In this document: in pieces, positions 1-64,000 of the stretch
Numbering within the stretch: position 1 is the first letter of the stretch
Layout of the letters: every line of letters begins with the position of its first letter
Translations under genes and position numbers: made by a program
Assembly: GCF_013978595.1 (NCBI RefSeq)
Contig: NZ_JACDTZ010000001.1
Coordinates: 1,302,001 to 1,366,000, forward strand
Reading direction: 5' to 3'
DNA from: Corynebacterium haematomassiliense
GTDB lineage: Bacteria > Actinomycetota > Actinomycetes > Mycobacteriales > Mycobacteriaceae
DNA length: 64,000 nucleotides
The notes under the pieces: generated by a model
What the model was told of the DNA's origin: nothing
Database searches by the model: none
Seen by the model: only the letters and a program-made list of their open reading frames with translations

Positions 1-83
1 TCCTTCAGGCCCAGCTCGGCGTACGGCTGCTCGAGCTCCGGGGTGTCGAAGGCGTTGTCGACGGTGTCGTTGTGCACGGTCAT
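1..83 (-). CDS. purL: Phosphoribosylformylglycinamidine synthase II, N-terminal fragment
   Basis: Only the first 27 codons lie in the window. The ATG is at 83-81 and the reading begins MTVHNDTVDNAFDTPELEQP, running off the left edge without a stop. The call rests on the start and on position: it lies 7 bases downstream of the purQ stop on the same strand, and the order purS-purQ-purL is standard in Actinobacteria. PurL is the ATP-dependent amidotransferase subunit that makes FGAM in purine synthesis. The visible residues are too few to identify the family alone, so this call is mostly contextual. Confidence 0.75.
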   Translation of the reverse strand, partial: MTVHNDTVDNAFDTPELEQPYAELGLK

Positions 84-90
84 TTCGGGT

Positions 91-765
91 CTACGCTCCG
101 ATCTTCGAAATCGCGTCGATGGCGGAAGTGAACAGGCCGAGACCGTCCGTGGACGGGCCGGTCAGCGTCTCAATGGCGTGCTCCGGGTGAGGCATGAGGC
201 CGACCACGCGGCCGGTCTCGTTGGTCACGCCGGCGATGCCGTTGACAGAGCCGTTGAAGTTGTCCGTGTAGCGGAACACCACACGGCCCTCCTTCTCCAG
301 CGCCTCAATGGTCTCCGGGGCGGCCTGGAAACGGCCTTCGCCGTGCTTGGCGGGCACGTAGATGCGCTCGCCCAGCTGGCTAGTCCACGCAGTGCCGGTG
401 TTCTCCACCTCGAGGTAGGTGTCCACGCAGTGGAAATTCAGGCCCTGGTTGCGGGTCAGCGCGCCCGGCAGCAGGCCAGTCTCGGTGAGGATCTGGAAGC
501 CGTTGCAGATGCCGAGCACCGGCATGCCCTTCTTGGCGGCCTCAACGACGGCACCCATCATCGGCGCCTGCGCGGCGATCGCGCCGGAGCGCAGGTAGTC
601 GCCGTAGGAGAAGCCGCCCGGGACGACGACCGCGTCCACGCCGGTGAGGTCATCGTCCGCGTGCCACAGCTGGCGCGGTTCGGCACCGGCGAGACGGACG
701 GCGCGCAGCGCGTCGACGTCGTCAAGCGTGCCCGGAAAAGTAATGACTCCGATAGTTGCGCTCAT
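91..765 (-). CDS. purQ: Phosphoribosylformylglycinamidine synthase, glutamine amidotransferase subunit PurQ
   Basis: 224 aa, the usual PurQ length. It supplies ammonia from glutamine to PurL for FGAM synthesis in the cytosol. The class I amidotransferase features are visible: the oxyanion strand [14 protein letters not shown] near residue 50, the nucleophile elbow [11 protein letters not shown] (Cys near residue 87), and the C-terminal His/Glu pair in [10 protein letters not shown]. The start overlaps the purS stop by four bases (762-765), so purS-purQ are probably translationally coupled. purL follows after 7 bases, completing a purSQL operon. Confidence 0.97.
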
Positions 766-992
766 CGCACAACCTCGAAGTCCTCGATAACAGTGTTGGT
801 CAGCAGCGTTTCAGCCATGCGCTTCAGCTCGGCGTCGGAGACCGAATCATCCACCTCAATTTCAAAGCGCTTGCCCTGGCGGACGTCGGTCACCCCCTCG
901 ACTCCGATCCGGCCCAGTGCGCGGAGCACCGCCTGACCCTGCGGATCAAGAATTTCGGCCTTGGGCATGACATTAACGACGACTCGTGCCAT
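762..992 (-). CDS. purS: Phosphoribosylformylglycinamidine synthase subunit PurS
   Basis: 76 aa small PurS subunit, which bridges PurQ and PurL in the FGAM synthase complex. The family pattern is present: [19 protein letters not shown] at the N-terminus and the [21 protein letters not shown] stretch. It is the first gene of the operon. A TATACT hexamer lies about 50 bases upstream of the ATG and may be its -10. Its four-base overlap with purQ supports coupled translation. No purine riboswitch-like fold was recognised in the leader. Confidence 0.95.
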
Positions 993-1043
993 GAGAATCC
1001 TTCACGTTTCGGGAGGTTGATCGACCTTTGCGGTACGCGCGTC

Positions 1044-1049
1044 AGTATA
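1044..1049 (-). promoter_or_regulatory. Putative -10 element of the purSQL operon
   Basis: On the minus strand the hexamer reads TATACT, within CGATATACTG, 51 bases before the purS ATG. It is a good -10 match, but no convincing -35 lies 16-18 bases upstream. The 993-1213 interval holds no gene and also contains the leader of the divergent nuclease gene. Confidence 0.4.
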
Positions 1050-1213
1050 TCGGACGCCCCGACACGGCCCGAAACCCTAGCTGACCGGCAAAAAGTGAAC
1101 GAATGGTGAATTCTCAGAAAATCCTGCCATCTCGCCGAGCGCAATCTGAGAAGGGCAGTTAGTTTGTTTTTGCTATTACCCATCTTCCCTTCAGTTTCTC
1201 CCGAGAGGTCACC

Positions 1214-4200
1214 ATGCCCACTTCCCGCAAGAGCCTCGGTGCCGCGTTCGCAATCGCGTTGGCCGCAGGCACCGTGTCCGTCGTCGCCCCGACTGCGTCT
1301 GCAGCCCCGGACGGTTCCAATGTCGTCATCAACGAGGTCTACGGCGGTGGCGGCAACAAGGGTGCGACGTACACCCACGATTTCGTCGAACTGTACAACC
1401 CGACTGACCAAGAGATCGATCTCGAAGGCTGGACGGTTGACCAGTGCGCCAAAGGTGGCTCCTGCCACGGCAAGGCCACCCTCACAGGCAAGATTCCTGC
1501 GGGCGGCTACTTCTTGATCCAAGGCGCGCAGGGTAGCGGTGGTACGAAAGCGCTTCCCTCCCCGAATCATGCGGAGGATTCCCTGGCGTATAGCGGTACG
1601 GACGCCATTGCGTATCTCAAGGACGCAGCTGGCGAAACGGTTGATCTCGTTGGCTGGGGTAGCGCCAACAAATTCGAGGGTACTGCTGCACCAAGCACCA
1701 CCAACAAGACTTCCGTCCAGCGCAAGGAAGATGGCAAAGACACCGACAATAACGCCCAGGACTTCTTCACTGGTGCCCCTACCCCTGGTTCTGCGAACGG
1801 AAAGCCTCCCGCTGAGACGGCACCGGAGGATCCAGCAGATCCGGCGCCTCAGCCCGAGCAGCCGCAGCCGCAGCCGGGTGAGATTACCCCGATCGCTGAG
1901 ATCCAGGGCACCGGCGCTAAGTCTCCGCTGAAAGGTAAGACGGTGACCACCGAAGGCGTCGTCACGGCGGTGTATGACGAAGGTGGCAAGAAAGGCTTCT
2001 TCCTCCAGACCGCAGGTACCGGCGGAGAGGCGAAGAACCCGGGCGACGCATCTGACGGCATCTTCATCTACATGGGTGACAACCAGAACTACCCGAAGCG
2101 CGGGGATTCTCTGCAGGTCACTGGAGCAGTAGGCGAATACTACAACCAGACGCAGATCACCGCGTCGGCTATTGCACAGCTCGACGAAGCGCTTGAAGCT
2201 CCCAAGGCCATCGAAATCGAAACCCTTCCAGCTGGCGACGATGCTCGCGAGCCCTATGAGGGCATGCTCGTGCGACCGAAGAGCTACACGGTGACCGACA
2301 ACTACTCCCTGAACACTCATGGAGACCTAGGGCTCGCTCCGGGCGATAAGGCGTTCCGCAACCCGACCGATGTGATCGCACCGAACAAGGCCAAGGTTGC
2401 TGAGATGAATGCCAAGCAGGCGGCAGAGGTTGTATACCTCGACGACGGCAGAACCAGCGATTACTTCAGTACAGACAAAGAAACTCCGCTTCCGTACCTG
2501 GTCACTTCCGACAAGGGCGTGAAGTCCATCCGCACCGGCGACCAGGTGGAGTTCCAAACCGACGTGGTGGTGGATTACTCCTTCGACCAGTGGCGCTTCC
2601 AGCCGCTGCAGCCGATCACCGGCAAGAATGCGGCGGAGGAACTGCCAATCACATGGAATGACTCCCGCAAGTCTTCCTACGACATTCCAGGCACTGTCGA
2701 AGGTGACTACTCCATCGGTTTCTTCAACGTGCTGAACTACTTCACCTCCTTGGGCAAGGACGAGTCGGGATGCAAGGCGTACACGGACAAGGACGGAACC
2801 CCGGTCGGCACCAACTTCTGCAACGTGCGCGGTGCGTACAGCCAAGATGCGTTCCAGGATCAGCAGGCGAAGATCGTCACCGCGATCAACAAGCTCGACG
2901 CGCACGTTCTCGGCCTGTCCGAAATCGAAAACGGTGCCCGCGTCACCGGCGATGTTGCGCAGCGTGACAACGCGTTGTCCAACCTGGTCAACGAGCTAAA
3001 TGAAGCCGCCGGCGAGAACAAGTGGGACTACGTGAAGTCTCCGAGCGAACTCGGCACCGCCGAAGACTTTATCCGCGTCGGCTTCATCTACCAGCCCGCA
3101 CAGGTCGAGCCGGTCGGCGAGTCCCGCATCTTCGACGACCCGGCCTTCACCCGCATGGCACGCCAGCCGCTGGCGCAGGAGTTCAACACCGTCAACCGTG
3201 ACGACGACGAAAACTTCGTCGCCGTAGTCAACCACTTCAAGTCCAAGGGCTCCGTGGCCAATGACGACAAAGCCACCGGCGACGGCCAGGGCAATAACGC
3301 CAATGTCCGCGTTGCGCAGGCGCAGGCACTGCTCGACCACATGGACAAGCAGGACGACTGGCAGGAGCTGCCGACCTTCCTCGTCGGAGACTTCAACGCC
3401 TACACCATGGAAAACGCGTTGAACACCCTGCGCGGTAACGGCTACACGCTCGTCCACCACGAGAAGGATTTCCCCCAGGAGTCATACCAGTTCAACGGTC
3501 AGCTCGGCTCCCTGGACCACGTCTTCGCCAACGAAGCTGCGATAGCTCTCGTACAAGACTCGGCAGTGTGGAACATCAACGGCGACGAGTCTGTCGCGTT
3601 CGAGTACTCCCGCCGCAACTACAACGTCCAGGACTTCTTCGGCGACGGCGACGACCCGCTCTACGGCTACGGTAACCCGTTCCGCTCCTCCGACCACGAC
3701 CCGGTGAAGGTCGGCTTCGGTGCCAAGCTCAAGGAGCAAGAGGACGCGGACAAGTTCGATCCTCAGGCCGGCGAGGAAGTTACCGTCGAGCAGGGCGCCG
3801 AGCTTCCCGACGCCAAGTCTGTGATCACCGGTGCAGACAAGCTGCCGGAGGGCACCACGTTCGAATGGAAGTCCCCGGAGAACACCGACACGGTTGGCGA
3901 TGGTCAGAAGGGTGAGATCACCGTCACCTACCCAGACAAGAGCACTGACACCGTTGAGGTCGTCGTCAATGTCACGCAGGTGGACGATGAGGAAAAGCCC
4001 CGTTACATCGTGAAGGCTGAGGTGAACGACGCTGGCGAGCTGGTTGTGACCTACGACAACGGCGATACCGAAAACCTCGGCAAGGTCACTGGCGAGGACG
4101 GTACCGATGGCGAGCAAGGCCCGAAGGGTGACAAGGGCGACACCGGCGCACCTGGCAAGGACGGCAAGGACGGCGCCGACGGTGCGCAGGGCCCGAAGGG

Positions 4201-5764
4201 CGACAAGGGCGACACCGGCGCACCTGGCAAGGACGGCAAGGACGGCGCCGACGGTGCGCAGGGCCCGAAGGGCGACAAGGGCGACAAGGGCGACACCGGC
4301 GCACCTGGCAAGGACGGCAAGGACGGCGCCGACGGTGCGCAGGGCCCGAAGGGCGACAAGGGCGACACCGGCGCACCTGGCAAGGACGGCAAGGACGGCG
4401 CCGACGGTGCGCAGGGCCCGAAGGGCGACAAGGGCGACAAGGGCGACACCGGCGCACCTGGCAAGGACGGCAAGGACGGCGCCGACGGCAAGCAGGGCCC
4501 GAAGGGCGACAAGGGCGACACCGGCGCACCTGGCAAGGACGGTCGTGGTGTGAAGTCGTTCGAGGTCAACGACGCGGGACACTTGATCGTTACCTACTCG
4601 GACGGTGAGACCGCAGATCTGGGGAAGGTCACTGGCGAGGACGGTGCCGACGGCGAGCAGGGCCCGAAGGGTGACAAGGGCGACACCGGCAAACCTGGTA
4701 AAGACGGCCGCGACGGCATTGACGGCAAGGACGGCGTCAATGGCAAGCCGGGCAAGGACGGTGCCGACGGCAAGCAGGGCCCGAAGGGCGACAAGGGCGA
4801 CAAGGGCGACACCGGCAAACCTGGTAAAGACGGCCGCGACGGCATTGACGGCAAGGACGGCGTCAATGGCAAGCCGGGCAAGGACGGTGCCGACGGCAAG
4901 CAGGGCCCGAAGGGCGACAAGGGCGACAAGGGCGACACCGGCAAACCTGGTAAAGACGGCCGCGACGGCATTGACGGCAAGGACGGCGTCAATGGCAAGC
5001 CGGGCAAGGACGGTGCCGACGGCAAGCAGGGCCCGAAGGGCGACAAGGGCGACAAGGGCGACACCGGCAAACCTGGTAAAGACGGCCGCGACGGCATTGA
5101 CGGCAAGGACGGCGTCGATGGCAAGCCGGGCAAGGACGGTGCCGACGGCAAGCAGGGCCCGAAGGGCGACAAGGGCGACACCGGCGCCGATGGCCGCGAC
5201 GGCAAGGACGGCACCGCAGGCACCGACGGTCGAGGCATCGCCGAGGCTGCCGTCAACAAGAACGGCGAGCTTGTCCTCACCTACACCGACGGCGAGACCC
5301 AGAACTTGGGCCGTGTTGTTGGTACTGACGGTGCTGACGGTAAGGACGGCAAGGACGGCGAGAAGGGCGCAGACGGTGCTGATGGTCGCGACGGCCAAGA
5401 CGGCAAGCCGGGCAAGGACGGCAAGGACGGCGAGAAGGGTGCCGATGGCGCCGACGGCAAGGATGGCAACGACGGCGCTAACGCCCCGGCTGGCGAGGGC
5501 TCCAGCGTGAGTGACCGCTGCCTGCCGTCCGTGGGCATCATGGCGCTGCCGCTGCTGGCGCTGATCCCGCTCGGTCTGGCTGCAACCATGGACATCCCGG
5601 CGCTGGCGCCTGTGAAGGAGCAGGTCGATGCGGTTGGTGCATCGGTGCAGAACCAGCTGCCGATCTCCCCGGAGATGCAGCAGGCTGCGGGTGTGGCGCT
5701 GGCCGTCGCGGCGATCGCCACGCTGGCCACGCTGTGCTCCACCGAGGGTGGCTCCTCCAAGTAA
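1214..5764 (+). CDS. Secreted ExeM/NucH-type nuclease with lamin-tail, Rib-like and collagen-like regions
   Basis: 1516 aa. In order: a signal peptide ending near ASA|APD (residue 33); a lamin-tail-like domain (about 36-150, INEVYGGGGNKG...FVELYNPT); a Pro/Glu linker; an OB-fold-like region (about 225-320); an endonuclease/exonuclease/phosphatase domain (about 495-830) with FFNVLNYF, the metal-binding Glu in LGLSEIEN, VGDFNAY and the terminal SDHDPV; a Rib-like domain (about 845-925, ending YPDKSTDTVEVVVNV); then about 500 residues of Gly-X-Y collagen-like sequence broken by three related EVNDAGHLIVTYSDGET-type modules. It ends in a hydrophobic segment, a second hydrophobic helix and GGSSK. 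ExeM-type nucleases degrade extracellular DNA. The stalk and membrane anchor suggest cell-surface display. No LPXTG motif is present. The ATG follows GAGAGG. Confidence 0.9.
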   Translation: MPTSRKSLGAAFAIALAAGTVSVVAPTASAAPDGSNVVINEVYGGGGNKGATYTHDFVELYNPTDQEIDLEGWTVDQCAKGGSCHGKATLTGKIPAGGYFLIQGAQGSGGTKALPSPNHAEDSLAYSGTDAIAYLKDAAGETVDLVGWGSANKFEGTAAPSTTNKTSVQRKEDGKDTDNNAQDFFTGAPTPGSANGKPPAETAPEDPADPAPQPEQPQPQPGEITPIAEIQGTGAKSPLKGKTVTTEGVVTAVYDEGGKKGFFLQTAGTGGEAKNPGDASDGIFIYMGDNQNYPKRGDSLQVTGAVGEYYNQTQITASAIAQLDEALEAPKAIEIETLPAGDDAREPYEGMLVRPKSYTVTDNYSLNTHGDLGLAPGDKAFRNPTDVIAPNKAKVAEMNAKQAAEVVYLDDGRTSDYFSTDKETPLPYLVTSDKGVKSIRTGDQVEFQTDVVVDYSFDQWRFQPLQPITGKNAAEELPITWNDSRKSSYDIPGTVEGDYSIGFFNVLNYFTSLGKDESGCKAYTDKDGTPVGTNFCNVRGAYSQDAFQDQQAKIVTAINKLDAHVLGLSEIENGARVTGDVAQRDNALSNLVNELNEAAGENKWDYVKSPSELGTAEDFIRVGFIYQPAQVEPVGESRIFDDPAFTRMARQPLAQEFNTVNRDDDENFVAVVNHFKSKGSVANDDKATGDGQGNNANVRVAQAQALLDHMDKQDDWQELPTFLVGDFNAYTMENALNTLRGNGYTLVHHEKDFPQESYQFNGQLGSLDHVFANEAAIALVQDSAVWNINGDESVAFEYSRRNYNVQDFFGDGDDPLYGYGNPFRSSDHDPVKVGFGAKLKEQEDADKFDPQAGEEVTVEQGAELPDAKSVITGADKLPEGTTFEWKSPENTDTVGDGQKGEITVTYPDKSTDTVEVVVNVTQVDDEEKPRYIVKAEVNDAGELVVTYDNGDTENLGKVTGEDGTDGEQGPKGDKGDTGAPGKDGKDGADGAQGPKGDKGDTGAPGKDGKDGADGAQGPKGDKGDKGDTGAPGKDGKDGADGAQGPKGDKGDTGAPGKDGKDGADGAQGPKGDKGDKGDTGAPGKDGKDGADGKQGPKGDKGDTGAPGKDGRGVKSFEVNDAGHLIVTYSDGETADLGKVTGEDGADGEQGPKGDKGDTGKPGKDGRDGIDGKDGVNGKPGKDGADGKQGPKGDKGDKGDTGKPGKDGRDGIDGKDGVNGKPGKDGADGKQGPKGDKGDKGDTGKPGKDGRDGIDGKDGVNGKPGKDGADGKQGPKGDKGDKGDTGKPGKDGRDGIDGKDGVDGKPGKDGADGKQGPKGDKGDTGADGRDGKDGTAGTDGRGIAEAAVNKNGELVLTYTDGETQNLGRVVGTDGADGKDGKDGEKGADGADGRDGQDGKPGKDGKDGEKGADGADGKDGNDGANAPAGEGSSVSDRCLPSVGIMALPLLALIPLGLAATMDIPALAPVKEQVDAVGASVQNQLPISPEMQQAAGVALAVAAIATLATLCSTEGGSSK
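4118..4549 (+). repeat. 72-bp in-frame repeats encoding the first collagen-like block
   Basis: Units encode eight Gly-X-Y triplets (GPK GDK GDT GAP GKD GKD GAD GAQ). Some copies carry an extra GDK triplet. DNA identity between copies is nearly perfect, so copy number is likely to vary by slippage or recombination. Confidence 0.9.
4679..5173 (+). repeat. 126-bp in-frame tandem repeat, second collagen-like block
   Basis: Copies begin at 4679, 4805, 4931 and 5057. Each encodes 14 triplets (GDT GKP GKD GRD GID GKD GVN GKP GKD GAD GKQ GPK GDK GDK). The fourth copy has GVD in place of GVN and lacks the last triplet. The near-perfect identity points to recent expansion, and assembly errors are possible here. 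Confidence 0.92.
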
Positions 5765-5784
5765 GCGCGTAGGCTCGCGCAGCT

Positions 5785-5823
5785 AGCCCCGCCCCGGTCG
5801 ATCCGGGTCGGGGCTTCCTGTTT
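5785..5823 (+). terminator. Rho-independent terminator after the nuclease gene
   Basis: The arms AGCCCCG (5785-5791) and CGGGGCT (5809-5815) enclose an inner CCCGG/CCGGG stem with one mismatch. The hairpin is followed by TCCTGTTTT. It lies 20 bases after the stop codon and just upstream of the zinc-importer promoter. Confidence 0.8.
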
Positions 5824-5851
5824 TGAAAATGGTTTCCAGTAGTGGTTTAAT
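5823..5851 (+). promoter_or_regulatory. Promoter with a Zur-like operator for the zinc ABC importer
   Basis: TTGAAA (5823-5828) and TTTAAT (5846-5851) are separated by 17 bases. The imperfect palindrome TGAAAATGGTTTCCA (5824-5838) covers the -35 and part of the spacer. It matches the actinobacterial Zur box TGAAAATCATTTTCA at 12 of 15 positions. Transcription would start at or next to the ATG at 5859, giving a leaderless mRNA. Zur regulation is inferred from the motif and the downstream function. Confidence 0.6.
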
Positions 5852-5858
5852 TTCTCTT

Positions 5859-6749
5859 ATGCGTAATCGTTTTCAATACAGTGTTGGTGTGGTGGCTGCG
5901 GTGGTGGCCGTAGGGGCGTCGATAAGCAGTTGCTCCACCGAGACCGCGGATAACGCGGAGATTGTCGCCACCACCGGCGTGTGGGCGGACGTGGCCTCAG
6001 CAGTCACGGGCAGCGACGTGGACGCGATCATCACCGGTGACGCGGTGGACCCCCACCACTTCGAGCCGTCGGCGAAGGACCTCGCGCGCATCAAGGGCGC
6101 AAACACCGTCGTGGCCAACGGGGGCGCGTACGACGCCGCCCTCTACACCGCCGCTGAGCAGGACCGCATCATCTACGCGATCCCGCTTCTCGACGAGCAC
6201 GACCACGAGCATGCCCACGACCACGAGCACATGCCCGACTCCCTGGACGAGCTCGAGCACGCCTGGTTCGCGCCGGAGAAAATCCGCAAGGTCGCGGAGG
6301 ACGTCGCGGAGCGCACAGGCGGAGACGCGTCAGACGTCAAGCAGCGGATCGATGACATCCAATCCAAGCTCAACGCGGTACCGCACGTGCACATCGGCAT
6401 GACGGAGACGATCGCGGCCGGCCTGGTGTGGGGCACCGAGCTGCACGACATCACGCCCGAGGAGTACGTCAAGGCCAGCCTGAACCACCAGGAGCCGTCC
6501 GCATCTGCGGTGGCGGCGTTCCTGGAGCAGATCGAGCGCGGCGAGCTGGACATGCTGTTCGTGAACCCCCAGAGCACCAACAGTGCGACCCAGCGGTTGG
6601 CGGATGCGGCGAAGGCGCATAATGTTCCCGTTGTTGAAATCCGCGAGACACCGCCGTCCGGCCAGCGTTTCCTCGACTACTTCGAGGAGATCGTCGACCA
6701 GATTGCGGACATCGCTGCCCACGCTGAGCCGACCGGCCACCATCACTAG
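5859..6749 (+). CDS. Zinc/manganese-type ABC transporter substrate-binding lipoprotein
   Basis: 296 aa from the ATG at 5859. An in-frame TTG at 5823 falls inside the promoter and was not used. The signal peptide carries a lipobox (SISSC), so the mature protein is membrane-anchored. It is a cluster A-I (ZnuA/TroA) binding protein: early DVDAIITGDAVDPHHFEPSAKDL supplies a metal His, and a His/Asp/Glu-rich loop (EHDHEHAHDHEH) plus a C-terminal HHH suggest zinc handling. It heads a three-gene operon with the ATPase and permease. A Zur-like box in the promoter supports zinc over manganese. In C. glutamicum the similar importer cg2911-cg2913 is Zur-controlled. Confidence 0.9.
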   Translation: MRNRFQYSVGVVAAVVAVGASISSCSTETADNAEIVATTGVWADVASAVTGSDVDAIITGDAVDPHHFEPSAKDLARIKGANTVVANGGAYDAALYTAAEQDRIIYAIPLLDEHDHEHAHDHEHMPDSLDELEHAWFAPEKIRKVAEDVAERTGGDASDVKQRIDDIQSKLNAVPHVHIGMTETIAAGLVWGTELHDITPEEYVKASLNHQEPSASAVAAFLEQIERGELDMLFVNPQSTNSATQRLADAAKAHNVPVVEIRETPPSGQRFLDYFEEIVDQIADIAAHAEPTGHHH

Positions 6750-6760
6750 GAATTGCCAAT

Positions 6761-7432
6761 TTGATCGCTGAGCTTCGCGGCGCCGCCGTCGAACCCCTGT
6801 GGCGCGACCTCACCCTCACCGTCGAGCCCGGTGAATTCATCGCGGTGCTCGGCCCAAACGGCGTAGGCAAATCCACACTGCTGGGCACGCTGATGGGCAC
6901 GCGCAAGCTCACCTCTGGGCAAGCAAAAGTCCACGGGCAGATCGGCTTCATCCCGCAGCAGCACATGTTTCCGAAGGACCTTCCGGTGCGCGGGCGCGAC
7001 CTGGTGGCGTTGGCGATGGGAAGGCGGGCGAGACCGGAGGACGTCGATAGGCAATTGGCTTTCGTGGGGGCGCAAACCTTCTCCGAGCGCCGCGTGGGGG
7101 TACTCTCCGGAGGCCAGCAGCAGCTGATCCGCCAGGCGCAGGCGTTCGCGCAGAACCCAGAGCTTTTGCTTTGCGACGAGCCCCTGCTCTCCCTCGACCC
7201 CGCCCGCGCACGCGACACCGTGCAGCGCCTCGCGGAACACCCGGCGGCCGTGGTGTGCGTGACCCACTCCATCAACCCTGTGCTGGGCGTGGTGGACCGG
7301 GTGCTGTACCTGGGCCCAGAGGGGCACGTGGTGGGAAGCGTAGGGGAAGTGATGCGCTCCGAGGTGCTCAGCGAGCTCTACGGCACCCGCGTGGACGTTG
7401 TCGAAGTAGACGGACGGATGGTGGTCCTGTGA
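6761..7432 (+). CDS. Zinc ABC transporter ATP-binding protein
   Basis: 223 aa, started from TTG at 6761, which lies 11 bases after the upstream stop. It energises metal import with the neighbouring permease. Walker A is GPNGVGKST (near residue 32), the Q-loop is FIPQQHM, the signature is LSGGQQQLIRQA and Walker B is LLLCDEPLLSLD. It is shorter than many ABC ATPases but complete, and typical of ZnuC-like proteins. Its TGA overlaps the permease GTG (7429-7432), indicating translational coupling. Confidence 0.92.
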   Translation: MIAELRGAAVEPLWRDLTLTVEPGEFIAVLGPNGVGKSTLLGTLMGTRKLTSGQAKVHGQIGFIPQQHMFPKDLPVRGRDLVALAMGRRARPEDVDRQLAFVGAQTFSERRVGVLSGGQQQLIRQAQAFAQNPELLLCDEPLLSLDPARARDTVQRLAEHPAAVVCVTHSINPVLGVVDRVLYLGPEGHVVGSVGEVMRSEVLSELYGTRVDVVEVDGRMVVL

Positions 7433-8247
7433 GTGCGTTTTTAGCAGACACTTCGTACCTGCTCAGCCAAGACTTCGTGCAGACGACGCTTGTGGCGTGC
7501 GCGCTTCTGGGAGTGCTGTCCGGGGTGATGGCACCGCTGATCGTGCTGCGCCAGATGTCATTTTCGGTGCACGCGACCTCGGAGCTCGCGCTCATGGGCG
7601 CCTCCGCGGCGCTGCTGTTCGGGCTCAACGTCGGTTTCGGCGCCGTAGCGGGCGCGGTGGTCGCTGCCCTGGTGCTGGCGGCGCTGGGACTGAAGGGCCA
7701 GCAGGATTCCGCGGTAGGTGTGGCCATGAGCTTCGGCATGGCTCTGTCTGTGCTGTTCATCCACCTGTATCCGGGGAATTCGAACCGGGCGCTGTCGCTG
7801 CTAACGGGCCAGATTGTCGGCGTGTCGGCGCAGAACGTGGCGTTGTTGGCTGGTACCACCGTGCTGGTCGCTGGGGCCGTGCTGGTGCTGTGGCGGCCGC
7901 TGCTGTTCGCCTCCGCGGACCCCGTGATGGCCGCCGCGTGCGGGGTGCCCGTGCGCACCATGGCGCTGGTGTTCGCGGTGCTCGTGGGCATCGCGTCGGC
8001 GCAGTCCGTGCAGATCGTCGGCGCGCTGCTGGTGATGTCGCTGCTGATCACCCCCGGCGCGTCCGCCGCCCAGGTGACGGCGAACCCGAAGCTTGCGGTG
8101 GTGCTCTCCGTAGTGTTCGCGGAGGTCGCGGCCGTGGGCGGCATGGTGCTCTCGCTCGCCCCGGGCGTGCCGGTGAGCGTGTTCGTGGCCTTTATCTCGT
8201 TCGGGATCTACCTGGTGTGCCGGGTGGTCGGCAGGGTGCGGGGCTAA
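7429..8247 (+). CDS. Zinc ABC transporter permease
   Basis: 272 aa with about eight hydrophobic segments, of the ABC-3 (ZnuB/MntB) family. The reading frame is open far upstream, but the GTG at 7429 is preferred: it overlaps the ATPase stop as GTGA and gives an N-terminus (MSAFLADTSYLLSQDFVQTT) matching the family. Family segments include GVLSGVMAPLIVLRQMSF...ATSELALMGA and IVGALLVMSLLITPGASA. It forms the membrane channel for the metal delivered by the upstream lipoprotein. The stop abuts the convergent DUF2334 gene stop with no gap. Confidence 0.92.
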   Translation: MSAFLADTSYLLSQDFVQTTLVACALLGVLSGVMAPLIVLRQMSFSVHATSELALMGASAALLFGLNVGFGAVAGAVVAALVLAALGLKGQQDSAVGVAMSFGMALSVLFIHLYPGNSNRALSLLTGQIVGVSAQNVALLAGTTVLVAGAVLVLWRPLLFASADPVMAAACGVPVRTMALVFAVLVGIASAQSVQIVGALLVMSLLITPGASAAQVTANPKLAVVLSVVFAEVAAVGGMVLSLAPGVPVSVFVAFISFGIYLVCRVVGRVRG

Positions 8248-8922
8248 CTACCGGTACTCCCTGTAGTCCGCTGGTACCGCGCCCTTTTCCGCCGCGGCGG
8301 CGGCTGCGGCAAGGAAGTCGCGGCGCACCTTCTTCTGCCCCAGCTCGCGACCGGAAACCGACAAACGGATCGTGTTGCCCTTCTCCGCGCCGCGCTCGGC
8401 GGCCTTGATCACGTTGCGGCGCCACCACTTCGCCGCACCGTACCCCTCACCCACCGACAAGTTGCGGGCCTGGGAAAACTCGCCCCGCTTAATGCGGTAG
8501 ATGCCCTTCGTGGAGGCGGCGACGGTAAAACCGAACTCGTCGAGCACCTTCAACGTGCCGTCCGACATGCGCCAGCGCGGCGGGGCGAACATGTCCAAGT
8601 CGAAGCCGAGCGCGGACATCTGGCGCGTCGCACCTTTGAGACGAAGCCGGGCCTCGTGCTCCCCCAAGCTGGCGAACTCGCTGCGGCGCCCCTGCACCGG
8701 CTGGTCGAAACCGTTGAGCATGAGCGCGCGGTGTTCGAGCTGCTCGGTGAGCCAGGAGCGCGTGGCGCCGTCTTTAGCCAAGTGCCACTTCTTGTCGATG
8801 TGCGGCGCCACCAGCAGCGACACCGGCATCCCCTCGCGGTCCAGGTCGCGCACCATGCTGGCAACGTCCTCCAACGTCGCGTCGAAGATGGAGGAAATTG
8901 AGACAAGCACGCGCCCAGGCAT
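8248..8922 (-). CDS. DUF2334 (polysaccharide-deacetylase-like) protein
   Basis: 224 aa, cytosolic by sequence since no signal peptide is seen. The pattern LVSISSIFDATLEDVASMVRDLDREGMPVSLLVAPHI and the later FAPPRWRMSDGTLKVLDEFGFTVAAS fit DUF2334, a branch of the carbohydrate esterase 4/NodB-like fold. The canonical deacetylase metal motifs are only partly recognisable (HID, FAPPRW), so the substrate is unknown. It stands alone, convergent with the zinc importer, and starts at an ATG at 8922. Confidence 0.75.
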   Translation of the reverse strand: MPGRVLVSISSIFDATLEDVASMVRDLDREGMPVSLLVAPHIDKKWHLAKDGATRSWLTEQLEHRALMLNGFDQPVQGRRSEFASLGEHEARLRLKGATRQMSALGFDLDMFAPPRWRMSDGTLKVLDEFGFTVAASTKGIYRIKRGEFSQARNLSVGEGYGAAKWWRRNVIKAAERGAEKGNTIRLSVSGRELGQKKVRRDFLAAAAAAAEKGAVPADYREYR

Positions 8923-9001
8923 AGGGGAAATTATCGCACACGTAGACAGTTGGCGCCGGGTGAAGTTGCTTACAGTGTTTCCGCTGGCAGATCACGGTGA
9001 T

Positions 9002-9017
9002 TCGAACGGGTGTTCCC
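9002..9017 (+). promoter_or_regulatory. LexA/SOS-box-like palindrome upstream of the HNH gene
   Basis: TCGAACGGGTGTTCCC contains a perfect GAAC-N4-GTTC. It matches the actinobacterial SOS box TCGAAC-N4-GTTCGA except at the last two positions. It lies 30 bases upstream of a TACTAT -10 (9047-9052) and 69 bases before the ATG. SOS boxes are reported for the related mycobacterial 13E12-family genes. Confidence 0.45.
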
Positions 9018-9086
9018 CTCTGCCCTTCTCGTGTCGGACGGGGTTCTACTATGCGTAGCCAAGTGCAATGAAAGGAGGTGCTCCAG

Positions 9087-10562
9087 ATGAGCGCAGTGCT
9101 CGACCAAGCGGTCAACCAAATCGTCGCCGGGCTAAGGTCGCTTGCCGACGTCATGCGGGAACCGGACTCCCTCCACCTCGCCTCCACCCACGTGGCCATG
9201 GAGCGCCTCCACGCCTGCCTGCCGTTGCTGTCCAACGCGGACGTCGCGTTCGCCTTCCTCTGCGACCGGGACGGCGCCGGCGCCCTCGTCGGCGCGAACC
9301 ACGCCGTGGAGTATCTGACACGGAGCTTGGGCTTGTCCCGTCGAGAAGCATTCGCGCTCCTGGAGCAGGGCAAGAAGCTCTACGGCGAACCCGAGGTGCC
9401 TGAGCCGGAGCCGAGCGAAAACAAAGAAGACCGCGAACGCAAGGAGCAGGAGGCGGAAGCGCGCCGCAAGAAGGCGCGCGAGGCGCAGGAGCGGGCGCGA
9501 CGAGCTGCCGAGAAGGCCAACGCGGAGAAGAAGCGCATCATCACCGACGCACTGAAAGACCTCAACGAGCACGCCAACCCCGGCTACCAGGAGATCCTGG
9601 CCGAAGCGATGGAGGCGGCCGAGTCCCTCACCGCCGAAGAACTCCGGAAGTTCGTCCGCGACCAGGTCAAGCGCGCCAACAAGCGCGGACGCGACTACGA
9701 CGGCGAGAAAGACCCCCTCGCCGCGTGGAAGAAGCGCGGCATCTGGCTCGGGGAACCGGACGCGGACGGCGGCTCCCCTTTCAGTGGCTACCTCGACGCC
9801 GCGTCACGGGCGAAGCTGGAGGCCTGCCTCGCCGCCGGCGACCACATGGGGTCCAACATGGAGGGCGAGGACGCGGCGAAACGGGACAGCCGACGGAAGC
9901 ACCAGCGCCGCCTGGACCAGCTCTTGAACGTGCTGGACCGCTACGGCGACGTTGCCACGAAGTCCCGGGGCGGCGTGGGCACGGTGGTGATCACGCTGAC
10001 CCTCGACGACCTTTTGGAGGCGGACGCCTTCACCGAGTTCCCCACCAACACCTCGGTGTCGCTGACCCCGCTCGACATTGTGCGTTTGGGGCTTGCCGGG
10101 GACAGCTTCATCCTCCAACTCGACTCCGCTACCGGCGTCCCGCTTTCCCTCGGACGCACCCGCCTAGCCTCCGTGGAACAGAGGCTCGTGCTGCTGGCCA
10201 TGCAGGGCGTGTGCGCGTGGAACGGCTGCACCAAGCCGGGTGTCGAGCTCGAGGCCCACCACTTGGATTCCTACCTCAGTGGCGGACTCACCAGCATCGA
10301 AAACCTGGTGCTGCTGTGCCGCGAGCACCACATGTGCAACAACGACAACAAAGACGGTGCCGGAAACAAAGGCCATTTCGGCCGGGACCCCGACACCGGC
10401 GACGTGCACTACCACCCCGCCAACGGGGACCCACCCAGGCACACAACCACCTACCAGTACCGCAATTCACCTGGTCAGAGGCTTGCCAAAAAGGCGAGGT
10501 CCCGGCACGGCGGCAACCACAACCGCCCGCCGGACCCTGCCCTATTCGACCCGGACGGTTAA
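9087..10562 (+). CDS. DUF222/HNH endonuclease-domain protein (13E12-repeat type)
   Basis: 491 aa from ATG 9087, placed by AAAGGAGG at 9071-9078. The GTG at 9078 falls inside this Shine-Dalgarno and was rejected. The DUF222 region (about 1-330) is interrupted by a strongly charged Lys/Glu/Arg segment (about 110-165, probably coiled coil). The C-terminal HNH nuclease has the Cys pair in CAWNGCTKPG, then EAHHLDSYLSGG, NLVLLCREHH and a following Asn-rich loop. Proteins of this type are multi-copy in Actinobacteria and are suspected to be mobile or DNA-damage-associated; the function is unproven. Its stop codon overlaps the convergent oligopeptidase stop by four bases. Confidence 0.88.
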   Translation: MSAVLDQAVNQIVAGLRSLADVMREPDSLHLASTHVAMERLHACLPLLSNADVAFAFLCDRDGAGALVGANHAVEYLTRSLGLSRREAFALLEQGKKLYGEPEVPEPEPSENKEDRERKEQEAEARRKKAREAQERARRAAEKANAEKKRIITDALKDLNEHANPGYQEILAEAMEAAESLTAEELRKFVRDQVKRANKRGRDYDGEKDPLAAWKKRGIWLGEPDADGGSPFSGYLDAASRAKLEACLAAGDHMGSNMEGEDAAKRDSRRKHQRRLDQLLNVLDRYGDVATKSRGGVGTVVITLTLDDLLEADAFTEFPTNTSVSLTPLDIVRLGLAGDSFILQLDSATGVPLSLGRTRLASVEQRLVLLAMQGVCAWNGCTKPGVELEAHHLDSYLSGGLTSIENLVLLCREHHMCNNDNKDGAGNKGHFGRDPDTGDVHYHPANGDPPRHTTTYQYRNSPGQRLAKKARSRHGGNHNRPPDPALFDPDG

Positions 10563-12640
10563 ACCGCCTCGGCCTTCACCAGCGTCCACGCGTACTCGAA
10601 CGCGGTCTGCTTCCACTTGGCGTAGCGGCCGGACACGCCGCCGTGCCCTGCGGACATCTCCGTCTTCAGCAGGATCTCGCCTGCGGTGCCCACCTCGCGC
10701 AGCTTGGCCACCCACTTCGCGGGCTCGACGTAGAGCACGCGGGTGTCGTTCAAGCTCGTCACCGCGAGAATGTCCGGGTAGTCCTGCGCGGTGATGTTCT
10801 CGTACGGGGCGTAGGTCGCCATGTAGTCGTACACCTCGGGGTCGTGGTACGGGTCGCCCCACTCTTCCCACTCCCCCACTGTCAGCGGCAGCTCGGGTTT
10901 GAGGATGGAGGTCAGCGGGTCCACGAACGGCACGATCGCGAGGATGCCGGCGAACTTCTCCGGGGCCATGTTTGCCACCGCACCCATGAGCAGGCCGCCG
11001 GCGGAGCCGCCCTCGGCCACCAGCTGCTTAGGCGTGGTCAGCCCCAGCTCCACGATGCGGTCGGCGCACGCGATGAAGTCCGTGAAGGTGTTGGTTTTGT
11101 GCAGCATCTTGCCGTTGTCGTACCACGCGCGGCCCATTTCGCCGCCGCCGCGCACGTGGGCGCACACCCACACCATGCCGCGGTCGAGCAAACTCAACCG
11201 CGACACCGAGAACCCGGGGTCCGTGGATGCCTCGTACGAGCCGTAGCCGTACAGCAGCGCGGGCGCGGGACCCTCGACGCCCTTGTGGCGCACAACCGAA
11301 ATCGGCACCTGTTCGCCGTCGGGGGCGGTTGCCCACTCGCGGAACGCCTCGTACTCGTCCGGGTTGTAGCCGCCCTCGACCTCTTTTTCCTTCAGCAGGG
11401 TCAGCTCGCCGGTCGCCACCGTGTAGTCCAGCACCTGCGAGGGCTGGGTGTAGGAGGAGTACCCGATGCGCACCACCGGGGCGTCCCACTCCGGGTTGCC
11501 GCCGAGGCCGACGGTGTAGAGCTCCTCGGAGAATTCCAGCTCCTTGAACTCGCCGAAACCGCTGTCGAGCGACGCCACGGCCAGCCGCGGGATCCCGCCG
11601 CGCCTGTAGGCCATGAGCATGAAGTCGCGGTAGGTGTCGATCGCCTCGACGCGCACGGTTTCGGAGTGCTCCACCAGCACGGGCAGTTCCCGCAGGGGAG
11701 GCACAGCGCCGACGGGTGTTGTCGCGACGCAAAAGTTCGCTCCGTGGGCGTTGTGCGTGACCACCCACTGCTCTTCGCCGTCGACGACGCAGAAGTCCGG
11801 GTGGTACTCGATGCCGGCCTCGCGCTCCCACAGCACCTGGAACTCGCCGGTGGGATCCGCCATGTCGAGCACGCGGTACTCGGAGGTCAGCGAGGACGAC
11901 GCGATGATCATGAGGAACCGCTCGGCACGGTCCGCGCCCACGCCGACACCGAACTTCTCGTCCGTCTCCTCGTACACCAGCACGTCTTCGGCAGCGGGCG
12001 TGCCCAGCTTGTGGCGCCAGATTTGGTGGGGCCGCCAGGCGTCGTCGCAGCGGACGTAGAACAGGTAGTTCTCGCCCGCCCAGGTCGCGCCGTAGAAGAT
12101 GCCTTCGAGCTCGTCGTCGAGCAGTTCGCCGGTATCCAAATTCTTGATCCGCAGGGTGAAGCGCTCGTTGCCCTCGGTGTCGAAGGAGTACGCGAGCAGG
12201 CGGCCCGAGGTGGACACGGACGATGCCCCGAGCGAGAAGAACTCGTGCCCGTCGGCGAGCTCGTTGACGTCGAGAAGCACCTGCTCGCCCGGCATGTCCT
12301 CGGTGACTTCGGGCGGGGTCCACGGGTCTTCCGCGGTGGGGATGCGGCAGGAGATGCCGTAGTCCTTGCCTTCGATGGTGCGGCCGTAGTACCACCAGTT
12401 GCCCTGGCGCTGCGGCACGGACATGTCGGTCTCTTTGATGCGGGACTTAATCTCGCCGTAGACGTCGTCCACCAGCCCGGACCAGGCGGACGTCCGCTCA
12501 GAGGTGTACCCGTTCTCCGCCTCCAGGTGCGCGAGGACTTCGGGGTTGTCCTTGTCGCGCAGCCACTCGTAGTTGTCCACGAACTCGCGGCCGTGGAACG
12601 TGCGGACAATCGGGCGTTTGTCAGCTACGGGTGGGATCAT
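10559..12640 (-). CDS. ptrB: Oligopeptidase B / prolyl oligopeptidase family (S9A)
   Basis: 693 aa serine peptidase cutting short peptides after basic residues, cytosolic. An N-terminal beta-propeller (about 60-400) is followed by an alpha/beta-hydrolase domain with the nucleophile in [17 protein letters not shown], the acidic residue in [15 protein letters not shown] and the His in SAGHGGVSG. The ATG at 12640 is chosen over the upstream GTG because it overlaps the purC stop as ATGA and has GGGGGA six bases before it. Coupling to purC is also found in other corynebacteria. Confidence 0.93.
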
Positions 12641-13533
12641 GCATGCTCCCCCGGCCACTCGGAGAAGCGGCGGCCGGAAAGTCGCTCGTATGCCTCGATG
12701 TAGCGGTCGCGGGTGGCTTCCACGACGGAGCCGGGCAGCTCCGGCGGCGTGGTGCCTTCCTCCTGGTCCCAGCCGGACTTCGGGCCGGTGAGCCAGTTGC
12801 GCACGTACTGCTTGTCAAAGCTGGGCTGGTTGCGGCCTTCCTCGTAACCGTCGGCGGGCCAGTAGCGGGAAGAATCCGGCGTGAGCACTTCGTCGGCGAG
12901 CACGAGCTCGCCGTTTTCGTCCAGGCCGAACTCGAGCTTGGTGTCAGCGAGGATAATGCCCTTGCTCTCCGCGTAGTCGGCGGCGCGGCGGTACACCTCG
13001 AGCGTGGCGTCCCGGAGATGCTCGGCAAGGTCCGCGCCGAGCTTTCCTGCCATGTGCTCGAAGGTGACGTTGATGTCGTGGTCGCCCTGCTCGGCTTTGG
13101 TGGCGGGGGTGAAGATCGGCTCGTCCAGCTTGGACGCCTCGGTCAGCCCCTCGGGCAGCTTCACGCCGCAAACTCGGCCGGTGGCGTCGTATTCCTTCTT
13201 GCCGGAGCCGGTGAGGTAGCCGCGGGCCACGCACTCGAACGGCACCATGTCCAGCTTCTTCACCACCATGGCGCGGCCGAGGACGTCTTCGGGGATACGT
13301 TCGTCGTCGATCGGGCCGGCCAGGTGGTTCGGCACGTCGGAAAGCAGGTCGAAGAAGAACATGGAGGTGGCGGTGAGGATCCGCCCCTTGTCCGGGATTG
13401 CCGGTTCGAGGGAGAAGTCGAAGGCGGAGATGCGGTCTGTCGCGACCATGAGCAGGGTCTGCTCATCCACCTCGTAGATCTCGCGGACCTTGCCGCCGGA
13501 GATGTGTGAGTAATCTGAAAGCTCTGGACGCAT
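12637..13533 (-). CDS. purC: Phosphoribosylaminoimidazole-succinocarboxamide synthase (SAICAR synthetase)
   Basis: 298 aa from ATG 13533 ([22 protein letters not shown]). It joins aspartate to CAIR in purine synthesis. Family marks include [40 protein letters not shown] and [31 protein letters not shown]. The frame is open upstream, but residues before this ATG are not family-like. A TATACT -10 ends only seven bases before the ATG, so translation is probably from a leaderless mRNA. It overlaps ptrB by four bases and is divergent from the lipoprotein gene at 13553. Confidence 0.96.
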
Positions 13534-13540
13534 GCGCGCT

Positions 13541-13546
13541 AGTATA
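13541..13546 (-). promoter_or_regulatory. Putative -10 of purC, leaderless
   Basis: Minus-strand TATACT lies seven bases upstream of the purC ATG. No Shine-Dalgarno could fit, which agrees with a leaderless transcript. The -35 region overlaps the start of the divergent lipoprotein gene and is weak. Confidence 0.45.
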
Positions 13547-13552
13547 TGCGCC

Positions 13553-14080
13553 GTGAAAAACCGCGCTACCGTTGTCCTCCTCCCGCTCATTCTCGCAGCG
13601 TGCACCGCACCTTCGGAGTTCAGCGGGCAGATGCCGGAGTTTTATCCTTCGCGCGACGGCGCCACGTTCCGCTTTGGGCAGACCGCCAAGATCGTCACCG
13701 AGGACGTGCGCTACCACGTGCCGGTGCAGTGGGAGGTCACGGTGGATGAGCCCACCACCACCCGCGCGCCCCGCAGCGCCGAGCACGCCCGCTCCCTCGT
13801 GTGCTTCCCCGTCAGCTTCACCCCGGCTGCCATCGGCGAGTTCCCCATGGATGTCACAGTCGCCTTGCCGGAGCTTTTGCCTATCGACGGTCCCCTGGCC
13901 GCCAACGTGGCCGACCCGAATTACTGCGGCGACTGGGACATCACCGGCTACACCGGCGAGCTGGAAGCCAACGAAACCTACACCGGCTTTGTTGCTTCCT
14001 GGGCGGGCAGTGCCGACCCGGGAATTGTCGGCCGCGGCGTCGAGCTGAAAAGCCGCGACACCACCCTCACTTGGGAGTAG
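13553..14080 (+). CDS. Small secreted lipoprotein of unknown function
   Basis: 175 aa from GTG 13553. The sequence [20 protein letters not shown] gives a lipoprotein signal peptide with lipobox LAAC, so it should be lipid-anchored outside the cytoplasmic membrane. The mature part has two well-separated Cys (LVCFPVSF and NYCGDWDI) and looks beta-rich. No family is recognised. It lies between divergent purC and convergent purB (stops adjacent at 14080/14081). Upstream in-frame ATG use would lose the lipoprotein signal geometry. Confidence 0.78.
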
Positions 14081-15517
14081 CTACAGGATGTCGCCCGGGG
14101 TGTAGGCGGCGGCCTGCGGATGCGCGTCGACAAGCTGTTGCACCCTCGCCAGCACCCGGTCCACCTGAGACTCGGCCGCGCCGATGAAAGCGTGGCGATC
14201 CGAAAGCGCCTCCTCCAACTGCGACTGATCCAGCGGCAGGCGCTCGTCGGTGGCCAAACGCTCCACCAGGTTCTGCTCCGCGCCGCGCTCGCGCATGTCC
14301 AGCGCCATGGCGACGGCGTTTTCCTTGATCACCTCGTGCGCCGTCTCGCGGCCCACGCCGGCGCGCACGGACGCCATGAGGATGCGGGTGGTGGCCAAAA
14401 ACGGCAGGTAGCGGTCCAGTTCGCGGTTGATCATGGCCGGGAAGGCGCCGAACTCGTCGAGCACGGTAAGCATGGTCTCCAGCTGGCCGTCGATGGCGAA
14501 GAACGCGTCCGGCAGCGCCACGCGGCGCACCACGGAGCAGAACACGTCGCCCTCGTTCCACTGCTGGCCGGACAAATCCGCCACCATGGTGAGGTAGCCG
14601 CGCAGGATCACCTGGAAGCCGCCGACGCGCTCGCAGGAGCGCGCGTTCATCTTGTGTGGCATGGCCGACGAGCCGACCTGGCCTTCCTTGAAGCCCTCGG
14701 TGACGGTCTCGTTGCCGGCCATGAGCCTAATCGTGGTCGCCAGCGAGGACGGGCCCGCGCCCAGCTGCACCAGCGAGGACACGACGTCGAAGTCGAGGGA
14801 GCGCGGGTAGACCTGCCCCACCGAATCAAAGACGCGGTCAAAGCCGAGGCCGTCCGCGATACCCTGCTCGAGGCGGGAAAGCTTCTCCTCGTCGCCGCCC
14901 ATCAGGTCGAGCATGTCCTGCGCGGTGCCCATCGGGCCCTTGATGCCGCGCAGCGGGTACCGTTCCAGCAGCTCCTCGATGCGCTCCACCGCGACCAGGA
15001 TCTCGTCGGCGGCGGAGGCGAAGCGCTTGCCCAGGGTGGTCGCCTGCGCCGCCACGTTGGGGGAGCGGCCCGCCATGACCAGGGACTTGTACTCGCCGGC
15101 GCGGTTGCCCACGGCCTTCAGCAGCGCGATCGCCTTGTCGCGGGTGAGCTCGAGGGCGCGGCGCACCTGCAGCTGCTCCACGTTCTCGGTGAGGTCGCGC
15201 GAGGTCATGCCCTTGTGGATTTCCTCGTGGCCCGCCAGCGCGTTGAACTCCTCAATGCGCGCCTTCACGTCGTGGCGGGTGATCTTCTCCCGGGAGGCGA
15301 TGGAATCCAGGTCCACCTGGTCGATGACCTTCTCGTAGTCCTCGATCGCGCCCGGCTCCACGGCAACGCCGAGCTCCTGCTGCGCCTTCAGCACCGCGAT
15401 CCAGAGCTGGCGCTCCAGGATGATCTTGTGCTCCGGGGCCCACAGGGTGGCCATCTCCGGGGAGGCGTAACGGTTACTCAGAACATTCGCGTTATTCGGC
15501 TTCACGGCATTCATCAT
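14081..15517 (-). CDS. purB: Adenylosuccinate lyase
   Basis: 478 aa, cytosolic. It removes fumarate from SAICAR and from adenylosuccinate. The superfamily signature [18 protein letters not shown] (about residues 288-305) and [19 protein letters not shown] (substrate loop) are present, with full family length. The first ATG (15517) overlaps the purD TGA as ATGA; a second ATG follows immediately and either could be used. No good Shine-Dalgarno is visible, consistent with re-initiation after purD. Confidence 0.97.
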
Positions 15518-16761
15518 AGGGAGATCGCCCCCTCGATCGCGGGGCGGGCGATGTCCTTGCGGTAGAACGAACCGGGAAGCTCAATCCCAGCAATAACCTG
15601 ATACGCCTCCGCAACGGCGTCCTCAAGCGTCGCGCCTTGGCCGACGACGCCGAGAACGCGACCTCCTGCCGCAACATACTCGCCGTCCTCCAACGCAGTG
15701 CCGGCGTGCAGCACCTTTGTCGGATCGTCTAGCGCCTCGCCGGTAATCACACCTCCAGTCTTGGCGGCCTGCGGGTAGCCCTCGGCGGCCAGCACCACCA
15801 TGGCGGCGAACCCGTCGCGCCACTGCAATTCCCCGACCTCGTCCAGGTGGCCCTCGGCGACGGCGAGCAGCACGTCCGCCAGCGGGGTCTCCAAAAGCGA
15901 GAGCACCGCCTGGGTCTCCGGGTCGCCGAAGCGGGCGTTGAACTCCACCACGGCCGGGCCGTCCGGCCCCCAAGCGGCGCCGACGTACAAAAGGCCCTGG
16001 TACGGGGTCCCGCGGCGCACCATCTCTTCCGCCACCGGGCGCGCAATCACATCCACGATGGTCGCGACCCCGTCCTCCGGCAGCCACGGCAGCGGCGCGT
16101 AGGCGCCCATGCCGCCGGTGTTGGGGCCCTCGTCGTTGTCGTAGGCGCGCTTGTGGTCCTGCGCCGGCAGCAGCGGCACCACGGTTTCGCCGTCCACCAG
16201 GCAGAACAGCGAAACCTCGGGGCCTTCCAGGAAAGACTCGAACAGTACCGGGTTGCCAGCTTCAAGCACCGCCTCCGCGTGCGCCTTCGCCTCGGCGCGG
16301 TCCTCGGTGACCACCACGCCCTTGCCGCCTGCCAGGCCGTCGTCTTTAACCACGTAGCGCGGGCCGTACTCGTCCAGCGCGGATGCAATATCAACAAGCT
16401 TCTCGACGCGGGTCGCCGACGCGGTGGGCACCCCCGCCGCCGCCATCACGTCCTTGGCAAAGGCCTTGGACCCCTCGAGCTGCGCGGCGGCCTTCGTCGG
16501 GCCGAACACCGGCACGCCGGCTTCGATGAGCGCGTCCGCCGCGCCGGCCACCAGGGGCACCTCCGGGCCGATCACAACAAGTTCCGCGTTGGTCTCGCGA
16601 GCCAAATCCACGATGGCCTGGGGAGAGGCGACGTCGACGGGGCGCACCGTCGCTAAGCGGGTCATGCCCGCGTTGCCCGGTGCGACCGTGAGGTCGTGGC
16701 CTTGCATTGCGTTGAGTAGGGCGTGTTCGCGGCCGCCCGAGCCGATGACAAGGATGCGCAT
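15514..16761 (-). CDS. purD: Phosphoribosylamine-glycine ligase (GAR synthetase)
   Basis: 415 aa from ATG 16761 ([21 protein letters not shown]). It is an ATP-grasp enzyme forming GAR, the second step of purine synthesis. Visible marks are [17 protein letters not shown], the ATP-grasp [16 protein letters not shown] segment and the C-terminal [13 protein letters not shown]. Upstream in-frame residues are not family-like and were dropped. It forms an operon with purB through a four-base overlap. The divergent HIT gene begins 32 bases away. Confidence 0.96.
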
Positions 16762-16792
16762 GGGCCCCAATTTACCGGTAGCGTCGAGAAGC

Positions 16793-17209
16793 ATGAGCAC
16801 CGTATTCAGCAAGATCATCGCAGGCGACATCCCGGGCCGGATCGTGTATCAGGACGACACCGTCGCCGCCTTCCTCACCATCGAGCCGGTCGCCTACGGC
16901 CACACGCTGGTTGTGCCGGTGGAGGAGATCGACAAGTGGACCGACATCCCGGCGGACCTGTGGGCGCACATGAACGAGGTCGCGCAGATGATCGGCAGCG
17001 TCATCGTGGACAGGTTCAACGCGGAGCGCGCCGGCTACCTCATCGCCGGCTTCGAGGTGCCACACGCCCACATCCACGTCTTCCCCGCGAACGACATGTC
17101 GGGCTACACGCTGTCCACCGCGATGCGTCACGACGAGACCGACGCAGAGAAGATGGACGCCGCCGCGGAAACCATCCGCGAAGGCCTTAAAGCGCAGGAA
17201 GCGAAATAG
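16793..17209 (+). CDS. HIT-family nucleotide hydrolase
   Basis: 138 aa from ATG 16793 ([20 protein letters not shown]). The histidine triad is [10 protein letters not shown] near residue 100, the catalytic H-x-H-x-H. Proteins of this Hint branch hydrolyse adenosine phosphoramidates or similar nucleotide conjugates; the physiological substrate here is unknown. The 3' end overlaps the convergent sensor kinase by 23 bases. Its position next to purD is conserved in corynebacteria. Confidence 0.93.
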
Positions 17210-18563
17210 TAAACGTCGAGCCCTCGCCCGGTGCGGTGGCCACCTTCACGGTGCCGCCGTGCGCCTCAATGAGGGACTTGGTGATGGCCAGGCCCAGCCC
17301 GGAGCCGCCGGTGGCGCGGTTGCGGGATGAGTCGGCGCGGTAGAAGCGCTCAAAGATGTGCTCCGCGTCTTTCGGGTCTATGCCGCAGCCGTTGTCGGCG
17401 ACGTCGATGACCACGCGGTCGAGGTTCTTGCGGATGGTCACGGTGACCTCCGCGTCCGCGCCGGCGTGCTTGTAGGCGTTGGTGATCAGGTTCACCAGCA
17501 CTTGGTGCAGCCGGTCCGGGTCGCCGTTGACCTGCGCGATGTCCGGGGTGTCCTTGATGATTTCCACGGAGCGGTCGGGGAACGCCGCGTCGACGGTGCT
17601 CTTCGCGGAAAGCACCCACTCCAGCACGTCCATCGGCTTCTTCTCTAGGCGTGCACCTTCGGCGCGGGTGAGCGCCAGCAGGTCCTCCACCAGCAGCTGC
17701 ATGCGGGCGGACTCTTCGTCGATCTTGCCCAGCACCATGTCTGGGTCGTTCGCCATGCCTTTACGGTACAGCTCGGTGTAGCCTCGCACGCTGGTCAGCG
17801 GCGTGCGCAGCTCGTGCGAGGCGTCCCCGACAAAGCGGCGCATCTGTTCTTCTTGGGTGCGGGCGTTGTCCAGGGAGTCCTGCAGCTTGGACACCATCGT
17901 GTTCATGGCGTAGGACAGACTGCCCACTTCCGTCTCGCGTGGCCATGCGGGCACACGACTGTCCGTCTCGCCGTTCGCAATCGCCAACGCCGTGTTCTCC
18001 ACGATCTTCAGCGGCGCCAGCGCACGGGCCACCATGTAGTTCGCGGCCACGCCGATGCCGAACAGCGCCAGCACACCGACCCCGGCTTCCACCCAGGCGA
18101 GCGCGCGCAGCATTTTCGTCTCGGTTTCCAGCGACTTGGCCACGTACTGCACAGTGCCGTCGGACTGCTGGTGGGCCATCGCCCGCCACTTCACGCCTTG
18201 GACTGTGTCGTCGACGGACGGGATGGTGGTTGGTTGGTCGAGGCGCTTCACCTTCGAGTAGTCCGGCGGGTTCACCGATCCCCTGCGCGGCACCAGCTGG
18301 TCGTGGCCGGGGTACAGGGTGGCCTGGTTGAACTCACTGGGCAGGCTCAGGATGTTGAACTGCCAGGCGGGGGTTTGCTGCGCCCACGTTGCCATGCCCT
18401 CGCGCAGTTGGTCGTCTGCGCGGTCGATCAAAAAGTAGCGCATGACAAAGTAGATCAGCACCGAGCTCAGCGCGATGCCGATCGTCGATGCGGCCATCAC
18501 CACCGCGACAAGCTGCCGCTTGAGCGGCTTTTTCGACGGCGCCGTCAACACCGAATACGGCAT
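17187..18563 (-). CDS. phoS: Membrane sensor histidine kinase, probably PhoS-like
   Basis: 458 aa. TM helices at about 17-41 and 157-179 flank an extracytoplasmic sensor of about 115 residues. Then come HAMP (180-232), a HisKA domain with the phosphorylated His250 in DASHELRTPLTSVRGY, and HATPase with the N box NLITNAYKHA, DNGCGID and GSGLGLAI. It phosphorylates the regulator encoded four bases upstream. Gene order (purB-purD-HIT-kinase/regulator-thrE) matches C. glutamicum phoSR, the phosphate-starvation system, but the stimulus cannot be read from sequence, so the symbol is synteny-based. Confidence 0.85.
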   Translation of the reverse strand: MPYSVLTAPSKKPLKRQLVAVVMAASTIGIALSSVLIYFVMRYFLIDRADDQLREGMATWAQQTPAWQFNILSLPSEFNQATLYPGHDQLVPRRGSVNPPDYSKVKRLDQPTTIPSVDDTVQGVKWRAMAHQQSDGTVQYVAKSLETETKMLRALAWVEAGVGVLALFGIGVAANYMVARALAPLKIVENTALAIANGETDSRVPAWPRETEVGSLSYAMNTMVSKLQDSLDNARTQEEQMRRFVGDASHELRTPLTSVRGYTELYRKGMANDPDMVLGKIDEESARMQLLVEDLLALTRAEGARLEKKPMDVLEWVLSAKSTVDAAFPDRSVEIIKDTPDIAQVNGDPDRLHQVLVNLITNAYKHAGADAEVTVTIRKNLDRVVIDVADNGCGIDPKDAEHIFERFYRADSSRNRATGGSGLGLAITKSLIEAHGGTVKVATAPGEGSTFTISLPAL

Positions 18564-18567
18564 GGCA

Positions 18568-19275
18568 CTACTGGCGCGGGGTGCGCAGCACGTAGCCGAC
18601 GCCGCGGACGGTGTGGATCAGCTGCACGTCGCCGGTGTCGACCTTGCGGCGCAGATACGAGATGTAGGACTCGACCACGTTGCCGTCGCCGCCGAAGTCG
18701 TAGTGCCACACGTTGTCCAGGATCTTCGCCTTGGACACCACGACCTCAGCGTTGAGCATGAGGTAGCGCAGCAGGTTGAACTCGGTGGGCGACAGTTCCA
18801 CGATCTCGCCGGCCTTGGTCACCTCGTGGGTGTCGTCGTTGAGCGTCAGGTCCGCGTAGCGCAGGGTGGTGTCTTCGTTGGCGTCCTCGCTGACGTTGCC
18901 GCGGCGCAGGATCACGCGCAGGCGGGTGATCACCTCTTCGAGGGAAAACGGCTTGGTCACGTAGTCGTCCGCGCCGATGGTCAGGCCGTGGATGCGGTCT
19001 TCCACCGCGTCCTTGGCGGTGAGGAACAGCACCGGCGCGTCCAAGCCTTCGGCGCGCAGCTTGCTCAGCAGCTCGAAGCCGTCCATCTCCGGCATCATCA
19101 CGTCGAGGATGTAGGCGTCCGGCTTCCAGGAATGCGCGAGTTCGATGGCTGCGGGACCGGAGTTTGCGGTCTCCACCTCGAACCCTTGGAACTTCAGGGA
19201 AACAGTCAACAGTTCCACAATGTTCGGTTCGTCGTCTACGACGAGCACCTTCAGGTTCTGCGAGTTGTCTGCCAT
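18568..19275 (-). CDS. phoR: OmpR/PhoB-family response regulator, probably PhoR-like
   Basis: 235 aa from ATG 19275; a GTG nine bases upstream is too close to GGAAAG to be preferred. The receiver domain has the acidic pair VVDDE, phospho-acceptor Asp58 in ILDVMMPEMDG, Thr in FLTAKD and Lys in YVTKPF. The winged-helix domain ends YISYLRRKVDTGDVQLIHTVRGVGYVLR. It binds DNA after phosphorylation by the downstream kinase. Synteny suggests control of phosphate-starvation genes, as for PhoR of C. glutamicum. It is transcribed before the kinase with a four-base gap. Confidence 0.88.
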   Translation of the reverse strand: MADNSQNLKVLVVDDEPNIVELLTVSLKFQGFEVETANSGPAAIELAHSWKPDAYILDVMMPEMDGFELLSKLRAEGLDAPVLFLTAKDAVEDRIHGLTIGADDYVTKPFSLEEVITRLRVILRRGNVSEDANEDTTLRYADLTLNDDTHEVTKAGEIVELSPTEFNLLRYLMLNAEVVVSKAKILDNVWHYDFGGDGNVVESYISYLRRKVDTGDVQLIHTVRGVGYVLRTPRQ

Positions 19276-19429
19276 GTCAATCACTTTCCGTTTCGTCGCA
19301 ATTTCTGCGTTGCTAACAAGATAGAGCGATTAAACCGCACAAGTCTGCACGTTTCCTGTACGTCCACTGAATGGCTCTCGCGGACTTCCCCCGAAATGGC
19401 TCCCCGACAACAAGCCCCACAAAAAGAAT

Positions 19430-19505
19430 TGGAGCTGGAGACGGGACTTGAACCCGCAACCTACGGTTTACAAGACCGTTGCGCTACCAATTGCGCCACT
19501 CCAGC
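19430..19505 (-). tRNA. tRNA-Thr (anticodon TGT)
   Basis: A 76-base cloverleaf on the minus strand. The acceptor GCTGGAG pairs with CTCCAGC, the discriminator is T and CCA is encoded. The anticodon arm ACGGT-CTTGTAA-ACCGT places TGT at positions 34-36, reading ACA threonine codons. The T-arm GCGGGTTCAAGTCCCGT is standard. It lies alone between the response regulator and thrE. Confidence 0.96.
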
Positions 19506-19571
19506 AGTGCAGCAAAATCTTACACACGCCCCGCACCTGCGACACAACTGCCCAACCGATAGTGTGAGCGT

Positions 19572-21026
19572 GTGGCAGAAGGTAACTCATTGTGGGAGAG
19601 GATCTCCGGCTCGCGGCAGCGCGTGGCAACGATTGACGAGGCCCGCACGTCCCCGCCGCCGTCCGTCCTCGCGCCCATTAACTTGGCAGATCCCGCCGAG
19701 GTCGCGGCGGTGATGAACATCGCTGCGCGCATCGGGGAGATCCTCATCGCGAACGCGACGACCTCCGCGGATGCGGCGAAGCAGATCCACACGGTGTGTT
19801 CCTCCTACGGCCTGCACTACGTGCATGTTTCGATCACGGTGAACACGATCACGCTCAACACGATCATCGGCGTGGATCAGCGCACCCCGGTGAATGTGTT
19901 CCGCGTGGTCACGATGATCAGCGAGAACTACCACAAGCTGCAGGAAGTCGACCGCCTGATCCGCTCGATCCGATCCGGCGCGACCCCGCCGGAGATGGCG
20001 GAGCGGATCCTCAACGACATCGACACCTCCCCGATCCCCCACCGCAACACCCGCAACCTCGCTGGCTGGACGGTGATGGGGTTCTTCGTGGCCATGCTGT
20101 TGGGCGGGGACCTGCTGATGATGACGGTCGGTGGCCTAACGGCCTTCCTCATCATGGGCTTCAACAAGCTGCTCTCGCGCGGCGGCCTGCCCGCGTTTTT
20201 CCATAACGTCATCGGCGGTTTCCTCGCCACGGTCCCGGCCGCAATCACCTACGACTTCTCGGCGTCGATCGGACACACAATTGTGCCCAGCCAGCTCATC
20301 GCGACGGGCATCATCGTGCTACTCGCGGGTCTGACGCTTGTGCAATCGCTTCTCGACGGCGTCACCGGCTCGCCCTTAAACGCCTCCGCCCGCTTCTTCT
20401 CCGCCATGCTGAACACCGGCGGCATCGTGGCCGGCGTGGCCGGCGGCGTGGCGGTCTCGGAGATGGTGGGCATGCCCCTGCCGCCGATCGAGCTTCTCCC
20501 CGGCAGCGCTGCGTATTCGAACGCGCTGCTCACCGTGGTCGGCGGCGGGATGGCCGCGGCAGCCTTTGCCGTGTGCTGTTTCGCGGAGCGCGCCGCGATC
20601 ATGCTTTCCTTTGTCACCGCCGCGCTTGGCTCCGCCTGCTACTACATCCTGCTCGCCCCGCTGGGCCTGGGCAGGCTATCCGCGACCGCGGCGTGTGCGA
20701 TCGTGGTGGGCCTCGTCGGCGGCCTGATTTCCCGCCGGTTCCTGATCAACCCTGTAATCACGGCCGTGGCAGGCGTGACCCCGTTTCTGCCAGGCTCGTG
20801 GATTTACCGCGGCATGTACGCATTGATGAACGAGCAGATGCTGCTGGGCATGATGAACTTGTTCACCGCCATCGGCACCTGCATGGCTTTGGCCGCGGGT
20901 GTGGTGTTCGGCGAGTGGGTCGCCCGCCGCATCCGCCGGCCACAGCTGTATGTGCCGTACCAAGCGTTCAAACGCGCTGGCCGCTTCACGTTCGAGCAGC
21001 TGCTCAGGGTGCGGCGACGCAGATAA
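19572..21026 (+). CDS. thrE: Threonine/serine exporter ThrE
   Basis: 484 aa, close to the 489 aa C. glutamicum ThrE. The hydrophilic N-terminal half (to about 155) is the hydrolase-like domain typical of the family, and the rest holds about ten hydrophobic helices. Family-like stretches include IGEILIANATTSADAAKQIHTVCSSYGL and the membrane FFSAMLNTGGIVAGVAGG. It exports threonine and serine using the proton gradient. The start is GTG at 19572. Position next to otsA is conserved. Confidence 0.93.
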   Translation: MAEGNSLWERISGSRQRVATIDEARTSPPPSVLAPINLADPAEVAAVMNIAARIGEILIANATTSADAAKQIHTVCSSYGLHYVHVSITVNTITLNTIIGVDQRTPVNVFRVVTMISENYHKLQEVDRLIRSIRSGATPPEMAERILNDIDTSPIPHRNTRNLAGWTVMGFFVAMLLGGDLLMMTVGGLTAFLIMGFNKLLSRGGLPAFFHNVIGGFLATVPAAITYDFSASIGHTIVPSQLIATGIIVLLAGLTLVQSLLDGVTGSPLNASARFFSAMLNTGGIVAGVAGGVAVSEMVGMPLPPIELLPGSAAYSNALLTVVGGGMAAAAFAVCCFAERAAIMLSFVTAALGSACYYILLAPLGLGRLSATAACAIVVGLVGGLISRRFLINPVITAVAGVTPFLPGSWIYRGMYALMNEQMLLGMMNLFTAIGTCMALAAGVVFGEWVARRIRRPQLYVPYQAFKRAGRFTFEQLLRVRRRR

Positions 21027-21079
21027 GTTCATCGCGTAGGATGAAAACCCTTGACGCCTGATGCTAGGAGGAGACCGTA

Positions 21080-21430
21080 GTGCCACCCAAGATCACTGAT
21101 TCGCGCCCTACCGCCGAGGCGATGCACGCTGTTGAGGAGCAGACGGCTTCGGGTGCCCGTCGGATCGTGGCAACCTACGCCGAAGATTTCCTGGACGGCG
21201 TAACGCTGATGTCCATGCTGGGGGTTGCCCCGAAGGGCTTCGTGTACAAGCGGTACGTCGAGGAGCTCGAGCAGGAGGCCGAGGAGGAGGCACCGAAGAA
21301 GGCCACCAAGAAGAAGGCAACCAAAAAGAAGGCCACCAAGAAAAAGTCGACCAAGAAGGCTTCCAAGAAGAAGGCGACGAAGAAGAAGGCCACCAAGAAG
21401 TCGACGAAGAAGACTGCCAAGAAGGCCTAG
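21080..21430 (+). CDS. Small protein with a histone H1-like lysine-rich tail
   Basis: 116 aa from GTG 21080, preceded by AGGAGGAG at 21066-21073. The N-terminal 65 residues (MPPKITDSRPTAEAMHAVEE...) are globular and mildly acidic. The last 50 are almost wholly Lys, Thr, Ala and Ser in KKATKKKATKKK-type repeats, like the AKKA tails of actinobacterial nucleoid proteins. Nonspecific DNA binding is likely but unproven. It abuts otsA (stop 21430, ATG 21431), so the two are translated from one mRNA. Confidence 0.8.
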   Translation: MPPKITDSRPTAEAMHAVEEQTASGARRIVATYAEDFLDGVTLMSMLGVAPKGFVYKRYVEELEQEAEEEAPKKATKKKATKKKATKKKSTKKASKKKATKKKATKKSTKKTAKKA

Positions 21431-22708
21431 ATGGGGGACAACGAGTTCGTCGTCGTGGCGAACCGCCTGCCGGTGGACAAGGTGGGAGACCACTACGAAG
21501 TCTCCCCGGGTGGCCTCGTCGCCGCCCTCGCCCCGGTGTTGCGTGCCCGCGAGGGTTGCTGGGTGGGGTGGCCCGGCAACATCGGGGAAAAGCTTGAGCC
21601 GTTCGAGTTCGGCGGCATTTCCCTCTTGCCGGTCGCACTCGACCAGGACGATTTCGAGGGCTTCTACGAGGGCTTCTCCAACTCCACGCTCTGGCCGCTC
21701 TACCACGACCTGATCGTCCAGCCGGAGTACAACCAGGCCTGGTGGGACCGTTACGTCGAGGTGAACCGCAAGTTTGCGGAGGCGACCGCGAAGGCCGCCG
21801 CCGAAAACGCCACGGTGTGGGTGCAGGACTACCAGCTGCAGCTCGTGCCGGGGATGCTCAAAGCAATCCGCTCCGACGTGACCGTCGGTTTTTTCCTGCA
21901 CATCCCCTTCCCCGCCCCGGCGTTGTTCCAGCAGTTGCCGTGGCGCGACGAGATCCTCGAGGGGTTGAAAGGCTGCGACCTGATCGGCTTTCAGCGCCAC
22001 ACCGACGAGGACAACTTCCGTCTGCTCACCGACGACATCCGCACCGGCACCTTCCCCATTTCCATCGATTCGGGGGAGATCGCAACCGCCACAAACGAGC
22101 AGGTCGAGACGCTGCGAAACGCCGTCGGCAACCCGAAGCACCTCCTTCTTGGCGTGGACCGCCTGGATTACACGAAGGGCATCCTGCAGCGCCTGCTGGC
22201 CATCGAGTCGCTGCTGGAGGAAGACAAGCTCTCCGACATCGCTTTTATCCAGATCGCGACCCCGTCGCGCGAGCGTATCGAGCACTACCGCACCACCCGC
22301 AAGGAGGTCGAGGAGGCCATCGGGCGCATCAACGGCCGCTTCGGCGAGGTGGGCCGTCCGGTCGTGCATTATGTGCACCGCAGCGTCCCGAAGGAGCAGC
22401 TGGGCACCTTTTACGCGGCCGCGGACATCATGCTGGTCACCCCGTTCAAGGACGGCATGAATCTGGTGGCGAAGGAGTATGTGGCGGCCCACCCGGACGC
22501 GGACGGCGCGTTGGTGCTCTCCGAGTTCGCGGGCGCCGCCGTGGAGCTCAACCGGGCGTATTTGTGCAACCCGTTCGACCTGGAGTCCATCAAGGAGGCG
22601 ATCCTCGCGGCCACCGACCCGGATCCGGCGCGCATGCGCCACATGCACAACTGGGTGATGGAGCACGATGTGGCCGCGTGGGCGAAATCTTTCCTGGAGG
22701 AGCTGTGA
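21431..22708 (+). CDS. otsA: Trehalose-6-phosphate synthase
   Basis: 425 aa GT20 glycosyltransferase that makes trehalose-6-phosphate from a nucleotide-glucose and glucose-6-phosphate. Marks seen: VVANRLPVD, GWPGNIGEK, NDYxLH-like VQDYQLQLVPGML, FFLHIPFPAP, VDRLDYTKGI and VTPFKDGMNLVAKEYVA. It is shorter than the 470-490 aa of many OtsA proteins but has the complete core. It lies in an operon with a lipoprotein (GTGA overlap at 22705) and otsB. Trehalose feeds osmoprotection and trehalose mycolates in the envelope. Confidence 0.95.
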   Translation: MGDNEFVVVANRLPVDKVGDHYEVSPGGLVAALAPVLRAREGCWVGWPGNIGEKLEPFEFGGISLLPVALDQDDFEGFYEGFSNSTLWPLYHDLIVQPEYNQAWWDRYVEVNRKFAEATAKAAAENATVWVQDYQLQLVPGMLKAIRSDVTVGFFLHIPFPAPALFQQLPWRDEILEGLKGCDLIGFQRHTDEDNFRLLTDDIRTGTFPISIDSGEIATATNEQVETLRNAVGNPKHLLLGVDRLDYTKGILQRLLAIESLLEEDKLSDIAFIQIATPSRERIEHYRTTRKEVEEAIGRINGRFGEVGRPVVHYVHRSVPKEQLGTFYAAADIMLVTPFKDGMNLVAKEYVAAHPDADGALVLSEFAGAAVELNRAYLCNPFDLESIKEAILAATDPDPARMRHMHNWVMEHDVAAWAKSFLEEL

Positions 22709-23088
22709 AGCGCGCTCTAACAATCCTGCCGCTATTCGCCCTGGCCGCCTGCGCGCCCGCCCCCACGTGGCAGGTTGTCTCGCTGCGCACCAGCGAAGAC
22801 CAGCCCGCCACTGAGACCTCCGTTGCGCGCCTGCGTATCGACGGCCAAAGGTTCACCGGCACCACCGGCTGCTCTGACGTGTCCGGCTCGTTCGAGGGCG
22901 AAGACACCATCACGCTGACCGACCTCACGCTCAGCGACCCGGGCGATTGCTCCGGCTGGGCCCGCCACACCCACGACCAGCTCGCTCATCTCCTCACCGA
23001 AAGCAAATCCTTCCAGGTCTCCCGCCCCGCAGACTTCGAGATGATCCTCGTAGCAGAATCCGGCGAAACGATAAGGCTGATGCGATGA
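22705..23088 (+). CDS. META/HslJ-like lipoprotein between otsA and otsB
   Basis: 127 aa from GTG 22705, overlapping the otsA stop. MKRALTILPLFALAACAPAP is a lipoprotein signal with lipobox LAAC. The mature domain contains RIDGQRFTGTTGCSDVSGSFE followed by ITLTDLTLSDPGDCSG, resembling the GTTGCN-SGSY core of META/HslJ domains. The function is unknown. It overlaps otsB by four bases (23085-23088), so it is embedded in the trehalose operon, as in C. glutamicum. Confidence 0.82.
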   Translation: MKRALTILPLFALAACAPAPTWQVVSLRTSEDQPATETSVARLRIDGQRFTGTTGCSDVSGSFEGEDTITLTDLTLSDPGDCSGWARHTHDQLAHLLTESKSFQVSRPADFEMILVAESGETIRLMR

Positions 23089-23780
23089 GGCTCCTCGTCT
23101 GCCTGGATTTCGACGGCACCCTCGCCGAGCTCAACCCGGACCCGTACGCGGTCCGCATCCACCCACAATCAGAGGCCGCCATCCGCCGCCTCGCCGCCAT
23201 CCGCGACACCGAAGTGGCCATCCTCACCGGTCGCCACATTGCGGGCATCAAGCAGGTCCTTCCGGCGGACCTCCCAGTAACAATCATCGGCTCCCACGGC
23301 GCGGAGCCGGGGCCACAACTCGAAGACCAAGACCGCGCCTACCTCGACCACATCGAACACCAGCTCAACGCCCTCGCCACCGACGGCGCCTACGTGGAGG
23401 TCAAGCCGTACCAGCGCGTCCTCCACGTGGCGAAGGTACAAAACCCAACCGCAGCCAAAGCCATCCTCGCCGCCGCGAACGCCATCGACACGCAAGGCCG
23501 GCCGAAAACCCAGGGCCACAACGTGGTGGAGTTTTCCGCGGTGGAGATCACCAAGGGCACCTGGCTCAACGCCTACAAGCAAGCGTTCGACCGCACCATT
23601 TTCGCCGGCGACGACGACACGGACGAGCACGCGATGGCGGTGCTCGAGGAACACGACCTCGGCATCAAGGTTGGAACAAAGCCATCGCGGGCCACCCGCC
23701 GAGTCCCAAATGTCGACGCCATGGCACAATTGCTCACCCAACTCGCCGACGAAAGGGAAGCATGGAGCGCCACGCGCTAG
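23085..23780 (+). CDS. otsB: Trehalose-6-phosphate phosphatase
   Basis: 231 aa HAD-superfamily phosphatase converting trehalose-6-phosphate to trehalose. Motif I is LDFDGTLA (Asp8/Asp10), motif II ILTGR, and the C-terminal motif IFAGDDDTDEHAM supplies the Mg-binding acids. The ATG overlaps the upstream lipoprotein stop as ATGA. Its 3' end overlaps the next gene by 19 bases in another frame, a dense arrangement suggesting a five-gene operon from 21080 to 24529. Confidence 0.95.
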   Translation: MRLLVCLDFDGTLAELNPDPYAVRIHPQSEAAIRRLAAIRDTEVAILTGRHIAGIKQVLPADLPVTIIGSHGAEPGPQLEDQDRAYLDHIEHQLNALATDGAYVEVKPYQRVLHVAKVQNPTAAKAILAAANAIDTQGRPKTQGHNVVEFSAVEITKGTWLNAYKQAFDRTIFAGDDDTDEHAMAVLEEHDLGIKVGTKPSRATRRVPNVDAMAQLLTQLADEREAWSATR

Positions 23781-24529
23781 TCCACCAGGGCCACGAGCGC
23801 CGCTGGATTGAAATCCCGGGGAACGCCGACGCCCTCCTTCTGGTTCTCCACGGCTCGTTGCAGTCCAGCAATGTGATGCGCAACTTCACCGACCGCACCT
23901 TCGAGGGCCTCGGCCCCACCGTGGTCTACCCGGACGGCATCAAGCACCACTTCAACGACCTGCGGGCGGGCTTCAACGAGGACGCGCGCCGCATGCGCAT
24001 CGACGACGTCGGCTTCCTCACCCAGGTCGTCGAACACTACGGCCTGCCCACCATCGGTTGCGGCTTCTCCAACGGCGGGCAGATGATCATGCGCCTGCTT
24101 TTCGACGCCCCAGGCCTGCTCACCGGCGCAGCCACATTCGGCGCGTCGATGCCCACCGAAGACAACTCCCTGACCACCGCCGACAACTACCAGCCGACGC
24201 AACTCCTGGCCGTGCAGGGAACAAAAGACAAGCTCGTGCCTTACGACGGCGGCATGGCCGGCATCGGCGGCAACAACCGAGGACCCACAAGATCCGCCAC
24301 AAACTCCGCCGAGTTCTTTGCGGAGCTGAACGGGTGCGTCGGCCACGAGACGTCGATAAGCGAGAAGCTCCGCGTCGACGATTGGGCCGGCGAGCACCCG
24401 GTCCGCCTCGTCTCCCTCGAAGGCGCCGGGCACATGGTGCCGGTAAACAAGGACCTCGACCCGCGCCTGGGCCACAACCCGAAGTCCCCTACCGGCGGGG
24501 AGCTTATCCGCGAGTTCTTCTTTGCCTAG
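23762..24529 (+). CDS. Alpha/beta-hydrolase, PHB-depolymerase/LpqC-type esterase
   Basis: 255 aa. [20 protein letters not shown] is the oxyanion region, [12 protein letters not shown] the nucleophile elbow, [14 protein letters not shown] the probable Asp and GAGHMVPV the His. This layout is that of polyhydroxybutyrate depolymerase-family esterases (LpqC-like). No signal peptide is seen, so it is likely cytosolic and the substrate is unclear. It starts inside the end of otsB and its 3' end overlaps rlmB (convergent) by 26 bases. Confidence 0.83.
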
Positions 24530-25436
24530 CAAACTCGCTTAGCACCACGCCCGCCGCGACGGAGGCGTTGAGGGATTCCACCCAGTCCTCCATGGGCACG
24601 GACATGATGACGTCGCAGTTTTCGCGCACCAGGCGCGAGATGCCCTTGCCTTCGGAACCGACGACGATGACCACGTTGTCGGCTGCCTGGTCGAAGGTGT
24701 CCAGGGTGTGCTCGCCGCCCGCATCCAAGCCGACCACGGTGTAGCCGTTGTCCTTGAACTGCTTGACGGTACGGGTCACGTTGGTCACCCGTGCCACGGG
24801 CAGGCGCGCCGCGGTGCCTGCGGAGGTCCTCCACGCCACGCCGGTGACCTGCGCCGAGCGGCGCTCCGGGATGATCACGCCGTTTCCCCCGAACGCCGCG
24901 GTCGAGCGAATCACGGCGCCAAGGTTGCGCGGATCCGTGATGTTGTCGAGCACCACGAACATGCCGGGTCCGTCCACGGACTCGAGCAGATCGTCAAAGT
25001 CCGCGTACTTGTACGGCTGGATCTTCAGGCCGATGCCCTGGTGCATGCCGTTGCCGGTCATCGCGTCGAGCTGCTGGCGCGGCACCTCGTGCACCGGGAT
25101 GCCCTTGGAGTTGGCCATCCCGACGGCCTCGCTGAGCCGCTCGTCGTGGCCGGTGCCAGCGACCACGTACAGCGCCTCCGCCGGCACCTTCGCCTTCAGG
25201 CACTCCACCACCGGGTTGCGGCCGACCACCATGTCGGCGACTTCCCTATCGTGGCGTCCCTGCGCGCGGCGCTGGCGGTCGAGCTTGCGCTTGTGGGCGG
25301 CGTGGTAGACGCGGTCCTCCGCCTTCGGGGTCGCACCCTTGCCGCGCAGCCCGCGGCGGCGCTGTCCGCCGGAGCCCTTCGTGGGGCCCTTCTTGTTCTT
25401 CTTCTGCTTGTCGGGCCGCTCGTACGGTTTCGCCAT
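24504..25436 (-). CDS. rlmB: 23S rRNA (guanosine-2'-O-)-methyltransferase, TrmH/SpoU family
   Basis: 310 aa. A long basic N-terminal extension (residues 1-65, rich in Lys/Arg/Gly) precedes the substrate-binding domain ([13 protein letters not shown]) and the SPOUT domain with motif 1 [22 protein letters not shown], motif 2 [21 protein letters not shown] and motif 3 [23 protein letters not shown]. Such enzymes use AdoMet to methylate a ribose in 23S rRNA. It lies 3 bases after cysS in the conserved cysS-rlmB pair. Confidence 0.93.
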
Positions 25437-25439
25437 GAT

Positions 25440-26765
25440 CTACTCCTTCACCTGCCACTGCGGCCCGTCGGCCGTGTCGGTCACCTCGATGCCGGCCGCG
25501 GCCAGCCTGTCGCGCACCTCGTCGGCAGTCGCCCAGTCCTTCTCCGCGCGGGCGACCGCGCGCCGCTCCAGCTCGGCGCGCACCAGCACATCGAGCGCGT
25601 TGCTATTGCTTGTCGACGACGGCCACGCCCCCGGATCCACACCCAACACCGCTGCCATCGCACGCACCTGAGCTGCGATAGGCGCGGGATCAGAAGATTT
25701 ATTGCCCTCGCGCACCATGTTGTGGATCTCGGCGAGCGCCTTGGGCACCGAGAAGTCGTCGTTGAGTGCCTCGGCGAACCCGTCGGTCCAGGTTGTGGGC
25801 TCGGGCATGCCGGCGCGTTTGACGAATTCCTCGATGCGCCGGTAGCCGGCCGCCGCCTCCTGCAGCGCCTCCGGCGAGTACTCGAGCACGCTGCGGTAGT
25901 GCGCGGAGCCCAGGTAGTAGCGCAGCTCCACCGGGCGAACCTGCTCGAGCATCGCGTCGATGGACAGCACGTTGCCCAAGCTCTTCGACATCTTCTCGCC
26001 CGCCATGGTCACCCAGTGGTTGTGCATCCAGAAGCGGGCGAACCCATCGCCGGCCGCATGCGACTGCGCCTGCTCGTTTTCGTGGTGCGGGAATTGCAGG
26101 TCCAGCCCGCCACCGTGGATGTCGAACTCGGAACCGAGGTACCACGTGGACATCGCGGAGCACTCGAGGTGCCAGCCGGGGCGGCCCGGGCCCCACGGGG
26201 TGGGCCAGCTCGGCTCGCCCGGTTTGGCGGCCTTCCACAGGGCGAAATCCGGGTCGTCGCCCGTCATATCCTCCAGCTTGTTGCCGGAGATCGAGCCGTA
26301 GTCCCCGCCGGCTTTCACCCAGGCGTTCACGTCGAAGTAGACGGAGCCTTCGCGGGTGTAGGCGAAGCCTGCGTCGATAAGCCGCTGCATGTAGTCGACC
26401 ATCTGGGTGACGTGCCCGGTCGCGCGCGGCTCCACGGACGGCGGCAGCACCCCGAGGGTGTCGTACGCGCGGGTGAACTCGCGCTCGTACGTGGAGACCC
26501 ACTCCCACCAGGGGCGGTTGTGCTCGCGCGCCTTGGTCAGGATTTTGTCGTCGATGTCCGTGACGTTGCGCGCGAACGCGACATCGTAGTCGTTGGCCAA
26601 AAACCAGCGGCGGACGATGTCGAACGCGACACCCGAGCGCAGGTGCCCGATGTGCGGTTTGGCCTGCGGGGTGGCACCGCACAGGTAAATCGAGACGTGG
26701 CCGGGCCTAATCGGCTCGAAGTCGCGCAGTGTGCGGGTCTTGGTGTCGAAAATGCGTTGCTTCAC
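25440..26765 (-). CDS. cysS: Cysteinyl-tRNA synthetase
   Basis: 441 aa from GTG 26765. It is a class I synthetase charging tRNA-Cys. It has the HIGH-type motif PHIGHLR, zinc ligands [15 protein letters not shown] and HHENEQAQ, and the KMSKS motif. It is shorter than the usual 460-470 aa, mainly at the N-terminus and C-terminal anticodon region, but catalytic parts are complete. In most corynebacteria ispF is the adjacent upstream gene; here three secreted-protein genes intervene. Confidence 0.95.
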
Positions 26766-26776
26766 AACACCGCAGT

Positions 26777-27334
26777 CTACAGAGACGACTCGTCCACCTT
26801 GAGCTCCGAGTAGCGCGCCTCCGGAACGCTGAACTCGTAGGGCTTACCCACCGGCTCCCAGACCTGGTCCGCGCTGCACTTCACGTCCTGCGCGTCGCCG
26901 TCGAGCATGGTGAAGCCCCACACGAGCCTGCCCTGCTTGCCGGCGTCGAGGGTGTACGGGCCGACCACCTGGTTCAGCGACCAGCTGACCTGGTGCACGT
27001 AGTTCCAGCCGTACGCACGGGAGACGTTCTTCACCAGGTCGCCCTTCGGCGTGAAGGTGCCGGAGACCTCCAGGGTCTGCACACGCTTCTCCTTCACGGT
27101 CTGCTCCACCGGCACCGGACCTTCGGTGTCGTTGCCCACGCTCGCGGCGTCGGTCTGCTTGAACCAGCGGCGGGTCGCGTCGACGTAGGTGTCGGTGAGA
27201 CCCGGGGTGGCGCAATGGCTGCCCGGGGCGAGGTCCTCGTTCCAGCGCTGCGGGAGCTCGAAATCGTAGGACTGCGCGTTGGCGGGGGCAGCAAACAGCA
27301 GCATTGCCGCCAGCGCAGGGATCACCCGTTTCAT
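26777..27334 (-). CDS. Secreted paralogue A of a three-gene array, unknown function
   Basis: 185 aa with a clear Sec signal peptide ([21 protein letters not shown]). The mature protein is predicted beta-rich. Shared with the next two upstream genes are a PVEQTV strand after an Asn/Asp-rich turn, a long alternating hydrophobic/polar stretch, then [18 protein letters not shown] and a Cys in DVKC. The first Cys is in GSHCATPG. It follows paralogue B with no gap (27334/27335) and sits 11 bases before cysS. No family was recognised; a resemblance to aerolysin/ETX-type beta proteins is only suggestive. Confidence 0.8.
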
Positions 27335-27895
27335 TTACGCACCCCAGTCGATGTTGTCGCGGGTGCTCACGCGGACGTGACGCTCCTTCGGCATCGTCGC
27401 GGTGAACGTGTTGCCGGCAGCTTCCCAGGTGCCGTTTGCACCGCACACGGTCTCCTGGCCCTTGAAGTCGGAGACGATCCAGCCGGCCTGCAGCACGGCG
27501 GTCTTGCCCGGGGCGATGTTGTACGGGCCGACCTTCTCGCCGACCTCGTAGGACTGCTCGTTCGTGTAGCTGGTGGAGAAGGTGAACTGGATCAGCTTGG
27601 CCACGTCGAAGCTCAGGCCCGCGGTGACGTTCCACGTCTTGGTCTTGGTCTCGGTGATCGAGCGGGTCACGGGCAGCGGCTCGTCGTTGTAGTTGGCCAC
27701 GGTCCAGGTGCCTGCGGAACCGTCGAAGTAGCTGCGGACGATCTCCACGGTCTGGCCGCGGTCGCCCGGGTTGGCGCACTTGTCGCCGATGGTGGTCGGG
27801 TTCGTCTCGTCGTAGGTGCGCTGCGGCAGGGCGTTGGCGGCCGGGGCGAGAGCGATAACAGCGGCGGTGGTGAGCAGAGCAATGGTGCGTTTCAT
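27335..27895 (-). CDS. Secreted paralogue B of a three-gene array, unknown function
   Basis: 186 aa with a signal peptide (MKRTIALLTTAAVIALAPAANA|L). Two Cys remain after processing (DKCANPGD and ETVCGANG), as in paralogue A. The core reads PVTRSITETKTKTWNVTAG, then alternating Thr/Ser/Phe strands, YEVGEKVGPYNIAPGKTAVL and a C-terminal VCGANGTWE. The Ser/Thr-rich amphipathic hairpin followed by a Pro-Gly-Lys turn is the pattern of aerolysin-like secreted proteins, but this is inference. It is nine bases after paralogue C and directly before A. Confidence 0.8.
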   Translation of the reverse strand: MKRTIALLTTAAVIALAPAANALPQRTYDETNPTTIGDKCANPGDRGQTVEIVRSYFDGSAGTWTVANYNDEPLPVTRSITETKTKTWNVTAGLSFDVAKLIQFTFSTSYTNEQSYEVGEKVGPYNIAPGKTAVLQAGWIVSDFKGQETVCGANGTWEAAGNTFTATMPKERHVRVSTRDNIDWGA

Positions 27896-27904
27896 GGTTA
27901 TTCC

Positions 27905-29158
27905 TTAGAGGTAGGTTTGGGTGGGTACGGGGAGGTTGCGGTACTCGTCCGGGGTGACGTCGATGACCTGCTTGGTTCCGTCCTTGCTGGTCACGGTGGC
28001 TTCCGCCCAGAAACCGGACGGCGCCGCCGACTGCGGGTGCGTGACCACGCGGGAGTACTTGCCGTCGCGGCCGGCGGAGATTTCGCTGTAGTTGATGCGC
28101 GTCATCGTGGTGCCGTACTCGACGCGGACGCGATCGCCCGGCTTCAGGTCGATGGGCTTCAGCGGGGTGTTCACCGGCATGTAGGCGCGCTTGACCGCAC
28201 CAACAGAGGTGAGCCAGCCTTCCGGCAGCCGACCGTCCTCGCCCATCCAGTTGAGGTACTGGTTGTTCTCCGCGCCGACGACGTAATCCGTCACCGGGCG
28301 GAAGGTGTAGTCGCCCTTGGACCAGTTGAGAAAGTCCTGCGAGTAGCCCGGCTTGCGGAAGGTCGGCGCCACCGCCTCGATGTCGTGCGGGTACCAGGAC
28401 TTGTCGCCCTCGCGAGCGGGCTCGTTCAGCTTCGGCCACTCGTCGTCGCGGCGGAAGGAAGCATCAGGCTTTACGACGGCGTCCCGTTCCCCCGCCACCT
28501 TCTCCAAGCTCGGACCAGAGGTGGCGGTGTACGTGTCGCCGGCAGGCTTCGAGTTCGCGCCCTCAGCACGGGCAGGGATCTCCATGGCCAGGTTGGACAC
28601 GGAGCCGTCTGCCTTGATGATGTACGCGAACGCGTAGCGCTCCGCCGGGCCGGTGCCACGGATGACGTTCGCGCCCGGGGCGTTGCGCAGCACGCCGTTG
28701 TCGCAGGTGACGAACATGGAGATGAAGTCCTTCTCCAGCACGCCGTAATCCACGCGGAACGACTCACCCGGGCCGAGCTCGATCGGACCGAAGGTCTCGC
28801 CCTCGATCCAGCCGTTGGACTCCTTCAGGCCGATGTCGGCCTTCGCGGTGGTGTCCCAGCCGCTGGGCAGGGCCGCCTTCGAGTTGGCCTCGATCTTGCG
28901 GTTCGTGCCCGTCTCCACCGTCGCCGTGTAGGGCACGGTCTGGTCGGTGCGGTTGGTGAACTGGAGAGTGCCGTCCGCGAGGTAGCGGCGGGCGGTCTCG
29001 CCGTAGCGCCACTCGGGCGTGACACCGGCGCTGCACTCCGTGTCCAGGTTCTCAATGGGGTACCCCTGCGGCATCGCCGGGACCGCCGCCGCGATGGGGG
29101 CGTGGGCCACCGCGACCGTTCCAAGCACCGCAGCGAGCGCTGTACGTGTTTTTCGCAT
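27905..29158 (-). CDS. Secreted paralogue C, larger first gene of the array
   Basis: 417 aa with a signal peptide (MRKTRTALAAVLGTVAVAHAPIAAA). The N-terminal half carries the family module: a Cys in DTECSAG, FTNRTDQTVPYTATVETG, FGPIELGPGESFRVDYGVLEKD and VTCDNG. The C-terminal half (about 200-417) is unique and contains a second PLKPIDLKPGDRVRVEYGT segment that again resembles the GP-x-L-x-PG turn, so it may be a degenerate second module. No catalytic motif is seen. It starts 62 bases after ispF; two 11-bp direct repeats occupy that junction. Confidence 0.8.
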   Translation of the reverse strand: MRKTRTALAAVLGTVAVAHAPIAAAVPAMPQGYPIENLDTECSAGVTPEWRYGETARRYLADGTLQFTNRTDQTVPYTATVETGTNRKIEANSKAALPSGWDTTAKADIGLKESNGWIEGETFGPIELGPGESFRVDYGVLEKDFISMFVTCDNGVLRNAPGANVIRGTGPAERYAFAYIIKADGSVSNLAMEIPARAEGANSKPAGDTYTATSGPSLEKVAGERDAVVKPDASFRRDDEWPKLNEPAREGDKSWYPHDIEAVAPTFRKPGYSQDFLNWSKGDYTFRPVTDYVVGAENNQYLNWMGEDGRLPEGWLTSVGAVKRAYMPVNTPLKPIDLKPGDRVRVEYGTTMTRINYSEISAGRDGKYSRVVTHPQSAAPSGFWAEATVTSKDGTKQVIDVTPDEYRNLPVPTQTYL

Positions 29159-29207
29159 GCGGTCACGATAAGCCGAAAACTCTCTGAACGGAAGCTAAAA
29201 CCGCAGG

Positions 29208-29239
29208 TAGGGAACTTTAGTTACGAAATAGGGAACTTT
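29208..29239 (-). repeat. Two 11-bp direct repeats at the ispF/secreted-array junction
   Basis: TAGGGAACTTT occurs at 29208-29218 and 29229-29239 (plus strand), 21 bp apart, or two helical turns. The second copy covers the ispF stop region and the first is upstream of paralogue C. The spacing suits a dimeric regulator, though a small duplication of the ispF end explains it equally well. Confidence 0.6.
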
Positions 29240-29706
29240 CGTTCCACCAACGCCGTCGCAATGGCCGCGCGGCCCTCCCCGCTGCCGGTGAACCCCATGT
29301 GGTCCGTAGTCGTCGCCGAGACGGACACCGGGGCGCCGAGGGCCTCCGAGAGCACCCGTTCCGCCTCCTCGCGCACCGGCGACATCTTCGGGGTCTGGCC
29401 GATCAGTTGGGCGGAGACGTTGACGACGCTGTGGCCGTGGGCGTCGAGAAGCTCTTTGAGCTCCTGCAGAAGCTGGATACCTTTCACCCCGTCGTACTCC
29501 GGGCGGCCGACACCGACGAAGGAGCCCAGGTCGCCCAGGCCGGAGGCAGACAACACGGCGTCGACGATGACGTGGCTGACCACGTCGCCGTCCGAGTGAC
29601 CCTCGCAGCCGTCCTGGCCTTCGTGGAGGATGCCGGCGATCCAGCATTCTTTCCCGGGTTGGATCTGGTGGGCGTCGAACGCCGTGCCTACTCGAAGATT
29701 TGTCAT
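29221..29706 (-). CDS. ispF: 2-C-methyl-D-erythritol 2,4-cyclodiphosphate synthase
   Basis: 161 aa, normal length. It forms MEcPP in the non-mevalonate isoprenoid pathway. Zinc ligands are in FDAHQ and EGHSDGDVVSHVIVDAV, and the C-terminal TTDHMGFTGSGEGRAAIA is the family signature. The ATG (29706) overlaps the TGA of the upstream HNH gene as ATGA. Its expression may therefore depend on translation of the HNH gene, which splits it from ispD. Confidence 0.96.
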   Translation of the reverse strand: MTNLRVGTAFDAHQIQPGKECWIAGILHEGQDGCEGHSDGDVVSHVIVDAVLSASGLGDLGSFVGVGRPEYDGVKGIQLLQELKELLDAHGHSVVNVSAQLIGQTPKMSPVREEAERVLSEALGAPVSVSATTTDHMGFTGSGEGRAAIATALVERKFPIS

Positions 29707-31178
29707 AGGTACGACGCTACTTCAGGGTCCGGCGGATAGTCGCGGATGGCGTAGTACTCGTGCATCTCCGCGCACTCCACTTCTCTCCAGTGCCATTCCA
29801 GCGCGGCGAGGATATCCAAAGGGTCCTCCGGTTGCTTTTTCGGCGGGTACTCGAATGTCATGCCGAACCGGTCCTCCAGGGCGTGGATGGTGGCCATGCA
29901 TGCGTCGTAGTCGAGGTCGTTTTCGTACTTCTCCACCGCGGAGTGACACCGGTTGTAGAACTCGGCGCGGTCCTTGCGTTTCTGGCGGCGTTTCTCCAGC
30001 GTCGTCTTCCATCTCGGGTTCGTCGGCTGCAGGTAGTCGGTGATGAACCCTTCCGGCGCCGAGACCTGGAAGGTGCCGTCCGCGTGCAGCCACACAATTT
30101 CGCCGGTGACAGGGTCTGGCACGTAGTACACGCGACGATCGGTTTTGATGTTGTGGTGGTGTGCACACAGGCTGAACAGGTTGGACACGGTGGTCTTGCC
30201 GCCCTCGTCGTACGGGATGCGGTGGTCCAGCTGGCAGTTTTCGGCCTTCACGTTGCAGCCGGGCCAGAGGCAGACCCCGTCGCGGGCCTGCACCAGCGCG
30301 CGGATGGCGGCGGTGGGCACGTATGCCTCGGTTTCGGCGTGCTCGGCTTCGTCCAGGTCCACGATGTGGGGCGGGTTGTCCTCCAGCATCTGCTCCACCG
30401 CGGCGGTGCCGTCGGCGTCCGTCCAGCCGAAGTTGGGAATGTAGTAGGAGCTGCCCGGCGTTTTCGAGGTGAACATGTAGAGCACGACCTTGGGCGTCGC
30501 GCGAATGTCACCGGTGAGGATGGCCTTGATCGCGTCGTCCCGCGAGAGCTTGTGCTCGCGCGCCACTTGTTCGGTGTAGCGCTCCATCAGGCCGACCGTG
30601 GCGGGATCGCCCTCGACGTTCAGCCCCGCGTCGCCGTCGTCCTGGCCGTAGAAGTGGCTCCGGCAGGTGCCGAACGGCATGTCTTTTTCTTTCTTCCGCT
30701 CCTTGATCTTCTTTTGGTTCGGCGCGAGGTCGGAATCGATGCGCTGGATCCGCTCGCGCAGGCGGCGACGCAGCGAGCTTGGCGACGGCAACTCCGCCCC
30801 CACCCGCTTCGGCGTGAACACCTTGACCAGGTACTCATCCATGTCCGCGAGAATGTCTGGCGTGGCCAGGTCATTGAGACGGTTCAGTGTGGACTCGATG
30901 GCCGACAACCTCCGAACGTCCAACCTGCGGGTCTCCTCCTGCAGCGCACACAGCTTCGGCAGATCCGCCAGCACCGAATACCCGAGAATCCCGGATTCAG
31001 CCCAACTTTGGCTCTCCCCTACTGCCATCGCGATCGAATAGGCCTCCAGTTCGAAGTCCTCCACTTCCACCAACGGTTTGGCGTACCGGTGGAAGATTGC
31101 AAACTCCGCTTCCCGCATCGCCTGGCCTGCAGCTGCGACCGGACAACCTTCCTTCTCTGTGACAAATGTTCCGCTCAT
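29703..31178 (-). CDS. DUF222/HNH endonuclease-domain protein inserted between ispD and ispF
   Basis: 491 aa from ATG 31178, with AAGGAGGG upstream. The DUF222-like region spans about 20-290 and has a basic stretch (PNQKKIKERKKEKD). The HNH domain follows at about 300-355: CLWPGCNVKAENCQLDHRIPYDEGG...NLFSLCAHHHNIKTD. The C-terminal 110 residues are charged. The length equals that of the HNH protein at 9087, but the sequences differ clearly in all but the HNH core. Its stop overlaps the ispF start, so it is now part of an essential operon. It has its own strong promoter. Confidence 0.88.
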   Translation of the reverse strand: MSGTFVTEKEGCPVAAAGQAMREAEFAIFHRYAKPLVEVEDFELEAYSIAMAVGESQSWAESGILGYSVLADLPKLCALQEETRRLDVRRLSAIESTLNRLNDLATPDILADMDEYLVKVFTPKRVGAELPSPSSLRRRLRERIQRIDSDLAPNQKKIKERKKEKDMPFGTCRSHFYGQDDGDAGLNVEGDPATVGLMERYTEQVAREHKLSRDDAIKAILTGDIRATPKVVLYMFTSKTPGSSYYIPNFGWTDADGTAAVEQMLEDNPPHIVDLDEAEHAETEAYVPTAAIRALVQARDGVCLWPGCNVKAENCQLDHRIPYDEGGKTTVSNLFSLCAHHHNIKTDRRVYYVPDPVTGEIVWLHADGTFQVSAPEGFITDYLQPTNPRWKTTLEKRRQKRKDRAEFYNRCHSAVEKYENDLDYDACMATIHALEDRFGMTFEYPPKKQPEDPLDILAALEWHWREVECAEMHEYYAIRDYPPDPEVASYL

Positions 31179-31208
31179 GTCTCACCCTCCTTCCCGAAAC
31201 TACTATCG

Positions 31209-31238
31209 AACATAGTTCCGACCCACAACACATGTCAA
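31209..31238 (-). promoter_or_regulatory. Promoter of the inserted HNH gene with an SOS-like palindrome at -10
   Basis: On the minus strand TTGACA (31238-31233) and TATGTT (31214-31209) are 18 bases apart in an AT-rich leader. GAACTATGTTCGA overlaps the -10: a GAAC-N3-GTTC inverted repeat, one base shorter than the N4 of the LexA consensus. The promoter call is firm; LexA binding is doubtful. Confidence 0.7.
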
Positions 31239-31333
31239 GGGTTTTTCAAAACTTTTTTCGGCAATTTTTTCGAACGTCCGAAAATGCGAAAATCCCCCAC
31301 GCGTACCTATAGCAAACGACCCCGACACGGGCC

Positions 31334-32011
31334 CTAGACTGCGCCGACCACGCTTTCCGCGAGCTTCAGGTCCAGCGGGGTGGTGATTTTGAACGCCATG
31401 GGATCCCCCTCTACAGACACCACCGGCACCCCGAACCACTCCATCAACGAGGCGTCGTCGGTGGCGACAAACGCTGGCTCTTCAGCGAGGTACTTTTCGT
31501 TCGCCTCTCGCAGCAGGCGCAGGTCAAAGCCCTGCGGCGTCTGGGCGGCGCGCAACGCGGACCGGTCCAGGGTTGCTTCGATAGTCTTCCCCGAGACCCG
31601 CTTAACCGTGTCCGCAACCGGCACCACCGGCACGACGGCGGGGGCGCCGCCCAGCACCGCGTCGACCACGCGCGAGACCATCGCTGCGGGGGTTAACGCG
31701 CGGGCGGCGTCGTGGACGACCACGCAGGCGTCGTCAAGCGAAATTGCGTTGAGCGCGGCGAAGATGGAGTCCGCGCGCTCCGCGCCCCCGTGCACGAACT
31801 GGACGTCGTAGCCGGCCAGAAGCTCGCGGGCGCGGGCCTCCATGGCCGGGCTGACCACAACGACAATATGGTCGACGACCTCGGACATCGTCGCCACGGA
31901 GCGCTCGAGCAGGGTGCGACCGCCGAGCTCCACATAGGCCTTGGGCACCTCCGCGCCCAGGCGGGTTCCCTGGCCGGCGGCGGCGACGACCGCCACAGTT
32001 TCGCGGCGCAA
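31334..32011 (-). CDS. ispD: 2-C-methyl-D-erythritol 4-phosphate cytidylyltransferase
   Basis: 225 aa from TTG 32011. The frame continues upstream through carD, but family similarity begins at VAVVAAAGQGTRLGAEVPKAYVELGG. A GTG at 31996 is an alternative. IspD makes CDP-ME from MEP and CTP. Visible marks: the nucleotide-binding AAAGQGTRLG, VVVHDAARAL and FVATDDASLMEWFG. It starts two bases after the carD stop, suggesting coupling. The usual downstream partner ispF is displaced by the HNH gene. Confidence 0.9.
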   Translation of the reverse strand: MRRETVAVVAAAGQGTRLGAEVPKAYVELGGRTLLERSVATMSEVVDHIVVVVSPAMEARARELLAGYDVQFVHGGAERADSIFAALNAISLDDACVVVHDAARALTPAAMVSRVVDAVLGGAPAVVPVVPVADTVKRVSGKTIEATLDRSALRAAQTPQGFDLRLLREANEKYLAEEPAFVATDDASLMEWFGVPVVSVEGDPMAFKITTPLDLKLAESVVGAV

Positions 32012-32012
32012 T

Positions 32013-32603
32013 TTACTTGTCGTCGTCCTCGTCGTCGAAGGAGAGGTCGTCCAGATCCACCTCGTCATCGTCGTCGACCTGGCCCGGATCCTCGGAAATA
32101 CCGGCCTTGACCTGCGCGTCGATGATGGCCTGGATCTGCTTTTCCATCTCCTCGACCTTCTTCTCGTCCACCGGCTCCGCCAGCGCGAGCTCGCCGACAA
32201 GAATCTGCCGCGCCTTGCCCAGCATGCGCTTCTCACCTGCGGAAAGGCCCTTACCCTGGTCGCGGCGCCAGAGGTCGCGGACCACCTCGGCGACCTTGTT
32301 GATGTCACCGGACGCGAGGCGCTCCTGGTTGGCCTTGTAGCGGCGGGACCAGTTGCCCGCCTCCTCCACGTCGGTCTCGCGCAGTACGGAGAACACCTTC
32401 TGCAGGCCTTCCTCGTTGACCACGTCGCGCACACCGACGAGCTCGGAGTTCTTCACCGGAACGCGCACTTCAAGGTCCGAGTGGAGAATCTGCAGCACCA
32501 GGTAATCGAGCGTCTCCCCGCGCATCTCGCGCTGCTCGATGTCGGCGATGCGGGCCGCTCCGTGGTGCGGGTACACGACCACTTCTCCGACCTTGAATTC
32601 CAT
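32013..32603 (-). CDS. carD: CarD-type RNA polymerase-binding transcription regulator
   Basis: 196 aa from ATG 32603 ([23 protein letters not shown]). The N-terminal Tudor-like RNAP-interaction domain is followed by a helical DNA-binding domain ([18 protein letters not shown]...[21 protein letters not shown]). CarD binds the beta subunit and stabilises open complexes at rRNA and other promoters. The acidic tail ([19 protein letters not shown]) is longer than in mycobacteria. The frame upstream of this ATG is not conserved and was left out. Confidence 0.95.
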
Positions 32604-32785
32604 TGCGGCTCCTTGCGTCGTTAGGCGAAGTTCAGACCCCAACACCCTACCACCGAGCATTTTGCTTATCGACGACCAAAGGTCGGCTCGCCCAATAGGG
32701 GGAGCAAGTGGGAAAACTTACTGTGCAGACGCTAGAGTAAGGCGGAGAAAACCCTCGAATGAGTTTGATGATGGAGGACACCCCC

Positions 32786-33316
32786 GTGAAGTCCCTGAAG
32801 CGCGTCGCTGCCGCCGCCGTCGCTGGCTGCGCAACCCTGGCCCTCGTCGGCTGCTCCGCCGGCCAGATCACCCAGACCTCGAACCAGGTTGCGGCCGTTG
32901 ACGGCGCAAGCGCCTCCACCGAGGACGGCTCCGTCTCCGTGCAGGACGTGACCGTGGTGCTCGCTGAGGACGGCCAGGCCGCACTGAAGTTCACCGCCAC
33001 CAACCAGGACACCTCCATGAAGGACCACACCTTGAAGTCCGTGGAAGTTGACCGCAAGCCGGCGACCGTTTCCAGCACCTCCGCAATCGCCTACAACTGC
33101 GCGCTGGTCGCGGATTCCAAGGACGGCCTGGAGCGCATGCCGCAGGACAAGAACGACAACTGCATCGAGTACACCGCCACCTCCCTGGTGAACGAGGGCT
33201 TCGCCTACGGCGGTAACGTCCCGGTCACCTTCAAGTTCGACACCGGCTCGGTGGACGTGGATGCGACCGTGTCCGCACCGACGTTGGCTTCCGGCCAGGT
33301 GGACCGCGAGGTTTAG
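32786..33316 (+). CDS. lpqE: LpqE-like lipoprotein
   Basis: 176 aa from GTG 32786, with GGAGGA seven bases upstream; the ATGs at 32759-32770 lack a ribosome site. The signal MKSLKRVAAAAVAGCATLALVGCSAG ends in lipobox LVGC. The mature domain (VQDVTVVLAEDGQAALKFTATNQD...) looks like a beta-sandwich related to the copper-chaperone/LpqE group, with two Cys (AYNCALV, DNCIEY). Divergence from carD and position before radA match mycobacterial lpqE (Rv3584). The role is not established. Confidence 0.82.
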   Translation: MKSLKRVAAAAVAGCATLALVGCSAGQITQTSNQVAAVDGASASTEDGSVSVQDVTVVLAEDGQAALKFTATNQDTSMKDHTLKSVEVDRKPATVSSTSAIAYNCALVADSKDGLERMPQDKNDNCIEYTATSLVNEGFAYGGNVPVTFKFDTGSVDVDATVSAPTLASGQVDREV

Positions 33317-33334
33317 TTCCTCTTTTAGAATTTG

Positions 33335-33359
33335 CCGCTGGTTTGACCAGCGGTTTTTT
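33335..33359 (+). terminator. Rho-independent terminator after lpqE
   Basis: A perfect 8-bp stem, CCGCTGGT (33335-33342) with ACCAGCGG (33346-33353), has a TTG loop and is followed by six T. It separates lpqE from radA, which has a TATACG hexamer ten bases before its ATG. Confidence 0.93.
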
Positions 33360-33403
33360 CGTGTTCGAACGCCGTGTCGGGGCCGTGTTATACGGTGTGG
33401 CGC

Positions 33404-34756
33404 ATGGCAAAGAAACCCCGTGTTATCCACACCTGCACCGAGTGCGGCTACTCCTCCCCGAAGTGGCTCGGCCGCTGCCCTGAGTGCGGGTCCTGGGGCA
33501 CGCTCCAAGAGGAGGCGCCGGTTGCGTCGGGCCCGGTGAAGACGTCCTCGCTGACGCCGTCCGCCCCCGCAAGCCCGATCACGAAGGTCGAGGCCGCGGC
33601 GACGAAGACGGTGAAGTCCGGCATCCTGGAGCTGGACCGCGTGCTCGGCTCCGGCGTGGTGCCCGGCTCTGTCGTTCTGATGGCTGGCGAGCCCGGCGTG
33701 GGCAAGTCCACCCTGCTGCTGGAAGTGGCGTCGCGCTGGGCGAAGCAGGGACGCAAGGCGCTCTACGTCACGGCGGAGGAGTCTGCGGGCCAAGTCCGCG
33801 CCCGCGCCGAGCGCACAGAGGCACTGGTGGACACGCTGTACCTGGCCGCCGAGTCCAACCTGGACGTGGTGTTCGGGCACGTGGAACAGCTCAAGCCCTC
33901 GCTGCTGATTGTGGATTCGGTACAGACCATGCACGCCGCCGGCGTCGAAGGCGTGGCCGGCGGCGTGGCGCAGTCCCGCGCGGTCACCGCGGCGCTGACC
34001 ACGCTGGCCAAGACCACCAATATCCCGGTGCTGCTGGTGGGGCACGTGACCAAGGACGGCAACGTCGCCGGCCCGCGCGTGCTGGAGCACCTGGTGGACG
34101 TGGTGTTGAACTTTGAGGGGGACAGGCAGTCGTCGCTAAGAATGCTCCGGGGCATTAAGAACCGCTTCGGCGCGACTGATGAGGTCGGCTGCTTCGAGCA
34201 GACCTCCGGCGGTATCCGGGAGGTGCCGGACCCGTCGGGGCTGTTCCTGTCGCACCGTGGACAAACGCCGGACGGTTCCGCTGTGACGGTGGCGATGGAC
34301 GGCGTGCGCCCCATCCTCGCCGAGGTGCAGGCACTGACCGTGGACCCGGTGAACAAGAGCCCGCGGCGCGTGGTCACCGGCCTGGATTTCAACCGGGTGC
34401 CCATGGTGTTGGCGGTGCTGCAAGCGCGCTGCGGGGAGCGCACGAACGACAAGGACGCGTACGTGGCCACCGTCGGCGGGGTAAAGATCACGGAGACGGC
34501 CACGGACCTCGCCGTCGCGCTTGCCACGTGGTCGAGCCTGCACGAGAAGCCGCTGCCTGCGAAAACCGTGGTTGTGGGCGAGGTGGGGCTGGCGGGCGAG
34601 ATCAGGCGCGTGCCCAACCTCGGACGGCGCCTCCAAGAAGCGGCGCGCATGGGCTACACCGGCGCGATCGTGCCCGCGGGAGAGGAGCTGTCTATCGACG
34701 GCCTGACGGTCCGCCCCGTCTCCACCCTCGCGGAGGCGCTGTCCTTGCTACAGTAG
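33404..34756 (+). CDS. radA: DNA repair protein RadA
   Basis: 450 aa from ATG 33404. In order: an N-terminal C4 zinc finger (CTECGYSSPKWLGRCPECG), a RecA-like ATPase with Walker A GEPGVGKST and LLIVDSVQTM, the RadA-specific KNRFG motif (KNRFGATDE), and a Lon-like C-terminal domain. It processes recombination intermediates by driving branch migration. A TATACG -10 lies ten bases upstream, so the transcript may be nearly leaderless. The next gene begins five bases after the stop. Confidence 0.96.
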   Translation: MAKKPRVIHTCTECGYSSPKWLGRCPECGSWGTLQEEAPVASGPVKTSSLTPSAPASPITKVEAAATKTVKSGILELDRVLGSGVVPGSVVLMAGEPGVGKSTLLLEVASRWAKQGRKALYVTAEESAGQVRARAERTEALVDTLYLAAESNLDVVFGHVEQLKPSLLIVDSVQTMHAAGVEGVAGGVAQSRAVTAALTTLAKTTNIPVLLVGHVTKDGNVAGPRVLEHLVDVVLNFEGDRQSSLRMLRGIKNRFGATDEVGCFEQTSGGIREVPDPSGLFLSHRGQTPDGSAVTVAMDGVRPILAEVQALTVDPVNKSPRRVVTGLDFNRVPMVLAVLQARCGERTNDKDAYVATVGGVKITETATDLAVALATWSSLHEKPLPAKTVVVGEVGLAGEIRRVPNLGRRLQEAARMGYTGAIVPAGEELSIDGLTVRPVSTLAEALSLLQ

Positions 34757-34761
34757 GCGCC

Positions 34762-36102
34762 ATGAAATCGGGGGAAATTCAGCGGGCTATTCACGTGCTC
34801 CGCGAACACACGGCAGATCCACACCACGTAGTTGCAGTCATCGAGACGGCGACGTTTCTGTTGCGGGGAGGGCTGCACGACCAGGCATTGGGCCTGGTCT
34901 CCGGCACCGAGCCGTTCATCGAGCATCCGGCGGAGGCGATGGGCGCGCTCGGGGAGTTCTTCGCGGCCGCGTTGGACGCTGGGCTGGGTGAGCGTCCGCT
35001 CGTGCGGTTCACCTCCCCGCGCTGGCCGGGCACGGACCCGCAGGTGGCGTCGCTGGCGGAGGCGTTCGGGGGGACGAGCAGGCGCGTGGATGGGTATTGC
35101 CTCGACCTGGCGGATTTCGCGGACACGGTGGTGTTTTCGTTGACGGCTCCAGTCGGGGCGCACCTGCCGGAGCCGGACCAGCTGGTGGAGCAGGTGATGG
35201 TGCTGCAGGACCTGGATCTGAGCACGGAGCAGGCCCGCAAGATCTTCGACGCCGCCGGCGCGGTGGCGTTCCACTTGTCGCTGGACTACGTGGTGGTGTT
35301 CCAGCTCGCCCTGCTTGCGGACGAAGCGCGGCGACCCCTGGACACCCTGGCGTTTCTGAACGCGCTGTCGCAGCTGCCGGAGCGCATGTGCCCCGGCATG
35401 GAAGAAGTAGATCTCGCACTGGTGAAGGCCGCGAACTACATGGACTTGGGCGCGATGCGCGACGCCGCGGCCTGCCTGCTGCTGGACACGGCCGGCAAAG
35501 AGCCTGACACCGCCCTGCGCCGGTATTCGCTGGTGATGCGCAGGCTTTTGAGCACCGACGAGTTCGACGCGGCGCTGTACCTAGTCTCCCCTACCCAGGA
35601 CATTGTGGACGCTGGGCACGGTTCGCCGTGGTGGCGTCTGGAAGGGGCGTCGGCGGTGGCGCAGTGGGTCGCCTCCGCGGCCGATCCCGGGTTCGGGCAG
35701 CTCTGGCCGTCGGCGCGCGCTCGTCTTGAGCGCGCGTTTTCCGAGTACGTGGACAGCGGCGCGTCGGAAGGCTTGGGCGCGCAGTACGTCGGCAACGTGG
35801 TCACCGCGCTGCAGAAAACGCAGCGGGCGGAGGAAGCGGTGGACCTGTCGTCGTGGGCGCTGCCGGTCGCGGCGAAAACAAATAACCCGAAAGAGACCCT
35901 GTTTACGCTCTGCGACAATGCAGTGTCCCTGTTTTGCTGCGGGTGCTTCGAGGAATCCGCGATGGTGTTTGAGTCCGTGCACCAGCGGGCGCGCGAAGCC
36001 TGCGATGCCGAGGCGATGGGGTGGGCCGTTAACTACCTGCGCGACTTCGGGGTGTTCTCGGGATCGCCCGCGTATTCGCAGGCGCTCCAGCGGCTTAGGT
36101 GA
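34762..36102 (+). CDS. Unrecognised helical-repeat protein at the usual disA position
   Basis: 446 aa from ATG 34762, five bases after radA, so probably co-transcribed with it. No signal peptide or TM helix. The sequence is rich in Ala/Leu and in paired helices (RAIHVLREHTADPHHVVAVIETATFLLRGGLHDQALGLV, later ALQKTQRAEEAVDLSSWALPVAAK), suggesting TPR-like or other alpha-solenoid repeats. The DGA and RHR motifs of diadenylate cyclases are absent. In mycobacteria disA follows radA directly. I do not recognise the family. The 3' end overlaps the convergent membrane-protein gene by eight bases. Confidence 0.8.
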   Translation: MKSGEIQRAIHVLREHTADPHHVVAVIETATFLLRGGLHDQALGLVSGTEPFIEHPAEAMGALGEFFAAALDAGLGERPLVRFTSPRWPGTDPQVASLAEAFGGTSRRVDGYCLDLADFADTVVFSLTAPVGAHLPEPDQLVEQVMVLQDLDLSTEQARKIFDAAGAVAFHLSLDYVVVFQLALLADEARRPLDTLAFLNALSQLPERMCPGMEEVDLALVKAANYMDLGAMRDAAACLLLDTAGKEPDTALRRYSLVMRRLLSTDEFDAALYLVSPTQDIVDAGHGSPWWRLEGASAVAQWVASAADPGFGQLWPSARARLERAFSEYVDSGASEGLGAQYVGNVVTALQKTQRAEEAVDLSSWALPVAAKTNNPKETLFTLCDNAVSLFCCGCFEESAMVFESVHQRAREACDAEAMGWAVNYLRDFGVFSGSPAYSQALQRLR

Positions 36103-36784
36103 TGTTGAAGGGGCTGGCGTCGGAAGCGTTGTCCCCGATCACGCCGTGCAGGAAGTAGGAGCCGGCCTTCACTTCCGGGCGATTGTCGCACTGCCCCGGC
36201 TGCGATGCAGTGGCGGACCAGCGGGCCTCCCAACGGCGCTTCTCGCCCGGCGCGAACTCGACGTTTCCTGCGGCGACCGGCGGGTAACAGTCGGTGTCAG
36301 ACCAGATGCGGTCGTTGGTGGCCATGTCGTAGACCTCGAAGCGCAGCAGGGCGTCGTCCAGGTTGATTACGCAGTCGGTGTCGGTGGGGTTTTCCACCTC
36401 CATGTAGAACACCGGCTGGACCCCAACCGCATACGAGGGCTGGTTGCTGGACGCGTGGATTTGCAGGTCAGCCAGTTCGCAGCTGCCCTTCTTCACCGGA
36501 GCGGCGGCGGTCTCCTCGCTCGGCTCGGTGGGTTCGGTGGGCGCCTCCGAAGATGACGGAGTCGTGCTCTCCTCAGAAAGCTGCACCGTCGGCTCGGTGG
36601 CCAGGGTGGTGGACGGGGCTTCCGCCACGGTTTCGGGGGTGGTTTCCGTCTCGTCCGTCTTTCCGCTGCGGGCGAACGCGGACAGGCCCCACACCAAAAG
36701 CGCCACAACCACCAGCAGGATGACGAGTGCCGCCACGCGGCGGCGCATGTAAATCTCTGGAGGCAGTGGGCGCTGGTTCGACAT
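36095..36784 (-). CDS. Membrane-anchored protein with an extracellular beta-sandwich, Rv3587c-like
   Basis: 229 aa. One TM helix (about 15-37, VAALVILLVVVALLVWGLSAFA) is followed by a Thr/Glu/Pro/Ser linker (40-95) and a C-terminal domain with four Cys (GSCELAD, DTDCVIN, DTDCYPP, GQCDNRP), probably two disulfides. The FYMEVENPTDTDC strand resembles BsuPI/Ig-like folds. The position between the radA block and canB matches the mycobacterial membrane protein Rv3587c. The function is unknown. It lies ten bases upstream of the canB stop on the same strand order canB-then-this gene reversed. Confidence 0.78.
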   Translation of the reverse strand: MSNQRPLPPEIYMRRRVAALVILLVVVALLVWGLSAFARSGKTDETETTPETVAEAPSTTLATEPTVQLSEESTTPSSSEAPTEPTEPSEETAAAPVKKGSCELADLQIHASSNQPSYAVGVQPVFYMEVENPTDTDCVINLDDALLRFEVYDMATNDRIWSDTDCYPPVAAGNVEFAPGEKRRWEARWSATASQPGQCDNRPEVKAGSYFLHGVIGDNASDASPFNIT

Positions 36785-36793
36785 GCCTATAAC

Positions 36794-37414
36794 TTAATCG
36801 CCGAAGTTTTCGTAGGTGGTCTCGACACGGCCGTCGGACAGGCGGTAACGCGCACCGACCACACCGACCGTCTTGTGCTCCAGCCCGGAAATGACGGCCG
36901 GGATGCGCGCCACCAGGTGCTCTGCGCCGTTGCGGGCGTGCGCCTGCTCCACCTGTTCGCCGCGGGTTTTCGCCTCCGCCACGGCCGGCGAAATCTTCTC
37001 CACGAACACGCGCGTCAGCCCCGGAGGGATGTCACCGGACTCGAGCGCGGACACCGCGGCGCCCACAGCGCCGCACTTCTCGTGGGCGAGGAAGAGCACC
37101 AGGTCCACCCCGAGGCCGTCCACTGCGTACTCGACGGACGCCGACACTGCGGAGTCCACGCAGCCACCGGCGGTGCGGATGACAAAGATGTCGCCGAAGC
37201 CGGCGTCGAAAAGCAGCTCAATCGGCACGCGCGAATCGGAGCAGCCCACCACGCACACTGCCGGGTTCTGGCCGGAGGTGAGCTGCTGGCGGGTTGCGGG
37301 GTCGCGGCGCGGGTCCGCGGTGTTGCCGGTGGCGAAGCGTTCGTTGCCGGCTTGAAGCAGCTCCCACACCTCGCGGGGTGTGGTGGCGGCCTGGAGATCG
37401 GTTACGTCAGTCAT
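36794..37414 (-). CDS. canB: Beta-class carbonic anhydrase
   Basis: 206 aa from ATG 37414 (MTDVTDLQAATTPREVWELL). It interconverts CO2 and bicarbonate using zinc. Ligands are Cys/Asp in VVGCSDSRVPIELLFD, His in LFLAHEKCGAVGAAV and the second Cys there; RTAGG is the conserved dimer strand. Upstream in-frame codons are not family-like. The ATG lies back to back with the mutY region; the two genes are divergent. Confidence 0.94.
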   Translation of the reverse strand: MTDVTDLQAATTPREVWELLQAGNERFATGNTADPRRDPATRQQLTSGQNPAVCVVGCSDSRVPIELLFDAGFGDIFVIRTAGGCVDSAVSASVEYAVDGLGVDLVLFLAHEKCGAVGAAVSALESGDIPPGLTRVFVEKISPAVAEAKTRGEQVEQAHARNGAEHLVARIPAVISGLEHKTVGVVGARYRLSDGRVETTYENFGD

Positions 37415-37436
37415 GACCACTATTGTTGCACGCATT

Positions 37437-38294
37437 GTGACGAAACTGCGCCCAAACAAGATCATCGACTGGTACCGAGCCAACGCCCGCGAGCTGCCGT
37501 GGCGAAACTCGTCAACGTCCGCTTGGGGCGTGCTGCTCAGTGAGGTGATGAGCCACCAAACTCAGGTCGAGCGGGTCGCCCCCATCTGGCAGGAATGGAT
37601 GGAACGATGGCCCACCCCGGCGGCGTTCGCGCAGGCTGGCACGGACGAGATCCTGCGGGCCTGGGGCAGCCTGGGATACCCGCGCCGGGCGCTGCGCCTG
37701 AAGGAATGTGCGCAGGTCATCGTGGATGAGCATGGCGGGGAGGTGCCGGAGGACGTCGATAAGCTGCTGGCTCTCCCCGGCATCGGCGACTACACCGCGC
37801 GGGCGGTGGCGTGCTTCGCGTTCGGGAAAAACGTGCCGGTTGTGGACACGAACGTGCGGCGCGTGGTCGCTCGGGTGGAGCGCGGCGAGGCGCTCGGGGC
37901 GCCCGGCAAGAAGGAGATCGAACAAGTGGCGGCGCTGCTACCTGCGGAAAACGGCCCCGAGTTTTCGGTGGGTCTGATGGAGCTCGGCGCGCTCGTGTGC
38001 ACCGCGCGGGCGCCGAAATGCGAAAAGTGCCCGGTGAGTTCTGAGTGCGCGTGGCTCGCAGCCGGCAAGCCTGAGGCCGAGGTGAAGAAGCGAACTCAGA
38101 AGTTTGTTGGCACCGACCGCCAAGTGCGCGGCAAGATCATGCGGCTGTTGCGCGAGTCTGAAAGCCCCGTTGAGCAAAAGCTTATCGACGCCCTCTGGCA
38201 CGACCCCGCACAGCTTTCCCGCGCACTATTTTCCCTGCTCGAAGACGGTCTGGCCGAGCAGGACGAGAAGGGCTACTTCCACCTGCCGCGGTAG
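37437..38294 (+). CDS. mutY: A/G-specific adenine glycosylase MutY
   Basis: 285 aa from GTG 37437; an ATG at 37413 would overlap the divergent canB start and is an alternative. It removes adenine opposite 8-oxoguanine. Features: SEVMSHQTQV helix with catalytic Glu, helix-hairpin-helix LPGIGDYTARAV, catalytic Asp in VVDTNVRRV, and the iron-sulfur loop C-x6-C-x2-C-x5-C in CTARAPKCEKCPVSSEC. The first Gln of the usual LQQTQ motif is His here. The C-terminal NUDIX-like 8-oxoG domain is absent, as in other actinobacterial MutY. Confidence 0.93.
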   Translation: MTKLRPNKIIDWYRANARELPWRNSSTSAWGVLLSEVMSHQTQVERVAPIWQEWMERWPTPAAFAQAGTDEILRAWGSLGYPRRALRLKECAQVIVDEHGGEVPEDVDKLLALPGIGDYTARAVACFAFGKNVPVVDTNVRRVVARVERGEALGAPGKKEIEQVAALLPAENGPEFSVGLMELGALVCTARAPKCEKCPVSSECAWLAAGKPEAEVKKRTQKFVGTDRQVRGKIMRLLRESESPVEQKLIDALWHDPAQLSRALFSLLEDGLAEQDEKGYFHLPR

Positions 38295-38443
38295 TGCAGC
38301 CCACCGGGTAGCTTCACGTACACGCCGCCGCGGGAGTTGAAGGTGACCGGCCCGATCTTCCGTGATGCGGACACGCCGGACTTGGAGTAGTTGAGCCAGC
38401 TGCCGTCGCTGAGCTTTTGGCGCTTGCGGTACTGAATTCCCAT
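38273..38443 (-). CDS. DUF4236-like mini-protein
   Basis: 56 aa from ATG 38443: MGIQYRKRQKLSDGSWLNYS, followed by KSGVSASRKIGPVTFNSRGGVYVKLPGG. This is the short basic domain seen in DUF4236 proteins (R-K-x-x-L-x2-G-x-x-LN-x-SKSG-x-S). It is intact with Gly/Ser turns, but no Shine-Dalgarno is obvious. Its last 22 bases overlap the mutY 3' end on the other strand, and it is divergent from the secreted lipase. The function is unknown. Confidence 0.7.
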   Translation of the reverse strand: MGIQYRKRQKLSDGSWLNYSKSGVSASRKIGPVTFNSRGGVYVKLPGGLHYRGRWK

Positions 38444-39873
38444 GGAGGGGAGCTTACACTGCTTCCCATGCGTAAACGGTGGTGTCTTTTTGCTGTCCCG
38501 CTCCTGATCTGCCCCTCTGCTCACGCTGAGGATTTGAGCGCGGAATCGTTGTCGTCCCTGTCGTCGGTTGGCTCGTCGACTTTCGAGGTCATCGGCGACG
38601 CGTCGTCGCTGTCTTCCATCCCGGAGCTGTCCTCGCATGCACTGGGCGGCGCGGCGGGCGACGCTGCCGGCGAGCTCAACGCGAAGAAGCGGGTGCCGGG
38701 CACCAACGGCAAGCGCATCCGCTACACCTCCGTCAACGAACGCGGCGAGAAAGTGCCGGTCACCGGCGCGTTGTACGACCGTCCGTTTGCGAAGGGCCTG
38801 GTTGTTCTCGCTCCGGGCACGCGCGGCCTGGGCGACCAGTGCGCGCCGTCGGCGGCGTCCTCCATGCTGTCTTCGCTCGGCCTCGACGGCACGGTGAACA
38901 TCAACTACGAGGCACCTATGGTGCAGATGCTTCTCGACGACGGTTACCGCGTGGTCGTCACCGACTACATGGGGCTGGGCACCGACGGCCTGCACACCTA
39001 CCTCAACCGCGTCGACCAGGGCCGCGCGGTCATCGATGCCGCCCGCGCCGTGTCCAAACGCGGCGAGAAGGTGGCGTTCTGGGGCTACTCGCAGGGCGGC
39101 GGCGCAGCCGCCGCGGCCGCGGAGCTCGTCGGCGACTACGCCCCGGAGCTCAACGTGGTGGGGACGTTTGCCGGCGCTCCCCCGGCCGACCCCCTGGGCG
39201 TGCTGCAGCAGGCGTCCGCGCCGATGCTCACCGCCGTGGCCGGTTTCGCCGCCGCCAGCTACTCGGAGACCTACCCCGAATTCCGCGACGCCATCCAGGA
39301 GTACCTCACCGACGACGGCAAGAAACTGTTGGAGGATCTGAAAACGTCGTGCGTGGTGGACGCGTCGATGCGCGCCCCGAAGATCACGGGCGACATCTTC
39401 GTCGACGGCAAGACCTTCGCGAAGATTGCGGAGGAAGACGAGCGGATTGGCAAGTACCTCGAGCGCAACAAGTTGGGCAAGGTGAAGCCGAACGCCCCGA
39501 TTATGGTGCTGACCAACCCGGACGACGACCTCGTCCCGGAGCCGCAGGCCACCCAGTTGGCCGAGGACTACTGCGCGATCGGCGCCGATGTGGAGTACCG
39601 GCGCGTGGTGGTGCCGGGCTCGCCGACGCAGCCCTTGTCGTCCGGCCGCCGCGAGCTCACCCCGCGCGCGCCGGGTTCCGGCCACGCGCTGCCGCTGGTG
39701 CTGCAGACGGGCAACGTCTCGGACTGGCTGTCCGACCGCTTCAAGGGCAAGCCCATGAAACAGGTGTGCCCCTCCGACCACCCCGAGTATGAGGTGGTCG
39801 AGGGGCTCAACGCCGTGGAGATCACTGCGATCGTTGTCGCAATCCTCGGCGCCCTGGGCTTGTGGGCTTACGC

Positions 39874-42612
<2,739 letters not shown>

Positions 42613-42654
42613 GTGGCTGACCCCTTCTTTCCTAAATCAGTTGTCCACCACCAT

Positions 42655-42679
42655 AACGCTGGGGTCCGACATCACTTCC
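42655..42679 (-). promoter_or_regulatory. SigH-type promoter of clpC
   Basis: On the minus strand GGGAAG (GGAA at 42679-42676) and cGTTATG (GTT at 42657-42655) are 18 bases apart, fitting the corynebacterial SigH pattern GGAA-N16-20-GTT. Transcription would start about 36 bases before the ATG. Confidence 0.6.
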
Positions 42680-42734
42680 CTGGTTTGTTCGCGCATACCC
42701 GCATGGTCGTCGATAAGCGCAGGTGAGAGGCGAT

Positions 42735-42752
42735 GTTCACCCTTAGCGAACA
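42735..42752 (-). promoter_or_regulatory. ClgR-like operator upstream of clpC
   Basis: Minus-strand TGTTCGCTAAGGGTGAAC matches the published ClgR motif WNNWCGCYNANRGCGWWS at all but one position (T for C in GCG). It is about 95 bases upstream of the predicted clpC start site, a position suited to an activator, and overlaps the end of the CHY zinc-finger gene. Confidence 0.6.
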
Positions 42753-43042
42753 GGCCGAAAATACACGTCCTCGTGGGCCTTGCAGCCAGGGTTGAAAGGG
42801 TGCCCGCAGGAGGGGCAGGACGCGCCGTATTCGGCATACGTCATCATGCGCCCGCACGCGCCGCACATCACGGAGGGCAGTTGCCTATCGACGGGCACGA
42901 ACCCGTGATCGGCCAACTCATCGTGGCACAGCGAACAGGCCCACAATTTTTCGCATTCGCCGCACGTGTTCGCAACGACGTCGCGCTCGGAGTGCCAGTG
43001 GGCGCAACGCCCTTGCCCGTCGACGTCGACTCCGTGGATCAG
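42743..43042 (-). CDS. CHY-type zinc-finger protein, probable CTG start
   Basis: 99 aa. The reading LIHGVDVDGQGRCAHWHSERD opens a CHY zinc-finger domain with Cys/His clusters CAHWH, CGECEKLWACSLCHDE, CGACGRMM and CPSCGHPFNPGC, enough for three zinc sites. No ATG, GTG or TTG precedes the domain within reach. The CTG at 43042 overlaps the ptsI stop as CTGA and has AAGGA eight bases before it, so non-canonical initiation is the best reading. Homologues start at this same residue. The function is unknown; redox or protein-folding roles are known for eukaryotic relatives. Confidence 0.75.
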   Translation of the reverse strand: MIHGVDVDGQGRCAHWHSERDVVANTCGECEKLWACSLCHDELADHGFVPVDRQLPSVMCGACGRMMTYAEYGASCPSCGHPFNPGCKAHEDVYFRPVR

Positions 43043-44730
43043 AGCAGATCCTTCAGCACCGGATCGGCGAGGTTCAGCACGGCCTCGCGGGCACCCGCGG
43101 CGGTGCGGGCGTCGACGGCGAAGTTGGCCATCTGACGGCAGGTGTCGAAGTCGTGCAGGCGCAGTGCCGCGCGCACGGCGTTGACTTTGCCTGGCGCCAT
43201 GGACAGCGACTTCACGCCGAGGCCCACCAGCACGAGCGCCATGAGCGGGTCGCCGCCTGCCTCGCCGCACACGCCGACCGGCTTGCCGGTGGCCTCGCCG
43301 CCGCGGCAGGTCTCGCGGATCATGGACAGCACCGCGGGCTGCCACGGCGAGAGCAGCTCAGCGAGTTCGCCCTGCATGCGGTCCGCGGCCATCGTGTACT
43401 GCGACAGGTCGTTGGTGCCGATGGAGGCGAAGTCCACCTCTTCCAGCACCTGCCCGGCGCGGATGGCGGCCGCCGGGGTTTCCACCATCACGCCGACCTT
43501 TTTCAGCCCGGCGCCGCGGGCGCGCTCGGCGAACCACTTGGCTTCTTCCACGGTGGCGACCATCGGGGCCATGACCCACAGCTCGGAGTTGGGGACGTTG
43601 TGAGCTGCGCTTGCAAGCGCCTCCAGCTGGGTGTCCAGCAGGTCTTCGCGCGCCTGCGACAGGCGCAGGCCGCGGCGGCCCAGCGCGGGGTTTTCTTCTT
43701 CGCCGAGGTCCGCGAACGACAGCGGCTTGTCCGCGCCGGCGTCCAGGGTGCGCACCACAACGCGCCGGTTGCCGAAGGCCTCGAGCACCTTCGTGTAGGT
43801 CTCGGTCTGCTCCTCCAGGCTGGGCGCTGCGTCGCGGTCGAGGAAGAGGAACTCGGAGCGGAACAGGCCGGAGCCCTCGAGGTCGTAGCCGGCTGCCTTC
43901 TGCGCGTCCTCGGCGGTGCCGGTATTGGCCAGCAGCTTCACCTTATAGCCGTCGCGGGTCGCGCCCTCGCCGGAGGAACCGGCCAGGGCAGCCGCGCGGC
44001 GGCGGGAGCGTTCCTCGAGCTCGTCCACGTCGGATGCGTTCGGCGCGACGATCACTTCGCCGACGCCGCCGTCGAGGGCGACCAGCGGTGCGTCCACAGT
44101 CGCCTCCGCGATGCCCTTGACCTGCACGGCACACGGGATGCCCAGCTGCGCCGCCAGGATGGCGGTGTGGGACGTCGCACCGCCCGCCTCGGTGACGATG
44201 CCGAGCACCAGGTTCTTGTCCAGCGTCGCCGTCTCCGCCGGCGCGAGGTCGTGCGCGATCAGGATGGACGGCTCGGTCAGATCCGGGATTCCCGGCTCCG
44301 GCAGGCCCCGCAGGCGCGCGGTGGCGCGGTCGCGGATGTCGTAGAGGTCGGTGACGCGCTCGGCCATGTAGCCGCCGATTTTGCGCAGCTTGTTGGCGTA
44401 GAGCTCCACCGCGTCGTGGATCGCCTTCGTCGGGCCGGTGCCCTTCTTCAGCTCCTTGTCGATGCCGCGGATTAAGCCCTTGTCGGTTGCCAAGGAAGCC
44501 GTCGCATCCATCACGGCTTTCGCCGAGTCCGAGTTGGCGTGCTCGGCGCGTGCGGAAAGCGACGCCGCGACGTCGTGAAGCACAGCGCGAATGCGCTCGC
44601 TGTCGGCCTCCGGATCGGTGGAGGCGGGCTCGTGCTCGTCGATGCCCACTGCGGGCGTGACCACGGCGATAGGTCCGGACGCGGTGCCGGCCGAAACGCC
44701 GATGCCGTGCAGGACGGTGCGGTTAGACAT
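43039..44730 (-). CDS. ptsI: Phosphoenolpyruvate-protein phosphotransferase (PTS enzyme I)
   Basis: 563 aa cytosolic enzyme that takes phosphate from PEP to HPr. The phospho-His is in TEAGGATSHTAILAAQLGIPC (about 180-200), and the PEP-binding domain has GLFRSEFLFLDRD, VVVRTLDAGADKP and GVCGEAGGDPLMALVLVGLG. The ATG overlaps the end of the upstream EIIBCA gene by eight bases, so enzyme I is made with a sugar permease. No ptsH is in the window. Confidence 0.95.
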   Translation of the reverse strand: MSNRTVLHGIGVSAGTASGPIAVVTPAVGIDEHEPASTDPEADSERIRAVLHDVAASLSARAEHANSDSAKAVMDATASLATDKGLIRGIDKELKKGTGPTKAIHDAVELYANKLRKIGGYMAERVTDLYDIRDRATARLRGLPEPGIPDLTEPSILIAHDLAPAETATLDKNLVLGIVTEAGGATSHTAILAAQLGIPCAVQVKGIAEATVDAPLVALDGGVGEVIVAPNASDVDELEERSRRRAAALAGSSGEGATRDGYKVKLLANTGTAEDAQKAAGYDLEGSGLFRSEFLFLDRDAAPSLEEQTETYTKVLEAFGNRRVVVRTLDAGADKPLSFADLGEEENPALGRRGLRLSQAREDLLDTQLEALASAAHNVPNSELWVMAPMVATVEEAKWFAERARGAGLKKVGVMVETPAAAIRAGQVLEEVDFASIGTNDLSQYTMAADRMQGELAELLSPWQPAVLSMIRETCRGGEATGKPVGVCGEAGGDPLMALVLVGLGVKSLSMAPGKVNAVRAALRLHDFDTCRQMANFAVDARTAAGAREAVLNLADPVLKDLL

Positions 44731-46780
44731 TCGTGTTCACCTCAGTTGTGACCTCGAGAATAGGATCGCCGGCGGCGACCGTGCCGTCCGCAACGTCATT
44801 GACGCCACCGAGCTTCTTCGAGTTCACCACTGTAGTGATAACCGTCGTGTCCACGCCGTGGCCGGCGATTGCGGCGAAGTCAACCTCCGCCAGCGGGTCG
44901 CCCGCATTGACCATCTGCTTCTTCTCTGCCAGCGGGGTGAAACCCTCGCCGCCGAGCTTGACGGTGTCCACGCCGATGTGGACCAGCAGCTCCACACCGT
45001 TATCGGTCTTGATGCCGTAGGCGTGACCCGTCTTGGCCACGGAAATCACCTTGCCGGCCGCCGGAGCGACCACGGTGAGCTTGGCATTTTCGGGTGTGAT
45101 GCCGACGGCCTGGCCGAGGGCGCCGGAGGCAAACGCGGCGTCCGAAAGCGCTTCCATCGCAACAACCTCGCCCGCAACGGGCGCGAGCACAGTGGCATCC
45201 GCATCGCTTGCCGACGTCAGCTTCGCCGGGTCATCCGTGGCCGTGACCTCGTCCTCGACCAGCTCAGCCTCCTCGGCCTCGTCGGCATTGCGAGCGGCAG
45301 CGGCGCGGGCGAGCGCCTCCGCCTTCTCCTCCGGGGTGCGGTAGTCCGTGATCAGGATGATGAAGAACGCGGTGAAGAAGGCCACCGCGATGGCGAGCAT
45401 GTAGACCCACTTCGGGTCGAACACAAACATGGTCGGCAGCGAAGTGAACACGAACGCGTTCGTCTTCACGCCACCGAACGGGGTACCCAGGATCGCGATG
45501 GTCAGGCCGCCGGCGAAGCAGCCCACGAGCATGCGCGGGTAGATCTTCTTGTAACGCAGGTGGATGCCGTAGAGCGACGGCTCGGAGATTCCGCCGAGCA
45601 GGCCGGCCGCGAGCGCGGAACCGGACGTCTGGCGCATGAGCGGGTCGTGGTCGCGGATGGACAGCGCGAGCACCGCGGCGGTGGCGCCGAAGCAGGCGAA
45701 GTTCCACGCACCCATCGGACCCTGGATGAAGTCGTAGCCGAGCGTGTCAATGTTGACCAGCATCAGCGCGTTGAGCGGCCAGTGCAGCCCCAGCGGCACG
45801 AGGAACGGGTACAGCATCGGAATCAGCAGGGCGAATACGAACGGCGCGTTGCCGTTCATCCAGGCCAGACCGGTGCCGATCCAGGCGCCGAGCAGGTAGC
45901 CGAACGGACCGATGAGGAACGCGGTGACCGGGATCATCACCAGCAGCGTCAAAAACGGCACGAAGACCATGTGCACCGCGGAGGGGATGATTTTCTGCAG
46001 CCCCTTATAAAGCAACGCAGCGACCGCGGCCATGATCAGCGGCACGAAGACGTTGCCGTCGTAGCCGTTTTGGATCATGGGCATGCCGAAAACGTCGACA
46101 ACATCGGTCGGCTCGCCGAAGAGCTCCACCACGCGCGCTTCGGGGTGGTCGGCCAGTTCCATGAAGTTCGGGGTGAACAGCGCCAGCATGATCGCGGCCG
46201 GCACCCACGGGTCGATGTCCAGCTTCTTGCCCGCGTTGTAGGCCACCGCCACCGGCAGGAAGAAGAACACGGAGTTCCACATGGCATCCACGAACTGCCA
46301 GCCCGGGCTCTTCACTTCCGCGTGGAAGTTCACCAGTTCGAACGCGTCCAGCACCGCGGCGAACGCGATGATCAGCGACGCACCGAGCAGCACACCCAGA
46401 ATAGGGCGGAAGGAGTCGGAGAGGTACTCGAAGAACGCGTCCAGCCAAGGGACCTTGCCCTTGGCCTTGTCGCGCTGCTGGGCCTTCAAGTCCTCGTTGG
46501 ACACGTCGCGCCCTGCCAGCTCCGGCAGCTTGTTCATCGCGTTGTAAACGCTGGCCACGTCGCCGCCGACGATCACCTGGTAGTGGTTGCCGCCCTGCGG
46601 GACAGCACCCATGACCTTGGGGTTTGCTTCTAGTCGGTCCTTGTCGGCCAGGGAAGCGTCGTAAAGCTCGAAGCGCAAACGTGTCGCGCAGTGCGTCATG
46701 GACGCGATATTTTCTGCCCCGCCGACGCCGGCGAGGATGTCGGCGGCCTGATCCTGCAGGCTCGCCTTGGTGGTTGCCAT
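44723..46780 (-). CDS. PTS sugar transporter EIIBCA, glucose/beta-glucoside/sucrose class
   Basis: 685 aa from ATG 46780 after AAAGGAG. Domain order: IIB with phospho-Cys in SMTHCATRLRF (near 28); IIC with about ten TM segments and the motifs GLHWPLNALM, GYDFIQGPMGAWNFACFG and GGISEPSLYGIHLRYKK; a charged linker; IIA with phospho-His in VELLVHIGVDTVKL. It imports and phosphorylates a sugar. Overall it resembles C. glutamicum PtsG (683 aa) and PtsS closely, so glucose or sucrose are likely; the exact sugar cannot be fixed. A TGGTTATAACCA palindrome is upstream. Confidence 0.9.
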   Translation of the reverse strand: MATTKASLQDQAADILAGVGGAENIASMTHCATRLRFELYDASLADKDRLEANPKVMGAVPQGGNHYQVIVGGDVASVYNAMNKLPELAGRDVSNEDLKAQQRDKAKGKVPWLDAFFEYLSDSFRPILGVLLGASLIIAFAAVLDAFELVNFHAEVKSPGWQFVDAMWNSVFFFLPVAVAYNAGKKLDIDPWVPAAIMLALFTPNFMELADHPEARVVELFGEPTDVVDVFGMPMIQNGYDGNVFVPLIMAAVAALLYKGLQKIIPSAVHMVFVPFLTLLVMIPVTAFLIGPFGYLLGAWIGTGLAWMNGNAPFVFALLIPMLYPFLVPLGLHWPLNALMLVNIDTLGYDFIQGPMGAWNFACFGATAAVLALSIRDHDPLMRQTSGSALAAGLLGGISEPSLYGIHLRYKKIYPRMLVGCFAGGLTIAILGTPFGGVKTNAFVFTSLPTMFVFDPKWVYMLAIAVAFFTAFFIILITDYRTPEEKAEALARAAAARNADEAEEAELVEDEVTATDDPAKLTSASDADATVLAPVAGEVVAMEALSDAAFASGALGQAVGITPENAKLTVVAPAAGKVISVAKTGHAYGIKTDNGVELLVHIGVDTVKLGGEGFTPLAEKKQMVNAGDPLAEVDFAAIAGHGVDTTVITTVVNSKKLGGVNDVADGTVAAGDPILEVTTEVNTNV

Positions 46781-46827
46781 GCTGATGCTCCTTTCAACCA
46801 CAAAGATTGATCGCATCAAACGTTAGT

Positions 46828-46839
46828 TGGTTATAACCA
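46828..46839. promoter_or_regulatory. 12-bp perfect palindrome upstream of the PTS operon
   Basis: TGGTTATAACCA lies 48 bases before the EIIBCA ATG in an 82-base gap. It is a plausible operator for a sugar regulator, or part of a -10 (TATAAC). No known regulator motif was matched with certainty. Confidence 0.4.
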
Positions 46840-46862
46840 CCGCACACAACTGCGGATAATTG

Positions 46863-47180
46863 TTACTTCAGCGGGATACCCCGGCTGTCTCTGTCATAGC
46901 CTTCCGCGCCGACAAGCACGAAGATAAATTCCACGAGCACCCACGTGCTCAAACCAAAGAACACGAGTTGCCCGAGAAACATCCACAGGAGCGGCACCGA
47001 AAGCAGGAGCAAGAACACCTTGCACGCGCCGCGGGCGTACTGCTTGAGGTAGAAATTGCCCGCCCCAAAGATTCCGAGGAAGAAAAACAGCAGCGCCGCG
47101 GTGGTCTTGCTCTTGTGCGGCTCGATGAGCGGTTTCCCACCCTGGTCTCCCGGGTAGTTGGGGTACGGGGTCACACTCAC
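46863..47180 (-). CDS. TM2-domain membrane protein
   Basis: 105 aa from GTG 47180. A short hydrophilic N-terminus (to about 25) is followed by the TM2 domain: KTTAALLFFFLGIFGAGNFYL, a turn with KQYARGACK, and a second helix pair FLLLLSVPLLWMFLGQLVFF / LSTWVLVEFIFVLVG. The function of bacterial TM2 proteins is unknown. It lies 13 bases after lysS on the same strand and may share its transcript. Confidence 0.88.
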   Translation of the reverse strand: MSVTPYPNYPGDQGGKPLIEPHKSKTTAALLFFFLGIFGAGNFYLKQYARGACKVFLLLLSVPLLWMFLGQLVFFGLSTWVLVEFIFVLVGAEGYDRDSRGIPLK

Positions 47181-47193
47181 GGCGTATCCGCTT

Positions 47194-48705
47194 CTATGCT
47201 TCCGGCTTCACCATCGGGAAGAGGACCGTCTCGCGGATACCCAGGCCGGTCAGGGCCATCAGCAGGCGGTCCACGCCCATGCCGCAGCCGGCTGTCGGCG
47301 GCATGCCCTGCTCCATCGCGGCGAGGAAGTCCTCGTCAAGCTGCATCGCTTCGTCGTCGCCGGCGCTGGCCAGACGGGCCTGGTCCTCGAAGCGCTCGCG
47401 CTGGATCACCGGGTCAACCAGCTCGGAGTAGCCGGTGGCCAGCTCGAAGCCGCGGACGTACAGGTCGAACTTCTCGGTCACGCCCTTTTTGCTTCGGTGG
47501 TCGCGGGTCAACGGGGAGGTCTCCACCGGGAAGTTGACCACGAAGGTCGGCTCGTAGAGTTGGTCGGAGCACAGCTCCTCCCAGATCTCCTCCACCAGCT
47601 TGCCGTGCAGCCAGCCGGCGTTCTCCGGCACCTTCAGGCCGATGGTTTCCGCGATGCCCTTAAGGGTGTCCACGTCGGTGTCGATGGTCACTTCCGGCTG
47701 GCCCGGGAACTTACGCTGCAGCGCCTCGTTCAGGCTCGGGTACATCTCCAGAACCTTCCACTCGCCGCCGAAGTCGTACTCCGTGCCGTCCGCGAGCGTG
47801 ACCTTCTGAGAGCCGAAAACTTCCTCGGCGCAGAACTGCACAAGCCCCTTCATGGTGGCCGCGCCGTCCTTGTAGGTGCCCCACGCCTGGTAGGTCTCCA
47901 GCATGGTGAACTCCGGGGAGTGGGAGGAATCCACGCCCTCGTTGCGGAAGTTCCTGTTGATCTCGAAGACGCGCTCGATGCCGCCGACCACGGCCCTCTT
48001 CAGGTAGAGCTCGGGCGCGATACGCAGGTACAGGTCAATGTCCAGCGCGTTGGAGCGGGTGACAAACGGACGTGCCGCGGCGCCGCCGTGCAGCGTCTGC
48101 AGCATCGGCGTCTCAATCTCCACGAAGTCCAGGCCCGTGAGGTACTTGCGCACCGCCGCGATGACCTTGATGCGGGTCATGGCGTTAGTGCGCGCGTCCT
48201 CGCGCATGATCAGGTCGGTGTAGCGGCGGCGCACCCGCTGCTCCTCGTTCATGTCCGCGAACGCCACCGGCAGCGGGTTGAGCGCCTTCGAGGCCATGTG
48301 CCAGGACTTCGCCATCACGGACAGCTCGCCGCGCTTGGAGGCGATGACGCGGCCGCGCACGGAAACGATGTCGCCCAGGTCGGTGTCGGCCTTCCACTGC
48401 GCCAGCGCTTCTTCGCCGACCTCAGCCAGGGAGAGCATGACCTGCAGCTGGGTGCCGTCGCCTTCCTGCAGGGTGGCAAAGCACAGCTTGCCGGTGTTGC
48501 GCTGGAACATGATGCGGCCAGCGACGGCGACCTCGTCCTGGGTTTCCTCGCCGGGCTCCAGCGTGCCGTCGTACTTAGCGCGCAAGTCTTTCAGAGACGT
48601 CGTGCGATCGACTTCGACGGGGTAGGCGTCCCGCCCTTCGTCGATAAGCCTCTGCCTCTTCTCCCTGCGGATTTGCTGCTGCTCTGAAAAGTCCTGCGTA
48701 GTCAC
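47194..48705 (-). CDS. lysS: Lysyl-tRNA synthetase (class II)
   Basis: 503 aa from GTG 48705. It charges tRNA-Lys. The N-terminal OB-fold anticodon domain ([22 protein letters not shown]) is followed by the class II core: motif 1 around [23 protein letters not shown], motif 2 in [25 protein letters not shown] and motif 3 in [15 protein letters not shown]. Length and motifs are standard. It ends the panC-pseudokinase-lysS run. Confidence 0.97.
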
Positions 48706-48721
48706 GGCGAATAATCGTAGC

Positions 48722-49978
48722 TTATTCGCACACCGGGAGGTCCAGTCGCTGGTTCTCAGCGTCGAAACCGTTGACGATGAACAGGTACTCCGGCTTGTCC
48801 TGCGGCGTCATCACGTACGCCGGCGGGTTCGCGTCCGGCAGCTCGTAGGAGTAGATCGTGCACTCGCCGGAGCCGAGGACCACGGCTTCGCTCGGGTCCG
48901 GCACCGCATCGTCGCGGTCGGACTCGGAGGCGTACTGGGCGACGGAAACGCCGAGCTCATCGTTGGCGCAGCGGATCTTGCCCACCTGGTCGATGTCCAG
49001 CGAGCCCGGCTCGCAGGCAAGGTCCTTCCAGCCCTTCTGGCCCGAACGCTCGGAGACGACCTTCGGGTAGTCCTCAGCGATCTGCGCCTCGGCGCCGGCC
49101 CAGTCCTCGCCGCGGTGGGTGCTCCAGTACCACAGCGCCGCCAGCGCGATGAGCAGCAGCGCGAGGATGGCGATGATCCACGGCCACGGCGCAGTCTTCT
49201 TCTGCTTCGTCGGGACCGTGCGCACGTAGTTGCCGTCGGTGCCGTAGGCGTAGGGCTCCGGCGGCTTGCGGTAGCCGTCCTGCGGGCGCGGCGCCACGGA
49301 CTGGTCGGGGGATTCAATAGCCACATGCTCGGCAGGGGCGGTCTCCAGCACGCCAGCGCAGGTCCGCGCGCCGGAGCGCGGTTCGTCGCCAGTCATCAGC
49401 GCGACCACGTTGGCGAACTTTTCCACGTTGCCCTTCGCCGCCGCCTCGTCGCTTTGCGCCGGGTCGGTGCTCGGCCCTACCAGGGTGAGCTTGACCGGGG
49501 TGGTGGACCACTGCGGCTGCACCAAGAGGCGCTCCGGAGTGATGGAGCGCGAGACGAAGCCGGCCAGGCCCTTCAGGTCGTAGTCGTCGATCGCCTCCGC
49601 CACCGGCGCGAGCAGGTCGCGCACCTCCTGCGGGGTGAACGTCGCGCCCTTCTCCGCGATCAGGTCCGACAGCGGGGTGCCGGTGGGTGCCTCGCGCAGG
49701 ACGAACAGCTTGCCGTCCTCGGTGGTGCCCACGCTGCGCGGCTGGAACGCGCCCGGGTGCGCCGCCAGCGCAAGGCGCGAGTTGAGGGTGTTGACTTCAT
49801 CGCCGATCGCGGAATCCACGGCGGTGTCGAAGACTTCTACTTCCACACCGTGGCCTGTGTCGTCGGTGGCGGTGTAGAGCGTGGACGTCTCGGTGCTCCC
49901 GGTCTGTTCAACCTGCTCCGGGGTGAAGGTGAACCCGAAGCGTTCTGCGAGCATTCCGGCGATGGTGGCGTTGGACAT
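48722..49978 (-). CDS. Membrane protein with a pseudokinase-like N-terminal domain
   Basis: 418 aa from ATG 49978. Residues 1-230 follow the Ser/Thr kinase layout: [38 protein letters not shown] for the hinge, a long helix, then [19 protein letters not shown] where a kinase has HRDIKPENILV, and LTLVGPS in place of DFG. The catalytic Asp and the DFG Asp are missing, so it should not be active. Then a Tyr/Pro-rich linker, one TM helix (about 282-304) and an extracellular domain of about 110 residues with four Cys. Possibly a regulatory envelope protein; inference only. Confidence 0.75.
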
Positions 49979-49998
49979 GCGCGTGAGTCTACCGGGTG

Positions 49999-50790
49999 TC
50001 ATGCTTCGACGTGTTTGAAGCCGACCCCCAGCGGCAGACCCACATTGTCCGTCAGGTGCACCCCGCCCAAATCCACAGCGCCCAAAAGCCGCGCGTCACC
50101 CTCCTCGGGCGCCTCGCGCATGGCCAGGTCGCGCAGCTCAAGGTACGTCGGGGCCACACCGGCGGCCTCGAGGACACCGCGCGCGGTCTCCAGGACTTTG
50201 GCCTTTCCATGCTCCGCGGCGTGCGCCCCGGCTGTGAGCGCGGCCGAGAGCGCGAGAGCAGCATCCCGCTTATCGACGGCGACAAGCGCGTTCCTGTTCG
50301 ACAGCGCCAAACCGTCCGGTGTTCGCACCGTGGGCACGCTGTGGAGCTTGCACTCCATGCGCAGGCCGGACACCGCGTACTGGGTGGCCACCAGCACCTC
50401 GAAGTCCTTCTCTCCAAGCACCACGTCCGTGGCGTGGGTGGCGTTGATCGCGGCGAGGATCCGCGCGACTGTTTCCTGCGTGTGTTGTGGATCCTCCAGC
50501 GGCTCCACGCCGGAGTCCACGCGCACCGACGTTGCCAGCGCCCCGTGGAAGACCACGTCCACCTTCTCCCGGGCGAAGACCTCAGGGACTTCCTCGCCCG
50601 AGAACGTGACCACCACGTAGGAGCCGAGCAGCGACTTCGCCGCGCGGATGAGCTCCACGTGCCCGCCGTGGATGTCCGTGCCCAGCGGCACCACAACCAC
50701 AGACTTGCCGATCTTGCGGAACGCGCGGCCGTAGGTGGCCAGCATCCGCTCCTCGGTGACCACCACTGCCTGGCCTGGTTCGAAAGCCAT
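49999..50790 (-). CDS. panC: Pantothenate synthetase, divergent
   Basis: 263 aa. It joins pantoate to beta-alanine with ATP. The HIGH-like motif is GTDIHGGHVELIRAA, then VVLGEKDFEVLVA and VRTPDGLALSNRNALV, all PanC signatures. The FVNPxQF segment that normally follows the HIGH region is replaced by VVVTFSGEEVP, and the protein is about 20 residues short, so it is unusually divergent. Start codon adjoins the upstream gene stop (50790/50791). The position in the folK-to-lysS cluster matches Rv3602c panC. Confidence 0.88.
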   Translation of the reverse strand: MAFEPGQAVVVTEERMLATYGRAFRKIGKSVVVVPLGTDIHGGHVELIRAAKSLLGSYVVVTFSGEEVPEVFAREKVDVVFHGALATSVRVDSGVEPLEDPQHTQETVARILAAINATHATDVVLGEKDFEVLVATQYAVSGLRMECKLHSVPTVRTPDGLALSNRNALVAVDKRDAALALSAALTAGAHAAEHGKAKVLETARGVLEAAGVAPTYLELRDLAMREAPEEGDARLLGAVDLGGVHLTDNVGLPLGVGFKHVEA

Positions 50791-51492
50791 TTATCCTCCC
50801 TCGTATTTCTGAATCACCCACAACTCGGTGTCGGTGTCCTGGTCCACCTCGCCGCGCCTGCGCACCAGATCCACAAACAGGCGGCGAACGCCCGGATCCG
50901 GCAATGCGTCGACGAGCTTCTCCAGCTGCTGCGTGTCGTGGGCGTGCCGTGGCGCCGGCGGAGCGAGAAGGAACTGCTGCGCCACCGCGTCGAACCCCGG
51001 CACGGCCTCGGCGAGAATCGCCTGTGCGTCGTCGCGGATGACGGCCTCCATCGCCCGCAGCTCCTGGGCGGCGGCGATCGCGGGGCGTGCGTCGTCGTTA
51101 ATGCGCAAGCTCACCCCGCCGATCTCCGCAATGAGCAGCCCCACCACCGTCTCGCCGAGTTCGTCGGCGGCCGAGGTCACCCACACGTTGTCGAAGATGT
51201 TGTGGGCGCACATGGTGATCGCCTGGGCGACCTCCACGTCGTCGAGCAGCTGCTGGCCTTCGTCCAGCGCGGTGTGCAGGAACATCTGCCGCGGGCGGGC
51301 GTGGTCGGCCAGGATTTCGCAGGCGGTGCGGATGTCGGCCGACGGGCCGTCGAGAAGCACAAGATCCACGTGCGCGACCGCACCGGGGTCATTGTCGATG
51401 TCCAGCGCGCGCACCGTGTGGCCGGCGCGCTCGAAGCGCTCCGCAAGCGGCGAGACGCCGAACACCGCCCCCACCAACAGGCGAGGCGGCAT
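50791..51492 (-). CDS. Rossmann-like protein, Rv3603c/DUF2520-like
   Basis: 233 aa. LLVGAVFGVSPLAERFERAGHTVRALD resembles a worn NAD(P)-binding fold (the Gly motif is GAVFGVS, not GxGxxG). The C-terminal half (about 100-230) is helical, as in DUF2520 proteins. Mycobacterial Rv3603c occupies the same slot before panC. A role in pantothenate supply is conceivable but not shown. It is flanked without gaps by the DUF6779-like gene and panC, so all three are one transcription unit. Confidence 0.72.
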   Translation of the reverse strand: MPPRLLVGAVFGVSPLAERFERAGHTVRALDIDNDPGAVAHVDLVLLDGPSADIRTACEILADHARPRQMFLHTALDEGQQLLDDVEVAQAITMCAHNIFDNVWVTSAADELGETVVGLLIAEIGGVSLRINDDARPAIAAAQELRAMEAVIRDDAQAILAEAVPGFDAVAQQFLLAPPAPRHAHDTQQLEKLVDALPDPGVRRLFVDLVRRRGEVDQDTDTELWVIQKYEGG

Positions 51493-52317
51493 CTACTTCC
51501 CCTGGCGAGCGAGCAGCTCGGCGACGGAAACCGCGCCCTCTCCCCGCTCATCGGCGCGGCGGCGGCCAGAACGGCGCTCAGGCCGCGGCTCGGGGGTCGG
51601 TTCCGGCGCTGGTTCTGGGGTGGGTTCCGGCGCTGGTTCTGGGGTGGGTTCCGCCTTCGCCTTCTCCGCTTCCCGCTCGTTGATCAGGTCGGACAGCGGG
51701 TTGCGCGCCGGGTGGGCGGACGGCTGGGTGCCGATGCGGCCCGCGATCGCGTCCGAGCTCGGCGCGCCGGTCGGACGGGAGGGGCGCACGCGGCTGATCA
51801 CGACGGTGTCGTCCGTGGACGGGCTGTGCGCCGGCTGCGGCTTCGGCTCCGGGGCGGGTTCCGGAGTTGGCTCTGGTTCTGGCTCTGGCTTCGACTCCAG
51901 CTCGCTGATGCGGCGTGCACGGGCTTGCACCGCGGCGGGCTCGTACTCGAAGACGCGGCCGTTGAGTTCCTCCAGCTGGGCGCGCAGCGCCTGGATCTGC
52001 TCCTGCAGCTCGCGCAGCGTCTTCACGTCCACGGACGGCGCGGTCTTGGCCTCCAGCTCTTCGCGGTGACGCTGCTCCTGCTCCTTGATGCGCTGCTCGG
52101 CGGCCGCAGCCTCGGTCGTGGCCGCGTCGCGGTCCCGGCGCACCTTGGAGTTGATCAGGATCCCGGCTGCACCCGCCCACAGCGCGAAGATCAGCGCGAT
52201 CTTCAGCGCGTTAGCGGAGTTGGTGAACAGCATGACCACGGTGCCGATGACAGCGACCACAAAAGGCACGATGACCCACAGGCTCGCGCGGTCTGGGGAC
52301 GCATTCTGGGCACTCAT
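51493..52317 (-). CDS. DUF6779-like membrane protein with a coiled coil and Pro/Glu repeats
   Basis: 274 aa from ATG 52317. Two TM helices (about 12-34 and 38-56) are followed by a coiled coil (about 62-125, EQRIKEQEQRHREELEAK...LRELQEQIQALRAQLEELNGR) and a long disordered cytosolic tail with EPEPTPEPAPEP-type repeats. A 24-bp tandem repeat at about 51600-51650 encodes part of this. It corresponds in position to Rv3604c. The function is unknown. It ends directly against the next gene. Confidence 0.78.
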   Translation of the reverse strand: MSAQNASPDRASLWVIVPFVVAVIGTVVMLFTNSANALKIALIFALWAGAAGILINSKVRRDRDAATTEAAAAEQRIKEQEQRHREELEAKTAPSVDVKTLRELQEQIQALRAQLEELNGRVFEYEPAAVQARARRISELESKPEPEPEPTPEPAPEPKPQPAHSPSTDDTVVISRVRPSRPTGAPSSDAIAGRIGTQPSAHPARNPLSDLINEREAEKAKAEPTPEPAPEPTPEPAPEPTPEPRPERRSGRRRADERGEGAVSVAELLARQGK

Positions 52318-52327
52318 GCCCAACACT

Positions 52328-52795
52328 CTAGCTAACGCCTTGGCCCTCGTTGGGCGGCGACACCTCGCAGTTTTTCTCCAGCCAGATTCCGGCCGCGCAC
52401 AGGGCTAGTCCGCCCAGGGTGCCGGCGACCAGCGGTGGGACGTCGCCAGGCGCCGCCTCGAGCACGCCGAGTTTGGTCACCACGTAGCTCAGCGTGCCGC
52501 CGTACATGCCGCCGAACACCGCGCCGGCCCAGGCGCTCGCCTTGCCAAAGACCATGAAGTTCGCCGCCTGCATGGGGTTGAGCTGGCTGCGATCCAGCCC
52601 GACCTTGCCTTCCTTGCGCCGCTTTCGCACCACGAGCGCGAGCCACGCGGCGATCACGGCCATCACCCACAGCGACAGCGGCACCACCATGCTCAAGGAT
52701 TCCAGCAGGTTGTAGAACCTTCGCACCAAAATCACCGCTGCGGCGGCGAAGAACCCGGCGACCGCGATCAACCCCTCGTACGGCGTGCGCTTCAT
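52328..52795 (-). CDS. DUF3180 membrane protein
   Basis: 155 aa with four TM helices (about 8-26, 32-55, 85-110 and 120-140). LNPMQAANFMVFGKASAWAGAVFGGMYGG is a DUF3180 hallmark. The function is unknown, but its location after folK is conserved from mycobacteria to corynebacteria (Rv3605c). The ATG overlaps the folK TGA as ATGA (52792-52795), so its expression is tied to folate synthesis genes. Confidence 0.88.
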   Translation of the reverse strand: MKRTPYEGLIAVAGFFAAAAVILVRRFYNLLESLSMVVPLSLWVMAVIAAWLALVVRKRRKEGKVGLDRSQLNPMQAANFMVFGKASAWAGAVFGGMYGGTLSYVVTKLGVLEAAPGDVPPLVAGTLGGLALCAAGIWLEKNCEVSPPNEGQGVS

Positions 52796-53250
52796 AGCTT
52801 CCGCACCCCCTGGTCCTCGAGGTTTTCGAGCAGCTCGCTTATCGACGCTCCGTTGAGCACCGCACCCGGATCCACCTCGAACCAGGGCTCGAGCACGAAC
52901 TGGCGCAGGTGCGCCCGCGGGTGCGGCACGGTCAGCTCCGGGTTGTCAGAGGTGTAGCCCTCGACCCAGATGATGTCCACGTCCAACGTGCGCGGGCCCC
53001 ACCGCTCCTCGCGGACCCGGTGCGCGCGCTGCTCCAGCTCCTGGCAGCGGGCTAGTAGTTGCTGCGGGGTGTCGTCCACATCCACCAAGAGGGACTGGTT
53101 GAGGAAGTCCGGCTGATTGGTGTTTCCCCATGGCGCGGTGGCGTAAATGGAGCTCGCGGCGAGAGTTTCGCCGGCGAACTCGTCGGCGACCGTCTGCAGG
53201 TGGGCGCGCGCGTCACCCATGTTGGACCCGGAAGACAGCACGGCACGCAT
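52792..53250 (-). CDS. folK: 6-Hydroxymethyl-7,8-dihydropterin pyrophosphokinase
   Basis: 152 aa, normal length. It transfers pyrophosphate from ATP to the pterin alcohol before DHPS. Signatures: LSSGSNMGDARAHL, TAPWGNTNQPDFLNQSL and the RWGPRTLDVDIIWVEG motif with the metal-binding DVD. It starts three bases after folB and overlaps the DUF3180 gene by four bases. Confidence 0.95.
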   Translation of the reverse strand: MRAVLSSGSNMGDARAHLQTVADEFAGETLAASSIYATAPWGNTNQPDFLNQSLLVDVDDTPQQLLARCQELEQRAHRVREERWGPRTLDVDIIWVEGYTSDNPELTVPHPRAHLRQFVLEPWFEVDPGAVLNGASISELLENLEDQGVRKL

Positions 53251-53253
53251 TGG

Positions 53254-53625
53254 CTACATCCGCTTCCGGGAGCGGCGGGCCACCCCCGCGACGGCGTCGA
53301 ACACCGCCGGGATCGGTGCGTGCGGCTTGTGCAGGGGAACCTCCACGGCGTGCAGCGCGTCGTAGCTGCGCATCGCCGTCTCGGCGATCTCCACCGCCAC
53401 CGTCTCAATCAGCTGGCGCGGGGGGCCGGTGGCGATGCGCAACGCCGTTTCCGCCAGCTCCGCGTAGGTGACGGTCTGCGTCAGGTCGTCGTCCTTAGCC
53501 GCGCCCGCGAAGTCGAGCCAGCACGTGATGTCCAGAGAAAACGCCTGCCCGAACTCAGTTTCGTGGTCGAGCACGCCGTGGTTGGCGTGGAATGCGAGGC
53601 CTTTAAGCTCAATCCGGTCAGCCAT
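53254..53625 (-). CDS. folB: Dihydroneopterin aldolase
   Basis: 123 aa. It cleaves dihydroneopterin to the hydroxymethyl pterin used by FolK. Marks: LKGLAFHANHGVLDHETEFGQAF (catalytic and pterin-binding), and VEVPLHKPHAPIP with the conserved Lys near the C-terminus. It overlaps the folP stop by eight bases. Length is typical. Confidence 0.95.
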   Translation of the reverse strand: MADRIELKGLAFHANHGVLDHETEFGQAFSLDITCWLDFAGAAKDDDLTQTVTYAELAETALRIATGPPRQLIETVAVEIAETAMRSYDALHAVEVPLHKPHAPIPAVFDAVAGVARRSRKRM

Positions 53626-54508
53626 TTCTCCACCTTTCTGCCACGTCTACTGCGTCGCGCGAGACCGCCACCTCGTGCACCCGCACGCACCAGGCACCAG
53701 CCTGGGCGGCAAGGGCGGTGACTGCCGCGGTGGCCGGGTCGGCGTCGATAGGCGAATGCTCGAGGCCACGCCGCTGGCGGATTTCCATGAGGAAGCGCTT
53801 GCGCGAGGCGCCGACGAGGATGGGAAACCCGCTCGCGATGAACTCCGGCAGCGAGTTGAGCAGCGCCCAGTTGTCCGCGGCCGTCTTGGCAAAGCCCAGG
53901 CCCGGGTCCAGGATGATCTGGCTTTCGTCCACACCCGCAGCGGTCGCCTTATCGACGAGCTCCGCCAGCACCTCGTGCACATCCCCCACCACGTCGCCGC
54001 CGTGGTCAGCCGCGCCGGAGGCGTTGACAAAGGCGTCCGCGCGCCAATGCATCAGGCACACCGGCAGCTGCGTCTCAGCCATCACTCGGTACATGTCGGC
54101 GTCCGCCAGGCCGCCGGAGACGTCGTTGATCAGGTCCACGCCCTCCTCGGCCGCTGCCAGGGCGGTGGCGGCGCGCTTGGTGTCCACGGAGGTGCGGATC
54201 CCGTCGGCGTGGAGCGCGCGAATCACGGGGCGGATACGCTTTGCCTCCACCTCCGCGGGGACACGGGTGGCGCCGGGGCGGATACGCTTTGCCTCCACCT
54301 CCGCGGGGACACGGGTGGCGCCGGGGCGGGTCGATTCCGCACCGACGTCGATGATGTCCGCGCCCAGGCGCACTAGCTCGTGGGCGTGCGCGATGGCGTC
54401 GTCCGTTGCGAGCCACTTGCCGCCGTCTGAAAACGAATCCTCCGTGACATTGACAATGCCCATCACACTCGTGCGCCCAGGCACGGTCAGATCGGCAACG
54501 GTAGTCAT
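53618..54508 (-). CDS. folP: Dihydropteroate synthase with an internal 16-residue duplication
   Basis: 296 aa, about 16 longer than usual. It condenses pABA with the pterin pyrophosphate and is the sulfonamide target. Signature 1 is SVMGIVNVTEDSFSDGG; the loop DVGAESTRPGA follows. Directly after it the segment GATRVPAEVEAKRIRP is present twice in tandem, from a perfect 48-bp repeat, before the normal VIRALHADGIRTSVDTKRA. SVDTKRA, DLINDVSGG and ILDPGLGFAKT are intact, so the enzyme is probably functional with altered geometry near the pABA site. It sits in the folE-folP-folB-folK operon. Confidence 0.94.
   Translation of the reverse strand: MTTVADLTVPGRTSVMGIVNVTEDSFSDGGKWLATDDAIAHAHELVRLGADIIDVGAESTRPGATRVPAEVEAKRIRPGATRVPAEVEAKRIRPVIRALHADGIRTSVDTKRAATALAAAEEGVDLINDVSGGLADADMYRVMAETQLPVCLMHWRADAFVNASGAADHGGDVVGDVHEVLAELVDKATAAGVDESQIILDPGLGFAKTAADNWALLNSLPEFIASGFPILVGASRKRFLMEIRQRRGLEHSPIDADPATAAVTALAAQAGAWCVRVHEVAVSRDAVDVAERWRNG
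54227..54322 (-). repeat. Perfect 48-bp tandem duplication inside folP
   Basis: Copies 54227-54274 and 54275-54322 are identical and in frame, adding GATRVPAEVEAKRIRP once more. Identity with no silent differences indicates a recent event, though an assembly or PCR artefact must be excluded. Confidence 0.95.
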
Positions 54509-54511
54509 CTT

Positions 54512-55087
54512 CTATCCCCTAATCAGGCTCAGCACTTCCGCGCGCGAAGCCGCATTGTTCTGGAAGCCGCCGCGCACCGCCGAGGTGGTGGTGGTCGCGC
54601 CCGGCTTGCGGATCCCGCGCATGGCCATGCACAGGTGCTCGCACTCGATGACCACGATAACCGCAGAGGCATTGAGCTTGTCGACGATCGCGTCCGCAAT
54701 CTGCGCCGTCAACCGCTCCTGCACCTGCGGACGCTTCGCGTACATGTCCGCCACGCGCGCCAGCTTGGACAGGCCGGTGACCTTGCCCTCCGGGCCCGGG
54801 ATGTAGCCGATGTGCGCCTCGCCGTAGAACGGCACCAAGTGGTGCTCGCAGGTGGAGTAGATCGGGATGTCGCGCACCAGCACCAGCTCGCGATGGTTCT
54901 CGGAGAACGACTTCTCCAGGTGCACCTTCGGATCCTCGTGCAGGCCCGCAAAGACCTCCTCGTAGGCGCGCGCGACGCGGGCCGGGGTTTCCACCAGGCC
55001 CTCGCGGTCCGGGTCCTCCCCGACCGCGATGAGCAACTCGCGCACAGCAGCCTCTGCGCGCTCTCGGTCGAAGTTCGCGTTAGTCAT
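54512..55087 (-). CDS. folE: GTP cyclohydrolase I
   Basis: 191 aa from ATG 55087 ([19 protein letters not shown]). The frame is open upstream in ftsH but not family-like there. It makes dihydroneopterin triphosphate, the first folate step. Zinc ligands are in [21 protein letters not shown] and [22 protein letters not shown] [17 protein letters not shown] is also conserved. It overlaps the ftsH stop by eight bases, linking folate synthesis to ftsH transcription. Confidence 0.97.
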
Positions 55088-57392
55088 CGTCCCTCCTGTG
55101 CTTCGGCGCGCGCTCCTCGCGCGGCAACTGGGTGGTCTCCGCATCCGGGGTGGTCTCCGGTTCCGGGCTGCGGGCGGCGTGGTCCGGCCGCTCGTTTTCC
55201 GGCAGACGGAAGCCGATCTGTTCGGTCTTTTCCGTCGGGTAGTTGCGGGTGCCCGGGTGCTGCTCCTTCGGCGCTCCCTTGTACGTCCAGCCCTCAGGCG
55301 GTTTCGGGCCACCGTATTGCGGCGGATCGGACTTCGGCTGCTGCCATCGGGTGGAGCCCTTCCTCGGCGCCGGGTTTTGCTCCGCCTCGCGTTCCTTCCG
55401 GCGGCGCTCGCGGGTGGCCTTGGAAGCCTCCAGGATGGAGAAGCGCTTCGGCGGCTCTTCGCCGCGCTCCTTGGCAATCTCCACCGGGGTCTTCACCGGC
55501 TCGCGGTCCGACTGGCGCCCGAAGCGCGCGTCGTGCGCCGGCAGCGGCGGGCGGACCGGCTCGACGGTGTCGAAGATGGCCTCCAGATCGCCGCGGCGCA
55601 GCGTCTCCTTCTCCAGGAGCTTCGAAGCCAGTGTGTCCAGCTCGTCGCGGTAGCGCTCGAGGGTGCTGTAGGCGACCTTGTGCGCTTCGTCGAGAAGCAT
55701 CTGCATCTCCTCGTCGATCTTGGCCGCCACCGCCGGCGAGTACTCCAGGGAGCCGCCAGAGGCCCGGCCGGAGAAGGGATCGCCCTGCTCCTGGCCGTAC
55801 TTCACCGGACCGAGCGCGGAGGTCATGCCGTATTCGGTGACCATCGCACGGGCGATTTTCGTCGCCTGCTCGATGTCGTTGGACGCGCCCGTGGTCGGCG
55901 CGCCGAAGACCAGCTCCTCGGCGGAGCGCCCGCCCATGGCAAACACCATGCGGGCGAACAGCTCGTCGCGGGTGTACATGCCCTTGTCGTCCTCGTCGGC
56001 AGTCATGGCAAAGCCGCCGGTGCGGCCGCGGGCGAGGATAGTCACCTTGTACACGCGCTCGATGTCCTTCAGCGCCCAGGCGGCGAGCGTGTGGCCGCCT
56101 TCGTGGTAGGCGGTGACCTTCTTCTCGTGCTCGGAAATGACCTTGCTGGAGCGGCGCGGGCCGCCGATGACGCGGTCCGTCGCCTCCTCCAGGGCATCCG
56201 CGGTGATCACGTTGCCGCCGATGCGGGCGGTCAGCAGCGCGGCCTCGTTGAGCACGTTGGCCAGATCAGCGCCGGACATGCCGGCGGTGCGCTTGGCCAA
56301 AGCGTCGAGCGAGACGTCGTCTGCAAGCGGCTTGTTCTTGGCGTGCACCTTGAGGATCTGCGCGCGGCCTGCGATGTCCGGGTTGGTCACCGGGATCTGG
56401 CGGTCGAAGCGGCCGGGGCGCAGCAGTGCCGGGTCCAGGATGTCCGGGCGGTTCGTCGCCGCAATCAGGATCACGCCCTCGCGGCCGGAGAAGCCGTCCA
56501 TCTCCACCAGCAGCTGGTTGAGAGTCTGCTCGCGCTCGTCGTGGCCGCCGCCCATGCCGGAGCCGCGCTGGCGGCCCACCGCGTCGATCTCGTCGACGAA
56601 GATGATGCACGGGCTGTTCTCGCGGGCCTGCTTGAACAGGTCGCGCACACGGGAGGCGCCCACGCCGACGAACATCTCCACGAAGTCGGAGCCGGAGATG
56701 GTGTAGAACGGCACACCCGCCTCGCCGGCCACGGCGCGCGCGAGCAGCGTCTTACCGGTGCCGGGCGGGCCGTAGAGCAGCACGCCGCGCGGGATCTTCG
56801 CGCCGAGCTTTTCGTACACGGTCGGGTCGGTGAGGAAGTCCACCACCTCGTGCAGCTCGTCCACCGCCTCGTCGGCGCCGGCGACGTCCGCGAAGGTGTT
56901 GGTCGGGTTGTCCTTGGTCAGCTGCTTCGCCTTCGAGCCGCCGATGCCGAACGGCCCGCCACCGCCCGCCTGCATGCGGTACATGAAGTAGAAGATCAGG
57001 CCGAAGACCAGGATCATCGGCAGCATGAAGCCGAGCATGGACATCAGGAAGGATTCCTGCGTCACGTTCGTCTCGTACTTGTTCGCGCCGGATTCGCGCA
57101 CCGCGCCGAAGATCTCCGGGGTGGTGCGTGCCGGGTACTGCGCGGAGATCGCCTCGACACCCTCGCGCTCATCCACGGTGATCGGCTCGCGCAGGTCGAT
57201 GCGCACGCGCTGCTCACGGTCGTCGATCTGCACTTCTTCCGCGTTGTGGTTCTGCAGCTGTTCAAGCGCCACAGAGGTGTCCACACGCTGGTAGGCGCGG
57301 GAATCGTCCCCGATCAACGTGAGCAGATAGAGGACGATCAACGCGATGGCGCCAATGACGCCCCACCGCAAAACCTTTTTATTTTTGCTCAT
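55080..57392 (-). CDS. ftsH: ATP-dependent zinc metalloprotease FtsH
   Basis: 770 aa. Two TM helices (about 8-27 and 105-125) flank a periplasm-facing domain. The AAA domain has Walker [14 protein letters not shown], Walker B IIFVDEID and the [22 protein letters not shown]...[20 protein letters not shown]. The M41 zinc site is [11 protein letters not shown]. An unconserved, charged C-terminal tail of about 150 residues follows. It degrades membrane and regulatory proteins. It begins the ftsH-folEPBK run, 11 bases after hpt. Confidence 0.97.
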
Positions 57393-57403
57393 AAACCTTT
57401 GTT

Positions 57404-58003
57404 CTAGTCAGCGTCTGAGTACACGCGCGGGTGCAGCGTGCCCACGTACGGCAGGTCCCTGTAACGCTCGGCGTAATCAAGGCCGTAGCCGATGACAAAC
57501 TCGTTGGGAATATCGAAGCCGATGTCCAGCAGGTCAATCTTGGCCGTCTGCACATCGGGCTTGCGCAGAAGAGTAACGACTTCGAGGCTCTTCGGGTTCC
57601 GGTTGCGCAGATTGCGCAGCAGCCAGGACAGGGTCAGGCCAGAATCGATGATGTCTTCCACCACGAGCACATCGCGGCCGGCGATCTCCTTGTCCAGGTC
57701 CTTCAAGATGCGCACCACGCCGGAGCTGGTGGTGGAGTTGCCGTAGGACGACACGGCCATGAACTCCATCTCCGCCGGGATGGTCAGTTTGCGCGCGAAG
57801 TCGGTGAGGAAGAACACCGCGCCCTTAAGCACGCACACCAGGATCAGGTCTTCGTCCGAGTCGCGGTACTTCTCCGAGACCATGTCCGCCAGCTCCTGGA
57901 TGCGCTCCTGGAGCACATCTTCCGGGATCAAAATCGCCTCGACGTCATCGCCGTAGCGGTTCGCTGGGACGTCGAAGTCCTTTTTGTCGTGCAACTCGGT
58001 CAT
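57404..58003 (-). CDS. hpt: Hypoxanthine phosphoribosyltransferase
   Basis: 199 aa. It salvages hypoxanthine/guanine with PRPP. The PRPP loop is [37 protein letters not shown] and the C-terminal [24 protein letters not shown] are family-typical. ATG 58003. The tilS-hpt-ftsH order is conserved in Gram-positives. A 131-base gap separates it from the small gene at 58135; no clear terminator was found there. Confidence 0.96.
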
Positions 58004-58134
58004 GGGCTGGCCCTTCCCTCTCGCGGTTCTAGCGCTTCAGTTTGCGTTTACGTGCGCGTAACTTCCACATCTTGCCACCTGCCAGGCGGTAGGTACAACC
58101 ATCTGCGGGGTTCGGGTCAGCTAAAACGTTCCGA

Positions 58135-58293
58135 TCAGTTCAGCTCGGTCTCGTCGCGGCTTAGCACCGCGTCATCGAAGAGCCCGTCGCAGTCTTCAAG
58201 GATGCCACCCTCAATGCCATGCGCAGCTTGAAATTCCCGCAGGCGACGCACCACATGTTCACTCTGAAAATCCCGTGTTGTTTCCTTGTCCAT
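58135..58293 (-). CDS. Small acidic hypothetical protein between tilS and hpt
   Basis: 52 aa from ATG 58293: MDKETTRDFQSEHVVRRLRE, then FQAAHGIEGGILEDCDGLFDDAVLSRDETELN. GGGAGGTG three bases upstream is a good ribosome site. The N-terminal half is basic and helical, and the C-terminal half is acidic. The size and charge recall antitoxins or small regulatory proteins, but no partner toxin is adjacent. No family is recognised. It lies 41 bases after tilS and could be co-transcribed. Confidence 0.6.
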   Translation of the reverse strand: MDKETTRDFQSEHVVRRLREFQAAHGIEGGILEDCDGLFDDAVLSRDETELN

Positions 58294-58334
58294 CAGCACC
58301 TCCCGTTTGTATGCAGACCATATACACAGCGGGT

Positions 58335-59222
58335 TTAATCCACAATGGTCAACTTTCCCTGCCGACGCACCACCGCGCGCCCGCCCGCGACAGCCACGGG
58401 CCCTTGCCCGTGCCAATCGACGACCAAGGCTTCCACCGCGTCGAGCTGGTCCCCTTGCACCGGCACGCCTTCCCCCAAGAGCCATGCTGCTAATCGACGC
58501 CTCCGGACCGGCTCCGCATCCGCCTTCAACTCCGCACAGCAGGTAGTCGGCGCGAGGTCGGTCAGCGACGCGATCAGGGCCTGGTCCGCCGCGATCCGGT
58601 CCGCGGTGGCCGCGAGCGCGGGGACGGCGTCGCCGCCGAGAAGCTCGCTGAGCAGGGGCAACACCTGGTTGCGCATCGCCACGCGGCGGAAGGCCGGGTC
58701 CGCGTTCATCGGGTCGTGCCACGGATCGAGGCCGAGCTCCCCGCAGGCGCCGACGGTGTCCGCGCGGCGGATGCCCAGAAACGGCCGGACGATGCGCCCA
58801 TTGCGCGGAGCCATGCCGGACGGGTTGCCGCGCAGCGCGCCAAGCAGGAGCGTTTCCGCCTGGTCGTCGGCGGTGTGGCCGACCCAGACATCACTCCCGT
58901 ACGCCAGCAGGGCCTCGTACCTGGCGCTGCGCGCGGCCGCCTCCAGGTTGCCCTCGCCCACCTCGACGCGGACGACTTCGGCTGCGAGGCCGAAAGCTTT
59001 GACTGTCTGTACCGCCCGTTCCGCCACCGCGTTGGAACCGTCCTGGAGGCCGTGGTCCACCACCACGCAGCGGACGTCCTTCTTCTCTGCCGCTGCCGCG
59101 GCGGCCAAGGCGAGCGAGTCGGGCCCGCCGGACAGGCCGATGATGGCGGGGGCGTCGAAGGGGCGGAGTGCTCGTCGGCAGGCAAGGAAGTGCGGCGAGC
59201 GGCGCGGCCAGAATGGGTCCAT
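58335..59222 (-). CDS. tilS: tRNA(Ile)-lysidine synthetase
   Basis: 295 aa. It makes lysidine at C34 of tRNA-Ile2 with ATP. The PP-loop SGGPDSLALAAAAA is near residue 31, and VDHGLQDGSNAVAERAV, GHTADDQAETLLLGALRG and LRPFLGIRR-like VRPFLGIRRADT are all conserved. The C-terminal domain is reduced, as in other actinobacteria. The ATG shares its A with the dacB TGA (TGATG), so translation is coupled to dacB. Confidence 0.94.
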   Translation of the reverse strand: MDPFWPRRSPHFLACRRALRPFDAPAIIGLSGGPDSLALAAAAAAEKKDVRCVVVDHGLQDGSNAVAERAVQTVKAFGLAAEVVRVEVGEGNLEAAARSARYEALLAYGSDVWVGHTADDQAETLLLGALRGNPSGMAPRNGRIVRPFLGIRRADTVGACGELGLDPWHDPMNADPAFRRVAMRNQVLPLLSELLGGDAVPALAATADRIAADQALIASLTDLAPTTCCAELKADAEPVRRRRLAAWLLGEGVPVQGDQLDAVEALVVDWHGQGPVAVAGGRAVVRRQGKLTIVD

Positions 59223-60475
59223 CAGAACTCGCGCAGTGCGGAGGTGAACTCGTCCATGGCGCGGCGCGCGGCGAGGACGTCGGCGTCGTTGCAGATCAGG
59301 GCGAACGTGTAGACGTTGCCGTTCACACTGGTCACGGTGCCGGCCAGCGACGCGGTGCCGTCGAGTGTGCCCGTTTTCGCGCGCACCCAGCCGCGGCCCG
59401 CGAGGTCGCTGTAGCGGTCCAGGAGCGTGCCCTCGCCGGCGGCCACGGGCAGCGCGGACAGCAGAGGACGCAGCGCGGGCTGGGCGGTGGCGTCGTACAG
59501 CAGCGCGTCCAAAAGCTTCGGCGCGATGCGGTTGTCCGCGGACAGCCCGGAGTTGTCGTGCAGGACGAGCCCGGCGGTGTTGAAGCCGCGCTCCTCCAGC
59601 ACGCTCTGGGTCGCGCCCGGCGCGTCCGTGGTGCCGCGCGCCAGCGCCACTTCGCGCCCGATGGCTTCGGCGTAGACGTTGTCGGAGTTTTTCATCATCA
59701 GCTCGAGCCGCTCCACCAGCGTCGGCGACTCCACCGCGGCGACAACCTCGCCGTCGCCCTGGCCTTCACCGACGTTCTGCGCGCCGACGCGCTCCGCCAG
59801 CGCCTGCGCCACCTCGAGCGCCGGGGTGTGGGAGCGGGGCACGTCGCCGGAGGTCTCGCCGTTTAACCGTCCGCCGGACAGCATCGCGGGCTGCAGGGGC
59901 GCGACGAACCCGCCGTCGATGTCCAACGGGTCCCAGCCCGGCATGAGCTCCGGCATGCCGTCCCAGGCGGAGGTGTCGATGAGCACCGTGCCGGCCTCCC
60001 CCACCTGCGCCGCGAGCTCATCCAGAGCTTCACTGTTCAGCCACACGTCGCCTGCCGCCTTGATCACTACTTCCCCCGGGTTCGCACCGCGCACCACCTC
60101 CGTGGTGATGCGGTCCTGTGCGCCCAGGCTCAGCAGCGCCGCCGACGCGGTGAGCACCTTCGTCACACTCGCCGGCTTCAGCGCCTCGTCGGAGGCGCGG
60201 TCGAACACCGCCTCGCCGGTGCCAGCCTGTGTGACGTGGCCGTGGAACACGCCCAGGTCAGGGTTGTCGGCGAGTGTTGCCAGGGTCGTTCGCAGCGAAG
60301 CGTCGTCGATAGGCGAAGGCTCCGCGGGCTCCAACACGGTCGGGGCCGACTGCAGCTGGTACGGCGGCGCGTGCGTGATCTCGGAGAGCTGCTCGTGCGC
60401 CGCGATGCCGAAGCCTGCGACACCGCCGACCGCAGCGAGCGCGACGGCGCCTGCGACCCAAGTCCATACCTTCAT
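59222..60475 (-). CDS. dacB: D-alanyl-D-alanine carboxypeptidase/endopeptidase (S13, DacB/PBP4)
   Basis: 417 aa from ATG 60475 ([23 protein letters not shown]). The N-terminal hydrophobic segment is a signal peptide or anchor. S13 motifs: SxxK in [15 protein letters not shown], SxN in [13 protein letters not shown] and KTG in [16 protein letters not shown]. It trims peptidoglycan stem peptides outside the membrane. The longer open frame upstream overlaps the divergent ppa promoter and was not used. Positioned between ppa (divergent) and tilS as in mycobacteria. Confidence 0.94.
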
Positions 60476-60536
60476 CGGCCAAAATGGTAGCCGAAGTATG
60501 ATGGCGTGCAGACATTCACCGAACAAAGGAGAAGTA

Positions 60537-61070
60537 ATGGCTATCGAGGTCATCATCGAGATCCCCAAGGGCTCCCGCAACAAGTACGAGGTGGACCACG
60601 AGACCGGTCGCGTCTTCCTCGACCGCTACCTGTTCACCCCGATGGCGTACCCGGCGGACTACGGCTTCATCGACAACACGCTTGCCGATGACGGCGACCC
60701 GCTCGATGCCCTTGTGATCACCCCGGAGCCCGTCTTCCCTGGCGTGACCGTGATCGCACGTCCGATCGGCGTGTTCAAGATGACCGACGAGGCCGGCGGC
60801 GACGACAAGCTGCTCTGCGTCATCGACGACGTGCGCTACGAGTCCTACCAGGACATCTCCGACGTCTCCGACTTTGTCAAGGACGAGATCGAGCACTTCT
60901 TCGTGCACTACAAGGACCTCGAGCCGAACAAGGAAGTCACTGGCTCAGGCTGGGGCGACAAGGCCGAGGCGGAGAAGATCCTGCAGGCCGCGCTCGACGA
61001 GTTCAAGCGCGTCGGCGACAACTCCCGCGAGGGCCTCGAGGCCGACAAGGACGCTAAGACCGTCAACTAG
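60537..61070 (+). CDS. ppa: Inorganic pyrophosphatase
   Basis: 177 aa from ATG 60537 with AAAGGAG seven bases upstream. A family I soluble PPase. [20 protein letters not shown] begins the fold, and the metal site [21 protein letters not shown] holds the D-x-D-P-x-D motif, with KDLEPNK further on. It pulls biosynthetic reactions by hydrolysing pyrophosphate. TATGAT at 60497-60502 may be its -10. A strong terminator follows. Confidence 0.97.
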
Positions 61071-61087
61071 TTTGCTTATCGACGGCT

Positions 61088-61126
61088 AAAGCCGGGCCCG
61101 CAATCATTCGCTGGCCCGGCTTTTTG
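61088..61126 (+). terminator. Rho-independent terminator after ppa
   Basis: AAAGCCGGGCC (61088-61098) pairs with GGCCCGGCTTT (61113-61123); a T-run follows. The stem is flanked by A on the left, so it may work in both directions and also stop the convergent protease gene at 61135. Confidence 0.92.
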
Positions 61127-61134
61127 TTGCGCTG

Positions 61135-62073
61135 CTAGAACCAGCTGCGCATGAACGCGAGACCGAGGCCGATCGCGGAGATCGCGGCCGCGGCCACCGG
61201 CAGGATGATCGCCAGCGGCGAGACGCGCTTCGGCTGTTCGGGGGTGGGCTCCGGCGCGACCGTAGTCTCGATGACGGTCGTGCGACGCTCGGTGGACGTC
61301 TGGCTTGTCGACGGCTGCGTTTTCACCGTCGTACGGACCGGGGTCGGGGCAACCTCAACGACCGTGGAGTTGCGCTCGCCGACCCACTCGTAAACGTTGC
61401 CGTTGTTCGCCGGGGTGGGCGTCGGCGTCGGGGTAGCGGAGCTCGTCGATAGGCGAGCTGCTCGCAGGTCGTTCGCCTGGATGAGCACCTGGGCATCCAG
61501 CGGCTGCGGGGTTTTGGCCACCTTGCCGCGGTTGGTGCCGTCCTTCATCAGCGCGCCGTCGCAGGAGTGCGCCAGGCCCATGGCGTGGCCGAGCTCGTGC
61601 GCGATGGTCATGACCAGGCTCTCGTAGTAGCCGCTGCGCAGAATGTCCGGGTTGAGCAAAAGCTCCATGTTGTTCACGTTGCCCTGCACGCGGCCGACGA
61701 CGTAGCCGCCCAGGTTGGCCTCCCGCACGGTGACCACCTTGTAGCCGGGCTGGTCCACGTACTCGAAGCGCATCAGGCCGCCGGTGGCGCTGACCCACTG
61801 GTCCGTGGCCTGGGTGATGTACGGCTTGTACTTCGCCGGCGCGAAGATGCGCAGGACGCCGTTGTCGATGGCGTTCTCGTTGCCGCTGAGTAGGTAGTTG
61901 CCGATGTTCGGGATCGGCTGGCCCATGTTCGCCGCTGCGGTGGCGGCGCGGCACTCCCGACCAATCGGGTCGACGGCGGCCTGGGCCGGGGTGACGATCG
62001 TACCTGCCGCGACGGCGGCGGCACAGCAGGATGCGAGCAGATGTCTATAATTCACCAACTCAGAGAACACCAT
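61135..62073 (-). CDS. Secreted, membrane-anchored metzincin-type zinc protease
   Basis: 312 aa. A signal peptide ends near PAQAA (residue 33). The catalytic domain holds HELGHAMGLAH (His159, Glu160, His163, His169), the H-E-x2-H-x2-G-x2-H metzincin motif. No clear Met-turn is seen; LMKDG shortly after may serve as one. After residue 210 a Thr/Pro/Ser-rich stalk leads to a C-terminal TM helix (LAIILPVAAAAISAIGLGLAFM) and a short basic end. It should be displayed on the outer face of the membrane. The start is uncertain: GGAG sits too close to the ATG, and a GTG next to it would fit better. Substrate unknown. Confidence 0.87.
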   Translation of the reverse strand: MVFSELVNYRHLLASCCAAAVAAGTIVTPAQAAVDPIGRECRAATAAANMGQPIPNIGNYLLSGNENAIDNGVLRIFAPAKYKPYITQATDQWVSATGGLMRFEYVDQPGYKVVTVREANLGGYVVGRVQGNVNNMELLLNPDILRSGYYESLVMTIAHELGHAMGLAHSCDGALMKDGTNRGKVAKTPQPLDAQVLIQANDLRAARLSTSSATPTPTPTPANNGNVYEWVGERNSTVVEVAPTPVRTTVKTQPSTSQTSTERRTTVIETTVAPEPTPEQPKRVSPLAIILPVAAAAISAIGLGLAFMRSWF

Positions 62074-62100
62074 TCTCCAAGCTGGCGCAAATCTGCGCGG

Positions 62101-62928
62101 CTAGATCAGGCGGCGGCGGGCGAACGCGAAGAAGCCTGCGCCCAGTGCGCTTGCCAGCGCAAGCGCGAACAGCGCGCGGGCGACGGTGTTGGAACCAGTC
62201 TCCGCTTCCAGGCCACGGGCGGGTGCGGCGTACGGGGATGTGATCTCGTCGTTGACGGCAGCCTCTACAGCCTCGCCTGCAGCACGCGCGGCCTCAAGCC
62301 CCTGACGACCGATCTCGCCAGCGTTGGCCTGGATCATCGCCTCGGATTCCGCAGTCTCCTCCGGGGTGACGTCCGCGTTGACGCGGGTGACATCGGCGAC
62401 GAAGGTGTGGCCGTCCTTGTTCAGGAAGTACGTCTTGCCGTCCAGCGTGAGCACCGGCGGGAACTTCACCAGGCCGTGGGCGACGGGGTTGTCGTCGGCG
62501 GGATCCACGTCCTCGGCGCCGAGCGGCTCCTCCGGCGCGTTTTCCGGAGATGGGACGGGCGCTTCGGTGGGCGTTTCGGCGGGCGTTTCGGTGGCTTCCG
62601 TAGCTTCCGGGTCGGTCGGCACCGGCTCGCCCGTCGGCTGGTCGGCGGGCTGGTCCCGAATCACACCGGAGCCGATCAAACCTGCGACCGCGGCATCCGC
62701 GACCGCGACCGCGCGCTCCTGCTGGCCGCTGTCCAGCTGCGCATACGGCTGCGCCGCCTCCTGGAGCGTGCGCACGTAGTGGGAGCCCTCCTCGTTGAGG
62801 AAGTACTGCTCGCCGCGTGCGTCGGCGGTCTCGGCCGGCAGATCCTGCGCGGTTGCGGCGACCGGCACAGCGAGCAGAGCTGCGGCGGCAGCAGTTGCGA
62901 CAGCGGCGGCGCGGGTGGTGCGGTTCAT
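62101..62928 (-). CDS. Surface protein with YFLN modules and an EAETG sorting-like C-terminus
   Basis: 275 aa. The signal peptide is MNRTTRAAAVATAAAAALLAVPVAATAQ. Two short modules follow: EQYFLNEEGSHYV (about 40) and KTYFLNKDGHTFVADVTRVN (about 165) with TPEETAESEAM, separated by a Pro/Glu/Thr-rich stretch. The C-terminus is EAETGSNTVARALFALALAS, a hydrophobic helix and ARRRLI, the layout of a sortase substrate though not a standard LPXTG. The next upstream gene has the same ending and module. Its role is unknown. It is 27 bases before the metzincin gene and probably co-transcribed. Confidence 0.8.
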   Translation of the reverse strand: MNRTTRAAAVATAAAAALLAVPVAATAQDLPAETADARGEQYFLNEEGSHYVRTLQEAAQPYAQLDSGQQERAVAVADAAVAGLIGSGVIRDQPADQPTGEPVPTDPEATEATETPAETPTEAPVPSPENAPEEPLGAEDVDPADDNPVAHGLVKFPPVLTLDGKTYFLNKDGHTFVADVTRVNADVTPEETAESEAMIQANAGEIGRQGLEAARAAGEAVEAAVNDEITSPYAAPARGLEAETGSNTVARALFALALASALGAGFFAFARRRLI

Positions 62929-63116
62929 GACGGACTCCTAGGAAGTTCGGGGAAGCTCGAGGGGTCAAACCTCAAGCGTTGGTTGAGAGTTTACACACTT
63001 TGCCCCCATTTTTCACTCCAGTAACAGCTGTTTTCTTCCTGCTTGGGACTAACCAGACCTCAGCAGCAAACCAGACCTCAGCGGCGGGCGCGACCAGGGG
63101 TTTTAGATACGCAAAA

Positions 63117-63158
63117 CGCTTGAGGTCTGGTTACGCGAAAGTAACCAGACCTCAAGCG
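63117..63158 (-). terminator. Long perfect hairpin downstream of the last surface-protein gene
   Basis: CGCTTGAGGTCTGGTTAC (63117-63134) pairs with GTAACCAGACCTCAAGCG (63141-63158): 18 bp, no mismatch, loop GCGAAA. On the minus strand TTTT follows after one base, so it can act as a terminator 16 bases after the 63175 stop. Three direct copies of ACCAGACCTCA (63052, 63070, 63144) extend beyond it, which a plain terminator does not explain. Confidence 0.75.
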
Positions 63159-63174
63159 AAGAAGAGGGGGTCGC

Positions 63175-64000
63175 CTAGACCAGGAAGCGGCGGCCAGCCA
63201 CGAACGCGGCAGCGCCCAGCACGGAAGCGATCACCAGCGCGAACAGGGTGCGCACGAGCGTGTTGGAGCCGGTCTCAGCCTCGACGCCACGGTTAGCGGC
63301 GGCAGCGACCTGCTGCGCTGCGATCTCGTCGGCGTGCTCAGCGCGGAGCTGGTCGGACTTCTCCTTCTCCTCCGGGGTCGGCTGCTGGTTCACGCGCTCG
63401 GAGGAGCCGACCAGGGTCTCGCCGTCCTGGTTGAGGAAGTAGGTCACGCCAGCGATGACGACCGGGATGCCGATCGCAGCGGCTGCGATGCCCGCGATCG
63501 CGCCCGGGGACAGCTCGGCGTTGGCCTCGCCAGCTGCACCGTTGGAGCTGCCCGCGCCAGCGCCGGCGCCGCCCAGGTTTGCATCCACAGTTGCGGAGAC
63601 GGTGGTGTCCGTACCCGCCGGCACCGTAAGCGTGGTCGCGGTGGAAGTGGAGGTTGCAGTAGCGGCAGCCTCGCCGGTCGCCTTCGGCGCCGGGGCCTGG
63701 GGAGTGGTGGTGGTGGACTCAGCGGCCGGCTCGGCCTTCCCCAGCACGATCGTCTCACCGGAGCCGTCCGCAAGGGTGGCGACAATGTCACCGTTGTCTG
63801 CCAGGGAAACCTCCGCGGCGTTCTCTGCGCCGGCCGGGGTGGTTGCGGCCTCCTTGTATTCGCCGTTGACCAGCTCGTAGTACGTGCCGTTCGGGGCAAC
63901 GATGACGGCCGGGAAACGAGCCTCGATAGCCTTCGTGGCGATCTCGGTCGGGTCGATGGTGGTCTGGGCGTCGGCGGCGGGGGTCACGGAAATTGCGATC
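63175..64000 (-). CDS. Surface protein paralogue with a YFLN module and EAETG C-terminus (5' end outside window)
   Basis: At least 274 aa. The reading runs off the right edge; the first visible residues, IAISVTPAADAQTTIDPTE, look like the end of a signal peptide. In order: a region with two short repeats (PNGTYYELVNGEYKEA and LADGSGETIVLGK), a Thr/Ala linker, a Gly/Ala/Asn stretch, a hydrophobic segment (about 180-200), then VTYFLNQDGETLVGSSERVN with TPEEKEKSDQL. The C-terminus is EAETGSNTLVRTLFALVIAS plus a hydrophobic helix and GRRFLV. The YFLN module and ending match the neighbour at 62101. Function unknown. Confidence 0.8.
   Translation of the reverse strand, partial: IAISVTPAADAQTTIDPTEIATKAIEARFPAVIVAPNGTYYELVNGEYKEAATTPAGAENAAEVSLADNGDIVATLADGSGETIVLGKAEPAAESTTTTPQAPAPKATGEAAATATSTSTATTLTVPAGTDTTVSATVDANLGGAGAGAGSSNGAAGEANAELSPGAIAGIAAAAIGIPVVIAGVTYFLNQDGETLVGSSERVNQQPTPEEKEKSDQLRAEHADEIAAQQVAAAANRGVEAETGSNTLVRTLFALVIASVLGAAAFVAGRRFLV

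Follow-up and report, generated by a model that had tools for sequence, protein, structure and literature searches.

An 11-base word with dialects as a candidate DNA uptake sequence in Corynebacterium

To our knowledge, DNA uptake signals have so far been reported in two proteobacterial families only. The DUS of the Neisseriaceae is described as a short, dense word that is common in core-genome genes and forms dialects between related species (PMC3630211). The USS of the Pasteurellaceae is described as having a 9-base core and two dialects, and a minor pilin is the predicted receptor (PMC12616744). The word we analyze here resembles the DUS in being short and dense, in its intragenic copies, and in having dialects in related species. 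It differs from the DUS in its unrelated sequence, its occurrence in another phylum, the tad/Flp-type pilus genes found alongside it, its few close pairs, and the fact that sister species can differ in dialect. Compared with the USS, it is again unrelated in sequence, has a weak flank preference, and lacks an AT-rich downstream block.

The actinobacterium Micrococcus luteus transforms by means of a tad/Flp pilus together with ComEA and ComEC, and the accessible text of that report mentions no uptake sequence (PMC6370729). A matching gene set, a tad locus with ComEA/ComEC and a putative role in transformation, is present here. Other iterated words also invite comparison. HIP1 of cyanobacteria, a highly iterated word, is likewise dense, dispersed, and largely intragenic, but it is palindromic, whereas GCTTATCGACG, the commonest spelling on the chromosome studied here, is not palindromic and has dialects. 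Chi sites share with our word chromosomal over-representation and an action with direction; our word is longer, switches dialect between sisters, and is only weakly oriented with replication. From its sequence pattern, we consider the word likely to be a DNA uptake sequence, a tag for recognizing and taking up DNA of the same kind (probability about 0.6). The word has at least three species-specific spellings; the three followed here, GCTTATCGACG, GCTTGCCGACG, and GCTTGCCGATG, are referred to below as dialects 1 to 3 (D1 to D3).

Abundance and placement of the word

The window, the whole 64-kb stretch analyzed, holds 11 exact copies of GCTTATCGACG and six of GCCTATCGACG over both strands, the same counts as in the preliminary description. 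On the forward strand, exact copies of GCTTATCGACG lie at 32664..32674 and 61074..61084 (neither in called genes), at 38180..38190 in mutY (position with a site in 3 of 21 aligned genomes), and at 50268..50278 and 52837..52847, within genes 49999-50790 and 52792-53250, respectively, and opposite in strand to each. Those on the reverse strand are at 5917..5927, 24351..24361, 26372..26382, and 48639..48649 (within genes 5823-6749, 23762-24529, 25440-26765, and 47194-48705), at 37754..37764, again in mutY (5 of 21), and at 42708..42718, which is not in called genes and lies upstream of gene 39874-42612, which encodes a Clp ATPase. Two gene identities were checked, this Clp ATPase and mutY (37380-38294), the latter a best match to TIGR01084 with a score below the curated cut-off. 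The GCCTATCGACG copies are at 13879..13889 and 42883..42893 on the forward strand, the latter not in called genes, and at 7042..7052, 53743..53753, 60304..60314, and 61444..61454 on the reverse strand.

Variant GCTTCTCGACG occurs at 6185..6195, 16398..16408, 20348..20358, and 38929..38939 (forward) and at 9339..9349, 12268..12278, 16782..16792, 29442..29452 (position with a site in 4 of 18 aligned genomes), 51348..51358, and 55688..55698 (reverse). Variant GCTTGTCGACG is found at 25608..25618, 54676..54686, and 61303..61313 (forward) and 14125..14135 (reverse), and GCTTTTCGACG at 24097..24107 (forward), 37204..37214 (reverse; a site in 9 of 21 aligned genomes, each of the nine being of dialect 1), and 40689..40699 (reverse; within the Clp ATPase gene, with a site in 15 of 20 aligned genomes). 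At this last position, the alignment reads CGATG in three of three D2 genomes and in one of two D3 genomes. Other one-base variants are GCTTAGCGACG (16648..16658, reverse), GCGTATCGACG (22833..22843, forward), CCTTATCGACG (53947..53957, forward; a form that is not enriched), and GCTAATCGACG (58489..58499, forward; hardly enriched). The two-base variant GCTTTACGACG is at 28468..28478 (forward) and 46657..46667 (reverse).

Sites with at most one mismatch number 38 in the window against a mean of 1.12 and a largest value of 4 across 100 dinucleotide shuffles, and an order-2 Markov model expects 0.019 exact 11-mers there, close to the chance figure near 0.03 proposed at the outset. Genome-wide, the over-representation is larger than first stated: sites within one mismatch of the word number 1283 (623 forward, 660 reverse) versus 42 for the reversed pattern (22 and 20), and there are 150 + 167 exact copies of GCTTATCGACG versus 0. 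Within 464 kb of the same genome, GCTTATCGACG ranks first among over-represented 11-mers, with a count far above the order-3 Markov expectation (57 versus 0.26), and GCTTCTCGACG was observed 46 times against 1.68 expected. With one-base variants and both strands included, site density on this chromosome is about one per 2 kb. The spread is even (13.3 generic sites per 20 kb, variance 15.9), and no clustering was found across 20 blocks of the genome.

Dialects across the genus

We surveyed 201 genomes of the genus for the three spellings, with a threshold of at least 40 copies of the largest. One spelling reached it in 148 genomes (D1 in 91, D3 in 46, and D2 in 11), often with copies in the hundreds, while 53 reached it with none of the three and are termed motif-poor. 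The 11 D2-rich genomes carry at most 45 D1 and 41 D3 copies, and the remaining genomes at most 34 D2 copies. Totals over the 201 genomes are balanced between strands for each spelling in turn (14309/14355, 2245/2247, and 9225/9331). The dialects form the family pattern (G)CTTNNCGAYG. A resemblance to the DnaA box TTATCCACA, remarked on in the preliminary description, fails at this level, since GCTTGCCGACG and GCTTGCCGATG have little in common with it.

Two genomes that are sisters in the tree, G004 and G006, differ in dialect. The share of T at the dialect base is 0.14 in G004 (background 0.60) and 0.95 in G006 (background 0.63); because these shares depart from background at near-equal GC (both about 60%), the dialect base is not a composition effect. 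At 13 of the 14 sites shared by the two, G004 reads C and G006 reads T, a switch seen at only 16 of 137 other aligned CGAYG (Fisher p 4e-10). When restricted to positions with C in G004, 13 of 13 sites are switched versus 16 of 44 in the background (p 4e-5). The spelling has been switched in a coordinated way between these sister species. A further 10 and 13 aligned sites are private to one sister or the other.

Codon choice, shape, and direction

Sites are kept at shared positions in orthologous genes. An aligned syntenic block contains 169 coding sites, against a mean of 10.8 and a maximum of 46 for 60 permuted cores, and 118 of the 169 fall at positions common to at least two of 21 genomes (the shared fraction for permuted cores averages 0.25). 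In D1 genomes, Leu-Ile-Asp in the G..G context is written CTT ATC GAC in 87 of 99 cases, and its Leu codon is CTT in 88 of 99 with that context versus 2 of 59 without it. In word context, LAD is CTT GCC GAT in 31 of 33 cases in D2 and CTT GCC GAC in 16 of 17 in D3; outside it, CTT is used in 5 of 16 and 3 of 11, respectively (small samples). In motif-poor genomes, CTT is used in 1 of 28 cases. Because synonymous codons follow the word when the outer bases complete it, selection works at the DNA level on the word.

A codon-pair or protein-level constraint would suit the preferred frame, frame 2 (x-CTT ATC GAC-G, reading L-I-D), which on the same strand holds 27 of the 57 exact copies in the 464 kb sampled. 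It is contradicted by the avoidance of CTT in the D1 tripeptide when the outer G..G is missing, and its probability is negligible. Copies also occur in other frames, on both strands, and outside genes, as first described: frame 1 of the same strand holds one, frames 2 and 1 of the opposite strand hold 10 and seven, and 12 of the 57 are not fully within a called gene.

The word extends over 11-13 bases, with outer letters kept and two inner positions in its variable middle loosely fixed; the flanks show a weak preference for T at -1 and C at +12. A dispersed repeat of the REP/MITE type was rejected, as just weak single-base preferences and codon periodicity are found past the core. The strands are used equally, and replication polarity is weak, with a lead:lag ratio of 232:195 (z 1.8; 32 of 48 blocks with clear GC skew), judged by block GC skew and not by a mapped dif. 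Spacing does depend on orientation. D1 neighbors less than 1 kb apart run in the same direction in 11 cases versus 52 opposite in the window's own genome and in 26 versus 62 in other D1 genomes, a preference that is gone beyond about 1.5 kb; control words favor the same direction. In D2 and D3 blocks the avoidance is weak (adjacent same/opposite 67/86 and 45/58; p 0.15 and 0.24). This shortage of neighbors pointing the same way, over a range of about 1 kb, implies that the word's action has a direction. Pairs less than 40 bp apart are under-represented (10 versus 18 expected, nine of the 10 inverted), and terminator hairpins like those of DUS and USS are therefore no feature here.

Interpretation and transformation genes

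An uptake sequence, a genome-organizing signal, and a repair signal were all entertained in the preliminary description. The uptake reading is favored by the dispersion of the sites, their strand balance, their tolerance in genes, and above all the dialects; tad, ComEA, and ComEC genes are present. A repair signal of the Chi type, at which an AdnAB/AddAB/RecBCD-type nuclease-helicase would change mode, leaving the chromosome rich in the word, is unlikely. Same-direction avoidance within 1 kb is what a polar signal would show, and the chromosomal excess also fits: 13 plasmids (765 kb, counted irrespective of host dialect) hold 74 generic sites versus 55 for the control, or 9.7 per 100 kb, near background, compared with 31-86 per 100 kb on chromosomes (seven dialect genomes sampled at at least 100 kb), a contrast that would suit an uptake sequence as well. 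One phage, likewise counted irrespective of host dialect, carries seven sites versus two for the control. Known Chi sites, however, are short and oriented with replication, whereas our word is long, has two loose inner positions, and shows no such marked orientation; weak site-by-site selection would also hardly produce a single-base switch at 13 of 14 shared sister sites.

A signal for chromosome organization or segregation (KOPS-like, or serving the nucleoid or SMC loading), read by a protein with lineage-specific taste, would agree with the even spread and with a word that appears chromosomal and not plasmid-borne. It is nevertheless weakened by the lead:lag ratio, the evenness itself, and the orientation-dependent spacing, and we regard it as very improbable: the strong terminus polarity of KOPS is not seen by block GC skew, sites form no clusters in the 20 blocks, such spacing is not explained by plain binding sites, and a dialect switch between sisters would be costly in a core chromosome function. 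The accessible text of a C. glutamicum FtsK study names no such word (PMC11898615). Equally hard to credit is a selfish or mutational effect, in which the word is continually regenerated, with no receptor involved, by a context-dependent mutator or by biased gene conversion. The sister-private sites do show turnover, and biased transmission belongs to the uptake model as well, but a target of 11 bases whose middle is loose and whose far end is conserved, with the outer letters retained as the inner ones vary, exceeds known mutators by far in specificity, and the orientation-dependent spacing would again be left without a reason.

For the word as an uptake sequence, we infer binding, a preference in uptake, its direction, and a receptor. 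Free DNA bearing the word would be bound at the cell surface by a receptor, for which a tad minor pilin or a ComEA partner is predicted; import of that DNA through the pilus, ComEA, and ComEC would begin at the word and run in one direction, and recombination would then fix it. Because kin DNA with the word would preferentially be taken up, new copies may spread through biased transmission rather than because each site brings a benefit, and a shift of receptor taste in a lineage could draw the whole site set to a new spelling. The odds are somewhat better than even that most of this large mycolate-bearing Gram-positive genus runs such species-tagging uptake, with (G)CTTNNCGAYG dialects, one direction, a tad pilus, and sister-species switches. 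If true, uptake sequences would have arisen independently a third time, here for the first time outside Proteobacteria, and a third, unrelated case (148 of 201 genomes with dialects) would mean repeated evolution of DNA self-tagging. It would imply widespread natural transformation in the genus, of which there is no report among the literature matches listed, and would aid the genetics of its harmless members; sisters whose dialects have switched would open receptor evolution to direct testing.

Genes for the tad pilus, ComEA, and ComEC are present in the window's own genome. ComEC was found in 200 of the 201 genomes and a TadA-type ATPase in 198 (195 of these over the cut-off). Both are also present in nearly all 53 motif-poor genomes, and tad operons are complete in six of six motif-poor genomes inspected; the machinery therefore does not discriminate. 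Among motif-rich draft assemblies, G021 and G075 have TadA matches only below the cut-off, and no TadA-type match was found in G113 and G119. ComEC is split between two frames in G001 and G114, both motif-rich, and interrupted by three stops in G112 and by one in G035, which is motif-rich; in G138 it is truncated. A PF12836 search is not a clean test for ComEA, as its best matches are proteins of 770-800 aa, possibly Tex. No counterpart of ComP was identified, and no dialect-linked receptor change stands out between sisters G004 and G006, whose tad/Com proteins, as far as compared, are 70-92% identical. The tad operon includes minor pilins, and a TIGR03816 pseudopilin, with a helix and a three-strand head, is a candidate receptor.

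Counts of the word and its dialects across the genus

The window contains 11 copies of the 11-mer GCTTATCGACG and six of GCCTATCGACG, as the preliminary description had counted by eye, and 38 sites lie within one mismatch of GCTTATCGACG, compared with 1.12 in shuffled sequences. The over-representation described there extends to the whole assembly of the strain (2.58 Mb in four contigs, the window included), where 623 + 660 sites at no more than one mismatch were found; the reversed pattern gave 22 + 20. GCTTATCGACG was the top 11-mer relative to an order-3 Markov model in 464 kb of this genome (57 copies against 0.26), and its one-base variants summed to 165 versus 11.2. Variation among these variants was uneven: positions 3 (C or G), 5 (any base), and 6 were variable, and G1, C2, C7, G8, A9, C10, and G11 were nearly invariant. 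This position-wise pattern points to a functional word close to GCTTNNCGACG, with AT preferred in the middle. The flanks contribute little (T at -1, C at +12) and rule out a dispersed repeat element.

Three related spellings, or dialects, were counted in 201 genomes of the genus: D1 (GCTTATCGACG) with 0 to 782 copies per genome, D2 (GCTTGCCGATG) with 133 to 478 copies in 11 genomes and at most 34 in the remainder, and D3 (GCTTGCCGACG) with up to 603. When genomes were assigned by their largest count at a threshold of 40 copies (motif-rich at or above it, motif-poor below), 91 fell to D1, 46 to D3, 11 to D2, and 53 to none; many D3 genomes also carry D1 copies (30-160). Other words that could be aligned came from sampled motif-poor and intermediate genomes: GCTTGCCGATGCC in genomes G053 and G006 and CTTGCCGACGCC in G004. 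Samples of 100-140 kb from seven genomes (G014, G152, G162, G039, G147, G180, G041) yielded no clear word. The weak words TTGACGACGTC, TTCTCGACGCC, and TATCCGACGCC in G048, G015, and G066 (loci L056-L060, L121-L125, and L131-L135) suggest that there are possibly more dialects. Long repeats lead the k-mer lists of the G122 and G004 blocks (L028, L066-L075); those of G122 are CRISPR-like, much like a Corynebacterium CRISPR repeat described in PMC5217627. This repeat, Spa-type pilins, genome size, the number of species, and the preliminary description all point to Corynebacterium as the genus sampled.

No comparable enrichment was seen in the family outside the genus, where the joint pattern CTTNNCGAYG (the generic site) did not exceed roughly fourfold its control in any of the 140 outside genomes among 151 counted; examples were 199 versus 95 in G240 and 168 versus 45 in G315.

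Base composition does not account for the base that distinguishes the dialects. The share of T at the Y of the generic site was 0.14 in G004 (D3, 60.2% GC) and 0.95 in G006 (D2, 60.5% GC), compared with 0.60 and 0.63, respectively, at other CGAYG. T was found at 29 of 29 sites in G144 (background 0.47) and at a share of 0.11 in the strain's own genome (background 0.37). The weakest cases, both from small samples, were G138 (6/9) and G156 (D3, 4/10). The tripeptide LAD in the word context was likewise written CTT GCC GAC in 16 of 17 instances in D3 genomes, CTT GCC GAT in 31 of 33 in D2 genomes, and with CTT in 1 of 28 in motif-poor genomes.

Selection at the DNA level and conservation of sites

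The preferred in-frame copy of the D1 word encodes L-I-D. In the 464 kb of the strain's own genome, where CTT makes up 8% of leucine codons, LID flanked by G on both sides was written CTT ATC GAC in 27 of 33 instances, and LID without these outer letters in 1 of 32. A larger set of D1 blocks gave CTT in 88/99 LID, 33/34 LFD, 35/50 LVD, and 27/69 LAD tripeptides in context, versus 2/59, 1/23, 9/114, and 15/152 outside it, respectively. The D2 and D3 samples were smaller, and there some tripeptides showed a less clear-cut contrast (CTT in 5/16 and 3/11 LID without context). Copies in other frames, on the opposite strand, and outside genes had been reported in the preliminary description and were found again. 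With genes called by us from codon usage, non-genic copies were roughly proportional to the sequence available (20 of 89 GCY sites not wholly within a called gene, for 18% of bases). Codon-pair use, named in that description as a competing explanation, is ruled out by the context-dependent choice of CTT in the same tripeptides. Selection on the word acts on the DNA rather than on the protein.

We also compared a syntenic 20-kb mutY block from 20 genomes and the window. Dialect genomes held 10 to 23 generic sites each, with the exception of G094 (5), and two motif-poor genomes held 3 each. Of 169 coding sites, 118 lay at a position common to another genome, totals that retain a few shared positions that look protein-driven, including Clp alignment column 1312, where 13 genomes representing all dialects have CGATG. 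Sixty permuted cores averaged 10.8 sites with 0.25 shared. Genome G029 carries two mutY-like genes (C1:2127749 and C1:2330736) with 68 and 64% identity to the mutY of the window.

In a tree of seven proteins, the ten D1 genomes formed a single clade, and the D3 genome G004 and the D2 genome G006 were sisters, each with support of 1.0. The alignment of these sisters contains 37 positions with a site in at least one of the two. At 13 of the 14 sites common to both, G004 has C where G006 has T, and the fourteenth has T in both; the same difference occurs at 16 of 137 other aligned CGAYG positions (Fisher p 4e-10). When restricted to positions with C in G004, the comparison is 13/13 sites versus 16/44 in the background (p 4e-5). 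Such a coordinated change of many sites, each near-neutral by itself, would be expected from biased transmission via uptake.

Orientation of neighbouring words and competing explanations

Generic sites were spread along the chromosome at 6 to 21 per 20-kb block (mean 13.3, variance 15.9, twenty blocks of the strain's own genome). Polarity relative to replication, assigned by GC skew in the 32 of 48 D1 blocks where skew was clear, was weak (232 leading to 195 lagging, z 1.8), and KOPS were rejected for this reason. The resemblance to DnaA boxes remarked on in the preliminary description did not hold up, as the dialects do not fit them.

The spacing of neighbouring words depended on their orientation. 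Ten pairs lay less than 40 bp apart where 18 were expected, and nine of these were inverted. D1 pairs within 1 kb, in a brief test, numbered 11 in the same direction versus 52 in opposite directions in the strain's own genome and 26 versus 62 in other D1 genomes; the preference was absent beyond about 1.5 kb. Of three control words, two had more same-direction than opposite neighbours at distances up to 1 kb (85:58 and 461:340), and the third, the reversed core, gave 8:1 from only nine such neighbours. The tendency was weak in D2 and D3 blocks (adjacent same:opposite 67:86 and 45:58, respectively). The plain reading is that the reach of each copy is unidirectional and about 1 kb long, which makes another copy in the same orientation redundant.

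The genus, apparently Corynebacterium, carries a genus-wide system of dialect words that is under selection at the DNA level and acts directionally. The best explanation, with a probability of about 0.6, is that the word is an uptake sequence, one of the roles offered in the preliminary description. The avoidance of same-direction neighbours is consistent with uptake initiated at the word and proceeding one way. It is also consistent with a polar Chi-like signal, and the orientation-dependent spacing slightly lowers our estimate for uptake and raises that for a Chi-like role, which we nevertheless consider unlikely. The same observation is a misfit for a plain nucleoid binding site; it lowers the standing of a chromosome-organising signal, now quite improbable, and of a mutator, which we regard as more improbable still.

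The systems nearest in behaviour to the Corynebacterium word are the DNA uptake sequences (DUS) of Neisseriaceae (PMC3630211) and the uptake signal sequences (USS) of Pasteurellaceae (PMC12616744), both of which have dialects; the likeness claimed is one of behaviour and not of membership in the DUS class. The D1 11-mer, the D2 and D3 13-mers, and their complements (six words) were absent as whole words from the literature searched, and none of the literature matches listed described competence or an uptake sequence for Corynebacterium.

Mobile DNA, the tad pilus, and ComEC

Thirteen Corynebacterium plasmids (765 kb) from hosts of unspecified dialect, picked from 32 Corynebacterium records among 806 RepA matches, contained 74 generic sites versus 55 control sites, or 9.7 per 100 kb; the density was 31 to 86 per 100 kb in the seven dialect genomes with samples of at least 100 kb. 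A single phage, also from a host of unspecified dialect, had seven generic sites versus two control sites. Comparison of an IS stretch with the plasmids found nothing.

The actinobacterium Micrococcus luteus is transformed by means of a tad/Flp pilus plus ComEA/ComEC, according to PMC6370729. ComEC domains were found in 200 of the 201 genomes of the genus and a TadA-type ATPase in 198 (195 above the cut-off); those with weak or missing TadA include the motif-rich drafts G021, G075, G113, and G119. The strain's own genome has ComEA-ComEC and, on contig 3, a tad operon of a TadZ-like protein, TadA, two T2SSF proteins, a DUF4244 Flp-like pilin, a TadE-like protein, and an Rv3654c-family pseudopilin, the TadZ, Flp, and TadB/C labels being our own assignments. 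All seven genes were matched in 19 full-length tad stretches, motif-poor genomes included, with tadC a fragment in G138. The gene appears broken at this locus (L039), and the G138 genome still has 267 D2 copies, as if competence had been lost recently.

ComEC, TadA, and HHH_3 proteins did not separate motif-rich from motif-poor genomes by presence or absence; the machinery is compatible with uptake but has no predictive value for the word. In nine genomes examined for comEC, the gene was split into two frames in the motif-rich G001 and G114, had three stops in G112 and one each in the motif-rich G035 and in G194, gave a partial match in G138 and none in G200 (loci L261 and L264-L269 for these seven), and was open in G161 and G175. 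A broken ComEC may be a recent loss, a strain variant, or an assembly error.

A divergent TadA (44-53% identity to that of the strain), with no dialect exceeding 17 copies, was found in 31 of 44 genomes searched, a biased set chosen mostly as motif-poor with a weak ATPase match and leaving out motif-rich genomes with weak scores such as G173. These 31 may form one deep clade in which the word was never there or was perhaps lost.

No receptor emerged from a protein comparison of the sisters G004 and G006. The Rv3654c-family TadE-like pseudopilin (TIGR03816; L026:8437-8751, minus strand) has two invariant cysteines. Its structure, predicted with good confidence (mean pLDDT 91.8), consists of one long helix, then a short one and a sheet of three strands. 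A PDB comparison of the predicted fold gave no match below an E value of 0.001; its plan appears pilin-like, and we regard the protein as a candidate receptor only.

Two further proteins of the window deserve mention. A secreted-looking protein at 61135-62073 on the minus strand has weak M10/M12 metallopeptidase matches. A second cluster of over-represented words, AAGGGCGACA and GGCAAGGACGG, traces to a single gene with collagen-like repeats (about 4.1-5.4 kb). The 1516-aa surface protein at 1214-5764 on the plus strand combines a lamin-tail domain, an ExeM/NucH extracellular nuclease, a Rib domain, and collagen repeats, and from these domains is probably an extracellular DNase on a collagen-like stalk.
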